From Syntrophomonas sp. (GTDB lineage Bacteria; Bacillota; Syntrophomonadia; Syntrophomonadales; Syntrophomonadaceae), in NCBI GenBank assembly GCA_016841425.1, contig JAENZE010000019.1, forward strand, positions 1-43,184: a DNA stretch of 43,184 nucleotides. Reading direction: 5' to 3'. Positions within the stretch are counted from its first letter, which is position 1. Each line of letters opens with the position of its first letter. Under the pieces are notes generated by a model. That model searched no databases, was not told where the DNA came from, and saw only the letters and a list, made by a program, of their open reading frames with translations. Of this stretch, positions 1 to 43,184 are shown piece by piece. A program made the position numbers and the translations under genes.

Positions 1-50
1 TGTGTATTGGCGGCGGCCAGGGGGCAGCCGGAATATTTGAATTATGCTAA
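1..50 (+). CDS. Thiolase (acetyl-CoA acetyltransferase), C-terminal end only
   Basis: Reading from base 3, the last 15 codons give CIGGGQGAAGIFELC and then TAA at 48-50. CIGGGQG is the C-terminal active-site signature of thiolases, whose cysteine acts as the acid/base in Claisen cleavage of acetoacetyl-CoA (or a longer 3-ketoacyl-CoA) to acetyl-CoA. The remainder of the gene lies upstream of the window. The tail after the signature is unusual: most thiolases continue with a hydrophobic strand ending in an acidic or basic residue, while this one ends in Phe-Glu-Leu-Cys. It sits on the same strand as the acyl-CoA dehydrogenase that follows, which fits one beta-oxidation cluster. Confidence 0.75.
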   Translation, partial: CIGGGQGAAGIFELC

Positions 51-80
51 GATGAAACTTTCACCCATACCTGGTTATGC

Positions 81-108
81 CGGAGATCATGTTTATTACT
101 GATCTCCG
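81..108 (+). repeat. Perfect 9-bp stem-loop after the thiolase
   Basis: CGGAGATCA at 81-89 pairs exactly with TGATCTCCG at 100-108, leaving a 10-nt loop. No T-run follows, so it is not a textbook intrinsic terminator. It may stabilise the thiolase mRNA 3' end or be a processing site between thiolase and dehydrogenase. The rest of 51-197 shows only the ribosome site of the next gene. Confidence 0.6.
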
Positions 109-197
109 ACCGGAATTACGAGTGATGGGAGGCTTATAAGCAGCATAATGAATTTTATCTGCTATCAAAATATTCTATGAAAGGAAGATGAGAAAAA

Positions 198-2054
198 GTG
201 TCCTACAAATATGCTTATAGTACAAGAGATGCCAAATTCATCATGAAAGAATGGCTGCCTTTGGAAGAAGTACTAAGTTTTGATCGATATAAAGACTATT
301 ATAGTATTGATGACGTAGATACTATTGTAGACCAGGTGAGAAAAGTCGCCGAGGAAGTTATAGCACCTACCGCTGATGACGGCGAGGAAATCGGTGCGCG
401 CTGGGAAGACGGGAAAGTTTATATTCCCCCTTCATTCCACCAGGCCCATCGTTTTTTACAGGATCAGGGCTGGGGTGCCAGCAACTTTGATCTTAATGGA
501 GAAGGCGTTCTTCCTTTAACCATGTTTGGCTTATTGTGGGAAATGCTATCCGCAGCAAATCCGGCTCTGATGCCTTATGTCGGCAATGCCGGAGCAGTTG
601 CTCACGTTATTCAGCTGTATGCCAATGACTTGATAAAAGAAAAATTCTTACCCAACCTGCTGAGCGGTATTTGGGGCGGGACCATGTGTTTGACTGAACC
701 AAGCGCTGGATCTGACGTTGGTGAAATGCTTTCTAAGGCTTTTCCCACTGATGACCCGGTAATTTACAAAATTAAAGGACAGAAGATATTCATAACTGTT
801 GGTGACCGGGATGATGTGGATAATATAATACATTTGTTTCTGGCTAGAGTCGAAGGCGCAGCACCAGGAACCAAGGGGTTATCACTCTTTGTTATGCCCA
901 AGTACTGGATAAATGAAGATGGCACATTTAGCGATAATGATGTGCAGTGCATTGGCATAGAACATAAAATGGGATTAAAAGGACAGGCTACGGCACAGCT
1001 GGTAGTTGGAGAAAACAATAACTGCCGCGGTTATTTGATTGGTAATCCCCCCGATGAAAATGGGGTCGGTCAGGGAATAATGCAGATGTTTCATATGATG
1101 AATGAAGCTCGTCTGGATACCGGACGGCTGGCCACAGCAGTAGCATCCAATGCTTACTGGGCTGCAAAAGAATACGGTAAAGAACGTACCCAGGGTAAAC
1201 TGTTGACCAATCCTAAGGCAGGACGCGTAACCATTAATAAACATGAAGATGTAAAACGCATGTATTTGCTGAATAAGGCTACTACGGAAGCATGTCGGGC
1301 TTTGCTGGCAAAATGTTATTACTATGAGGATGTCAGGGAATTTGCCCCGGATAAGGAACGCAGGAAGTGGGCCCAGAATAAGCTGGATATGCTGACTCCC
1401 TTGTGCAAGGCTTACCCCAGTGATGAAGCCTGGGGTTTGATTGCAGAATCTCTGCAATCTTATGGCGGATATGGTTATTGTGAAGATTATCCAGCCGCTA
1501 ATTCGGCCCGGGACTGCAAGATATGGTCTATATGGGAAGGCACCAACTTTATCCAGTCTATGGACCTGATCGGCCGCAAGTGGATGCAAGGTAAAGGAGC
1601 TATATTTGCCGATACTCTAAAAGAGATCCAAGATTTTATTGTTACGTATAAGGAAAGGGGACACACCCCTGACGGGCAATGTCCCTTGGGGCTGGAAAAA
1701 GAGATGGAACACCTGGAAAAAGCGTTGAAAACCTACCAGGGGATACAGATGATGATTGGCGGGTATGCCCAATCTGGAAAGATTGGCCTGATGGCAGTGT
1801 ATGCTCGCCGGATTCTGACTGCTACTGCACAATTATACTGTGGTTATTTACTTATGGAACAGGCGGTTATTGCCAGTAAAAAGATAGCTGAACTGGGGCC
1901 GGATCATTATGATTATAACTTCTACTTGGGCAAAGTCCTTTCAGCTCGTTATTACCTGAACAATGCAGTTCCCAATGTATGGCATGTAGCAGATCTAGTT
2001 AAAATAGGTGATACTTCGGTATTAGAAGCTCCAATTGAGATTTTTGATTATTAA
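198..2054 (+). CDS. Acyl-CoA dehydrogenase, long DmdC-type (618 aa)
   Basis: FAD-dependent alpha,beta-dehydrogenation of an acyl-CoA. At 618 residues it is much longer than the ~380-residue short-chain enzymes. It has the layout of the 3-methylmercaptopropionyl-CoA dehydrogenase (DmdC)-like branch: a short N-terminal extension (1-40), an N-terminal helical domain, a middle beta domain with the flavin/substrate signature CLTEPSAGSDVG near residue 165, a C-terminal helical domain, and an extra C-terminal helical region (about 490-618). The motif IWEGTN places the likely catalytic base at Glu447. The start is GTG at 198, preceded by AAGGAAG at 181; an ATG at 188 is out of frame. In this context a butyryl-CoA or similar short-chain substrate is likely, but the branch is not substrate-diagnostic. 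Confidence 0.9.
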   Translation: MSYKYAYSTRDAKFIMKEWLPLEEVLSFDRYKDYYSIDDVDTIVDQVRKVAEEVIAPTADDGEEIGARWEDGKVYIPPSFHQAHRFLQDQGWGASNFDLNGEGVLPLTMFGLLWEMLSAANPALMPYVGNAGAVAHVIQLYANDLIKEKFLPNLLSGIWGGTMCLTEPSAGSDVGEMLSKAFPTDDPVIYKIKGQKIFITVGDRDDVDNIIHLFLARVEGAAPGTKGLSLFVMPKYWINEDGTFSDNDVQCIGIEHKMGLKGQATAQLVVGENNNCRGYLIGNPPDENGVGQGIMQMFHMMNEARLDTGRLATAVASNAYWAAKEYGKERTQGKLLTNPKAGRVTINKHEDVKRMYLLNKATTEACRALLAKCYYYEDVREFAPDKERRKWAQNKLDMLTPLCKAYPSDEAWGLIAESLQSYGGYGYCEDYPAANSARDCKIWSIWEGTNFIQSMDLIGRKWMQGKGAIFADTLKEIQDFIVTYKERGHTPDGQCPLGLEKEMEHLEKALKTYQGIQMMIGGYAQSGKIGLMAVYARRILTATAQLYCGYLLMEQAVIASKKIAELGPDHYDYNFYLGKVLSARYYLNNAVPNVWHVADLVKIGDTSVLEAPIEIFDY

Positions 2055-2153
2055 AACCGATTTGGAAAGGTTAACTGCCAATCAAATCACTTAGGCAAAG
2101 ATATATATCTGGGTAGGCGAAATTAGGCGAAGGCCTGCATCCGCTTAGATGGA

Positions 2154-2176
2154 GCGGGTATCTTCGCAATACCTGC
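2154..2176 (+). repeat. 8-bp hairpin in the acyl-CoA dehydrogenase / CoA-transferase gap
   Basis: GCGGGTAT at 2154-2161 pairs with ATACCTGC at 2169-2176 (one G-U pair) around a 7-nt loop. No T-tract follows, and the gene downstream starts 39 bases later. It could be an mRNA processing or attenuation element. No -24/-12 promoter is visible in this 160-base gap. Confidence 0.45.
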
Positions 2177-2214
2177 CCCGTGGGAATTATAAGAATTAGA
2201 ATGGGGGATTTATA

Positions 2215-3546
2215 ATGCAGAGCAGATGGGAGGAACTCTATAGACAAAAGCTGTGTAGTGCGGATGATTGTGCGAAGCTGCTGCACAACGGGGATGGAAT
2301 ATATGCTCCGCTAGGCAATGGTCAGCCGTCTGCAATAATGAACGCTATTGCTAACCGGGTGAGAGCAAATGAAGTAAAAGACATCGTGTATACTGGTGGA
2401 GTTGACGTAAAAGCTATAGGTACCCTTGCCCCTGATATTCAAGATAGAATGCAGATGAACAGTGGATTTGTAGGTGAGGCAGTACGCAAGGGCTGCCAGA
2501 TGGGATTATATACTTACACTTCCAACCGCCTCGGTCATAGTATTGAAATAATTTGTGACCATACACTTCATGTAGACAAGTCTGTTATAACAGCGGTTGT
2601 TTCCCCGATGGACGAGCATGGATTTCTTAGTTCTGGAAGCCATGCAGATTTGGCCTGGGGTTCATGGAAAAGCGGGAAATTCCGTGATCTTATACTCGAG
2701 GTAAATGAGAACATGCCCAGAAGCTGCGGCAACAACCACTTCCACATTAGCGAAGTAACGGCACTGTGTGAAAATAACATGCCTCTGGTTGAACTGCCTG
2801 ATATCCCAATCAGCAAGGAGGATGAAATTATCGGGCAGTATATTGCTGAAAGAGTACCGGATGGCGCATGTATACAGATTGGAATAGGCGGAACACCTAA
2901 TGCTGTGGCCAAGTATTTAAAGGACAAAAAGGATCTGGGTGTTCATTCGGAAATGCTGACTGACTCCATGGTTGATCTTTATTATGATGGAGTAATTACC
3001 TGTGCCAAGAAGAACTTCAATAGATTTAAAATGATAGGCTCTTTTGCATTAGGTTCCAAAAAGCTCTACGATTTTATCAACAATAATCCTTTTGTCGAAA
3101 TGCACTGTACTTCATATGTTAATGAACCTTATTATATTGGATTAAATGATAATTTTATATCAGTTAACGCAACCCTGGAAGTAGATTTAACAGGACAATG
3201 CTGTTCTGAATCTATAGGGTACAAGCAATACTCAGGAGTCGGAGGACAGCTGGATTTTGTTCAGGGAGCCTGGCGGTCTAACGGAGGACAATCGTTTTTG
3301 ACTGTTTATTCAACTTACAAAGATAAGGAAGGGAATTTGCAATCCAGTATAAAGCCCATTTTAACCCATGGCGCCATTGTTACTACAGCTAGAAGCGAGG
3401 TTGACAATATTGTAACCGAATATGGGGTAGCTCATTTGAAAGGGAATGAAATAAGGAAACGGGTTCAGGATTTGATCGCCATTGCTCATCCCGATTTTAG
3501 AGATCAATTAACCTTTGAATCCAAGAAAATGTGTTATATACGTTAA
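2215..3546 (+). CDS. CoA-transferase of the acetyl-CoA hydrolase / 4-hydroxybutyrate CoA-transferase family
   Basis: 443 residues, the normal length for the Cat1/Cat2/AbfT family, which moves CoA between acetyl-CoA and a short-chain acid such as butyrate or 4-hydroxybutyrate through a glutamyl-CoA thioester. The family motif HSEM gives the probable catalytic glutamate at residue 246, and the glycine-rich IGIGGTPNA lies just before it near residue 223. The start ATG at 2215 follows a GGGGGA ribosome site. The C-terminal half carries the conserved SGVGGQLDF stretch of this family. Beside an acyl-CoA dehydrogenase, a 4-hydroxybutyryl-CoA dehydratase and a 3-hydroxyacyl-CoA dehydrogenase it is the likely activating step of the pathway. 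Substrate choice (butyrate, 4-hydroxybutyrate or another acid) cannot be read from the sequence. Confidence 0.9.
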   Translation: MQSRWEELYRQKLCSADDCAKLLHNGDGIYAPLGNGQPSAIMNAIANRVRANEVKDIVYTGGVDVKAIGTLAPDIQDRMQMNSGFVGEAVRKGCQMGLYTYTSNRLGHSIEIICDHTLHVDKSVITAVVSPMDEHGFLSSGSHADLAWGSWKSGKFRDLILEVNENMPRSCGNNHFHISEVTALCENNMPLVELPDIPISKEDEIIGQYIAERVPDGACIQIGIGGTPNAVAKYLKDKKDLGVHSEMLTDSMVDLYYDGVITCAKKNFNRFKMIGSFALGSKKLYDFINNNPFVEMHCTSYVNEPYYIGLNDNFISVNATLEVDLTGQCCSESIGYKQYSGVGGQLDFVQGAWRSNGGQSFLTVYSTYKDKEGNLQSSIKPILTHGAIVTTARSEVDNIVTEYGVAHLKGNEIRKRVQDLIAIAHPDFRDQLTFESKKMCYIR

Positions 3547-3577
3547 TTATCTGGCTAATTAAATCCACAATGCATCG

Positions 3578-3709
3578 GCCAGGGTAAAGACCAGAGTAGT
3601 GGCTGCCTGGGGTACAGCTTTTTTACATTAGAGTACAGAATTCATTCTTGGAAACAAACAACCAGGCAGCATTCAGGCAGTATTGTTATACATACAGTTT
3701 TGCCCTGGC
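3578..3709. repeat. Nested inverted repeats between convergent genes
   Basis: Outer arms GCCAGGGTAAA (3578-3588) and TTTGCCCTGGC (3699-3709) pair over 11 bp with one G-U. Inside them GCTGCCTGG (3602-3610) and CCAGGCAGC (3662-3670) pair perfectly over 9 bp. The whole lies in the 266-base gap between the convergent CoA-transferase and regulator genes. It may serve as a long bidirectional structure limiting read-through. Terminal inverted repeats on a 132-bp unit could also mean a small non-autonomous mobile element, but I see no target duplication. Confidence 0.5.
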
Positions 3710-3812
3710 TGAGCAGCATTGCTTCCTATTAACTAAAGACAAAAACATGTCAAACCCCTGCTCATCGAAGGAAGGGTGGAGAATAGAACTTTATTAAGCC
3801 CTGGAAACTGGT

Positions 3813-5744
3813 CTATTTTAACAAATTATATTCAACCAATCGCCGATACAGGGTTCTCCTTGATAGCCCCATTGCTTCTGCAACTTTTGTTTTGTTATAC
3901 TTATACTTTTCTAAATATTCTATTATCATTTTCTTTTCCAAGTCATCAACAGTATTCTCTTTCGCGTTATTATCAGATAGGTCTATATTTTTTTGCAGCA
4001 GATAATTACCAATAAGATCGTAGGTAATAATATTATCTGAAGCCAATTGAATGGCTCCTTCAAGCATATTTTGCATTTCTCTGATATTGCCAGGCCAGGT
4101 ATATTTATTAAAGACATCTATTACTTCCGGTGCTAAGGTCATAAGAGGCTTGTTGAGACGGCTGCATATTTTGTTTATAAAATATTCAGCTAGCATTATG
4201 ATATCATCGGGCCTGTTTTTTAAAGATGGAATATTTATTCTAATAACGCCCAGGCGGTAATATAGGTCTCGTCTAAACCGGTTATTTTCAATCATTGTTT
4301 CTAGATCTTGGTTGGTAGCGGCAATTATTCTAACGTTAACTGGTATTTCCTTGGTTCCTCCCAGACGCATGATGCTTTTCTGCTCTAAAACCCTTAACAG
4401 AGAAGCCTGCAAATCCAGGGGCATATCACCAATTTCATCAAGGAAAATAGTCCCCTGGTCAGCCAGCTCAAATTTACCCATATTGCCACCTTTTCTTGCT
4501 CCGGTAAAAGCTCCTTCCTCATACCCAAAAAGTTCGCTGGCTATAAGTTCTCTAGGTAAGGCGGCACAATTAATAGCCAGATAGGGGTTGTTCTTTCTGG
4601 GACCTGCATTATGCATTGCCTGGGCTAGAATATCTTTTCCTGTTCCGCTCTCACCTAATAAAAGAACGTTTGACATAGAAGATGAGGCAGCCTGTGCTGT
4701 TTTTAGAGAGTGTAAAAATTCATTGTCCCTTCCAACAATATCATCAAAGGTCATTTTAGCATCCCCACCGATAATGTTTCTAACCAGACGCTTTATACGG
4801 CGACTTTCTCTAATAACCACGACTGATCCATCATCGGGGTGCGGACTATTCATAGGATTACATGTAACATTACAATAAAGAGGTTCACCATTGATAAGCA
4901 GGGTAAAATTCTCGTCAATAGTTCTGCGACCTGAAGTAATTTTATTAATAAAATACTGATTTTCCAAGTTATTACCGATAAGATCATAAATAGTACGTCC
5001 AATAATAGCATCTTTATTTAATTTTAAGGTGTTGGCGCAATTTTCATTCATATAGGTAATCCGCCCCATTACATCAATCGCAAATAAGCCTTCCTGAATA
5101 GAGTCCATCAGTACGGTATGGTACTGCTTTAATCTTTCCATATTCATTTTGTATCTGATATGCTTCATTGAAGCCACAACCATCCCCAGGGTATGATTGC
5201 TAACCTTATTAAACGGTGCTATCATCCCAATAGAACCAACAAATTTTCCCTCATCTATAATAGGGGCACAGGAGCAGGCTGCAACATGAGAGAATAGACA
5301 AAAATGCTCATAACCAAAAACCGAAATAGGTTTGCCAAGAGCCAGGGATAAACCACCAGCATTAGTACCAACTAGTTCTTCAGCCCACATAGCGCCCTGG
5401 CAAAGATGAGCGCTTTTTGCAAAAGCAAGGGATTCATTATCTCCAATAACATTAATAATGCATAGGTTTGCATCAGCCAGCACCACAACAAAGCCTGTTC
5501 CAGCAACAAACTCAAATAAATTGTTCATAACAGAACTGCTCGTTTCAATTAAGAAGCTGGCCTCGCTCTTATATTGACTGAGTTCCGTCTTGGTGCACAC
5601 ATAGGGATTTTGGCGAAGATATTTATTTACTCCGTAAGCATAGCTTCTCTCCCAAGAATCCCTAATTTCAGGGCGCAAAGCATTTCTTTCTACCGGATTA
5701 GCGTGGAGTTTTTTCCATCTGTTTTTAAGTTCTAAGTCTGTCAT
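3813..5744 (-). CDS. Sigma-54-dependent transcriptional activator (GAF-PAS-AAA+-Fis HTH)
   Basis: 643 residues, AcoR/PrpR-like layout: GAF-type sensor (about 60-195), PAS (about 210-320), AAA+ sigma-54 interaction domain (about 330-560) and a Fis-type helix-turn-helix at the C-terminus (about 605-640). The AAA+ part has Walker A GESGTGKD near 364, the sigma-54-contacting GAFTGA loop near 411, and Walker B GTIFLDEIGD. No response-regulator domain is present, so it probably senses a small molecule or redox state; the GAF domain contains a CSCA stretch. The start at 5744 is preceded by AGGAGG. It is divergent from the SDR-led gene set, which has a -24/-12 promoter, so it most likely activates that set. 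The effector is unknown; a pathway acyl-CoA or hydroxyacid would be reasonable. Confidence 0.95.
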   Translation of the reverse strand: MTDLELKNRWKKLHANPVERNALRPEIRDSWERSYAYGVNKYLRQNPYVCTKTELSQYKSEASFLIETSSSVMNNLFEFVAGTGFVVVLADANLCIINVIGDNESLAFAKSAHLCQGAMWAEELVGTNAGGLSLALGKPISVFGYEHFCLFSHVAACSCAPIIDEGKFVGSIGMIAPFNKVSNHTLGMVVASMKHIRYKMNMERLKQYHTVLMDSIQEGLFAIDVMGRITYMNENCANTLKLNKDAIIGRTIYDLIGNNLENQYFINKITSGRRTIDENFTLLINGEPLYCNVTCNPMNSPHPDDGSVVVIRESRRIKRLVRNIIGGDAKMTFDDIVGRDNEFLHSLKTAQAASSSMSNVLLLGESGTGKDILAQAMHNAGPRKNNPYLAINCAALPRELIASELFGYEEGAFTGARKGGNMGKFELADQGTIFLDEIGDMPLDLQASLLRVLEQKSIMRLGGTKEIPVNVRIIAATNQDLETMIENNRFRRDLYYRLGVIRINIPSLKNRPDDIIMLAEYFINKICSRLNKPLMTLAPEVIDVFNKYTWPGNIREMQNMLEGAIQLASDNIITYDLIGNYLLQKNIDLSDNNAKENTVDDLEKKMIIEYLEKYKYNKTKVAEAMGLSRRTLYRRLVEYNLLK

Positions 5745-5787
5745 AATTACATCCCCTCCTATTTAATTATCACATTTGTTTCTTGAA

Positions 5788-5955
5788 GGCACAATATGTG
5801 CGCCTAAATTTTGTTCCAAAAGTGATAATAAATCGCCAAACCCAAAGGATCGAGCACAAATAGAGCACAAACGTTCTTACCGCTCGGGAATAGATTTTAT
5901 AACAGAGGCTTAAGCAATCCGGGGGAGAAGTGTTACTCCCCTGCCCATTGTGTGC
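5788..5955. promoter_or_regulatory. Candidate activator sites: GCACA/TGTGC repeats in the divergent intergenic region
   Basis: A perfect dyad GCACA-ATA-TGTGC lies at 5789-5801. Two direct copies of GAGCACAAA occur at 5852 and 5863, and the inverse form TTGTGTGC occurs at 5948-5955. All fall roughly 85-260 bases upstream of the sigma-54 promoter, the usual distance for enhancer-type sites of bacterial activators. They are the only clearly recurring motif in this gap and so are the best candidates for binding by the Fis-type HTH of the divergent regulator. Binding is inference. Confidence 0.5.
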
Positions 5956-6042
5956 CAGCAAGAAACAAGAATAACCATATGAAGAAAACTAGGCCATTAT
6001 GAAAAGCTAAGATTTTAGGGATTCTTTGGCATATTGATAATG

Positions 6043-6059
6043 TGGCACCATATTTGCAT
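6043..6059 (+). promoter_or_regulatory. Sigma-54 (-24/-12) promoter of the SDR gene
   Basis: TGGCAC at 6043-6048 and TTGCAT at 6054-6059 place GG and GC exactly 10 bases apart, as in the consensus TGGCAC-N5-TTGCA. The start point would be near 6069, about 78 bases before the GTG start of the SDR gene. Together with the divergent sigma-54 activator this is strong evidence for RpoN control. Confidence 0.88.
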
Positions 6060-6146
6060 GTTTGGTTTATGTAATTTTCCATGGAATAGATACCTATCTA
6101 CCTGGATGCATTTGTATATGAAATATTCTTTTTAGGGGGCGAAGTT

Positions 6147-6923
6147 GTGAACGTACGGGATATGTTTGATTTAACTGGCAAAACAGCGGTTGTAACCGGG
6201 GGGTCTATTGGATTAGGAGCTCAGATGGTGACTGCTCTTGCGGAAGCAGGGGCCAACGTGGTCGTAGCAGCAAGAAAAGTAGAACGCTGTGCAGCATTAT
6301 GTTCAGATCTGGAGAAGAATGGTATTAGGGCAATTGCGGTTGCTTGTGATGTTGGCAATGCAGATGATTGTCAGAGGCTAGTGGATACAGCTGTCGAAGA
6401 GTTTGGTACCCTGGATATTTTAGTAAACAACGCCGGTATTACCTGGGGAGCTGATTCTATGAACTATCCTATGGATAAATGGGATCAGATCATGAATGTT
6501 AACTTAAAAGGGCTTTTTCAGTTATCGGTGATGGCAGCTAAGGTAATGAAAAAACAGGGGAGAGGAAAAATAATAAACATTACTTCCGCAGCGGGACTGG
6601 GAGGAAGCCGGCCGGAAGAAATGAACGCTGTAGCCTACAATGCCAGCAAAGGTGCTTTAAACACCCTGACCAAAGATCTCGCTGTAAAATGGGCTTCTTA
6701 TGGAATTTATGTTAATGCCATGGCACCAGGATTCTTCCCTACTCATATGAGTGGAGGGCTTTTGGAGAAAAACCAACATCTGGTTCTGCCCCAGATCCCA
6801 CTCAATCGTCTGGGCGGAGATAATGATTTGAAAGGGGCTATAGTATTCTTGAGTTCCGCAGCATCAGATTATATCACCGGCCATATTCTTATGGTTGAGG
6901 GAGGACAAACTGCACTGATATAG
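6147..6923 (+). CDS. Short-chain dehydrogenase/reductase (FabG / gluconate-5-dehydrogenase-like)
   Basis: 258 residues, classical SDR. The N-terminal TGGSIGLG (17-24) is the dinucleotide-binding glycine motif, NNAG occurs near residue 94, and the catalytic set is Ser147, Tyr164 and Lys168 (YNASK). The GTG start at 6147 is preceded by AGGGGG. As the first gene after the sigma-54 promoter, it probably oxidises a hydroxy intermediate of the pathway: 3-hydroxyacyl-CoA, or an alcohol or semialdehyde such as 4-hydroxybutyrate. The substrate cannot be assigned from the family. A 436-base gap separates it from the next gene, so it may be transcribed alone or with a processed leader. Confidence 0.88.
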   Translation: MNVRDMFDLTGKTAVVTGGSIGLGAQMVTALAEAGANVVVAARKVERCAALCSDLEKNGIRAIAVACDVGNADDCQRLVDTAVEEFGTLDILVNNAGITWGADSMNYPMDKWDQIMNVNLKGLFQLSVMAAKVMKKQGRGKIINITSAAGLGGSRPEEMNAVAYNASKGALNTLTKDLAVKWASYGIYVNAMAPGFFPTHMSGGLLEKNQHLVLPQIPLNRLGGDNDLKGAIVFLSSAASDYITGHILMVEGGQTALI

Positions 6924-6935
6924 AGATACACAGGG

Positions 6936-6976
6936 AGAGGCTAGCCTTCTTTACCAGCTTTACCTGGATAGCCTCT
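6936..6976 (+). repeat. Stem-loop after the SDR gene
   Basis: AGAGGCTA (6936-6943) pairs with TAGCCTCT (6969-6976), and CCAG/CTGG form an inner helix. It begins 13 bases after the stop codon. There is no T-tract, so it is not a typical terminator, but it may protect the message end and uncouple the SDR gene from what follows. Confidence 0.45.
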
Positions 6977-7006
6977 GGTTGCTTGAGCCATAAACCTAAC
7001 AACATT

Positions 7007-7117
7007 TATATTGTCCGGTTTATTAACATGCTTGCCATAGATGAAAATATTAGATCGATCAGTAAGACCATGGGTCTGGACCGTAAAACAGAAAGCACTC
7101 CAGCAAAAGTTAAGTAA
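7007..7117 (+). pseudogene. Possible decayed transposase N-terminus (IS21 IstA-like HTH remnant)
   Basis: In an otherwise gene-free 436-base gap (6924-7359) one short frame reads ENIRSISKTMGLDRKT before a stop at 7115-7117. The spacing and the ending GLDRKT resemble the helix-turn-helix at the N-terminus of IS21-family IstA proteins, which often reads AIARxxGLDRKTVRKY. There is no catalytic domain, no istB and no terminal repeats, so at most this is a fossil. Apart from this and the stem-loop just after the SDR gene, I recognise nothing in the gap. Confidence 0.3.
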
Positions 7118-7359
7118 TATGCTCGAACTCTTTATCAAGAGTTGTGGCTGCTGATGAGCATATCTAAATCGAAGCATTTGCTGGAAGCGGATATGTTATG
7201 ACAGCTATGCTCTAGCCATGGAGCAGAGTAGGGCGCGCATCCGCAGGCCCGGCTATGAAAGTATCGGCCCATTGCTTGTAAGGGCATGTCTGCAGTAAAC
7301 TAAGATCCCGGTTTCGGTAAAGATCATGAAGGATGAAAATATTTGGGGGAGGTTGTATT

Positions 7360-8124
7360 GTGGATTATGAGACCATTACGTTTAAAGTGTTGGAAAAAGG
7401 TATCGGACAGCTTACCTTAAATCGTCCAGAAGTATATAACGCTATCAATTATAGAATGATGGAAGAGCTTGAAGACTTCTGGCGAGAACGGCAACACGAC
7501 CTGGATACGGTCGTAATAATACTCCATGGTGCAGGTGACAAAGGTTTCTGTGCTGGATTGGATATGAAAGAAAACCTGGAGATGAGCAGAACGTGTACTC
7601 CCCACGAAGGGTATCACTTCCAGGCCAGATTGGCCAGGATAAACCTGGCCATGAGAAGGGCTCCCCAGCCAATAATAGCTGCTATACACGGAGCTGCTGC
7701 TGGAGAAGGATTCAGCATGGTCCTGGCTTCAGATATAAGGATAATAAGCGATAATGCACGATTTTCTGCTGCATATGTCAATATAGGACTGGGTGGTGCC
7801 GATATGTCCTGCAGTTATTTCCTGCCCCGCTTAATAGGCGCTGGCCGAGCCTATGAATTTATGTACACGGGAAATTTCATGTCAGCTGATGAGGCTAGGC
7901 AATTAGGTCTGGTTAGTCATGTGGTTAAGCAAGAAGAACTGCAAGGAAAAGCTATGGAATATGCCCGGAGTCTAATCAAAAAGAATAACTTTGGCCTGCG
8001 CCTGACGAAGGAGGCCATTAATATGAACCTTGATGCGGGAGGATTGGAACAGGCTTTGAGTATGGAAGACCGAAATCAGATTTTGCTTGCACTTGCAGCT
8101 GGAATGGGCAGACCGACTAATTAA
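7360..8124 (+). CDS. Enoyl-CoA hydratase/isomerase (crotonase) family protein
   Basis: 254 residues if started at GTG 7360, chosen because GGGGGAGG at 7345-7352 lies 7 bases upstream; an in-frame ATG at 7333 lies before that site. Crotonase features are LNRPEVYNAIN (19-30), the oxyanion-hole segments KGFCAGLDM (61-69) and HGAAAGEG (110-117), and a C-terminal helical part. The two glutamates of canonical enoyl-CoA hydratase are not present. The first site is Ser, and the second region reads NIGLGGADMS with Asp148, as in several isomerase-type or non-canonical crotonases. It could hydrate crotonyl-CoA with an altered acid/base or act as an isomerase. It lies directly before the 4-hydroxybutyryl-CoA dehydratase gene. 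Confidence 0.88.
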   Translation: MDYETITFKVLEKGIGQLTLNRPEVYNAINYRMMEELEDFWRERQHDLDTVVIILHGAGDKGFCAGLDMKENLEMSRTCTPHEGYHFQARLARINLAMRRAPQPIIAAIHGAAAGEGFSMVLASDIRIISDNARFSAAYVNIGLGGADMSCSYFLPRLIGAGRAYEFMYTGNFMSADEARQLGLVSHVVKQEELQGKAMEYARSLIKKNNFGLRLTKEAINMNLDAGGLEQALSMEDRNQILLALAAGMGRPTN

Positions 8125-8243
8125 AGGGTCAGGCTATAACAGGTAAAGTTGGAGGGATAGTCCAAAAGCAGTCATCTTATAAGTCGGTTTATACAGAACT
8201 ACTGTTTGAGAATTATTGAAGAAGATAATTAGGAGGGTTTATA

Positions 8244-9677
8244 ATGAGAACTTCGCAAGAATATCTGGAGAGATTAGCTGGGATGAGAAAGAATATCTAT
8301 TTGGATGGAGAAGTGATAGGACGAGACCACCCAAAGGTGGTACATGCCAGTAAAGCCATTCAATTAACCTTTGATTTAGCCGATGATCCAGCGTTTACTA
8401 AATGGTTAAAGACCACCTCACACATTTCCGGGAAGCCTATTAACCGGTTTACCCACATACATCAATCATCTGAGGACCTGCTTATGAAGCAGGAGATGAC
8501 GCGGGTACTTTGCCAAAGAGTGGGTGGTTGTATTCAACGCTGTATGGGTAGCGACGTTATGAACGGGCTTTCTGTGGCAACAAAAAATGCAGATATCAAG
8601 TATGGGACCAATTATCATGAGCGATGGCTGAAATACCTCGAATATTTCCAGGAGAATGATCTGGTTGGAGCATGTTCCCAGACAGACGCCAAAGGAGATA
8701 GGAGCCTCAGACCAGGTCAACAGCCTGATCCCGATATGTATGTACATGTCGTTGAAAGAAGACCGGATGGGGTGGTGGTCAGGGGTGCGAAGCTGCACAA
8801 CACTATGGCTCCCTATGCGGATGAGCTAATTGTCATCCCTACACGTGCTCTGGGTAAAGATGAAAAGGATTATGCTATTGCGTTTGCCATTCCAGCTGAT
8901 ACAGAAGGGGTCTACCTTATAGGCCGAGAGGCTTTTTCGCCTAAACGAGAAGAGGGACTGGAAGCGCCCTACTATGATCTCGGTGATATAGAGAGCTTTA
9001 CTGTGTTTGATAATGTCTTTGTACCTAATGAAAGAATATTTATCAATGGGGAAACCGAATTTGGCGGAGAAGTGGCACTTCTATTTGCACTTTTCCACAG
9101 GCATAGTTATTGCGGATGTAAACCGGGTATAGGCGATGTGCTAATGGGAACAGCGGCCCTGATAGCTGACTATAACGGAGTAGAAAAGACCGGTCATACC
9201 CGTGAAAAGCTGGCGGATATGATCAGTGTGGCTGAGCTTGTTTATGCTGCCGGTATTGCGGCAAGTGTTAAGTCAATGAAAGCGCCATCAGGAACTGAGA
9301 TTCCAAACATTATTTATGCTAATGTTGGAAGAAGGCATGCAGGACATAACATTTATCATGAGTATGATATATTATGCGATATGACCGGTGGACTCCCTGC
9401 AACGCTACCACTTTCAAAAGAATACAATAGCCCAGTTGTGGGCGATTTTGTAAGGAAGTATACTAAACGGCGTGAAGGAGTTTCTGAAGAAAATCATTAC
9501 CGGGCATATCACATGGCCAGCGATATATTGACTGGAGAAGTTGGTGCAGCCTTACTGGTGGCGGGCGTACATGGCGGTGGTTCTCCAATCATGGAGGATA
9601 TTGCTATCATGAGTACCTACAATATTAAAAAGAAAAAGGGCCTGGCCAAATATCTAGCTGGTATTAAGGAAGATTAG
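8244..9677 (+). CDS. abfD: 4-hydroxybutyryl-CoA dehydratase / vinylacetyl-CoA delta-isomerase
   Basis: 477 residues, the usual length of AbfD. This cytosolic FAD and [4Fe-4S] enzyme dehydrates 4-hydroxybutyryl-CoA to crotonyl-CoA through radical chemistry and also isomerises vinylacetyl-CoA. The cluster ligands of the characterised Clostridium aminobutyricum enzyme (Cys99, Cys103, His292, Cys299) are matched here by Cys96 and Cys100 in GGCIQRCMG and by His285 and Cys292 in HRHSYCGCK. The ATG start has AGGAGG 7 bases upstream (8232-8237). Conservation of all four ligands argues for a true dehydratase rather than a 4-hydroxyphenylacetate 3-hydroxylase relative, which shares the fold but not the cluster. 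It links 4-hydroxybutyrate (or succinate-derived) carbon to the crotonyl-CoA node. Confidence 0.95.
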   Translation: MRTSQEYLERLAGMRKNIYLDGEVIGRDHPKVVHASKAIQLTFDLADDPAFTKWLKTTSHISGKPINRFTHIHQSSEDLLMKQEMTRVLCQRVGGCIQRCMGSDVMNGLSVATKNADIKYGTNYHERWLKYLEYFQENDLVGACSQTDAKGDRSLRPGQQPDPDMYVHVVERRPDGVVVRGAKLHNTMAPYADELIVIPTRALGKDEKDYAIAFAIPADTEGVYLIGREAFSPKREEGLEAPYYDLGDIESFTVFDNVFVPNERIFINGETEFGGEVALLFALFHRHSYCGCKPGIGDVLMGTAALIADYNGVEKTGHTREKLADMISVAELVYAAGIAASVKSMKAPSGTEIPNIIYANVGRRHAGHNIYHEYDILCDMTGGLPATLPLSKEYNSPVVGDFVRKYTKRREGVSEENHYRAYHMASDILTGEVGAALLVAGVHGGGSPIMEDIAIMSTYNIKKKKGLAKYLAGIKED

Positions 9678-9706
9678 ATAACAACATACCCCCCCTTTTT
9701 GATTAT

Positions 9707-9750
9707 GCTGTTGGAGTCCAGATATATTTTATTAACCGGACTTCAACAGC
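9707..9750. repeat. 13-bp inverted repeat after abfD
   Basis: GCTGTTGGAGTCC (9707-9719) pairs with GGACTTCAACAGC (9738-9750), perfect apart from one G-U, around an 18-nt AT-rich loop. It lies between abfD and the 3-hydroxyacyl-CoA dehydrogenase. No T-run follows on either strand, so an operator or RNA-stabilising hairpin is as likely as a terminator. Confidence 0.6.
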
Positions 9751-9828
9751 AACTCGTATCTAAAGACAGAACATCAGAGACCTGGATATATCAAGGCAGG
9801 GAAAGCTTAACTGAAGGAGTGTTGAGAT

Positions 9829-11223
9829 GTGGATTACAAAATTGATAATGTGGCTGTAATAGGAGCTGGAGTTATGGGAGCGGGAATAGCCGCTCATCTG
9901 GCCAATTATGGATTGAAGGTTTTATTGCTTGACCGGGTACCATCAGGTTTATCAGAAAAGGACAGCAAAATAGGTATGAGAGAAGATATGCCTGAATGGA
10001 GAAACCAGATAGCAGCAGCAGGAATCAATAATCTGGCTAAATCTAAACGACCTGTATTTAAATCAGAAGAAAGTATTCAAAGAATCAGTGTTGGAAATAC
10101 AGAAGATGATATAGATAAAATAGGGAGTTATGATTGGATTATAGAAACAATTATTGAAGATTTAGACATTAAAAAGGTTCTCTATGCCAACATTGAAATG
10201 TATAGACGAAATGGTTCCATTGTAAGTACCAATACTTCCGGAATCCCTATAAGCCAAATTAATTCCGAATTTTCTGAGGATCTTGCCCAGCACTTCCTGG
10301 GAACGCACTTTTTTAATCCCCCAACCTACGTTCCATTGATTGAGATAATACCTGGCCAAGAAACTCTACCACAACTGGTCGAATTCATGTGCCAGTTCTG
10401 TCAAAATAATCTGCAAAAACAGCCCCTGGTGGTAAAAGATACTCCCAACTTTATCTGCAACCGTCTGGCTATAGCAACTGTACTCAATGCCTTTCACCTT
10501 AGTAAAGAAAGGGGCATTACTGTTGAAGAGGCTGACGCGCTCTGTGGAAAAGCATTAGGCAGACATCAAGGAGCCGTATTTGGTACTGCCGATGCGGTTG
10601 GACTTGATACGGCATATCATGTTACGCAAAACATCAGAGAAAATGCCAGCAATGATGAGAGAAAGGACACCTTTTTTGTTCCCCCCTATATAGAATTGAT
10701 GCTGGGAAAAAACTTGTTGGGCAATAAGACTAGAGCAGGTTTTTACAGGACGCAAAAGGACCCGATGGGAGTATCCAGGCCAATGGTGCTTGATCTTAAT
10801 ACCCTGGAATACCGGGAGAGAATCGAACCTGATTTTCCCTGTTTACAGCTTGTAAATCAAGCCGGTACGCCTATGGAAAAAGTAAACGCAGTTGTTAGTG
10901 GAAATGATCCGGGAGCCTTATTTGCGTGGGAAATTCTTGCTAACGACCTGATTTATGCAGCCAACCGGGTAGGTGAAATAGCGGACACCATATTAGAGAT
11001 TGATAATGCCATGAAGTGGGGATATACTTGGCGATTAGGACCCTTTGAATGCTGGGATGCAATAGGCTTGCGGACCTCCATAGGCCGAATGACAAAGGAA
11101 GGAAGAACAATACCTGCCCGGATTGAGGACATGCTGGAACAAGGTTATGATAGCTTCTATATATATAGAGAAGGGGTCAGACATTACTTTGATTTTAAAT
11201 CTAATTCCTACCAACGGTGTTAG
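9829..11223 (+). CDS. 3-hydroxyacyl-CoA dehydrogenase, FadN/FadB-type N-terminal half without crotonase domain
   Basis: 464 residues. The Rossmann motif GAGVMGAGIA starts at residue 12, and the catalytic histidine is His160 in GTHFFNPP, as in NAD-dependent L-3-hydroxyacyl-CoA dehydrogenases that make acetoacetyl-CoA or 3-ketoacyl-CoA. A second 3HCDH C-terminal domain follows (about 360-440, with LGPFECWDAIG). It is longer than the ~280-residue stand-alone 3-hydroxybutyryl-CoA dehydrogenase. It matches the first ~60% of FadN-like bifunctional proteins and stops about where their C-terminal crotonase domain would begin; that domain may instead be supplied by the separate crotonase gene upstream. 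The GTG start at 9829 has AAGGAG 9 bases upstream; the overlapping ATG at 9827 is in another frame. Confidence 0.9.
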   Translation: MDYKIDNVAVIGAGVMGAGIAAHLANYGLKVLLLDRVPSGLSEKDSKIGMREDMPEWRNQIAAAGINNLAKSKRPVFKSEESIQRISVGNTEDDIDKIGSYDWIIETIIEDLDIKKVLYANIEMYRRNGSIVSTNTSGIPISQINSEFSEDLAQHFLGTHFFNPPTYVPLIEIIPGQETLPQLVEFMCQFCQNNLQKQPLVVKDTPNFICNRLAIATVLNAFHLSKERGITVEEADALCGKALGRHQGAVFGTADAVGLDTAYHVTQNIRENASNDERKDTFFVPPYIELMLGKNLLGNKTRAGFYRTQKDPMGVSRPMVLDLNTLEYRERIEPDFPCLQLVNQAGTPMEKVNAVVSGNDPGALFAWEILANDLIYAANRVGEIADTILEIDNAMKWGYTWRLGPFECWDAIGLRTSIGRMTKEGRTIPARIEDMLEQGYDSFYIYREGVRHYFDFKSNSYQRC

Positions 11224-11273
11224 AGGGGTTCAATAAAAAAATAACCAGTAAAGTCTGTTGTAAGGAGTATTAT

Positions 11274-11498
11274 ATGCTCAAGATATCAAATAAATTTTAT
11301 CTGATGGAGGGGCCCAATCATGGTCAGTACCCATATTCAAATTTCCTTTTTATAGATGACCAAATTCAAACACTGATTGATACTGGCTGGGGCAGGGAAT
11401 GAATTGCAAAAAGTAATATTTTTGAGGCAAAAGGATTTTTGCCAGAAGATGTAGAATTCGTAGAAAATATATCACAAACCGGCTTTGGAACAGAATAA
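11274..11498 (+). pseudogene. Decayed metallo-beta-lactamase-fold hydrolase, N-terminal remnant
   Basis: ATG 11274 has AAGGAG 6 bases upstream and opens MLKISNKFYL, continuing to SNFLFIDD and LIDTGWG. That is the N-terminal strand pattern of MBL-fold hydrolases, where LIDTG precedes the metal site. A TGA at 11400-11402 interrupts it. The same frame then continues for 31 codons (FLPEDVEFVENI and so on) to TAA at 11496. The HxHxDH metal motif and the remaining ~150 residues are missing. The preserved ribosome site but interrupted frame suggest recent decay. An alternative is a 42-residue orphan peptide. Confidence 0.6.
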
Positions 11499-11568
11499 TA
11501 TAAGAACTGTAACAATACCATGTACTGATGGCCAACAAGCAAAAAGCGAGAAATATAAGCGAAATACT

Positions 11569-11682
11569 ACTCCGAGTTATAATGTCTAAGGACTCTTACC
11601 GGGTCTATGGGATTATGACCTGGGTCAATGGCCCATAGGGCAGCGCGAGAAATTACGCTGCCTCCCGATATTGGAAAGGAGA
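11569..11682 (+). promoter_or_regulatory. Candidate Moco riboswitch (element 1, with extra P3-like stem)
   Basis: The core reads CTCCGAG (11570-11576), then GCCTCCCG (11660-11667) and GGAAAGGAG (11673-11681), as I remember the MOCO RNA motif. CTCC at 11570-11573 can pair with GGAG at 11678-11681 as the closing helix. GGCAGCG (11639-11645) pairs with CGCTGCC (11656-11662). CTATGGG (11605-11611) pairs with CCCATAG (11632-11638), enclosing TGAC/GTCA; this corresponds to the extra P3 stem of Mo-type members. It lies 140 bases before an operon of sulfite-oxidase-like surface proteins. The P2 helix is weak here. Class assignment is from memory and needs a covariance-model search. Confidence 0.65.
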
Positions 11683-11703
11683 GCAAAATATACGATTAAC
11701 TCC

Positions 11704-11739
11704 TCCTGCCCGATTATTTCTGGCAGGAATTCTATTTTT
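11704..11739 (+). terminator. Intrinsic terminator / expression platform of riboswitch element 1
   Basis: TCCTGCC (11704-11710) pairs with GGCAGGA (11722-11728), followed by TTCTATTTTT (11730-11739). The segment just upstream, CTCCTCC (11700-11706), can instead pair with GGAG from the 3' side of the aptamer. This gives a simple antiterminator/terminator choice in which a folded, ligand-bound aptamer would favour termination. The remaining bases up to 11823 show only the ribosome site region of the next gene. Confidence 0.72.
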
Positions 11740-11823
11740 GGGACCTGGCAGATAGATCAATAGTTTGCAGGCGATTCAGAAAACAAGGGACACTACTCAG
11801 CAACTCATTTCAGGTGGTATTAT

Positions 11824-13506
11824 ATGAAATTAAATAATTATATAATCTATATTTTATTGATTTTAATTATCTTATCCTACTCTAGCCTGGCGGGATGCAG
11901 GGAACATCCTTCAAACAGTGAAGCCGAGGGATTTTCTTTTGTTTTTATGAGCGATACCCAGGCAGATCCGCAGACTGGAGATTATACTGCCTGGGGGCAG
12001 TTGCTAAAACAGGCAACTGAACACGAGAGCCAACCCGCCTTTATTATGGTAGGTGGAGACCTGGTCAATGATGGCAGTGATCAGGAAGAGTGGGAGGATT
12101 TTTTTACAGCCGGAGGGGAAACCCTGGATAAATTCAGGGTTTATCCAGCTATGGGCAACCATGATGACAGCGAATTGTATACAAGCATCTTCGATCTGCC
12201 GGATAATGGGCCAGAAGGAAAAGAGGAAGCCTTTTATTCTTTTGACTATGGTAATGCTCACTTTACAGTTATGGATAGTAATGCCATGGGGGCAGCCGAG
12301 CAGGAAGATATAGACTGGCTTAGAAAGGATCTGTCAAATACTAATAAGACCTGCAAAATAGTAATGTTTCACCATCCTGCTTACCCGGCGGTTGAAATTC
12401 CCAAAGATATTGTACGGGCAGAGACCCTACGGAAAGCATTCGTGCCGGTTATGGAAGAAGGCGGGGTTGATCTGGTCTTAACCGGTCATCAGCATGTCTA
12501 CATGCGAACCTATTCTCTGCTTAACGGAATTAGAGATGAAGATGGTATCATTTACCTGATGGGAACATCGGGAGGCAAGCAGTATACGCCGTCATTATTT
12601 GATTATACTGCTTGCAGTTATAGCGACAAACCGGTGTATAGTATTGTATATGTAGATAAACAAGGGATTTCTATAGAGACCCGGGATTCCGCAGGAATAG
12701 TGGTTGACTCCACCAGGGTAAGCATTTCAGAAGAACAGCGGGATATCTCCCTGGTAGTCAGAGGAGATGGTATTAATGGAGAGCATAAATTTACCTTGCA
12801 GGAATTATCTGCGCTGCCCAATTCCGGTTTTCAACATGTCTACTCCACGATTAACAATTGGCCTACACCCAGATTTTATGCTGCTAAAGGTATTAGCCTG
12901 TACAGCATATTAAAGGCTGCCGGGGTTCTGAATACGTTTAAGCTTATTACCTTCCGCTCTCCCGACGGCTATGAAGTAAGCTTCACCAGAGAGCAGCTGC
13001 TCGATACCAGACGCTATTACTATCCCTGCGTGAATGAAGGAAGAGCTGATGAGGCAGAACCAGTAGAGCCAATTATAGCTTATGCCTACAAAGAAGGGTC
13101 TGCTGACCTGGGGAACGTATTGCCGGATGTTCTCTGCCTGATTATCGGTCAGAGCAGCCCTGAGGAGCATACCAATCCAGCCTTTGTTGTCAATGTTAGT
13201 GAGATTATAATCTCCAATAAGGAAGCTCAAACCTGGGATGCAGCTACCACTTTCCCCCTGGAAGGGAAAATTCCCTCCGGAGAGTCAGTTAAGCTGCAGC
13301 ACAAGCACTATGGACTCGTAAAGCTTTATTATACTTTGGACGGAAAAGATCCTACAGAGCAATCGAGCATGTATAATGTAAGCACATTCCAACCAGAGCT
13401 CAATGTTCCCATTACCATTACCGAAGATACCATAATTAAAGTTTTAGTGACCGGTTACGGTAAGAAAAACAGCCCCATCAGCAGTTTTAAATTTGAGGTG
13501 CAATAA
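11824..13506 (+). CDS. Lipoprotein: metallophosphoesterase + sulfite-oxidase-like module + CHB_HEX_C-like domain
   Basis: 560 residues. A hydrophobic signal with lipobox LAGC puts the lipidated cysteine at residue 25, so it is anchored outside the membrane. A calcineurin-like phosphoesterase follows (about 38-285) with all metal motifs: SDTQ, GGDLVND, GNHD, the His of HHPAY and GHQH. Next is a sulfite-oxidase-like module (about 305-455) with YSTINNWPTPRF, SPDGYEVSFTREQLL and a terminal strand. The last ~85 residues (YYTLDGKDPTE) are a chitobiase/Fn3-like C-terminal domain. The module has no cysteine where molybdenum enzymes bind Mo. It probably releases phosphate from an external nucleotide or cofactor; the substrate is unknown. 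It is first in an operon behind riboswitch element 1. Confidence 0.85.
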   Translation: MKLNNYIIYILLILIILSYSSLAGCREHPSNSEAEGFSFVFMSDTQADPQTGDYTAWGQLLKQATEHESQPAFIMVGGDLVNDGSDQEEWEDFFTAGGETLDKFRVYPAMGNHDDSELYTSIFDLPDNGPEGKEEAFYSFDYGNAHFTVMDSNAMGAAEQEDIDWLRKDLSNTNKTCKIVMFHHPAYPAVEIPKDIVRAETLRKAFVPVMEEGGVDLVLTGHQHVYMRTYSLLNGIRDEDGIIYLMGTSGGKQYTPSLFDYTACSYSDKPVYSIVYVDKQGISIETRDSAGIVVDSTRVSISEEQRDISLVVRGDGINGEHKFTLQELSALPNSGFQHVYSTINNWPTPRFYAAKGISLYSILKAAGVLNTFKLITFRSPDGYEVSFTREQLLDTRRYYYPCVNEGRADEAEPVEPIIAYAYKEGSADLGNVLPDVLCLIIGQSSPEEHTNPAFVVNVSEIIISNKEAQTWDAATTFPLEGKIPSGESVKLQHKHYGLVKLYYTLDGKDPTEQSSMYNVSTFQPELNVPITITEDTIIKVLVTGYGKKNSPISSFKFEVQ

Positions 13507-13533
13507 CCTGACACCAGGAGGAGAGAGTAATTT

Positions 13534-15531
13534 ATGCACAAGCAGCTCAGAGTTCAATGGTTCTTTGCTATCATGCTGATATTGGCATTAGCTTTCAGCA
13601 TGATAGCATGTTCCGGCACTGCAAGAAATAGCGGTGACCCAGGATATGAAGCCCGGATCATTACCATCGAAGGGCTAAATTTTGATCAGAATACTGATGT
13701 ATCTTTAACGGAAATATCAGTAGCCGAACTTCGCAAACTTCCACAACATGATCTGGATGGCAGCTATAAGCGGACTACGGGGCTAAGCGAGGAATTTAAG
13801 ATGTCAGGCCCATATCTGAGTGAAGTTATTGGGCATCTGGGGGGAAAGCTAGAGGATTATGCTGGAATAGGGGTAGTTGGCAGAGATGGTTATTACTGCC
13901 TGCTTTCTCAGGAGATTATAGCTGCTACGCCTGACCTGATGCTGGCAGTAGTCATAGACGGCGAAGCAAAATTGGATGAAGATAATGCTCCGGCTCGCCT
14001 GGCGGTACAGGGTCAATTTGGTCCCTACTGGGTTAAGCAAGTAGAGAAGATAATCCTTTATAAAGAGATTCCCGAGAAAAACATTACCTCGGTTTGGGTT
14101 TTTAAAAATCTGGCTGCAGGTATTGAGCCTTATAAATACGAATATTATGGTAGTAAAGACGATGCCATTGACCTGGAACAAGTTTTCTCCCGCCTGGATC
14201 AGGTTGATAACAAAGCCTTTTTCACCATGAAATCCTCCGATGGCTTCAAGAAAAACGAAGTCATCAATATGGTAAAATCACGTTACTTTATCAAGGTGGA
14301 GGGAGAGGATGCACCTACCAATGTTTCCCCTTATATTAAGCTGGGGATGAATGTGCAGAACATTGCCTGGATATCCACCAATGCTGATGCAGCAGTTTTT
14401 CCTGAAAAGATGATGGAGTATATGGACCTGGCAGAAATTGAGGGACATAAAGGCATCTCTCTGCAGGAACTGCTTTATGAAACCGAAGTAAAGGCAGTGA
14501 AATCTGAGAGCTTTGATATTCTGGGAACGCAAGGAGAAAAAATTACTGTAGCCGGTGCAGATATGAGCCAGGGTATTTTAGTGATGCAGGCCGATGGCCG
14601 TGCTAGTGTAATCTGGCCCCGGACGGCTGGATATCAGAATATTTATGACCTGCTGCGCATCCGTCTGGCAGAGAAGCAACCGGAAGGCGAAGCAAGTGAA
14701 GCTGATCAGAAGGAATCCAGCAGAACATCTGCTGATGCTGGCGATGGCAGCAGCACAACAGCTGCTGCAGAGTCAGATACTCCCGATGCAGATACTATAC
14801 TTACCATTACAGGCGACGCGGTAGACAAGCCAGTTTACTTGTCCATGGAAGATCTTAAACAGATGCAAATAGCTTATGTTGAGCAGAGTTTCTCTTCGGT
14901 AAACAATTATCCAACTAGAAAGTTCGTGGTAGGAAAAGGAGTAAACCTGTTGTACCTATTGGAGCAGGCGGGAATGAAGAGCAGCGCGAAAAGCATCTTA
15001 ATCGAAGCTGCAGACGGCTATAAAGCAGCATTAACCCGAGATCAACTCCTGGAGCAGCGCTATCGTTATCCGAACCTCTTATCCGGCAGTAATGCCAAAC
15101 CAGAGGAGGTGAAGCCTATGCTGGCCTGGGCCTTCAGGGAAGGACAGGATTTCTCCCAGGCAAGGGAAGATGGCCAGTTGCGCCTGCTTATAGGACAGAA
15201 GGGCATCAATAATGTTAATACAGCGGTATCGGTACAAATGGTGAGCAAAATATCCATATCCAGCAGGGATAATGGAAGCTGGGACCATCCCCGGGCTATC
15301 CTGGAAAACGGGCGAATTACTTTGTATCATGACTATATGGACCAGGTAAAGCTGTATTATACGTTGGATGGAAGCCAGCCCTGTGAGAATAGTGCGATAT
15401 ATAACCCCAGCACCAGCTATTTTCAACCGGATTTGATTAGGCCTATTACAGTAAGCGGATCTGGAACCTTAAAGGTCAAGGTGATTGGCTTCGGGAAAAG
15501 AGACAGCGAGGTACTGAGCTATGCTTATTAG
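13534..15531 (+). CDS. Lipoprotein with sulfite-oxidase-like modules and CHB_HEX_C-like domain
   Basis: 665 residues with an N-terminal signal and a cysteine at residue 26 (MIAC, a slightly weak lipobox). Module 1 (about 40-180) contains GVVGRDGYYCLL and a GPYWVKQVEKIILY end. A second, more diverged module (about 190-385) follows. A Ser/Ala/Glu/Asp-rich linker (about 390-425) leads to module 3 (about 430-580; NNYPTRKF, AADGYKAALTRDQLL). A chitobiase/Fn3-like domain with YYTLDGSQPCE ends the protein. Modules resemble Oxidored_molyb domains but lack the Mo-ligating cysteine, so binding or scaffolding seems likelier than redox catalysis. It starts 27 bases after the phosphoesterase gene with GGAGGAGAG, and its end overlaps the next gene by 11 bases. 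Confidence 0.8.
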   Translation: MHKQLRVQWFFAIMLILALAFSMIACSGTARNSGDPGYEARIITIEGLNFDQNTDVSLTEISVAELRKLPQHDLDGSYKRTTGLSEEFKMSGPYLSEVIGHLGGKLEDYAGIGVVGRDGYYCLLSQEIIAATPDLMLAVVIDGEAKLDEDNAPARLAVQGQFGPYWVKQVEKIILYKEIPEKNITSVWVFKNLAAGIEPYKYEYYGSKDDAIDLEQVFSRLDQVDNKAFFTMKSSDGFKKNEVINMVKSRYFIKVEGEDAPTNVSPYIKLGMNVQNIAWISTNADAAVFPEKMMEYMDLAEIEGHKGISLQELLYETEVKAVKSESFDILGTQGEKITVAGADMSQGILVMQADGRASVIWPRTAGYQNIYDLLRIRLAEKQPEGEASEADQKESSRTSADAGDGSSTTAAAESDTPDADTILTITGDAVDKPVYLSMEDLKQMQIAYVEQSFSSVNNYPTRKFVVGKGVNLLYLLEQAGMKSSAKSILIEAADGYKAALTRDQLLEQRYRYPNLLSGSNAKPEEVKPMLAWAFREGQDFSQAREDGQLRLLIGQKGINNVNTAVSVQMVSKISISSRDNGSWDHPRAILENGRITLYHDYMDQVKLYYTLDGSQPCENSAIYNPSTSYFQPDLIRPITVSGSGTLKVKVIGFGKRDSEVLSYAY

Positions 15532-16537
15532 GAAAATAGGGTTAATCCTGCTGCTGGCGGCATTTTTGCTGACTGGATGCGGGGAGCCTCCTCAGCCAAC
15601 AGAAGCAGAGATAGCAGCCCTTAATGATATCCTGGGCCGGAGCTACTCCGTACAAGATTACAAAATCATTACCGGAGAAGTTATGACCACAGAGAGAAAG
15701 GAAAAATTTGAAGCAGTGAAAAAGGTATTTGCCACCCCGGGAGGCGAGTATGCTTTCATTACCAAGCCGGTGGCATATAATGGCCCAATTACCCTGGCTG
15801 TAGGCATCAACCAGCAAACCCAAACAACGATTGGCATACGAATACTGGAACATGTGGAGACCGAGCATTACGTAAGGGATATGCATAATAACTGGTTTAC
15901 GGATCGATTTGCCGGTAAATCAATAGACAGCTATCTGAAACTGGTACATCTGGAAGCTTTACAGGATAATGAAATTATCATAATTACTGGAGCTACAGTG
16001 ACCACTGAGGCTATTACCAATGGGGTAAACGCTTGCATGGGAGTTTTTCGAGAGTTCGTATTAGCTAGTGAAGCCCATGCTGTACCCTATATGGTTAAAT
16101 TTGAAAAGGCAGCAGGAGATGGTCCCGAGGAAACTGGTTCCATTGCCATTCGGGCTTATGGGACAGTTTTAGGAGAGGTCACCCTGGATGAAATTAAGAA
16201 GATGCCCCAGGTGAAAAGGACTATGAGCATAAATTCTACATCGGGGACCAGCAGACATCGCTTTACTGGAACATTGCTGGCCCATGTAATCGCTGCGGTT
16301 GACCCTGCCCTGCTCACTAAATATGAACAAGTTATGCCAGTCGGAGTAGATGATTATATTTCGAATATCTCGATGGAAGAGGTCCTGGCAGAGAATTCAG
16401 TTTTTATAATGTATGAAGATAATGGAGAAGCACTGCTGACCAAGAAGGGCGAACCAGGTGCTATGCGGGTAATTGTTATGGACGATGTATTCGGGCAGCG
16501 ATTTACTAATTATATGATTGAAATTGATCTGGAGTAA
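15521..16537 (+). CDS. Lipoprotein: FMN-binding (RnfG/NqrC-like) domain fused to a sulfite-oxidase-like module
   Basis: 338 residues; lipobox LTGC puts the lipid cysteine at about residue 21. Residues 35-190 look like an FMN_bind domain: YNGPITLAVGI, a WF..F stretch near 125, then ITGATVTTEA with Thr156-Gly-Ala-Thr159. In RnfG/NqrC-type proteins the last Thr of (S/T)GA(T/S) receives FMN by phosphoester bond from ApbE, and an ApbE gene lies 1 kb downstream. The usual Asp three residues before the TGAT is replaced by Ile, so flavinylation is likely but not certain. Residues 205-338 are a diverged sulfite-oxidase-like module. It overlaps the upstream gene and is followed at once by a two-helix protein, suggesting a membrane electron-transfer pair. 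Confidence 0.82.
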   Translation: MLIRKIGLILLLAAFLLTGCGEPPQPTEAEIAALNDILGRSYSVQDYKIITGEVMTTERKEKFEAVKKVFATPGGEYAFITKPVAYNGPITLAVGINQQTQTTIGIRILEHVETEHYVRDMHNNWFTDRFAGKSIDSYLKLVHLEALQDNEIIIITGATVTTEAITNGVNACMGVFREFVLASEAHAVPYMVKFEKAAGDGPEETGSIAIRAYGTVLGEVTLDEIKKMPQVKRTMSINSTSGTSRHRFTGTLLAHVIAAVDPALLTKYEQVMPVGVDDYISNISMEEVLAENSVFIMYEDNGEALLTKKGEPGAMRVIVMDDVFGQRFTNYMIEIDLE

Positions 16538-16540
16538 GCC

Positions 16541-16792
16541 ATGAGTGTAAAAAAAACAAAGGGAATCATCTCTACTATTTTAATTTTGTCCGGATTGCTA
16601 TCCTTCATCACTGGAACGGTTCTATATTTCTTGAACTACGGCATGTGGCTTTGTTTTACGCGTGACTTCTTAAATGATATACATGCGCTTAGTGGTTTAA
16701 TTATGGGCATTATGGTAATTACGCATTTCTGTATTAATCGAAGAGCTTATCTGGCTGAAATGAGGACCCTGTTGAAAGGAAAGGAACCATAG
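16541..16792 (+). CDS. Small two-helix membrane protein, DUF4405/cytochrome-b-like
   Basis: 83 residues with transmembrane helices at about 9-31 and 46-66. The second helix carries His48 and His62, 14 residues apart, the spacing that lets one helix offer ligands to two b-type haems or one ligand per face. The sequence DIHALSGLIMGIMVITHFC resembles DUF4405-type helices. It starts 3 bases after the FMN-domain lipoprotein gene, so the two are translated together and may form a quinol/haem to flavin relay across the membrane. Haem binding is inference. Confidence 0.65.
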   Translation: MSVKKTKGIISTILILSGLLSFITGTVLYFLNYGMWLCFTRDFLNDIHALSGLIMGIMVITHFCINRRAYLAEMRTLLKGKEP

Positions 16793-16904
16793 ACCGATTA
16801 GCCTACGGAAAAACATTCAGGAAAAATCACATTATAATAAAAGCTTTTAAATTATGGCAAATAATGATAAAATTACTCTTAATTGAACCCAAAAACGAAT
16901 AACA

Positions 16905-17003
16905 CGATTCCGAGCTCATTTTGCTAAGGCCAAAAGCTAAGAAAAATGAGCCGATGGGTATAGTTGGAAACGGCTGTGCCTCCCATTTGGAAAGGAATTA
17001 GTC
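16905..17003 (+). promoter_or_regulatory. Candidate Tuco/Moco riboswitch (element 2, first of three in tandem)
   Basis: ATTCCGAG at 16907-16914 opens the element. GCTCATTTT pairs with AAAATGAGC as P2, CGATGGG follows directly, then a helix capped by a GAAA loop (GGAAAC), then GCCTCCC and GGAAAGGAAT near 16989-16998. No P3 helix lies between P2 and P4, the trait associated with the tungsten-cofactor (Tuco) variant. CCCATT inside the element can also pair with AATGGG at 17019-17024, suggesting a switch with the terminator just downstream. The sequence between 16793 and 16904 contains no gene. Confidence 0.68.
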
Positions 17004-17021
17004 AGATTAGTATTTCTCAAT

Positions 17022-17049
17022 GGGCGTGTTATCTATAGCAGGCCCTTTT
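17022..17049 (+). terminator. Terminator-like hairpin after element 2
   Basis: GGGC (17022-17025) pairs with GCCC (17042-17045), followed by TTTTCTT. The stem is short, so this is a weak call that rests mainly on its position, equivalent to the clearer terminator after element 4. Confidence 0.45.
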
Positions 17050-17139
17050 CTTATGGAAAAAAGAGACCGCTTATAACAAAGCCACATAGTACCTTAGTTA
17101 AAGTTTATGCGATGATTATTCAACTAGATAAATAACCAT

Positions 17140-17265
17140 GACTCGGAGTTCATTTTTCTTATTAAGTCATAGAAATGAACCGATGGTATAGTTTGTAAAC
17201 TACTATGCCTTCCCGTTCAGAAGTGATTGCTGAAGAGCATTAATTCTGGCCGGGACTTTTGCGTT
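17140..17265 (+). promoter_or_regulatory. Degenerate copy of the riboswitch (element 3, middle of the tandem)
   Basis: P2 is kept (GTTCATTT 17148-17155 with AAATGAAC 17173-17180), followed by CGATGG and a P4-like helix GGTATAGT/ACTATGCC with a GUAA loop. Core bases are lost: CCGAG has become CGGAG, and GGAAAGGAAT has become CAGAAGTGATT. The downstream terminator is also disrupted, although TCCCG and CGGGA near 17210 and 17250 can pair over a longer stem. It may be a dead duplicate, or an aptamer drifting to a new ligand. Confidence 0.55.
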
Positions 17266-17389
17266 TAATAGAGCGGTTTTTATTTTGCACTGAGTTAGGA
17301 TGCTGGTCATGTAATTTCTAATAATTAAGGTTTGCTGTAGGCTTAAGTTTTTTAATTAAAGTTACAAAACATAATAAACCTTGAAAAAA

Positions 17390-17484
17390 CGATTCCGAGT
17401 TCATTTTCCTAAGGTAAGGGCTATGAGAAATGAACCGATGGGCATAGTTGGAAACGGCTGTGCCTCCCGCTTGGAAAGGAATTG
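17390..17484 (+). promoter_or_regulatory. Candidate Tuco/Moco riboswitch (element 4, last of the tandem)
   Basis: The best-preserved copy. P1 pairs CGATTCC (17390-17396) with GGAATTG (17478-17484). P2 pairs GTTCATTT with AAATGAAC around a loop containing CTAAGG. CGATGGG leads into P4, GGCATAG...CTGTGCC, capped by GAAA closed by G-C. GCCTCCCG and TTGGAAAGGAAT complete the core. There is no P3. GAATT from P1 can alternatively pair with AATTC at 17497-17501. It stands before the ApbE gene and, further on, the S-layer proteins and ECF transporter. Confidence 0.72.
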
Positions 17485-17503
17485 CTAAAGTGAGTAATTC
17501 TTA

Positions 17504-17537
17504 ACGGGCGTTTATGATATAGACAGTCCCGTTTTTT
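17504..17537 (+). terminator. Intrinsic terminator of element 4
   Basis: ACGGG (17504-17508) pairs with CCCGT (17528-17532), with a weak inner GTT/GAC helix, and runs into six Ts (17532-17537). It lies 20 bases after the aptamer and 7 bases before the ribosome site of apbE, exactly where a transcriptional riboswitch would act. Confidence 0.75.
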
Positions 17538-17559
17538 ATCTTTGGAAGGAGAGCAGTAA

Positions 17560-18573
17560 ATGAAAAAGAAGCTAAAGAATCTTATACTCCTGGGAATATT
17601 TTTGCCTTTTATTCTGACCGGCTGCTCAGAGGAAAAACAGAGTACCTATACCCGTGACATTTTTGCTATGGACACCTATATTAACTGTCAGATCCTGGCA
17701 GGAAACCAGGATATTGCAGAGGAAGGACTGGACCGGGTAGAAGAAGCCTTTCTGGAGATTGATAACCTCACCAATCGATTTGATCCAAATTCAGAATTAT
17801 CTCTAGTTAACAAGAACGCTGGGTTGGCTGCAGTCAAGGTCAGCCCGGATTTATTGGCGATGGTGGAGACAGCCCTGGAATGGTCAGATCGTACCGAGGG
17901 AGCTTTTAATATATTAATTGGCAGCGCTATGAACTTGTGGGGCTTTGGTTCAGAGACCCCTCGGGTGCCAACAGAAGAGCAAATTGCAGAAGCCCTGCTT
18001 ACAATGGATTATCATGAGATAATCCTGGATACTGAGAAGGCTAGCCTTTTTTTGCCGGAAAAAGGAATGGTTATGGATCTAGGAGGAGTTGCTAAAGGCT
18101 ATGCTACTGATAAGGCAGTGACCGCGCTCAAAGAATTAGGGATTGAAAACGCCATAATTAATGCCGGAGGCAATGTTTACACTTTAGGTACCAGGGGAGA
18201 TGGAAATTGCTGGAGAATAGGCGTGCAGGATCCGCGAGACCCTGAGGCTATAGTAGCCGTATTGGAGGTTAGTGATTTCGCCCTGGTTTCTTCGGGCGAT
18301 TATCAGAGGTATTTTGAAATAGAGGGCATTCGCTATCATCATATCCTGGACCCCTTCACTGCTTATCCATCCCGGGCCAGTGCGGGTACTACAGTTGTTA
18401 TGGAATCCGCGGCGGTGGCTGACATTCTATCTACGGCCTTGTTCATAAAGGGTCCAGGGGAAGGCATTACTCTGGCTGAAAGTCTGGTTGAGGTTGAGGC
18501 TGCCATGATCATCAGCGGGGACGGAACAATACATGGAACCGGGTCTATGAGCAAGTATGTGATAGAGCCCTAG
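17560..18573 (+). CDS. apbE: FAD:protein FMN transferase, lipoprotein (ApbE family)
   Basis: 337 residues with a lipoprotein signal ending LTGC. ApbE motifs appear in order: AMDTYI near 36, LTNRFDPNSELS near 74, NLWGFG near 128, MDLGGVAKGYATD near 171, INAGGN near 200, SSGDYQRYF near 248 and the Mg/FAD site HILDPFTAYP near 262. ApbE moves FMN from FAD onto Thr/Ser of exported proteins with a (D/E)xx(S/T)GA(T/S) site. Candidate acceptors are encoded next to it: the FMN-domain lipoprotein (TGAT at 156-159) and the giant S-layer protein (DAITGAT at 426-432). The ribosome site GGAAGGAGAG lies just before ATG 17560. It is first in the stretch controlled by the tandem riboswitches. Confidence 0.93.
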   Translation: MKKKLKNLILLGIFLPFILTGCSEEKQSTYTRDIFAMDTYINCQILAGNQDIAEEGLDRVEEAFLEIDNLTNRFDPNSELSLVNKNAGLAAVKVSPDLLAMVETALEWSDRTEGAFNILIGSAMNLWGFGSETPRVPTEEQIAEALLTMDYHEIILDTEKASLFLPEKGMVMDLGGVAKGYATDKAVTALKELGIENAIINAGGNVYTLGTRGDGNCWRIGVQDPRDPEAIVAVLEVSDFALVSSGDYQRYFEIEGIRYHHILDPFTAYPSRASAGTTVVMESAAVADILSTALFIKGPGEGITLAESLVEVEAAMIISGDGTIHGTGSMSKYVIEP

Positions 18574-18712
18574 AGGCTGCTCTATTTAACATCTTTGATA
18601 CAGGGAAGGTTCTGATGATTTCAGACCGGGTACCCTTTGAGAATATACCGGTGTACATTGAAAAGAGCAGGAGAAAAAATTAAAGAAGTAAAGTTGAAAG
18701 GGAGGGAACAGT

Positions 18713-21700
18713 GTGTGTAAGAGAAATGGAAGAGTCTTAACAAAAAAGCAGGGCAGACTTTTTAAGCAATCCCTGTCTTTAGTGCTGGCAGTTGCCTTGT
18801 TGTTATGCACCATACCTATTTTGCCAGGCATGAACTGGGCGGCAGCAGCAGATGAACTGAGCGGCATTACCGAACAGCCGGTGCTGCTGGTCAGCGGGAC
18901 AGGTATCATTGACGGTGCCTATACAGCGGATAACATAGGAGATGAGCAATCCTATACTCTGGAAGAACTGCAGGCTCTAGAGGAGATAACACAGCTATAT
19001 TCGACTATCAATACTACTCCGACCCGCAGTGTCTACTTGGGAAAGGGCATTTCCGTTGACACCCTGCTGCAGGAATCAAATGTTGCCGCAGAGGACTTTG
19101 GGGATTATGAAATTGATATGGTAGCGGCTGACGGTTATACGGTCCGTTTTGACCCTGCTTTAACCGGGCCATCGACTACCAAGGGAAAACCTTTAAAAAC
19201 CCCGGCCTTTGATGTAAACAGGTATTATTATCCCAATATCCAGCAACTGGTAGTAGGTATGGATGGCGAGACTTATATCTACAGTAATGAAGAAAATGCA
19301 GCGGTTGACGGTGCAATCGCCAAGACTATTCTAGCCTGGGAACGGGGCGGAGAGCGGGGAGAGCCGGAAATTGTTCCTGATACGACAGAAACTCTGGGCA
19401 GCGATGAAGCCTTGCTGTTGATGGTGGGACAACAAAATGTCTGGGAGCAGACAAATCCCCTGTTTAACAAGACCGTTAACAAGGTGCTGGTGGGTGGAGC
19501 AGTAACGGAATCAGCCATCACCATCGACGGCACAGCCAAGACCAGGAGCGAGATACTGCTGATGGAGCGGGCGGACCGGAGTTATACTTATGAGACATCA
19601 GGTGGTACAGCTACCGATTATGTACGGGGTATACCTCTGGCAGTTATCCTACAGGCCTATAACGATGATGATATCGTCAGCTTTACCGCGGCTGATGGCT
19701 ATACGGTAAGCGCTTCCGGTATGACTGTGTCTGAACTGATCAGTGGGAATTACCTGCTGGCATATGAAAAGGGTACAAATGCAAATGATTTAACCGGGAT
19801 TTACGCCACCGCAAAAAGTGATCCATCTATCTATGGGTTCTTCACTTTGTACGGTGATGGAGAGAAACCTTCTAAGCTGATCAACAGTATTACGGTTACT
19901 TCCGCTTCCGGAAATGATTTTGCCAACAGTCCATACAAGCATATCACTAATGGAGGATTAACCGGACAAGATGGCCCTTATGATATAGATGCCATCACCG
20001 GTGCCACCTTGACTATTGAGGGACCGGGACTTAGTTCCAGTGTGCCCCTGTCTATCCTGGAATTGGAAAGCCAGAATGCCGGTGCTTTTAGAGGTGTCTA
20101 TACCGACAACCGAGACGGGGCTGACTGGGAGCTGCAATATGAAGGGATAAAGCTCTCCCATTTACTCAACGATATGAGCAGTGGTGACAGCGGCATTAAT
20201 CTGACCGCCGACGCTCATAAGGTCTTGATCAAAAACCGGGTTCGGCAGACTATCGCCGAGTTCACCCTGGGTGAAATTGAGGAAGCAGATACAGCAGGAA
20301 AACCTATAATTGTAGCTTACGGAACCAGCACAACGGATGATGACCCCGATACAGCACCCTTTGTCTATGATGGTGCGGCCGGCTACAAAGATGCGCTGGA
20401 TAATGATGATGGTCCGATCAAGCTGGTCTATGATAAAAGCGCCTTCGCTTCTGATCCCAATCCAGACTATACGGAATTCAGCAATATGGCCTATATCTAC
20501 ATAGCAGAGGAAGTTAGTCCGGGATTCAAACATAATATAGCTCCCTATGACACCCCGGAAAATTCGGAATATGTATTGACTGTTACCGGAGATAAGATTG
20601 GCCGGGAAGTAAACTACACCGTCGATCAATTGGAAAATATGGTGATGTATGATGCTGATGCCAAACCGGCAGCAGATGGCATGGGCTACCGGGATGAGTA
20701 CAGTCTATCCAACAGCACTTATTGGTACGTTAATGAATATGAAGGGGTGCAGCTGTGGAAATTGCTGCAGAAATCGGGTTTGGCCTCCAGTTCCGCTACT
20801 GGATCGGAAAAGGATACCCTGATTCAATTTTCCGCTACCGATAACTACAAGGATTTCGATAAGTTTACTATCGAGCAGGTATCCAATCCGGATTTATTTG
20901 GTTTTTACGAAAAGAACCCGGCTGACCTGAACGATGGTAATTACCTGGGAGTTGCGGAAGACTTGAAAAGCTCAGGCTATCCGGTTCTGGTTGCCTATGG
21001 AGTCAACTCCTACCCCTATGTAATTAAAAACACCCTGGATGGTTATATGAGCGGTCTTTCTAATGATGGCGGCCCTCTACGCATCATTTCCGGCAAGACA
21101 GAATACAGCCACGCCAATGGTTCCAAGCAGGCCAAGCTGCTGGATAAGATCATTGTAGGTGAGGATAAATATTACAGCACCCACAAGTACAATCCTAACC
21201 TGGCTGGATTGTATCAGACCATTGCCAGTTCGACCCTGAATGTGAAGGTTATCTCCGGTGCCGCGGAAGACGGAGCTGTCCTCAAGGATATAACCTACCA
21301 GGTAGGAGATTTAGAAGAACTCCTTTACGGGGGCACTCTGACTGCCGCCCAGCTAAAGGAAGCCAAGGTCAAAGCATTTTATGAAGCGTACAAAAATGGA
21401 AGTGCCTACAATGACCTTTATGAAGGACTGGATTTAGTGTACTTCCTAGAACAGGTGGTACAGCTTCCTGGCTATAAGGGTACCATCACTTTTAGCGATG
21501 GAACAAACACCTTGTCCAAGAGCCTGGAAGAAGTATTAGCCTTCTCCGGCTATAACGGCACTACCGGATTAGGTGAGTTACCTCCAGTCCTGGCTTATGC
21601 CAAGAATGGCGCTCCCATGGTAAATAGCAAGGATGTGGAAGACGGTTATGAAGGTACGGTTACTCTGGCAGCTGGGACCGATTATGAACATACCATAACA

Positions 21701-24700
21701 GTAAAGAACAACGGCGGACCCTTGGCGGTGATGTTCCCCCTGGCCAGCGTTGATGCTGTATCAGCTGATAGTTTGAATTCAGTAACCTCTATTACCATTA
21801 ACCTATCGCCGGATAATTATGCCCACACGGAACTTCCTTACAGTACCCTGGCTGAAAATACCATCACTATTTCCGGTGAAGGCACTCGTTTGACTGAAGC
21901 AAAAGCATTTACCGTGGCCGATATCGAGGGCAAGCAAACTTTGGCCGTAACTGCCGATTATAACATCAAAAAGAGCGCTGACAGCGAATCACAGCTTCGT
22001 TATAGAGGAATACCGCTATACAGCTTTTTGAGTTCAACTGATGTAGGTTTGAAGCCCAACGCAGATCAAGTTATAGTTAGCTGTTCGGATCAAACTACCT
22101 ACACCTTTAGCCTGAACGAAGTTTACAAATCAGATTATATTAATGGACAGAATCCGGCTATCAACAACTTAAAAATGATACTGGCTTATGGCTCAGCTTC
22201 GGTGGACAACCCGGATCCTGAGGATGGTAAACCACTGGTACAGGAGAAAACCGTTGAAGCCGGTTATGACGAAACCTATGGCAACAGCGGAGGCCCCATT
22301 CGATTGGTGGTAGGGCAGATCGATACGGATGACATTAACAGTGCTAAAATCTTAAAGGATGTCACCGGCATTGAGGTAACCGCCTCTGATTTGGTCAGCT
22401 GGAATCACAGCTCGAGTCCTATCTACGAGCAGTATCTGGATTATCCCTTCCAACTCCAGGTAGTGGACAGCAGTAATAATCCGTTGATAGATAAGGCCTA
22501 TACCATTGCTGAACTGGAAGCTATGACCTCCCTGGTGGAGAGAGAGAACATTACCTGGATTGGCACCCAGGAGTGGGAAGGCATCAACCTCTGGGATTTC
22601 GTGCTTCAGGAAGCTAGTACCATAAGCGGGATTGGAGATCCTACCAGTGTAACTGCTTATGCTTCAGACGGGTTCAGCAAGGAACTGCGCAGTATTTTCG
22701 GCATGGATGCCATTGAGAATGGGATCAATGATGGCGGAACTCGTATTCCTATTATCCTGGGATATGCAGTTAGCGGCTATCCGCTGGTGCCCGGTAATAC
22801 CAGTGATGGTTACACAGCATTAGCGGATAATGATGGCGGCCCGCTGCGCTTGATGACTCACGGAAATCAGGGAGCATGCCTGAGCGATACGATTAAGGTA
22901 GTAGTTAAGATCGGAGCAGGTGGAAATGATCCGCAGCCGGGTACGGAATTGGACTTCAATATATACGGCCTGGATTCAGGTACAGTTGCCATGGATATTA
23001 GAACTATCAAAAATATTACTCAGGGCGAAGGCGGCAAGGTAGTGGCGAGCTACAACTGGTTTGGGGATCACGATGGCGATAGCACCACTGACAAGCAGGC
23101 CACCTCAGATATGGTGAAGGGCGCTTACCTGGTGGACCTTCTAGCATCAGCCGGTATTACCGGCAGTGATATAAAAGTTGATATTGTTACAACTGATGGC
23201 TATGCACCGACCCATTATAAAGGTCTGACTCTGGACCAAATCCAGGCACAAGGATATTTTGTGGCCTATGATAAATCAACCGATGGCGGGAGCACCTGGA
23301 CCGAATTTAGTGACATCGATAAAAACAGTGTTGCAGCTACTGTACGCATTTATCGCAATTATGACGATGGCAGCAGTACCTGGTACAACCGGGTAACTAA
23401 CGTCAAGGGGGTCAATGTAAGTAGGCCGGTAATCTTTGATGTGTATCCGGCAGATGGTTCGGAAGGGAATTTGCCCTTGGCTGGAATTCGTTCCATCTCG
23501 GTGGATGGTGCAGACGGTCTGTGGGTCAGTACCTATGGCGGCGGCGTGGGATACAAAGCATCTGGAGCCGATTCATTTAACATTTACAATAAGGCCAGCA
23601 ATCCAGCTTTGGCCACGGCAGTAGTTTCTGCAGTAGCAGTGGATGCGTCTGGAGGAGTGTGGATGACCCAGAATGCCAGCTACAGTGATCCGTCAGGTAA
23701 TCGGGGCGTCGCCTACATGAAGGATGGTCAGATAAGTTATTATACGGAAAGTGATGAGCCTGCTACTATTCCAAATAATTATGTGCAGGAGATTCAGACC
23801 GACAGTCAGGGCAATATCTGGTTTGGTTCATTTGGCGGCCTGACTAAATACAATCCGGGTACGGGGGGATGGACTACCTGGGATCAGACTTATGAGGATT
23901 CAGAAGGAGATCACTTCCCGGCTCAGTCAGTAGATAACCTGATCTTTGATGGTCAGGGTGGTGTCTGGTTAGGGTTTTATCCCACCGGGTCAGGTACCGA
24001 AGCTGACCCGTTTGTGGGTGGATTCGCTCACATGAGCGTAAATGGCGATATCACTTCATATCAATATACCGCTGACTACGATGCTGCTATAGAATCATCT
24101 TTATTGGCTCAAGTCTGGGTACGTGATATAGCCGTAGACGGTGATGGAGGCGCCTGGGTGGTAGCTTCCGGATCCATGGCTGATCTGGAAAATGTAGGCG
24201 GTACAATATGGTATGTAGATGATCAGGGGCAGGCAACCCGGTTTACCGGTGATCAGCTCCTGGGAGCCGGCAGACTGACTGGCAATTCAGAACTTAGAAT
24301 GGTAACCATAGATCCCGATGGAGGCCTGTGGTTTGGAAGCTCTGGAGACGGGGTATTTTATATTGCCGATTCTGCTGCGATGGCACCATTAAGTATAACA
24401 GCACAGTACAGCGGCAGCACCGGATCCTGGAACAACACTACTCTGTGGAATAATATTTACAGCCTGGATTTTGTAGGAAGCACCTTGTATGCGGGCTCCA
24501 GTGCCGGTCTGGCCTACCGGACTTTTGAGTTTGACAATAGCGGCGGTGAAGAACCTACTATCATAGAATCCTTCACCATCTCAGGTGCAGGCACTGGAGA
24601 TATAGCCTATTATGTAGGCGGCAGCTATGACAAGACTTTCAAGGGTTTAGGAGATGGTGCGGGTAAGGTTACTTCGAGTTATCCTTACAATGGTACTACC

Positions 24701-26749
24701 CATTATGTGAAAGGCGCTCTTCTCAGCACCTTGCTGGCTGATGCTGGTGCTGGTGAAAATATCGAGGTAACTATCCTAACCAGTGATGGTTACAGCAAAG
24801 ATTCCTACGAGAAAATACCTTATACAGACCTTGTTTCTCAGGACTATTTCGTAGCCTATGATGTGGGAGAGGGAACGGAAACTCTCAGCTATGTTGCAGA
24901 TACAGATGATAACGACGTTACTGCGTCTTACCGCATCTATCGTAACTATGATGATGGTCTGACTGGCCATAAAGACAACCGGATCAAATGCGTAGTGGGC
25001 GTCACTGTTAGCAAGGCAGGCAGCGGTGGACCGGGGCCATCTGAAGACTATGACTTGATTATCAATGGTCCAGGCGTCAGCATTACCACCGAGTTTACCA
25101 TTGATGGATTGAAAAACGCTGTAGGAAATGACAAAGTAAGCACTGATTATTACTGGCTCAACAGTTATGGAACTACAGGCACTGACAGCTTTGAAGGAGT
25201 ATACCTGGAGAATTTGCTGGATGATGTGGTCGGACTGAAAGCGAGTGCCCGGAGTATAACGATAACTGCCAGCGATGGTTATTACCGGAGCTTCAACCTG
25301 GACAGTGATAAACTGGGTGTTTACTGGACCGACATTCAGGGTAACCAGATCATGCTGGCCTGGGAAAAGAATGGAACCCCCTGCGATCTGCAGCTGGTAG
25401 TCGGGCAGACCGACAGCGAACATGTGAACAAGCCTAATTGGGTCAGCGATATAGTGGAGATTACCGTGAACAGCGAATCTACCGAGCCGGGATCTGGGTC
25501 TCCAGGTGGTTACGAAGGGCAGACCGTACAGGAAGAAGAGGTTCTAGCCCCACTCACTGGAATCATAAGTTCAGCAGTCCAGGCGGATGTTGCTGTAAGC
25601 GGCTCCCAGGCAACGGCTGGCATAACAATTGCCGATATCAATGAGGCCTTGAAAGCAATTCAAGAACAGAGGACAGCAGAAGGCATTGTAGAAGCAGTAA
25701 TAGAGATAAATGCCTTAAGCGGAAGCACCTCCGGAGTTACCAGCACAGAGTTGGTTCTGCCCGCAGATGTTATTAAGGCACTAGCACAGGACGGAAATAT
25801 CACTGTGGTAATAAAGACTGACCTGGGAGAAATTACTTTATCCCCGGAAGTCTTGAAGCAGCTGGCAGCAGGAAATTCCGAATCTGTAGTCATCCGATTG
25901 AGTCTGAGTACGGATGCAGATCTGAATGAAGATGCACGGGACAGGATCGGGACAAGGCCGGTAGTTGATATTCAGATCATAAAGGGTGGCCAGGAGATAT
26001 CCTCTCTAAGCGGCCATCAAATCAAGCTGGCTATACCTTATACCTTAAGCGGATCAGAAAACAACAGTCAGCTTCTGGCCTACTACATCAACCAGGCCGG
26101 AGCAGCTGTACCCCTGACCATGTCAAAATTCGATGAAGAACAGGGTAAACTGCTATTTGCTACCACGCACCTGAGCCTTTATGGGGTAGGGTACCATCAG
26201 ATAAGCTTCAGTGACATCAAGAATCATTGGTCCAAGGATAGTATTGAATTCCTGGCCGCCAGAGGGATTATCAATGGTAAAGGTGCTGGGATATTTGATC
26301 CAAACGCCAATGTTACCAGGGCTGAATTTGTAACCCTGCTGTATAAATTAGCGGGTGCAACAGCGACCGTAGTAAATAGCGCTGGCTTTGCAGATGTTCA
26401 GTCAGATGCCTGGTATGCAGATGCTGTAAACTGGGCGGTGACCAGAGGCATTGTCAGCGGTTTCGGCAATGGAAGGTTTGGGCCTAATGAACAGATTACC
26501 CGGGAACAGATGGCGGTGATGACGGATAATTTCATTAAGGCCATGAAGGCAGATTTGGATCTCCTTAATGATAATAGAAGTTTCACTGACCAGAACCAGA
26601 TCAGCAGTTGGGCAGCCACAGCGGTATCCAGGATGCAGCAATTCGGTATTATTAATGGCAGACCGGATGGAAGCTTTGCGCCGCAGGGTACCGCCAGCAG
26701 AGCAGAAGCTGCGGCAGTGCTTAGAGGATATATTGACACTTCCTTATAA
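18713..26749 (+). CDS. Giant S-layer-anchored protein with ~10 sulfite-oxidase-like modules and an inserted beta-propeller (2678 aa)
   Basis: Signal peptide about 1-47, ending AAAA-DE. About ten modules share strands such as AADGYTV, ASDGYYRSF and the recurring GGP(L/I)R(L/I) end of Oxidored_molyb domains; boundaries are roughly 45, 270, 435, 620, 840, 1055, 1240, 1412, 1950 and 2115. None keeps the Mo-binding cysteine. A propeller of the Reg_prop type (about 1575-1940; repeats DGxGGVWxG) sits between two very similar modules (1412-1570 and 1952-2102, both with IYRNYDDG). A flavinylation-like DAITGAT lies at 426-432. A linker domain (about 2270-2490) is followed by three SLH domains (2498, 2559 and 2623 onward) that bind cell-wall polymer. 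GTG 18713 has GGGAGGG 6 bases upstream. The role is probably capture, binding or electron relay at the surface. Confidence 0.85.
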   Translation: MCKRNGRVLTKKQGRLFKQSLSLVLAVALLLCTIPILPGMNWAAAADELSGITEQPVLLVSGTGIIDGAYTADNIGDEQSYTLEELQALEEITQLYSTINTTPTRSVYLGKGISVDTLLQESNVAAEDFGDYEIDMVAADGYTVRFDPALTGPSTTKGKPLKTPAFDVNRYYYPNIQQLVVGMDGETYIYSNEENAAVDGAIAKTILAWERGGERGEPEIVPDTTETLGSDEALLLMVGQQNVWEQTNPLFNKTVNKVLVGGAVTESAITIDGTAKTRSEILLMERADRSYTYETSGGTATDYVRGIPLAVILQAYNDDDIVSFTAADGYTVSASGMTVSELISGNYLLAYEKGTNANDLTGIYATAKSDPSIYGFFTLYGDGEKPSKLINSITVTSASGNDFANSPYKHITNGGLTGQDGPYDIDAITGATLTIEGPGLSSSVPLSILELESQNAGAFRGVYTDNRDGADWELQYEGIKLSHLLNDMSSGDSGINLTADAHKVLIKNRVRQTIAEFTLGEIEEADTAGKPIIVAYGTSTTDDDPDTAPFVYDGAAGYKDALDNDDGPIKLVYDKSAFASDPNPDYTEFSNMAYIYIAEEVSPGFKHNIAPYDTPENSEYVLTVTGDKIGREVNYTVDQLENMVMYDADAKPAADGMGYRDEYSLSNSTYWYVNEYEGVQLWKLLQKSGLASSSATGSEKDTLIQFSATDNYKDFDKFTIEQVSNPDLFGFYEKNPADLNDGNYLGVAEDLKSSGYPVLVAYGVNSYPYVIKNTLDGYMSGLSNDGGPLRIISGKTEYSHANGSKQAKLLDKIIVGEDKYYSTHKYNPNLAGLYQTIASSTLNVKVISGAAEDGAVLKDITYQVGDLEELLYGGTLTAAQLKEAKVKAFYEAYKNGSAYNDLYEGLDLVYFLEQVVQLPGYKGTITFSDGTNTLSKSLEEVLAFSGYNGTTGLGELPPVLAYAKNGAPMVNSKDVEDGYEGTVTLAAGTDYEHTITVKNNGGPLAVMFPLASVDAVSADSLNSVTSITINLSPDNYAHTELPYSTLAENTITISGEGTRLTEAKAFTVADIEGKQTLAVTADYNIKKSADSESQLRYRGIPLYSFLSSTDVGLKPNADQVIVSCSDQTTYTFSLNEVYKSDYINGQNPAINNLKMILAYGSASVDNPDPEDGKPLVQEKTVEAGYDETYGNSGGPIRLVVGQIDTDDINSAKILKDVTGIEVTASDLVSWNHSSSPIYEQYLDYPFQLQVVDSSNNPLIDKAYTIAELEAMTSLVERENITWIGTQEWEGINLWDFVLQEASTISGIGDPTSVTAYASDGFSKELRSIFGMDAIENGINDGGTRIPIILGYAVSGYPLVPGNTSDGYTALADNDGGPLRLMTHGNQGACLSDTIKVVVKIGAGGNDPQPGTELDFNIYGLDSGTVAMDIRTIKNITQGEGGKVVASYNWFGDHDGDSTTDKQATSDMVKGAYLVDLLASAGITGSDIKVDIVTTDGYAPTHYKGLTLDQIQAQGYFVAYDKSTDGGSTWTEFSDIDKNSVAATVRIYRNYDDGSSTWYNRVTNVKGVNVSRPVIFDVYPADGSEGNLPLAGIRSISVDGADGLWVSTYGGGVGYKASGADSFNIYNKASNPALATAVVSAVAVDASGGVWMTQNASYSDPSGNRGVAYMKDGQISYYTESDEPATIPNNYVQEIQTDSQGNIWFGSFGGLTKYNPGTGGWTTWDQTYEDSEGDHFPAQSVDNLIFDGQGGVWLGFYPTGSGTEADPFVGGFAHMSVNGDITSYQYTADYDAAIESSLLAQVWVRDIAVDGDGGAWVVASGSMADLENVGGTIWYVDDQGQATRFTGDQLLGAGRLTGNSELRMVTIDPDGGLWFGSSGDGVFYIADSAAMAPLSITAQYSGSTGSWNNTTLWNNIYSLDFVGSTLYAGSSAGLAYRTFEFDNSGGEEPTIIESFTISGAGTGDIAYYVGGSYDKTFKGLGDGAGKVTSSYPYNGTTHYVKGALLSTLLADAGAGENIEVTILTSDGYSKDSYEKIPYTDLVSQDYFVAYDVGEGTETLSYVADTDDNDVTASYRIYRNYDDGLTGHKDNRIKCVVGVTVSKAGSGGPGPSEDYDLIINGPGVSITTEFTIDGLKNAVGNDKVSTDYYWLNSYGTTGTDSFEGVYLENLLDDVVGLKASARSITITASDGYYRSFNLDSDKLGVYWTDIQGNQIMLAWEKNGTPCDLQLVVGQTDSEHVNKPNWVSDIVEITVNSESTEPGSGSPGGYEGQTVQEEEVLAPLTGIISSAVQADVAVSGSQATAGITIADINEALKAIQEQRTAEGIVEAVIEINALSGSTSGVTSTELVLPADVIKALAQDGNITVVIKTDLGEITLSPEVLKQLAAGNSESVVIRLSLSTDADLNEDARDRIGTRPVVDIQIIKGGQEISSLSGHQIKLAIPYTLSGSENNSQLLAYYINQAGAAVPLTMSKFDEEQGKLLFATTHLSLYGVGYHQISFSDIKNHWSKDSIEFLAARGIINGKGAGIFDPNANVTRAEFVTLLYKLAGATATVVNSAGFADVQSDAWYADAVNWAVTRGIVSGFGNGRFGPNEQITREQMAVMTDNFIKAMKADLDLLNDNRSFTDQNQISSWAATAVSRMQQFGIINGRPDGSFAPQGTASRAEAAAVLRGYIDTSL

Positions 26750-26775
26750 TAGGTGAAGTAAGCTTAAAAAGGGAC

Positions 26776-26820
26776 GGGTTTTTCCATCCTTACGGCTGGA
26801 GAAACCCTCCTTCCTCTTTA
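26776..26820 (+). terminator. Terminator-like hairpin after the giant gene
   Basis: GGGTTTTTCCA (26776-26786) pairs with TGGAGAAACCC (26797-26807) over 11 bp with one T-G pair, followed by the pyrimidine-rich TCCTTCCTCTTT. The T-tract is interrupted, so it probably attenuates rather than stops transcription into the next S-layer gene. Confidence 0.55.
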
Positions 26821-26868
26821 GGGTTCTTAATAAACAACACTATCAATTTGGGAATGGGGGTTGATAAG

Positions 26869-28269
26869 GTGTATAAACGATTTACTGCCGCATTTGTCAT
26901 CGTACTGCTATTATTCATGATCATCCCGCTAAATGCCCTGGCTGCCGAAGGCAGTGCGGAAACCTTGACCATAAAAGGGGATGGGGTTAGCCAGGAAATA
27001 ATCTTCAGCAGGGCGCAGTTGGAAGCGATGGCCAGTGCCATTACCAAGGACATTTATTCTGCTGCTAACAATTTCCCCACCGAAAAAACTATGTATCGGA
27101 AAGGGGTTTCACTGCTTTACCTGCTTGAACAGGCAGGTATGAAGGGCACCCCGGGACAGCTTAAGTTTATATCCTCCGATGGCTATACCAGAACCTTTAC
27201 CTACGAGGAACTAGTAAAAGATGCCCGCTACTATTACTCCCCGAATGGATCCCGGGTGTCTGTCCCCACCATCATAGCTTTCGCTGACAGCAGTAAAGGA
27301 TTCAACTCCATGAGCCCAATTGAGCTGGTCTTAACCATGGGGCAAAGAGTTAAAGGAGAGCAGAATAATCCATGGTTTGTCAAATACCTGCAGACTATTG
27401 AGGTTATTAGCTCTGAGCCGGATAAGTGGCCCCAGGTTACTTTTAGCCAGACTGCAGGAACTGAAGGCATGATGTTTGAGTTAAAACACAGTAATTATGA
27501 TGCGGTTAAGATTTACTATACCTTGGATGGAAGTGATCCTGACATTAACAGCACGGTTTATAATGTCAGTGCTTCTTATTATCAGCCGGATTTAAACCGG
27601 CCGATTTTAGTTAAAGGTGATACAGAAATACGGGCTATCGCTATCGGGGCCGGGAAGAGACACAGCTTGGTTTCCTCCAGCCGTACTGCTGTGGGGGGGG
27701 AAGTCTTCACTGATCTAGAAGGGTACTCCTGGGCTAGAACTGCCATTGAAAATTTGTGCGGTAACGGTATTATTAATGGTATGGGTGATTCTCGCTTTGC
27801 GCCGGGGGAACCATTAACCAGAGCTCAATTTGCCAAGATGATAATTATAGCTCTGGGAGAAACAACACAAAAAGGATCCGTCCCTGCCTTCAAGGATATA
27901 AAAACTACCGATTGGCATTTTCCCTATGTGCAAAAAGCAGCTGAACTCGGCCTATTGAAAGGATATCCGGATGGAAACTTCCGTCCTGATCAGAGCTTAA
28001 GCCGCGAAGAAATGCTTGCTATAATGGTGCAGTCGATGGGGGTAGAGATTGCTACTGAAGATATTCCTGCGGAACTGCTAAGACCCCTGGCCTGCGAAAA
28101 CAGAATCAGCGATTGGGCCCGACCATATGCGGCCTATGCGGAAAATCTTGGAATTTTAGAGCATGGACATATGGCATTGGAAACAGGCAGCGGGCTATTC
28201 TTCAATGCCCGGGAACAGGCCTCCCGAGCCGAAGCAGCCATGACCCTTTATCTAATGCTCAACCAGTAA
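26869..28269 (+). CDS. S-layer protein with one sulfite-oxidase-like module, CHB_HEX_C-like domain and three SLH domains
   Basis: 466 residues if started at GTG 26869, chosen because GGGGG lies 8 bases upstream and the signal peptide then starts VYKRFTAAF; a TTG at 26848 and an ATG at 26854 are in-frame alternatives. The signal ends near NALAA. The module (about 30-185; NNFPTEKTMY, SSDGYTRTFTYEEL) closely matches the third module of the lipoprotein at 13.5 kb. A chitobiase/Fn3-like domain follows (YYTLDGSDPDIN, YYQPDLNRPI). Three SLH units then give wall anchoring: FTDLEGYSW, FKDIKTTDWH and ISDWARPYA. It is probably a smaller surface partner of the giant protein. The next gene encodes the ECF substrate-specificity subunit. 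Confidence 0.85.
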   Translation: MYKRFTAAFVIVLLLFMIIPLNALAAEGSAETLTIKGDGVSQEIIFSRAQLEAMASAITKDIYSAANNFPTEKTMYRKGVSLLYLLEQAGMKGTPGQLKFISSDGYTRTFTYEELVKDARYYYSPNGSRVSVPTIIAFADSSKGFNSMSPIELVLTMGQRVKGEQNNPWFVKYLQTIEVISSEPDKWPQVTFSQTAGTEGMMFELKHSNYDAVKIYYTLDGSDPDINSTVYNVSASYYQPDLNRPILVKGDTEIRAIAIGAGKRHSLVSSSRTAVGGEVFTDLEGYSWARTAIENLCGNGIINGMGDSRFAPGEPLTRAQFAKMIIIALGETTQKGSVPAFKDIKTTDWHFPYVQKAAELGLLKGYPDGNFRPDQSLSREEMLAIMVQSMGVEIATEDIPAELLRPLACENRISDWARPYAAYAENLGILEHGHMALETGSGLFFNAREQASRAEAAMTLYLMLNQ

Positions 28270-28329
28270 AAGCCCCATAAGCAGCGAAGATGATTAGAAA
28301 CGATATGGAACAGGAGAATTGATCCTTAT

Positions 28330-28869
28330 ATGAAAGGTTTCTTAAACAAGTTCATGGCTTTTGATCTGGTCCTTATTGCAATGATGGCGGCCCTGGGAGT
28401 AGCAACAAAACCCATTGTCGTTGGACTGGTACATATAATTACCGGACCCTTGTTTATACCCGGCGGATCATTCGCTGGCGGGTTTTATATGATGTGGATA
28501 GTGCTGGGAGCAGGATTGATTAAAAAAGGTGGAACAGCTACCCTGATTGGGCTGGTACAGGCTATTATGGTTCTTGCTGCCGGGATTTATGGATCGCATG
28601 GAATGGTCAGCCTGTTAACCTATACCCTGCCTGGAGTCACTGTAGATCTGCTGCTCTGGGTCAGTCGTTGGGAGGCGGGAGAAAAGCGAGCTATGTTCAT
28701 GGGGGGTATTGGAGCCAATCTCTGCGGGGTGGTTCTTTCTAATTTGATCTTTTTCCGGCTCCCGCTGATTCCATTAGTATTCTCTATGAGTGCAGGAGCC
28801 CTGTCGGGAGCCCTGGGAGGGTTGCTGGCCTGGATGCTGGCCCATCGTCTAAGTAAGTTTAACATATGA
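28330..28869 (+). CDS. ECF transporter S component, YkoE-like membrane protein
   Basis: 179 residues with about five to six hydrophobic helices. The stretch MMWIVLGAGLIKKGG, then a helix and DLLLWVSRW, parallels YkoE, the S component of the HMP/thiamine ECF transporter of Bacillus. That and the adjacent A, A and T genes identify it as the substrate-binding membrane subunit. The ligand cannot be read from sequence. The context (Moco-type riboswitches, MobB, sulfite-oxidase-like binding modules, ApbE) favours a pterin, molybdenum-cofactor-related or flavin compound over thiamine. The ATG at 28330 lies 13 bases after AGGAG, a somewhat long spacing. Confidence 0.8.
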   Translation: MKGFLNKFMAFDLVLIAMMAALGVATKPIVVGLVHIITGPLFIPGGSFAGGFYMMWIVLGAGLIKKGGTATLIGLVQAIMVLAAGIYGSHGMVSLLTYTLPGVTVDLLLWVSRWEAGEKRAMFMGGIGANLCGVVLSNLIFFRLPLIPLVFSMSAGALSGALGGLLAWMLAHRLSKFNI

Positions 28870-28903
28870 TAATATTAGAAAAAGGAGATATGGAAGGGGC
28901 AAG

Positions 28904-29431
28904 ATGTCAAAAACCAACCGGACTATAATTATTATATTGGTAGCGCTCCTGGCAATCACCCTTGTGGGCGCAGTATATAATATGCAGTATGCCAGGGAAA
29001 AGGCAGCTATGCTCGAAGCCGCGGAAATATCAGTGCTCGAGAACGGCCGAGAGGTATGCCGCCTAAATATGGATGCAATTAATAAGCTTACCATTACTGA
29101 CTTTACTGCCCGCTTGAAGAGCAGTGTCATGAAATCGCCGGAGGAGCATACCTATACTGGCATAGCGCTGCACCAACTTTTTGCATCAACAGGAATATCC
29201 CTGGAGGATAGGAAACGGGTAGTAGTTCGCTCGGTCGATGGCTACGCAGTACCCCTCACCATTAAAGAAATACAAACCCTGGATAACATTTACCTGGTTT
29301 TTAAGGACAATGGGGAATATCTGGGTTCTTACGGCGCGGGCAATGGACAAGGACCCTATATGATAGTGATACGGGGTGATAGCTACAGCCAGCGCTGGGC
29401 TAAATATGTCTGTGAACTGGACATCCAATAA
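28904..29431 (+). CDS. Membrane-anchored single sulfite-oxidase-like module, candidate ECF accessory receptor
   Basis: 175 residues: an N-terminal anchor (about 7-26, IIIILVALLAITLVGAV) then one exported module with YTGIALHQLF, RSVDGYAVPLTIKEI and a GPYMIVIRGDSYSQRWAKYVCEL end that mirrors the closing strand of Oxidored_molyb domains. The Mo-ligating cysteine is absent. Its position between the S component and the ATPases of an ECF transporter is unusual, since ECF systems normally need no extracytoplasmic receptor. The simplest reading is that this module hands substrate to the S component, as the larger surface proteins would do further out. Confidence 0.75.
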   Translation: MSKTNRTIIIILVALLAITLVGAVYNMQYAREKAAMLEAAEISVLENGREVCRLNMDAINKLTITDFTARLKSSVMKSPEEHTYTGIALHQLFASTGISLEDRKRVVVRSVDGYAVPLTIKEIQTLDNIYLVFKDNGEYLGSYGAGNGQGPYMIVIRGDSYSQRWAKYVCELDIQ

Positions 29432-29450
29432 GAAGGTGGGGTTGCAGAAA

Positions 29451-30113
29451 ATGCTAGCAGTTGAAGCAAGAGCGCTTAGCTTTAGATACCAGGGACAGCA
29501 TACTCTTGTTTTGGATAAGGTTAATTTTAATTTGGAACAGGGAAAAATTGCTGCCATTACCGGCTTATCGGGATGCGGCAAGAGTACTCTGGGATACTGT
29601 CTTAGCGGTGTTATCCCCAGGTTAATCAAGGGTGATTTTAGCGGTGAGGTAAACCTTCAGGGCAGGGTGGGGATAGTATTTCAGGATCCAGATACTCAGA
29701 TCTTCCTGCCTACCGTAGAGGACGAACTGGCCTTTGGCCCGGAAAACCTGTGCCTTGCCCGGGAGGAGATAAGAGAGATAATCAGCTGCAATCTGGAGCT
29801 AATAGGATTGAAAGAACTGCGTACAGAAAATCCGGCTACTCTCTCCGGGGGGCAGAAGCAGTTGGTAGCGCTAAGTGGAGTGCTGACCCTATCCCCGGAT
29901 ATTTTAGTGTTGGACGAGCCTCTGTCCCAATTAGACAACTCTGCTAAAGATCGGGTTAAAAGTATTTTGCTGGGGTTGAAGGAGGAAGGCAAGACTTTAA
30001 TCATAATGGAGCATGATAAAAAGAACTTGCTCCTGGCCGATCAGATCTGGTGCTTGGAAAGAGGAAGGCTGTTTCAGCTCCCTGCATCAGGGGAGGTAAA
30101 TCAAGGTGAATAG
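29451..30113 (+). CDS. ECF transporter ATPase A1 (EcfA/CbiO type)
   Basis: 220 residues from ATG 29451, with AAGGTGGGG 9 bases upstream; an in-frame upstream start would overlap the previous gene by 56 bases and adds no family sequence. Motifs: Walker A GLSGCGKST, Q-loop FQDPDTQIF, signature LSGGQKQ, Walker B ILVLDEPLSQLD, switch His in MEHD. The FQDP(D)xQ form of the Q-loop is typical of ECF ATPases. It couples ATP hydrolysis to the T component and overlaps the second ATPase gene by 8 bases. Confidence 0.92.
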   Translation: MLAVEARALSFRYQGQHTLVLDKVNFNLEQGKIAAITGLSGCGKSTLGYCLSGVIPRLIKGDFSGEVNLQGRVGIVFQDPDTQIFLPTVEDELAFGPENLCLAREEIREIISCNLELIGLKELRTENPATLSGGQKQLVALSGVLTLSPDILVLDEPLSQLDNSAKDRVKSILLGLKEEGKTLIIMEHDKKNLLLADQIWCLERGRLFQLPASGEVNQGE

Positions 30114-30780
30114 AGAAATTGCATTAGAACTAAAGAATCTGGTATTCTCCTATCGACCAGAGTCAATCCTTATCGAGCAGATGAACTTAGCCTTGTTCAA
30201 GGGAGAAGCCGCAGCCCTGGTAGGGCCCAATGGAGCAGGGAAAACCACTCTGGGTAAATTAATGGCCGGGATACTAAAGCCTTCCTCGGGACAGCTTATA
30301 ATTTTTGGGGAAGAGGGAAAAACCCTTCCTCTTCACCGAATAGCACAAAGGGTAGGATACTGTTTTCAGAATCCAGAACATCAACTGCTGGCTGTTTCAG
30401 TAGAAGATGAAATTGCCTTTGGTTTAAAATATCGTTCAGCAGGACAGGATCATATTTCCCGGGTAACAGAATCACTTTTAAAGCTTTTTGAAATTGAAAG
30501 GCTTAGAAAGGCTTTCCCCTTGAATTTAAGCTGGGGGGAAAAAAGACGAGTGGTGTTAGCGGCTAGCCTGGCTTTAGATCCGGAATTTATAATCCTGGAT
30601 GAGCCGACCAATGGACTGGATGATGAGCAGATAGAGACGCTAAATCGGGTTCTGGGAGGCTTACATGAAAGAGGGATAGGTGTGCTGCTCATAAGCCATA
30701 ATCAGAGTTTTGTAGAGATCAATGCCCAGCGGATTCTGCAAATGGAAGAGGGAAAGATTGTCAATGACTACTGCCTTTAG
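30106..30780 (+). CDS. ECF transporter ATPase A2, with altered ABC signature
   Basis: 224 residues. Walker A GPNGAGKTT, Q-loop FQNPEHQLL, Walker B FIILDEPTNGLD and switch His in ISHNQ are intact. The ABC signature reads LSWGEKRR instead of LSGGQ, so the site formed with the Walker A of A1 may be impaired or specialised, making the A1/A2 pair asymmetric. It overlaps A1 by 8 bases and the T component by 17 bases, indicating tight translational coupling. Confidence 0.92.
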   Translation: MNREIALELKNLVFSYRPESILIEQMNLALFKGEAAALVGPNGAGKTTLGKLMAGILKPSSGQLIIFGEEGKTLPLHRIAQRVGYCFQNPEHQLLAVSVEDEIAFGLKYRSAGQDHISRVTESLLKLFEIERLRKAFPLNLSWGEKRRVVLAASLALDPEFIILDEPTNGLDDEQIETLNRVLGGLHERGIGVLLISHNQSFVEINAQRILQMEEGKIVNDYCL

Positions 30781-31513
30781 CCTGGATCCAAGGACTAAAC
30801 TTTTCCTGGTGGCCTGCCTCTCGTCCTGTGCAGTTATTACAACTCACTGGGCTTTCCTCAGTGGGCTCTGGGTGGTGTCAATATTACTGCTGCTCGTTTT
30901 CGGAATCAGCCCCTGGGATATGATGAAAAAAATCAGGTTGCTGCTATATATGGTCATATTTATTGCTATGATGCAGAGTATTTTTATTTCTGCGGGGCAG
31001 GCGTTAATAACTATAGGCAATATCAGCTTAATGACTACCGGTGGACTGCTAATGGCCATGGAATTTGTTTTTCGAATGCTAATCATCGTATGTTCTGCTG
31101 GTATTCTATCTACATCTAACAGTCGTGAAATTATTCAGGGCTTGATTCAATTGAAGCTGCCATATGAGCTGGCCTTTATGGCATCCCTGGGTATCAGGTT
31201 TATTCCGGTTTTTGCTGAAGAATTGAGAAATACTATGACTGCGGTGCAGCTTCGGGGTATAGATATTAGGGTTCTTCCCTGGCGGCAGAAAATCGAAGTC
31301 ATGACCGGCCTATTTCAGCCGGTGGTGGCTGGAGCTATAATCAAATCCAGGTCTCTGGCTATGTCTATAGAGATGAGAGGTTTTAGAGCCTATCCTACCC
31401 GCAGCAGCTATCTTCTGCTGAAATACGAGAGGAAGGACTATGTGGTCATGATTTGCAGCGGATTACTAACCGCGATACTTATGTTCGGATATTTTTTTTG
31501 GTTCCAGGCATAG
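30764..31513 (+). CDS. ecfT: ECF transporter transmembrane component (EcfT)
   Basis: 249 residues from ATG 30764, which follows GAGGGAAAG; a start at 30722 would be buried in the ATPase gene. The N-terminus LDPRTKLF is the usual EcfT opening, followed by membrane helices. The two coupling-helix motifs that contact the ATPases are present as AVQLRGI near residue 165 and SIEMRGF near 205, close to the ARG-type motifs of the family. It completes an S-A-A-T set dedicated to one S component rather than a shared group II module. Confidence 0.92.
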   Translation: MTTAFSLDPRTKLFLVACLSSCAVITTHWAFLSGLWVVSILLLLVFGISPWDMMKKIRLLLYMVIFIAMMQSIFISAGQALITIGNISLMTTGGLLMAMEFVFRMLIIVCSAGILSTSNSREIIQGLIQLKLPYELAFMASLGIRFIPVFAEELRNTMTAVQLRGIDIRVLPWRQKIEVMTGLFQPVVAGAIIKSRSLAMSIEMRGFRAYPTRSSYLLLKYERKDYVVMICSGLLTAILMFGYFFWFQA

Positions 31514-31569
31514 ACAGCACCACATTATGTGTTCGTAATGCCCACATAACTTTTAAGGAAGGTTGAATA

Positions 31570-32103
31570 ATGAAAGTATTCTCCATTACAGGTATTTCAA
31601 AATCGGGAAAGACTACCACTGCAGAAGCAGTAATAGTTGAGCTGCGTCGGAGGAATTATAGCGTCGGCTCAGTTAAAGACATCCATTTTGAAGGATTCTC
31701 CCTGGACCAGGAAGGTACCAATACGTACCGGCACCGGATGGCGGGGGCTCAACTGGTAACCGCCCGCGGCCTGTATGAAACGGATGTGATGTTTCCACAG
31801 AGGTTATCTTTGGATATTATACTAGGTTTCTATCAGCAGGATTTTGTAGTTCTGGAAGGAGCTATGGACTTCAAAGGACCAGGAATGATCGCAGCATGTA
31901 CTGAAATCGAGATAGACGAGAGAAGACGGGATAATATATTTGCGATAGTAGGGCAAATTTCTAACCGCCTGAAAGAATACCGGGGATTACCAGTGATTAA
32001 CGCCATAACTGACCCTGTCCACCTGGTAGATTTGATAGAAAAGGCGGTGCCGATCTGGACCGGGCATGAGCAGTGGGCAGAGAAGGAGACCTGCTATGAT
32101 TAA
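31570..32103 (+). CDS. mobB: MobB-like GTP-binding protein (molybdopterin-guanine dinucleotide biosynthesis adaptor)
   Basis: 177 residues. P-loop GISKSGKTT at 8-16, then SVKDIHFEGFSLDQEGTNTYRHRMAGA written in family terms as K-D-x-H, the D-x-E-G-x-(N/D) box and R-H-R-x-A-G-A, which characterise MobB. VVLEGAMDF provides the Walker-B-like region. MobB binds GTP and assists MobA in making the (bis)MGD form of molybdenum or tungsten cofactor. Its presence in the ECF operon, away from other moa/moe genes, is the strongest protein-level link between this locus and Mo/W cofactor. AAGGAAGG precedes the ATG. Confidence 0.85.
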   Translation: MKVFSITGISKSGKTTTAEAVIVELRRRNYSVGSVKDIHFEGFSLDQEGTNTYRHRMAGAQLVTARGLYETDVMFPQRLSLDIILGFYQQDFVVLEGAMDFKGPGMIAACTEIEIDERRRDNIFAIVGQISNRLKEYRGLPVINAITDPVHLVDLIEKAVPIWTGHEQWAEKETCYD

Positions 32104-32755
32104 ACCGACTACAGGTGAACGGCTTCTCAGCAAGAAAAATTTTGTCTATCGGGAGCGAGGAGAACAGCAGGATGTGGTAGTCAAAATATTTTCTGATTTG
32201 AAGCGCTTTCAAAGGGAAAGGGAGATAGGGGATCTGCTGCAGGGCTCTAGCCTTGCTACGCCGGCACGTTATTCCTGTGACGAGAATAGTCTTACGATCA
32301 TATACCAATTTGTTGAGGGCTCTCCTGTGGTGGATTTTATTGAAAACACTGAACTATCTGAGGCAGAGGATATAATAGGGAAAATTTGTGTATGGCTTCT
32401 TGAATTCTATTCGATTATTCGGGGTAAACAGGGATGTCAGTACATACTCGGAGATATTCACCTGCGTAATTTCATATACAACCGGGTTTCCCAGCAAGTA
32501 TATGGATTCGACTTTGAGGAATGCCGCATTGGTCAAATAGAGAGTGATGTTGCACGGCTGTTTGTCTTTATCTTGCACTATGATCCGGCCTTTACCCCAC
32601 GTAAAAAAGCACTGGCAAATTACCTATGGGAAAATCTTTCTGCCCCACTTGCACTAGATGAAACCTTATTTCAACAGGAAGTGAAAAGGGAAACGCTAGA
32701 ACTAATAAACCGACGGGCCAAAAGGGATATAACCCGTTCAAGGATAAGTAAATAA
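32096..32755 (+). CDS. Small protein-kinase-like (APH/Bud32-type) phosphotransferase
   Basis: 219 residues from ATG 32096, with AAGGAG 7 bases upstream and an 8-base overlap with mobB. The fold cues are a VVVKIF lysine strand near residue 28, a catalytic loop GDIHLRNF near 128 (matching GDxHxxN of APH/Bud32/RIO kinases) and a metal-binding GFDFEE near 147 in place of DFG. The glycine-rich loop is weak. It may phosphorylate a small molecule brought in by the transporter, or a protein; nothing in the sequence decides. Translational coupling to mobB suggests it acts on a related compound. Confidence 0.65.
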   Translation: MIKPTTGERLLSKKNFVYRERGEQQDVVVKIFSDLKRFQREREIGDLLQGSSLATPARYSCDENSLTIIYQFVEGSPVVDFIENTELSEAEDIIGKICVWLLEFYSIIRGKQGCQYILGDIHLRNFIYNRVSQQVYGFDFEECRIGQIESDVARLFVFILHYDPAFTPRKKALANYLWENLSAPLALDETLFQQEVKRETLELINRRAKRDITRSRISK

Positions 32756-32774
32756 AGGATGGATTTTCTGTACA

Positions 32775-33125
32775 ATGAGGAAAAAAGATATAATATGTTT
32801 GATTATAATAGTGCTGTTATTATTTCTTGGTTATGCTGCGTTGAAGAACTTTCAGAGCATACAGGGAAGTAAAGGAAGAATAGCAATAATAATTCAACAG
32901 GAGAGAGTAATCGAACGTATTGATCTGGATAAGGTAAGCGAGCCGAGAGAGATTAGACTTAGCGGCAGCTATGATGAAACCATATTGGTAGAAAAGGGAC
33001 GGATAAGGTTCAAGGAAGCTGACTGTCCCGACCAGATATGTGTTAAAACAGGATGGCTGGAAGAACCGGGGGATACGGCAGTGTGTCTGCCTAACCGGGC
33101 CATAGTGAGAATAGAAACTAAGTGA
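32775..33125 (+). CDS. NusG domain II-containing membrane-anchored protein
   Basis: 116 residues: one N-terminal membrane helix (about 6-24) followed by an exported small beta domain with LSGSYDETILVEKGRIRFKEADCPDQICVKTGW, of which the ending ADCPDQ-CVKTGW and CLPN are typical of the NusG_II (PF07009) family. Such proteins are often found beside FMN_bind, ApbE and membrane transporter genes in Firmicutes, consistent with this neighbourhood. The two nearby cysteines could form a disulfide. The function of the family is not established. It ends the forward gene run; its stop overlaps the end of a decayed reverse-strand gene. Confidence 0.82.
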   Translation: MRKKDIICLIIIVLLLFLGYAALKNFQSIQGSKGRIAIIIQQERVIERIDLDKVSEPREIRLSGSYDETILVEKGRIRFKEADCPDQICVKTGWLEEPGDTAVCLPNRAIVRIETK

Positions 33126-33440
33126 TAAGCTTCAAAATTTCCAAATAAGCGTCCTTTTTGCTGTCGATTTTGCTGCTAATATGATATCCACGAGCAGCTA
33201 AAGTATAAATAACCTGGAGGTGCTCGGGCAGTAGAAAATTATATTCTGACAATAATCCTGGTTTATCCAGCAGTTGGCTTACTTCTCCATAAAAAATCAG
33301 GGATCCTTCCTCTAAAATAGCAATCTTACCGGCTAGATTATACCTACTGGATTTATAACCGGTTTGTTGGTAAGAGAACTGCTCGAATATATTAAATCTA
33401 CTAATCGCTTTGATACTTTCTTCGAGACCAGTGATTAAAA
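33118..33440 (-). pseudogene. Decayed ECF-type ATPase (CbiO-like), C-terminal remnant
   Basis: Read on the minus strand, one open frame gives GKIAILEEGSLIFYGEV, then LLSEYNFLLPEHLQVI and AARGYHI, ending with a stop at 33118. This is the pattern after the ATPase core in CbiO/EcfA proteins: an (I/V)xLxxGxIxxxG strand followed by ELP..L....G. No start codon, Walker A or signature remains, and the upstream part (about 33360-33440) is not recognisable. It shows that another ECF-type ATPase gene once lay here in the opposite orientation to the live operon. Confidence 0.6.
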
Positions 33441-33463
33441 CAAAAATATTGCATAAAGAGCAT

Positions 33464-34405
33464 CTATTTATATAATATCTGCCGGTATAATTGCTTTGTT
33501 AGAGGGGTAGGTACCCCCAGTAATTTACCATAGTTTATAATTGTACCCCCGAAGAGGTCTCCTTCATTAAGCTTTCCGGCTTCGACATCCCGCTGATAAG
33601 AACTGCGAGCCCCGGTGGGGAAAGATCTTAGTTTAGCCAGAATCATATCGGTAAGGTCAGAGTTCAGGGGAGTACCCTTTTTCTCCGCTATTGCTATTAT
33701 TTCAGCCATAACTGTTTTCAACTGTTGAGTTAGAAGGGGAGACGCTAATGCTTCACCCATGTTTTTGCCGGCAGCAGTATTGACGATATTGGTGGCGGCT
33801 ACCAGCACAAACTTTTCCCATATAGATGGAAACGGATCATCTTCCCAGGTAAAATTCAGCTTCATCTCCTGGAAAAAATGGATTAAAGGTAAAGGGTTAA
33901 AAGCTTTGTTTTGTTGATCAGGTCCGGCAATTATCTTTTCAATCTCACCAGACTTTCTAATCTTGCCAGGTTCCGTAATGCAGGATAAGATATACAAACA
34001 AGAAGGCAGAACAATTCCTTTAGACAGCTGAGGTCTAATTCTTTCGTATATATCCACGCCATTTAATAGGGGCAGTATGATAGTATTATCATGCAGTTTG
34101 CTTTCCAAGTCCGGCAGTACTGTATCAAGATGATAACTCTTCACACACAGCAGGCATAAGTCTGGAGCCGGGATAGAGTTAAGGTTATCGGCAGCAGCCT
34201 CGGGAGTACATAAAAAAGTTCGGTCATCAGTCTCCAACTTAAGACCGCCGTTTCTATTTATAGCTTCTAAATGCTGTCCGCGGGCAATAAAAAAAACATT
34301 ATACTTTTTTAAAAGTGTATTGCAGTAGGCTATCATACCACCAAAATAGCCACCGACACCTCCTAAACCGTATATACAAATGTTACGCAGTTTCAAATTA
34401 TCCAT
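33464..34405 (-). CDS. Ketopantoate reductase family protein (2-dehydropantoate 2-reductase-like)
   Basis: 313 residues. N-terminal Rossmann motif YGLGGVGGYFGG (13-24), LLNGVD near 104, and a helical C-terminal domain with EKFVLVAATN containing the conserved lysine near 190. These are the ApbA/PanE family signatures; PanE reduces ketopantoate with NADPH in pantothenate and CoA synthesis. The C-terminal stretch GARSSYQRDVEAGKLNEGD matches the family end, where SSM.QD is usual; here it reads SSYQRD. Many paralogues reduce other 2-oxoacids, so PanE itself is not certain. AGGAGG precedes the ATG on the minus strand. No partner panB/panC is nearby. Confidence 0.85.
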   Translation of the reverse strand: MDNLKLRNICIYGLGGVGGYFGGMIAYCNTLLKKYNVFFIARGQHLEAINRNGGLKLETDDRTFLCTPEAAADNLNSIPAPDLCLLCVKSYHLDTVLPDLESKLHDNTIILPLLNGVDIYERIRPQLSKGIVLPSCLYILSCITEPGKIRKSGEIEKIIAGPDQQNKAFNPLPLIHFFQEMKLNFTWEDDPFPSIWEKFVLVAATNIVNTAAGKNMGEALASPLLTQQLKTVMAEIIAIAEKKGTPLNSDLTDMILAKLRSFPTGARSSYQRDVEAGKLNEGDLFGGTIINYGKLLGVPTPLTKQLYRQILYK

Positions 34406-34615
34406 GGGTTATTTCCTCCTGATTTTATTTAAATCCAGCGTTTCAGCTTGTCATCTATATGTGAAATTTTATCATAATTCCCTGATGAAGTTGGATTAAG
34501 ATGATCAGGCAGGGAAATAAGTAGTATATTATCCGTATCGACAAATTATGATAAGATAAACATGGGGAGCAGTTCGTCCTGGAGTATGGCAGGGCTGGTT
34601 ATTCTCCATTAATTG

Positions 34616-34650
34616 TTAAACCCGGTCTAGCTTGACCGATAAGGGGTTAA
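34616..34650 (+). promoter_or_regulatory. Hairpin sequestering the xpt ribosome site
   Basis: CGGTC (34623-34627) pairs with GACCG (34634-34638), and an alternative outer helix pairs TTAA.CCC (34616-34623) with GGG.TTAA (34643-34650). The outer helix covers AGGGG, the Shine-Dalgarno of xpt, whose ATG is at 34652. A translational control device is possible. I do not see the conserved core of the purine riboswitch in the 246-base upstream gap. Confidence 0.4.
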
Positions 34651-34651
34651 T

Positions 34652-35224
34652 ATGGAAAGACTTAAAGAAAAAATTGAAAAAGAAGGCAGCGTCCAGGGCA
34701 GCAATATCCTTAAAGTGGATAATTTCCTGAATCATCAGGTAGATGTTAATTTTCTAAACGAAATTGGACGTGAATTTGCCAGGAGATTTCAAGATGCAGG
34801 TATAAGTAAAATATTAACCATAGAAGCCTCGGGAATTGCGGTGGCAGCTATTACCGCCCAGTATTTTGGAGTGCCGGTGGTATTTGCCAAGAAAACTGAA
34901 TCAAAAAACCTGGACCAAACGGTATACAAAAGTGAAGTGTTCTCTTTTACCAAAGATAAAACTTATACCATTATGGTTTCCAGTAAATACCTGGACAGTC
35001 AGGACCGAATATTAATTATTGATGACTTCCTGGCTAATGGCAGAGCAGCTCTGGGCTTAAGAGATATTGTTGAACAGGCTGGAGCGGATCTGGTCGGTAT
35101 AGGAATCGTTATAGAAAAAGGTTTTCAGCCGGGAGGCAAAATCCTTCGTAAGGCAGGGATTCGGGTAGAGTCTCTGGCTATCGTCAAAACTATGGCCGAA
35201 GGCCGAATCATATTCGAAGAATAA
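34652..35224 (+). CDS. xpt: Xanthine phosphoribosyltransferase
   Basis: 190 residues, the typical length. It converts xanthine and PRPP to XMP for purine salvage in the cytosol. The PRPP-binding motif is [12 protein letters not shown] near residues 126-137. The N-terminus [31 protein letters not shown] is diagnostic of Xpt, with its opening [11 protein letters not shown] and the L-x-V-D-x-F-L-N-H-Q box. The conserved EASGIAVA appears near residue 58. It is monocistronic here, without the usual xanthine permease pbuX next to it. Confidence 0.93.
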
Positions 35225-35314
35225 TGCCCCCTAAATAATTCATTTGCTTATATCCAGTTTTCATGTTAAAATTTCGCTCTAGGACTTTGCAATTAAAAAT
35301 TTATGAAGACAGGG

Positions 35315-35342
35315 TTGTTTTCATAGTAAAATGAACTATAAC
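35315..35342 (+). promoter_or_regulatory. Probable sigma-A promoter of the SRP RNA
   Basis: TTGTTT (35315-35320) and TATAAC (35337-35342) are separated by 16 bases and lie about 20 bases before the SRP RNA. The -35 is weak (4 of 6). The call rests mainly on position. Confidence 0.4.
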
Positions 35343-35364
35343 AAATAATAAACGAAATTAAAAT

Positions 35365-35634
35365 TGCCGTGCTAGACGGGGAATTAGCGGTGCCTTGTAA
35401 CCTGCAACCCGCTGCAGCAGGGTCGAATTCCTGAGCTAAGGGTATACTTTGTGAGGTCTGGCTTAAAAAAGTGGCGTTGAAATCTGGGTCCTTCGCAATG
35501 AGACATCTTGAATCGTGTCAGATCCGGAAGGAAGCAGCACTAAGGGATCCATCTTATGTGACGAAGGGGTGCCTGGATGGAGTTAACTGTTTAAGTAACG
35601 CTTGGAAGGTATATTCGAAGCCAGGTGCACGGCA
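35365..35634 (+). ncRNA. ffs: Signal recognition particle RNA, large Bacillus type (with Alu domain)
   Basis: About 270 bases. The ends GCCGTGC and GCACGGC pair to close the molecule. Near the 5' end GGTGCC and CCTGCAA with GCTGCAGCAGGG match the Alu domain of the Bacillus subtilis scRNA. The S-domain apical region at 35519-35548 contains the Ffh-binding core TGTCAGATCCGGAAGGAAGC, with the GGAA tetraloop, followed by AGCACTAAG. TTAAGTAACGCTT near 35592 also matches the Bacillus type. Together with Ffh it targets nascent membrane and secreted proteins to the translocon. Its place just before dnaX is the usual one in many Firmicutes. Confidence 0.96.
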
Positions 35635-35654
35635 TTAATATTATATACTCGATA

Positions 35655-35683
35655 ATAGCAGGTAAGAGACCTGCTATTTATTT
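35655..35683 (+). terminator. Intrinsic terminator after the SRP RNA
   Basis: ATAGCAGGT (35655-35663) pairs perfectly with ACCTGCTAT (35669-35677) around AAGAG and is followed by TTATTTA. It lies 21 bases past the RNA end and 100 bases before dnaX. Confidence 0.75.
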
Positions 35684-35782
35684 ACCCGGAGAAGAAGGAA
35701 AATCTTCCATAAAACATGAATTAACAAGTAATCGAATAAAAAATAATTTAAGGTTATTAAGTCCGAGAAAGGAAGTAAGATT

Positions 35783-37285
35783 ATGGCGTACCTGGCATTA
35801 TACAGAGCATGGAGACCACAAAAATTTCAAGATGTGGTAGGACAGGAGCAAACAGTGACTGCCTTTAAAAATGCCATAGCCCAGGGCCGAACAGTTCATG
35901 CTTACTTGTTTTCTGGGCCCAGAGGGACTGGGAAGACCAGCGTTGCTAAAATAGTCGCCAAAGCACTTAACTGTCTCAACGTTAGTGGAGGGGAACCTTG
36001 TAATGAATGCAGCTCTTGTTTGGATATAAATCGCGGCAATTTTATGGATGTGGTAGAAATAGACGCTGCCTCGAACCGGGGTATTGATGAAATCAGGGAG
36101 CTGAGAGAAAAGGTTAGAATCATGCCTGCTCAGGGTAATAAAAAGGTATATATCATCGATGAAGTACACATGCTGACCACTGAAGCTTTCAATGCTTTAT
36201 TGAAAACTATTGAAGAACCACCGGAATCAGTAATTTTTATTCTCGCTACTACTGAAATGCAAAAAATTCCTGCTACCATTGTTTCCCGTTGCCAGACATA
36301 TCAATTCCGAAGAATAACTATGGCTGAGATAATTACACGGCTGGAACAGGTGGCTGAATCTAACGGTATACACATTAGCCAGGATGCAGTAGCCATAATA
36401 GCGCGCCGATCAAATGGAGGATTAAGAGATGCTCTGAGTATTATGGATCAGATATACTCCTACAAGGGAACCGTTATTCAGAAGGAAGATGTTATTGAAG
36501 TACTGGGTCTGGTGGATGATATTTTTATGGCGGACCTGATCGAAGCATTGTTGGCCCACGATTCAGCGCGGGTTATGAACATGTTAGATACGGCTCTAGA
36601 TCAAGGTAAAGAAACCCAGCAAATAGCAAGAGAAAGCGTAATCTATTTAAGAGATTTGCTGTTATATGCTTTACTGGGCAATAAAGCTGATCTAATAGCC
36701 GCTAATCAAAGTCACAAAGATGTTTTAGATAAACAAAAGGGAAAGACTAATCAAGAAAAGATGTTAATGGCTTTAAGAAAGATGATGGATACTGCGGACC
36801 GGTTAAGATTCAGCGAGGGGAACAGAGTGCAGCTGGAGATTGCTTTTCTGGAAGTCTGTGAGATATTAAGTGATAATACAACTGAGCCCCAATCCGAAGT
36901 TAGGTTACGAGAAGCACCTGTTGAAGATAGTGGGGTTAAGAAAGGCAGACCTAAGAAAACAGAGGCTCGGGAAGGTTTATGGAAACAAATTTTATATAAG
37001 GTTAAGGAAAAAAGAATCCCCACCCATGCATTATTATCGCAGGGCAGTTTATTAGGAATAAAAGAGAACACGATGTTTATAGGGTATAAAAAAGGATATA
37101 AATTCCATAAAGAAAGAATGGAAGAGCAGGCCAACCGCGAAATATTAGAAACAGCTATAAAGGAAATAATAAACCAGGAGATGGAAATACAGTTTATTTT
37201 TATGGAAGATGAACAGTATAATGATATTGTTGTAAAGAAAGCCATCGAAATATTTGGCGAAGAAGTTATAGAACTAAAAGATTAG
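35783..37285 (+). CDS. dnaX: DNA polymerase III subunit gamma/tau
   Basis: 500 residues. Clamp-loader ATPase with Walker A GPRGTGKTS (45-53), a zinc site made by C64 and the CNECSSC cluster, Walker B-type VYIIDEVHML, sensor 1 ATTEMQKIPATI with SRC, and the helical lid (about 180-240). The C-terminal third is the diverged tau region that contacts the polymerase. AGGAAG precedes ATG 35783. It leads the conserved dnaX-ybaB-recR cluster, with ybaB starting 11 bases after the stop. I see no obvious slippery heptamer for a gamma frameshift. Confidence 0.96.
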   Translation: MAYLALYRAWRPQKFQDVVGQEQTVTAFKNAIAQGRTVHAYLFSGPRGTGKTSVAKIVAKALNCLNVSGGEPCNECSSCLDINRGNFMDVVEIDAASNRGIDEIRELREKVRIMPAQGNKKVYIIDEVHMLTTEAFNALLKTIEEPPESVIFILATTEMQKIPATIVSRCQTYQFRRITMAEIITRLEQVAESNGIHISQDAVAIIARRSNGGLRDALSIMDQIYSYKGTVIQKEDVIEVLGLVDDIFMADLIEALLAHDSARVMNMLDTALDQGKETQQIARESVIYLRDLLLYALLGNKADLIAANQSHKDVLDKQKGKTNQEKMLMALRKMMDTADRLRFSEGNRVQLEIAFLEVCEILSDNTTEPQSEVRLREAPVEDSGVKKGRPKKTEAREGLWKQILYKVKEKRIPTHALLSQGSLLGIKENTMFIGYKKGYKFHKERMEEQANREILETAIKEIINQEMEIQFIFMEDEQYNDIVVKKAIEIFGEEVIELKD

Positions 37286-37296
37286 GAGGAATTTTT

Positions 37297-37626
37297 ATGA
37301 AATTTAATCCTGGTGGAGGAGCAAATATCAACAAAATGATGAAAGAAGCCAAAAAAATCCAGGCCCGCATTGCAGAAATGCAGGAAGAATTGGAAAACCG
37401 TGAATTTGAGGCCTCTTCAGGTGGGGGAGCAGTAATAGTCAAGGTTACCGGGAAACAGCAGATTGTATCCTTGAAGATCTTACCAGAGGCAGTAGATGTA
37501 GATGATATAGAGATGTTAGAAGATATGATTCTGGCAGCAGCTAATGAAGCTATAAAGCAGTCTCAGGATACGGTTTCACAAGAGATGGCCAAGATAACCG
37601 GGGGATTAAATATACCTGGTATGTAG
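37297..37626 (+). CDS. ybaB: YbaB/EbfC family nucleoid-associated protein
   Basis: 109 residues. The Gly-Gly-rich N-terminus and NINKMMKEAKKIQARIAEMQ open the family helix. The strand EASSGGGAVIVKVTGKQQIVSLKI and the terminal helix with NEAIKQSQ follow. These small dimers bind DNA and are almost always encoded between dnaX and recR, as here. AGGAGG lies just before the ATG. Confidence 0.95.
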   Translation: MKFNPGGGANINKMMKEAKKIQARIAEMQEELENREFEASSGGGAVIVKVTGKQQIVSLKILPEAVDVDDIEMLEDMILAAANEAIKQSQDTVSQEMAKITGGLNIPGM

Positions 37627-37693
37627 TCATGTCAAGTATTCAGGCCCGGTGTGATACATTAATGGATACAACCTAAAAGGGGGAATAAAAAAC

Positions 37694-38287
37694 TTGAAAC
37701 TAGTACAACCCCTTCAGGCTTTAATAGATCAGTTGTTAAAGCTGCCATCCATAGGCCCTAAATCAGCTCAAAGATTAGCTATGTTTATATTAAAATTATC
37801 AGATGAGGAAGCGCGGCAGTTAGCCATATCCATCATAGATGCCAAAAAGAAAATATTTCCATGCCCAACTTGTGGTTATTTAACCGATGTTGATCCATGT
37901 ATGATTTGTGCCGATCAACGTCGGGATAATACCCTGCTGTGTATAGCAGAAGAGGTAACCGATGTTATGGCAATAGAAAGAACCGGCTTTAGTGGGCGCT
38001 ATTTTGTACTTAATAAGGATTTTAATTTGTTGAAAGGCAACGGTATTGAAGACATAGATATTAAATCTTTACAGGAGCGAATCGTTAACAGTGGAGTACA
38101 AGAGGTAGTATTAGCTTTGAATCCAGATATCGATGGAGAAGTATTATCCCGGTATCTGGCCAGTATTGTTGCTAAACAGGGTATTAAGGTGACCCGTTTA
38201 GCCTACGGGCTGCCTGTGGGTGGAGATATAGAGTATACTGACGAAATAACGCTTAAAAAAGCCATAGAGGGAAGAAGCGAATTCTAA
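37694..38287 (+). CDS. recR: Recombination mediator protein RecR
   Basis: 197 residues, normal for RecR. HhH segment LPSIGPKSAQRLA near 17-29, four-cysteine zinc motif CPTCGY...CMIC (55-71), Toprim domain with LCIAEEVTDVMAIE, and the Walker-B-like C-terminal RLAYGLPVGGDIEYTDE. It loads RecA with RecF/RecO during gap repair. The start is TTG at 37694 (LKLVQPLQALI), with AAAAGGGGG about 10 bases upstream; a weak start codon is common for this gene. Confidence 0.95.
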   Translation: MKLVQPLQALIDQLLKLPSIGPKSAQRLAMFILKLSDEEARQLAISIIDAKKKIFPCPTCGYLTDVDPCMICADQRRDNTLLCIAEEVTDVMAIERTGFSGRYFVLNKDFNLLKGNGIEDIDIKSLQERIVNSGVQEVVLALNPDIDGEVLSRYLASIVAKQGIKVTRLAYGLPVGGDIEYTDEITLKKAIEGRSEF

Positions 38288-38363
38288 CATAAAACATATT
38301 CTCCTGGCATAGAGATAAAAACAGGACAGCTTTACTACTCGTATGAGCCAGGAGGAGCATGAT

Positions 38364-38636
38364 ATGACGTTTTGTTCGAACTTATGGAGCAAAGCCTGCA
38401 GCTTATTTTGCCTGGGCGAAAACGGACAGCAGCAGGTAAACGAACTTATGTCAGATGAGGCTGTGCTGCAAGAGGCATATGAAGAACTGCAGCAAGCACA
38501 AAATTGGTTTGCTAATTTAAATGAGCCGGAAATGATTGATTATGCAATATTTAAAATAAAAGCTGCAGAAAAGCACTACGATTACCTGCTGAAAAGAATT
38601 AAGACCAAAAGTCGGAATCAGAACAACTTGGTTTGA
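38364..38636 (+). CDS. DUF2508 (YaaL-like) protein
   Basis: 90 residues from ATG 38364, chosen because AGGAGG at 38350-38355 sits 8 bases upstream; an in-frame ATG at 38343 lies before that site. The conserved C-terminal half reads LQQAQNWFANLNEPEMIDYAIFKIKAAEKHYDYLL in family terms: (D/E)xxIDYAI then AAExxYxYLL, as in YaaL. The family has no assigned function but is normally found between recR and bofA in spore formers, as here. Confidence 0.88.
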   Translation: MTFCSNLWSKACSLFCLGENGQQQVNELMSDEAVLQEAYEELQQAQNWFANLNEPEMIDYAIFKIKAAEKHYDYLLKRIKTKSRNQNNLV

Positions 38637-38657
38637 TTTTGAGGAGAGATGACAGCG

Positions 38658-38924
38658 ATGGAAATGGTAAATATAATTATTGCAGCGTTATTTATGCTAG
38701 TAATTCTATACTTGATTGCCCAGGTTTTTTTAAAACCAATTAAGTTATTATGGAAATTAATTATTAATTCAGCGGTTGGGTTGGTACTGTTGCTCATAAT
38801 AAATTTTATTGGAGCATATTTTTCCTTTATTTTACCGGTTAATCTGATTACTATATTAATAGCAGGTTTTTTAGGGATACCAGGATTGCTGCTGTTGATA
38901 TGTTTTCAGTTGTTAATGACATAG
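38658..38924 (+). CDS. bofA: Pro-sigma-K processing inhibitor BofA family protein
   Basis: 88 residues from ATG 38658, with GAGGAG 11 bases upstream; the ATG at 38649 would be only 2 bases from that site. Strongly hydrophobic with two or three membrane segments and the BofA-type KLIINSAVGLVLLLIINFIG core, ending in a segment with GFLGIPGLLLL. In Bacillus BofA holds the SpoIVFB protease inactive in the forespore outer membrane until sigma-K is needed. Its presence indicates an endospore former or recent descent from one. Confidence 0.92.
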   Translation: MEMVNIIIAALFMLVILYLIAQVFLKPIKLLWKLIINSAVGLVLLLIINFIGAYFSFILPVNLITILIAGFLGIPGLLLLICFQLLMT

Positions 38925-38961
38925 AAAGAGTGTATCCGATGTAAAATAATACCAGATGATT

Positions 38962-38985
38962 AAAGGCCGGTTTGGGGCCTTTTTC
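38962..38985 (+). terminator. Intrinsic terminator after bofA
   Basis: AAAGGCC (38962-38968) pairs with GGCCTTT (38976-38982) around GGTTTGG, followed by a T-run to 38984. It closes the dnaX-bofA operon. Confidence 0.88.
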
Positions 38986-39141
38986 TGTTATATTATTTGC
39001 TATGGACAGGCATCATAAAATCATATACAGTAGCTCCTGTGGATAATAAGAACATTATTACTGGAGCATCTGCTATGATAACTGGTATGTTACATCATAA
39101 ACCGTAAATGTGAGTAACATTTCTTTCAAACAATATAAATA

Positions 39142-39171
39142 TTGACGCACAATTAAGTGCAGCATTATACT
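39142..39171 (+). promoter_or_regulatory. Probable sigma-A promoter of the P-loop gene
   Basis: TTGACG (39142-39147) and TATACT (39166-39171) are 18 bases apart. Transcription would begin near 39178, so the in-frame GTG at 39157 cannot be the start; the gene starts downstream. Confidence 0.6.
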
Positions 39172-39222
39172 ATATATAATCATCGGGCACAAGATAACTT
39201 AGGAGGTGTTGTTGTAGTTGGA

Positions 39223-39888
39223 GTGGATGCAGAGACAAGAGTCATAGAAGCGTATGTTGGAGAATATGCCAGCGGCAAAAGCGAAATAGCTATAAACAGG
39301 GCATTAGAATTGAAAAAACTTCAACGAAAGGTAACCTTAGTGGATTTAGATATCGTAGAACCCTTCTATACTTTAAGGCCGATTAAGGAGCTTCTCGAAA
39401 AAGAAGGCCTAAATATTATTGCTTATTCAAGAAGTGATAGTTTCGGGTTGGGGGAGACTGGAGCTATGCTTAATCCTCAAGCAAGATGGGCTTTAAGACT
39501 TGAGGGAGATATAATATTTGATGTCGGCTATGGTGTTCATGGTGCTAGAACAATGAACTTGGTTGAAGGGACAGCAGAAGTCGGGGTAAAAATTTTGGCA
39601 GTTATAAACTACATGCGCCCAATGACTAGCTCGATTGACAGGATAAAGGATTATATTAAAGAACTGGGGACAGTAAATGCCATAGTGGCCAACACCCATT
39701 TGGGTAATGAGACTACTTTGGATATAATAATAAAAGGCAACCTGGAAATTTTTGAAGCAGCAAGACAGATGAATATGCCTATTGCATATATTGCCATAGA
39801 AGAAAGGCATAGAGAATTTATAAATAAGGAGGAATTTGGTACACCGGTGAAATTTATACAACGGTATATGCCAGCTGCCATTTGGTAG
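39223..39888 (+). CDS. P-loop NTPase-like conserved protein next to the 2-oxoacid oxidoreductase
   Basis: 221 residues if started at GTG 39223, which follows AGGAGGT (39201-39207) at a rather long 15 bases; the promoter position rules out the earlier GTG. A Walker A-like GEYASGKSE comes near the N-terminus, then VTLVDLDIVEPFYTLRPI with the DLD(I/L)VEPF box, DVGYGVHGA as a Walker B-type strand, and ANTHLGNET as a nucleotide-specificity-like NTxxG element. I recognise this as a conserved clostridial family often encoded with 2-oxoacid:ferredoxin oxidoreductase subunits, but no function is known to me. It may be an assembly or regulatory ATPase/GTPase. Confidence 0.7.
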   Translation: MDAETRVIEAYVGEYASGKSEIAINRALELKKLQRKVTLVDLDIVEPFYTLRPIKELLEKEGLNIIAYSRSDSFGLGETGAMLNPQARWALRLEGDIIFDVGYGVHGARTMNLVEGTAEVGVKILAVINYMRPMTSSIDRIKDYIKELGTVNAIVANTHLGNETTLDIIIKGNLEIFEAARQMNMPIAYIAIEERHREFINKEEFGTPVKFIQRYMPAAIW

Positions 39889-39974
39889 CTTTTAATTTTA
39901 AACTCTTATCATTAATTAACCTGCTGCTACTAAGTATTTCCTTGGGCTTTTAGAATGGGAGGTGCGCAAATTAA

Positions 39975-41063
39975 ATGGAAAAGATAATAGGCGAACCAAA
40001 AAAGGCGTTTATGACTGGAAATGAAACAGTAGCCTGGGCTTGTTTAGCCGCAGGAGCTGATATTATGTTTGGATATCCGATCACTCCTCAGAATGAAGTC
40101 ATGCATTATTGGACTCGTCTGGCTCCGAAATATAATAGAGGGTTTCTTCAAACCGAAGATGAATTATCCGCTGGTTTTACTACTTGTGGAGCGGTTCAAG
40201 CAGGGAAAAAAGCATTTACCGCTACTGCTGGACCGGGAAATGTACTAATGCAGGAGCCCTTTGGCATGGCAGAAGCCATGAGACTACCAGTACTATCCAT
40301 AATACAACAGCGAGGAGGACCATCATCTGGGACGGTGGTTTATTCTCAACAGGAAGTAACCTTGACTACTTATGGCGGTAATGGTGAAGGACATAGAATT
40401 GTTTATTCTACAGCAACCCATCAGGAAATCTACGATTATGTAATTAAGGGTTTTAACATCGCATGGAAATACAGGTTCCCAACCTTTGTCCTGGGGGATG
40501 GTTATCAGGCCAAAATGAGAGAACCCCTGGAGATGTATGACCCTGAGGACAAGGGCATAGAAATAATCAAACCCTATCCGCTGATCGGCATCCCGGGCAA
40601 TATAGGAGAGAGTAGAGAGCCGCAGCACTTATGCAACATTTATAGTCTGGAAGAAGAATTATATGAAGTTCTGATGAAAGTATCGGCAGAATATGAAGCA
40701 ATTTCACCAGAGATTGTTGAGTTTGAAGCAAGGTACTGTGAAGATGCTGATATAATCATAATTTCCCATGGTGTAGTATCCCGAGCTGCAGATGATGCAG
40801 TAAAAATCCTGCGGGCACAGGGGATAAAAGCTGGTTACTTTAGACCGATAACCCTAAGGCCCTTTCCGCAACAGCAGCTGAGAGATGTTATAGCTCAGAG
40901 CGGTGCAGAACATTTATTGATTGCTGAATCTGCCTATGGACAGTTAGAAAGACTTACTAAGCAGGAAATCTATGGGGAAACAGTGAAGATAGATAATCTG
41001 TTTATGCCCGGCGTAGGAATCATTGATTACGACATAATTAAAAAAGTCAAAAGCATCATATAG
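39975..41063 (+). CDS. 2-oxoacid:ferredoxin oxidoreductase, alpha subunit (Kor/Vor type)
   Basis: 362 residues. Pyrimidine-binding domain with FGYPITPQNEVMHYW near 35, FLQTEDELSAGFTTCGAVQAGKKAFTATAGPGN in family form (E-x-E-x-x-x...AGxxAFTxTxxPG), and a C-terminal domain II with ISHGVVSRAADDAV and GYFRPITLRPFP. It binds the pyrimidine part of TPP with the beta subunit and oxidatively decarboxylates a 2-oxoacid with CoA, reducing ferredoxin. Lengths and motifs fit 2-oxoglutarate- or 2-oxoisovalerate-type enzymes; pyruvate is less likely. GGGAGGTG precedes the ATG. It is the first of four tightly spaced genes. Confidence 0.92.
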   Translation: MEKIIGEPKKAFMTGNETVAWACLAAGADIMFGYPITPQNEVMHYWTRLAPKYNRGFLQTEDELSAGFTTCGAVQAGKKAFTATAGPGNVLMQEPFGMAEAMRLPVLSIIQQRGGPSSGTVVYSQQEVTLTTYGGNGEGHRIVYSTATHQEIYDYVIKGFNIAWKYRFPTFVLGDGYQAKMREPLEMYDPEDKGIEIIKPYPLIGIPGNIGESREPQHLCNIYSLEEELYEVLMKVSAEYEAISPEIVEFEARYCEDADIIIISHGVVSRAADDAVKILRAQGIKAGYFRPITLRPFPQQQLRDVIAQSGAEHLLIAESAYGQLERLTKQEIYGETVKIDNLFMPGVGIIDYDIIKKVKSII

Positions 41064-41085
41064 GGCAGGAAAGGAGGTAACAAGA

Positions 41086-41841
41086 ATGGAAATGCTTGCC
41101 CCAGCAACACCGAAATCATGGTATTTACCTTCCAAACCACATAAATTTTGTCCTGGTTGTGGGCATGGAATTACTTTAAAAGCACTGGGAGAAGCTATAG
41201 ATGAATTAGGAATACAGCAGGAAACTATCTTTGGATGTGATATAGGTTGTTCACTGCTGGCCTGGAATTTCTTCGCTTGTGACAGCACTCAAACTCATCA
41301 CGGTCGTACCACTCCCGTTATGGTGGGTATTAAGCGGGCTCGTCCAGAGTTGATTACTATAGGATATATGGGTGATGGCGGAGGATACTCGATTGGTTCT
41401 CAGCATCTGTTGAACTCCGCAGTTCGTAATGAAAAAGTTACCCTTATCCTGGTTAACAATACTAACTATGGAATGACCGGAGGACAGATGGCTCCCACAA
41501 CTTTACCGGGGCAGATTACAGAGACCAGTCCGTATGGGCGAGACCCGGAATCCACTGGATATCCAACCCGGGGGCCGGAATTTATTGCTGAATTAACCCC
41601 GGAAGGCGCATATGTAGCAAGGGCTACCGTATCCAAGTACAAACAACTCAGAAGGCTAATAAGGAATGCTATTAGAAATCAAATAGAAGGTAATGGGTTC
41701 TCTTTTGTTGAAGTGTTGTCTACCTGTCCAACCAACTGGAGAACCAACGCGAACCAGACCTGGAATTTCTTGGAAGAAAAAATGGAGCAATATTTCCCGG
41801 TGGGAGAGATTAAAAGCCCCTTAGGAAAGGGGGATAAATAA
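41086..41841 (+). CDS. 2-oxoacid:ferredoxin oxidoreductase, beta subunit
   Basis: 251 residues. FCPGCGHGITLKAL near 20 carries cluster/TPP-domain cysteines, GYMGDGGGYSIG near 94 is the GDG that starts the TPP diphosphate/Mg motif, and NNTNYGMTGGQ near 124 completes it. The C-terminal CPTNW is typical of Kor/Vor beta chains. Its stop overlaps the next start by 1 base, so beta and gamma are translationally coupled. Confidence 0.93.
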   Translation: MEMLAPATPKSWYLPSKPHKFCPGCGHGITLKALGEAIDELGIQQETIFGCDIGCSLLAWNFFACDSTQTHHGRTTPVMVGIKRARPELITIGYMGDGGGYSIGSQHLLNSAVRNEKVTLILVNNTNYGMTGGQMAPTTLPGQITETSPYGRDPESTGYPTRGPEFIAELTPEGAYVARATVSKYKQLRRLIRNAIRNQIEGNGFSFVEVLSTCPTNWRTNANQTWNFLEEKMEQYFPVGEIKSPLGKGDK

Positions 41842-42428
41842 TGTCTTTGATTAGAATTGCCCTGGCCGGAGAAGGCGGGCAGGGAGTACAATCGGTTGCA
41901 GAGATTTTGACTGAGGCAGCATATAACGAGAATCAGCAGACTATATACATTCCCAACTTTGGCCTCGAACAGAGAGGCGGGGTGTCCATAGCTTTTATAC
42001 AGTTTAGCGACAAGCGAATAGGCGCCCCCAAGTTCAATAAAGCGGATGTAGTGATTGCTTTAAGTGGGCGAGCAGTTGGCAGAACAGCAGGATATTCTGA
42101 TGAGAACACCCTGTTTGTATATGACAGCGGATTTGATTTTGACAAAGAGGATCTGCCCCAACAAGCAAAGAAAATAATTGCCATTCCGGCAGTGGATACT
42201 GCTAACCAGAAGCTCCATCCCAAAGTGTTTAATATCATAATCATGGGTGCGGTCATTGGATTAACTAATGTAGTATCCTTTGAAGCAGCCAAGGAAGCCC
42301 TAGAGCATAAATTAGCCTACAAGTTTGAAAAGGACCCCAGCCTTAGAGAGCTGAATTTTAAAGCCATGGAAATTGGGAAACAAATGGCAGAAAAATCTTT
42401 ACAGGAAGAGGTGGATAATAATGATTAA
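41841..42428 (+). CDS. 2-oxoacid:ferredoxin oxidoreductase, gamma subunit
   Basis: 195 residues. The N-terminal GEGGQGV and the NFGLEQRGGVSIAFIQFS region, with its RGG turn, define the gamma (POR) domain that binds CoA. ADVVIALS and a C-terminal helical part follow. It starts in the stop codon of the beta gene and overlaps the ferredoxin subunit gene by 8 bases. Like other family members it lies C-terminal to nothing, that is, it is not fused to alpha as in some Kor enzymes. Confidence 0.93.
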   Translation: MSLIRIALAGEGGQGVQSVAEILTEAAYNENQQTIYIPNFGLEQRGGVSIAFIQFSDKRIGAPKFNKADVVIALSGRAVGRTAGYSDENTLFVYDSGFDFDKEDLPQQAKKIIAIPAVDTANQKLHPKVFNIIIMGAVIGLTNVVSFEAAKEALEHKLAYKFEKDPSLRELNFKAMEIGKQMAEKSLQEEVDNND

Positions 42429-42696
42429 AGAGTTCAATCCATTATCCATCCCCATGGAAAAAGCGATATTTCATATTTTCCCTGAATACTGCAAAGGATG
42501 TGGGCTCTGTAAGGAGAAATGCCCTAATGACGTACTACGATGGTCAGATCGCCTTGGATTGTATGGAACTCCGGCTGTCGAGCCCAAAGATGAGGATAGT
42601 TGTATAGCATGTATGATCTGTGAAATGGTATGTCCCGATTGTGCTATATATATAGAAAAGAAAGCTAAAAAGAAATTGAAGGGCATAGAAGACTAA
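42421..42696 (+). CDS. 2-oxoacid:ferredoxin oxidoreductase, delta subunit (2[4Fe-4S] ferredoxin)
   Basis: 91 residues from ATG 42421, with AGGAAGAGG just upstream inside the gamma gene. Two cluster motifs are complete: CKGCGLCKEKCP and CIACMICEMVCP, giving eight cluster cysteines; a ninth cysteine lies in PDCAI. It passes electrons from the TPP centre to free ferredoxin. Delta comes last here, whereas many archaeal operons place it before alpha. Confidence 0.93.
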   Translation: MIKEFNPLSIPMEKAIFHIFPEYCKGCGLCKEKCPNDVLRWSDRLGLYGTPAVEPKDEDSCIACMICEMVCPDCAIYIEKKAKKKLKGIED

Positions 42697-42740
42697 CAGG
42701 GCACCTGCTCAAGAGCACAACCAGAGATCTAATAAGAGTC

Positions 42741-42790
42741 AATACCCCTTATGGTAGAATTGGAATCTATCACAAGGGGTATTTTATTTA
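42741..42790 (+). terminator. Intrinsic terminator after the oxidoreductase operon
   Basis: AATACCCCTT (42741-42750) pairs perfectly with AAGGGGTATT (42774-42783), followed by TTATTTA. The pairing is 10 bp, and the T-tract is partly interrupted. Confidence 0.8.
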
Positions 42791-42991
42791 CTCATATAAA
42801 CATAAGGGGGGATTAATTATCCTGGTATATCAGATACTCCTTTGCTTACCTGGGGATCAGAATTAATTATAGCTAACGGAAACCACATATTATCCCTGAT
42901 AAGAATATTGTCAAAATGGGTCGTACAGTTTATAATAAATGTGCTCGCGAAAAAAACGCTTATTCATCCAGAATAAAATAAACAGTTCTTC

Positions 42992-43020
42992 TTGACAATT
43001 AATTGAGTGGATGATAATAT
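42992..43020 (+). promoter_or_regulatory. Probable sigma-A promoter near the window end
   Basis: A perfect -35 TTGACA (42992-42997) is followed at 17 bases by TAATAT (43015-43020); GATAAT at 15 bases is an alternative -10. Transcription would start about 43027, at the beginning of a structured GC-rich segment. I see no protein gene between 42791 and 42991. Confidence 0.6.
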
Positions 43021-43024
43021 AAGT

Positions 43025-43184
43025 TTTGCGCGCGGCGGGTAGCCAAAGCACGCGAGAGAAATGACGAGATGGGTGCAAGTCTGAAGGATGCAGCACACAT
43101 CCGAAATTTCAAGTCCCGGCAAGCCGGGGCAGGATCTGATAAAACTGAACAGCAAGACTAAAGTGCGAAGAAGACTGGGACTGA
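43025..43184 (+). mobile_element. Structured RNA, possibly the 5' end of a group II intron (runs off the window)
   Basis: GC-rich segment with GCGCG near 43027 able to pair with CGCG near 43052, then GACGAGATGGGTGCAAGTC, a GGATG...CATCC helix (about 43086-43103) and CCCGGCAAGCCGGG (43114-43127). The GAGATGGGTGCAAGTC string is of a kind I associate with domain I of bacterial group II introns, whose 5' end is usually GTGYG; here it would be a variant. No reverse transcriptase is visible because the window stops. A leader RNA driven by the adjacent promoter is the alternative. Confidence 0.4.

Follow-up and report, generated by a model that had tools for sequence, protein, structure and literature searches.

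A candidate import system for the pyranopterin cofactor of molybdenum and tungsten enzymes in Syntrophomonas and other Bacillota

Genes and RNA leaders of the locus

The window that we analysed is a stretch of 43,184 nucleotides from a Syntrophomonas sp. genome, and all of the features described here lie on its + strand. The first of these is a Moco RNA (RF01055) with a P3 stem (11558..11700; 86.3 bits, E 9e-20), which forms the leader of a lipoprotein operon. Directly 3' of the aptamer, sequence inspection and RNA folding indicate a terminator-like hairpin, CCTGCC...GGCAGG, with a T-rich tail (11705..11739), for which the consensus terminator scan made no call. The first gene 3' of this leader (11824..13506) encodes a lipoprotein in which domain and module profiles recognise a metallophosphoesterase (PF00149), a sulfite-oxidase-like (SUOX-like) module at residues 309-471 and a chitobiase-C-like domain. 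Two more lipoproteins follow, one with two clear and two weak SUOX-like modules according to the module profile (13534..15531) and another in which domain and module profiles find an FMN_bind domain and a SUOX-like module (15521..16537), and the group ends with a DUF4405 small membrane protein, a putative haem protein (16541..16792; PF14358, E 1.3e-7).

The second group of genes lies 3' of a set of tandem leaders. Two of these are Moco RNAs without P3, that is, of the Tuco type, located at 16896..17013 (75.8 bits) and 17381..17497 (70.1 bits); the former is followed by a terminator hairpin (17022-17045; -12.4 kcal/mol) and a T tract, and the latter by a terminator hairpin (17504-17532) and T6. 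Alignment to these two leaders reveals a decayed third tandem copy (~17130..17355), which shares with them a mean column identity of 72% and has lost conserved core bases (CTCGGAG for TTCCGAG, GTAAAC for GGAAAC); cmscan gave no covariance-model match for it. The presence or absence of P3 was read off the covariance-model alignments, and all three RNAs score well above the RF01055 gathering score of 36 bits with their conserved core present. Thus, the window contains three Moco RNAs and one remnant, and an earlier note, which had been made from sequence alone and had claimed four Moco/Tuco-like leaders, was right on three of them; the outcome that it said would refute its proposal, no match in a covariance-model search with RF01055, did not occur. 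The Rfam scan gave no other meaningful match in the region. The whole genome (3.58 Mb) holds 13 Moco RNAs, and tandem leaders are therefore typical for it. Regulski et al. 2008 (PMC2408646) had already counted at least 15 Moco RNAs in S. wolfei, described tandem arrangements there and tied P3-less Moco RNAs to the tungsten cofactor.

The genes 3' of these leaders begin with an ApbE lipoprotein, an FMN transferase that is accessory and outside the conserved core (17560..18573; PF02424, E 8e-83). Next comes an S-layer-anchored protein of 2678 aa (18713..26749), which combines about 10 SUOX-like modules with a propeller segment and 3 SLH domains and has one DAITGAT motif of the flavinylation type, and a second S-layer-anchored protein with one SUOX-like module and SLH domains (26848..28269). 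The ECF operon then encodes the substrate-binding component EcfS, which matches the YkoE-like family PF09819 (28330..28869; E 8.6e-12, 45.7 bits against a cut-off of 25.2); a membrane-anchored SUOX-like module in the interval between EcfS and the ATPases (28904..29431), a putative core subunit; the ATPases EcfA1 (29376..30113, with a likely real start at about 29448) and EcfA2 (30106..30780), both PF00005; the transmembrane component EcfT of the CbiQ family (30722..31513; PF02361); a MobB-like P-loop protein (31570..32103; PF03205); an APH-type small kinase with GDIHLRNF and FDFEE motifs (32066..32755; PF01636); and an accessory NusG_II-domain protein (32775..33125; PF07009, E 2e-31). The gene set of an ECF transporter (the S component, two ABC ATPases and the T component) is thus complete, with transport itself being inferred. 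We found no sequence match to EcfS in the PDB, and its structure model had a mean pLDDT of only 57, so it was left out of the argument. The gene content claimed in the earlier note held throughout: five exported proteins with SUOX-like modules (two S-layer-anchored, three lipoproteins), a sixth, membrane-anchored one within the ECF operon, the S-A-A-T transporter, the MobB-like protein, the kinase, ApbE, the DUF4405 putative haem protein and the NusG_II protein.

RNA folding places terminator hairpins 3' of most leaders; the consensus scan missed the leader hairpins because their loops or stems do not satisfy its rule. In single leaders, an antiterminator-like pairing of the aptamer with the terminator had been convincing by eye, before a shuffle test on 21 leaders proved not significant (combined p 0.26). 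The hairpins fit a ligand-dependent shut-off, and it is possible that the RNAs act in this way, but given the result of the shuffle test the direction of regulation is only inferred. The same applies to the claim, made in the earlier note, that production is turned off when the cofactor is plentiful.

Conservation of the ECF operon and its modules

A profile search of 398 Bacillota genomes with the MobB-like family identified 45 clear carriers, with a gap in E-values setting them apart from true MobB. Its members share the invariant motifs KxIH, HxxAG and ETD, and many have a C-terminal cysteine-rich domain of FeS type. The MobB-like protein reaches 75.3 bits against the TIGR00176 equivalog, below the cut-off of 76.2, and the window's genome encodes a true MobB elsewhere, in addition to the MobB-like gene. 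The latter represents a sequence family of its own, distinct from true MobB and from the genome's own copy of it.

The order EcfS, SUOX-like module, EcfA1, EcfA2, EcfT, MobB-like protein, with or without the kinase behind it, is complete in 29 of 52 loci, and the complete block is spread over many Bacillota families. EcfS homologues adjoin the MobB-like gene in 35 of the 52 loci and SUOX-like modules lie near it in 33, whereas ApbE and NusG_II are each found near it in only 3; since they are so rare, the flavin genes are a local addition outside the conserved core. The co-occurrence of mobB-like and ECF genes with these modules in other genomes is thus conserved, and the second outcome that would have counted against the original proposal, its absence, did not occur either. 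Several genomes (G129, G164, G198 and G272) have only EcfS, the MobB-like gene and the kinase, which suggests that an energising module may be shared there, a possibility that we put forward tentatively. We also observed that some carriers have a MobB-like gene without a nearby ECF set.

Other genes found in these loci bear on the possible ligand. In 15 other loci there is an exported phosphodiesterase/nucleotide-pyrophosphatase (PF01663), in many cases encoded directly between EcfS and the membrane module, and most of the members tested have a module-like N-terminus, a result that is suggestive given that the profile was partly trained on the same pool. The association of two unrelated types of phosphoesterase with the same module fits a phosphate- or nucleotide-bearing ligand, such as molybdopterin or its dinucleotide. 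In one locus (L157), a MoeA gene lies between the MobB-like and kinase genes; in two (L039 and L156), the MobB-like gene adjoins an aldehyde:ferredoxin oxidoreductase (AOR); and in another (L151), a molybdate-like binding protein of the SBP_bac_11 family is encoded downstream of the operon.

The module profile recognises about 16 SUOX-like modules in the six proteins of the window, with about 10 in the 2678-aa protein, two clear ones in the product of 13534-15531 and one in each of the others. As the earlier note had claimed, the cysteine that ligates Mo in the sulfite oxidase family is absent from all of them: in the module profile alignment, none has a cysteine at the Mo-ligand position. The membrane module encoded directly 5' of EcfA1 can be aligned across 30 genomes, with an invariant Gly, Asp and GxGP, and it has an SS/SSG stretch around the place that the cysteine occupies in sulfite oxidase. 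Given this conserved position and these residues, it resembles a regular transporter subunit, and we infer that it probably is one. Its AF2 model (pLDDT 81) finds its best fold match in PruR (Z 15.9, rmsd 2.5 over 124 residues), followed by chicken sulfite oxidase (Z 15.0, rmsd 2.6 over 130 residues), and it meets the PruR-type description of a small, exported protein with the SUOX fold and no cysteine. PruR, which also lacks the cysteine, binds tetrahydropterins (PMC13259868), and its site is reportedly too small for Moco (PMC13259868); the equally small modules of the window might therefore bind a smaller pterin. The predicted fold thus lends support to a pterin ligand without fixing the ligand's size, and we have no ligand or binding data.

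Pathway loss, proposed import and rival explanations

We looked for MoaC, MoaA and MoeA in 54 MobB-like carriers and 26 random non-carriers. The three genes are jointly absent from 25 of the 54 carriers, belonging to at least 9 families, while nearly all of the 29 carriers that are not fully pathway-less have MoeA. MoaE had also been considered as a third pathway marker but was dropped, as it gave no match in 73 of the 80 genomes, including most of those with moaA and moaC. Most of the genomes are drafts and moa genes are often clustered, so single absences may be assembly gaps (one genome, G272, with moaA and moeA present and no match for MoaC, was handled as such), but this does not apply to two single-contig pathway-less carriers, G146 (99% complete) and G354 (97% complete). 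The window's own organism has moaA, moaC and moeA.

Most pathway-less carriers nevertheless keep an enzyme that needs the cofactor. The tungsten aldehyde:ferredoxin oxidoreductase (W-AOR) was found in 22 of 25 pathway-less carriers, compared with 1 of the 8 non-carriers without the pathway (Fisher p 2e-4), and, when only high-quality genomes were considered, in 11 of 12 against 1 of 7 (p 0.002). Conversely, among AOR-positive genomes, 22 of 50 carriers are pathway-less compared with 1 of 15 non-carriers (p 0.012; p 0.08 for high-quality genomes only). These comparisons assume independent genomes, an assumption that shared ancestry violates. There are exceptions as well: three pathway-less carriers have no AOR, and one genome (G124) is AOR-positive and pathway-less yet has no MobB-like marker. 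In G146, the AOR has its full length of 596 residues and aligns from end to end with tungsten AORs of solved structure (1aor, E 1e-223), and another pathway-less carrier, G054, also has a selenocysteine formate dehydrogenase. No Tup/Mod-like binding protein was found in the first 1.6 Mb (about 57%) of G146. Since W-AOR is kept without moaA, moaC and moeA, these genomes require a cofactor whose known biosynthetic route they lack.

The ECF operon is directly preceded by a Moco RNA in 12 pathway-less genomes, among them a single-contig genome; the distance to the first recognised gene of the operon is 47-122 nt in 11 of them and 300 nt in the other. In G054, G146, G209, G297, G327, G371 and G391, the Moco RNA on the ECF operon is the only one in the genome. 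A Moco sensor at this position would do little for an organism that lacks the pathway, unless the cofactor comes from outside.

We consider it likely that the operon serves to scavenge or import the pyranopterin cofactor on which Mo/W enzymes depend (Moco or Tuco), and it is because pathway-less genomes keep both Mo/W enzymes and a Moco RNA on the ECF operon that we favour this reading. The gene content, the RNAs, the conserved gene order, the joint absence of biosynthesis genes and the fold are shown; what is inferred is which ligand is bound and in what metal state, that it is transported, which enzymatic steps occur and in which direction regulation works. The capture of a pterin or Mo cofactor followed by ECF import, as the earlier note had proposed, is thus supported by comparative genomics, without ligand data. 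In the scheme that we propose, exported phosphoesterases carrying cofactor-binding modules (the metallophosphoesterase lipoprotein in the window, the phosphodiesterase/nucleotide-pyrophosphatase in relatives) would trim external cofactor, for example by taking the nucleotide off a dinucleotide form and perhaps the phosphate too. The pyranopterin would be held by the SUOX-like modules on lipoproteins and the S-layer, handed to the membrane-anchored module beside the transporter and imported by the dedicated ECF complex (S, A, A, T). Inside the cell, the APH-type kinase would add the phosphate back, and completion or delivery of the cofactor would fall to the MobB-like GTPase (and, in relatives, also to MoeA). 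With plentiful cofactor, the Moco/Tuco RNAs and their terminators would switch the genes off. Import would then be the sole source of cofactor in pathway-less organisms and a salvage route in the window's organism, where moaA, moaC and moeA are all present. A bolder reading, for and against which we find the case roughly balanced, is that this is a dedicated importer of the complete, metal-loaded Mo/W cofactor, an ECF system with its own SUOX-like extracellular subunit, S-layer capture and trimming phosphoesterases that would allow anaerobes to live on the cofactor of their neighbours.

Several points speak against cofactor import: the YkoE family of EcfS, the size of the PruR site, the marker-less genome G124, the p of 0.08 among high-quality AOR-positive genomes, the draft state of most assemblies, the three pathway-less carriers without AOR, the carriers that have no ECF set near the MobB-like gene and the non-significant antiterminator test; no ligand, binding or transport data stand behind the model.

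Among the alternatives, the one that survives best, and which is possible, is that what passes through the ECF transporter is a metal-free product or precursor (MPT, dephospho-MPT or cPMP), which receives its metal inside the cell. The MoeA gene inside the L157 operon and the presence of MoeA in nearly all carriers that are not fully pathway-less argue for it, but MoeA is absent from all 25 pathway-less carriers. We regard as unlikely a simple-pterin system, in which tetrahydropterins would be the ligands of the PruR-like modules, for signalling, redox or salvage, and also the cargo of the ECF transporter. In its favour, PruR is the best fold match and its truncated site is said not to fit Moco; against it, the Moco RNAs, the MobB-like and MoeA genes and the AOR link point to a Mo/W cofactor, simple pterins would leave Mo/W enzymes without their cofactor in genomes that lack moaA, moaC and moeA, and the operon encodes no partner of the DcpA type (GGDEF/EAL).

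The remaining alternatives seem to us very unlikely. The competing view offered in the earlier note, a flavin-based extracellular electron-transfer locus with an ECF transporter that handles flavin, can draw on ApbE, FMN_bind, DUF4405, NusG_II and the DAITGAT motif of the S-layer protein, but it is weakened by the rarity of ApbE and NusG_II (3 of 52 loci each, against 35 for EcfS and 33 for SUOX-like modules), by a conserved core without any flavin gene and by control through Moco RNAs and not an FMN riboswitch. Flavin or electron transfer as the core function was thus rejected as the primary reading, since the flavin genes do not accompany the ECF core across loci. A thiamine-type importer with a YkoE-family S component and a ThiK-like APH kinase, incidentally under Moco control, would account for the match of EcfS to PF09819 (the YkoE family transports thiamine, and the thiamine kinase ThiK belongs to the APH superfamily), but the Rfam scan of the window and of loci L038-L051 returned no TPP riboswitch, and the constant company of the SUOX-like module, the MobB-like protein and the Moco RNA argues against it. 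Finally, one could take the SUOX-like proteins for working molybdoenzymes of the cell surface and the transporter for a molybdate or tungstate importer. This would agree with the SUOX fold, with Moco RNAs being usual for Moco users and with the molybdate-like binding protein downstream of the L151 operon, but the Mo-ligating cysteine is absent from every module, and extra oxyanion is no help to genomes without moaA, moaC and moeA.

Novelty and comparison with known systems

In the literature that we searched, which excluded most subscription journals, no Mo/W cofactor importer is described, and a prior description is possible; within the same limits, no paper joins "Moco riboswitch" with "ECF transporter". 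According to a 2022 paper, C. elegans was the only organism in which the uptake of exogenous Moco had been examined or seen (PMC9793310), and a 2018 survey left several hundred organisms with a partial trait unexplained, especially those with molybdoproteins and no complete pathway (PMC6147048). The type of transporter is known; what is probably new is the substrate class, which is inferred, the SUOX-like subunit and the surface modules, and the pathway-less carriers of an operon under Moco RNA control are, as far as we can judge, newly recognised here. If our reading is true, the operon would account, in a concrete and testable way, for one large group of such organisms as cofactor auxotrophs that import the Mo/W cofactor, and this cofactor would be a shared good in anaerobic communities, as vitamin B12 is. 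The SUOX-like pterin-binding modules would be extended to transport, and there would be named candidate proteins for stabilising and delivering a cofactor of medical interest. Free Mo/W cofactor is unstable.

The closest known transporters are the ECF group I vitamin importers of the YkoE/PF09819 branch, which also have S, two ATPases and T in one operon, often with a putative substrate-trapping kinase. Complete operons of the type found in the window differ from them in adding a SUOX-like membrane module between S and A, and the system as a whole in its Moco RNA control, its MobB-like partner and its binding modules on the S-layer and lipoproteins. The MobB-like protein shares with MobB (TIGR00176) the P-loop fold and the match to PF03205, but has KDIHFEGF and ETD motifs and often a C-terminal domain of FeS type. 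As for the modules, the periplasmic pterin-binding protein PruR (7kom, 7kos, 7rkb) is likewise small and exported, with the SUOX fold and no Mo-ligating cysteine. In contrast to PruR, the window operon encodes neither a DcpA nor a sensor kinase partner, and its modules belong to a transporter, are repeated up to about 10 times and are fused to S-layer anchors and phosphoesterases.

At the level of the regulon and the organism, three comparisons can be made. The Moco/Tuco regulon of S. wolfei (Regulski et al. 2008, PMC2408646) has the same tandem RNAs and P3-less types, and an association with SUOX-type and transport genes was noted there; however, that study lists MPT synthesis, molybdate/tungstate transport and unknown genes, and we found no proposal of cofactor import in its relevant sections. 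The orphan molybdoprotein organisms (PMC6147048) also have molybdoproteins without a complete Moco pathway, which was explained there by unknown biosynthesis or Mo-independent forms, whereas we propose a specific importer for one group of Bacillota. Lastly, C. elegans takes up ready-made cofactor from another organism with its diet (PMC9793310), but it is an animal that acquires protein-bound Moco by an unknown mechanism, while the operon described here offers a bacterial transporter candidate.

Moco RNAs and SUOX-module clusters elsewhere in the genome

Besides the window's own cluster, the genome contains two further clusters of large SUOX-module/S-layer proteins. For the one on contig C14 (L052, 3017-12328), the Moco RNAs upstream form a tandem P3-containing pair, and the one on contig C11 (L055, 10439-12721) is likewise preceded by Moco RNA. 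Another Moco RNA, at L058:10041-10161 (C25:51040-51160), lies upstream of an apparent nickel-iron hydrogenase operon that includes maturation genes; Moco RNAs are not usually associated with such an operon. The large bacterial SRP RNA in the window (RF01854, 35367-35632, 203 bits) bears no relation to the main finding.

Cofactor synthesis genes

MoaE is the large subunit of MPT synthase. In a search of 80 Bacillota genomes, most of those with moaA and moaC gave no MoaE match, and it is therefore likely that sulfur insertion in these lineages proceeds via an unrecognised protein. One genome without moaA, moaC or moeA (G054) encodes an exported formate dehydrogenase containing selenocysteine (L067:400-3438). 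In G146, a ThiF/MoeB-like gene (L201:5977-6702) is found immediately 3′ of an aldehyde oxidoreductase gene, despite the absence of the remaining cofactor pathway.

MobB-like genes and proteins

In G328, moeA (L157:7662-8903) is located within the ECF operon, flanked by the MobB-like and kinase genes, and in G147 a MoeA match adjoins the MobB-like gene. Most MobB-like relatives (L048, L050, L041, L042, L045) bear a C-terminal, FeS-type cysteine cluster, CCGxCGxSC...C, as well as a small extra domain, whereas the Syntrophomonas members have neither.
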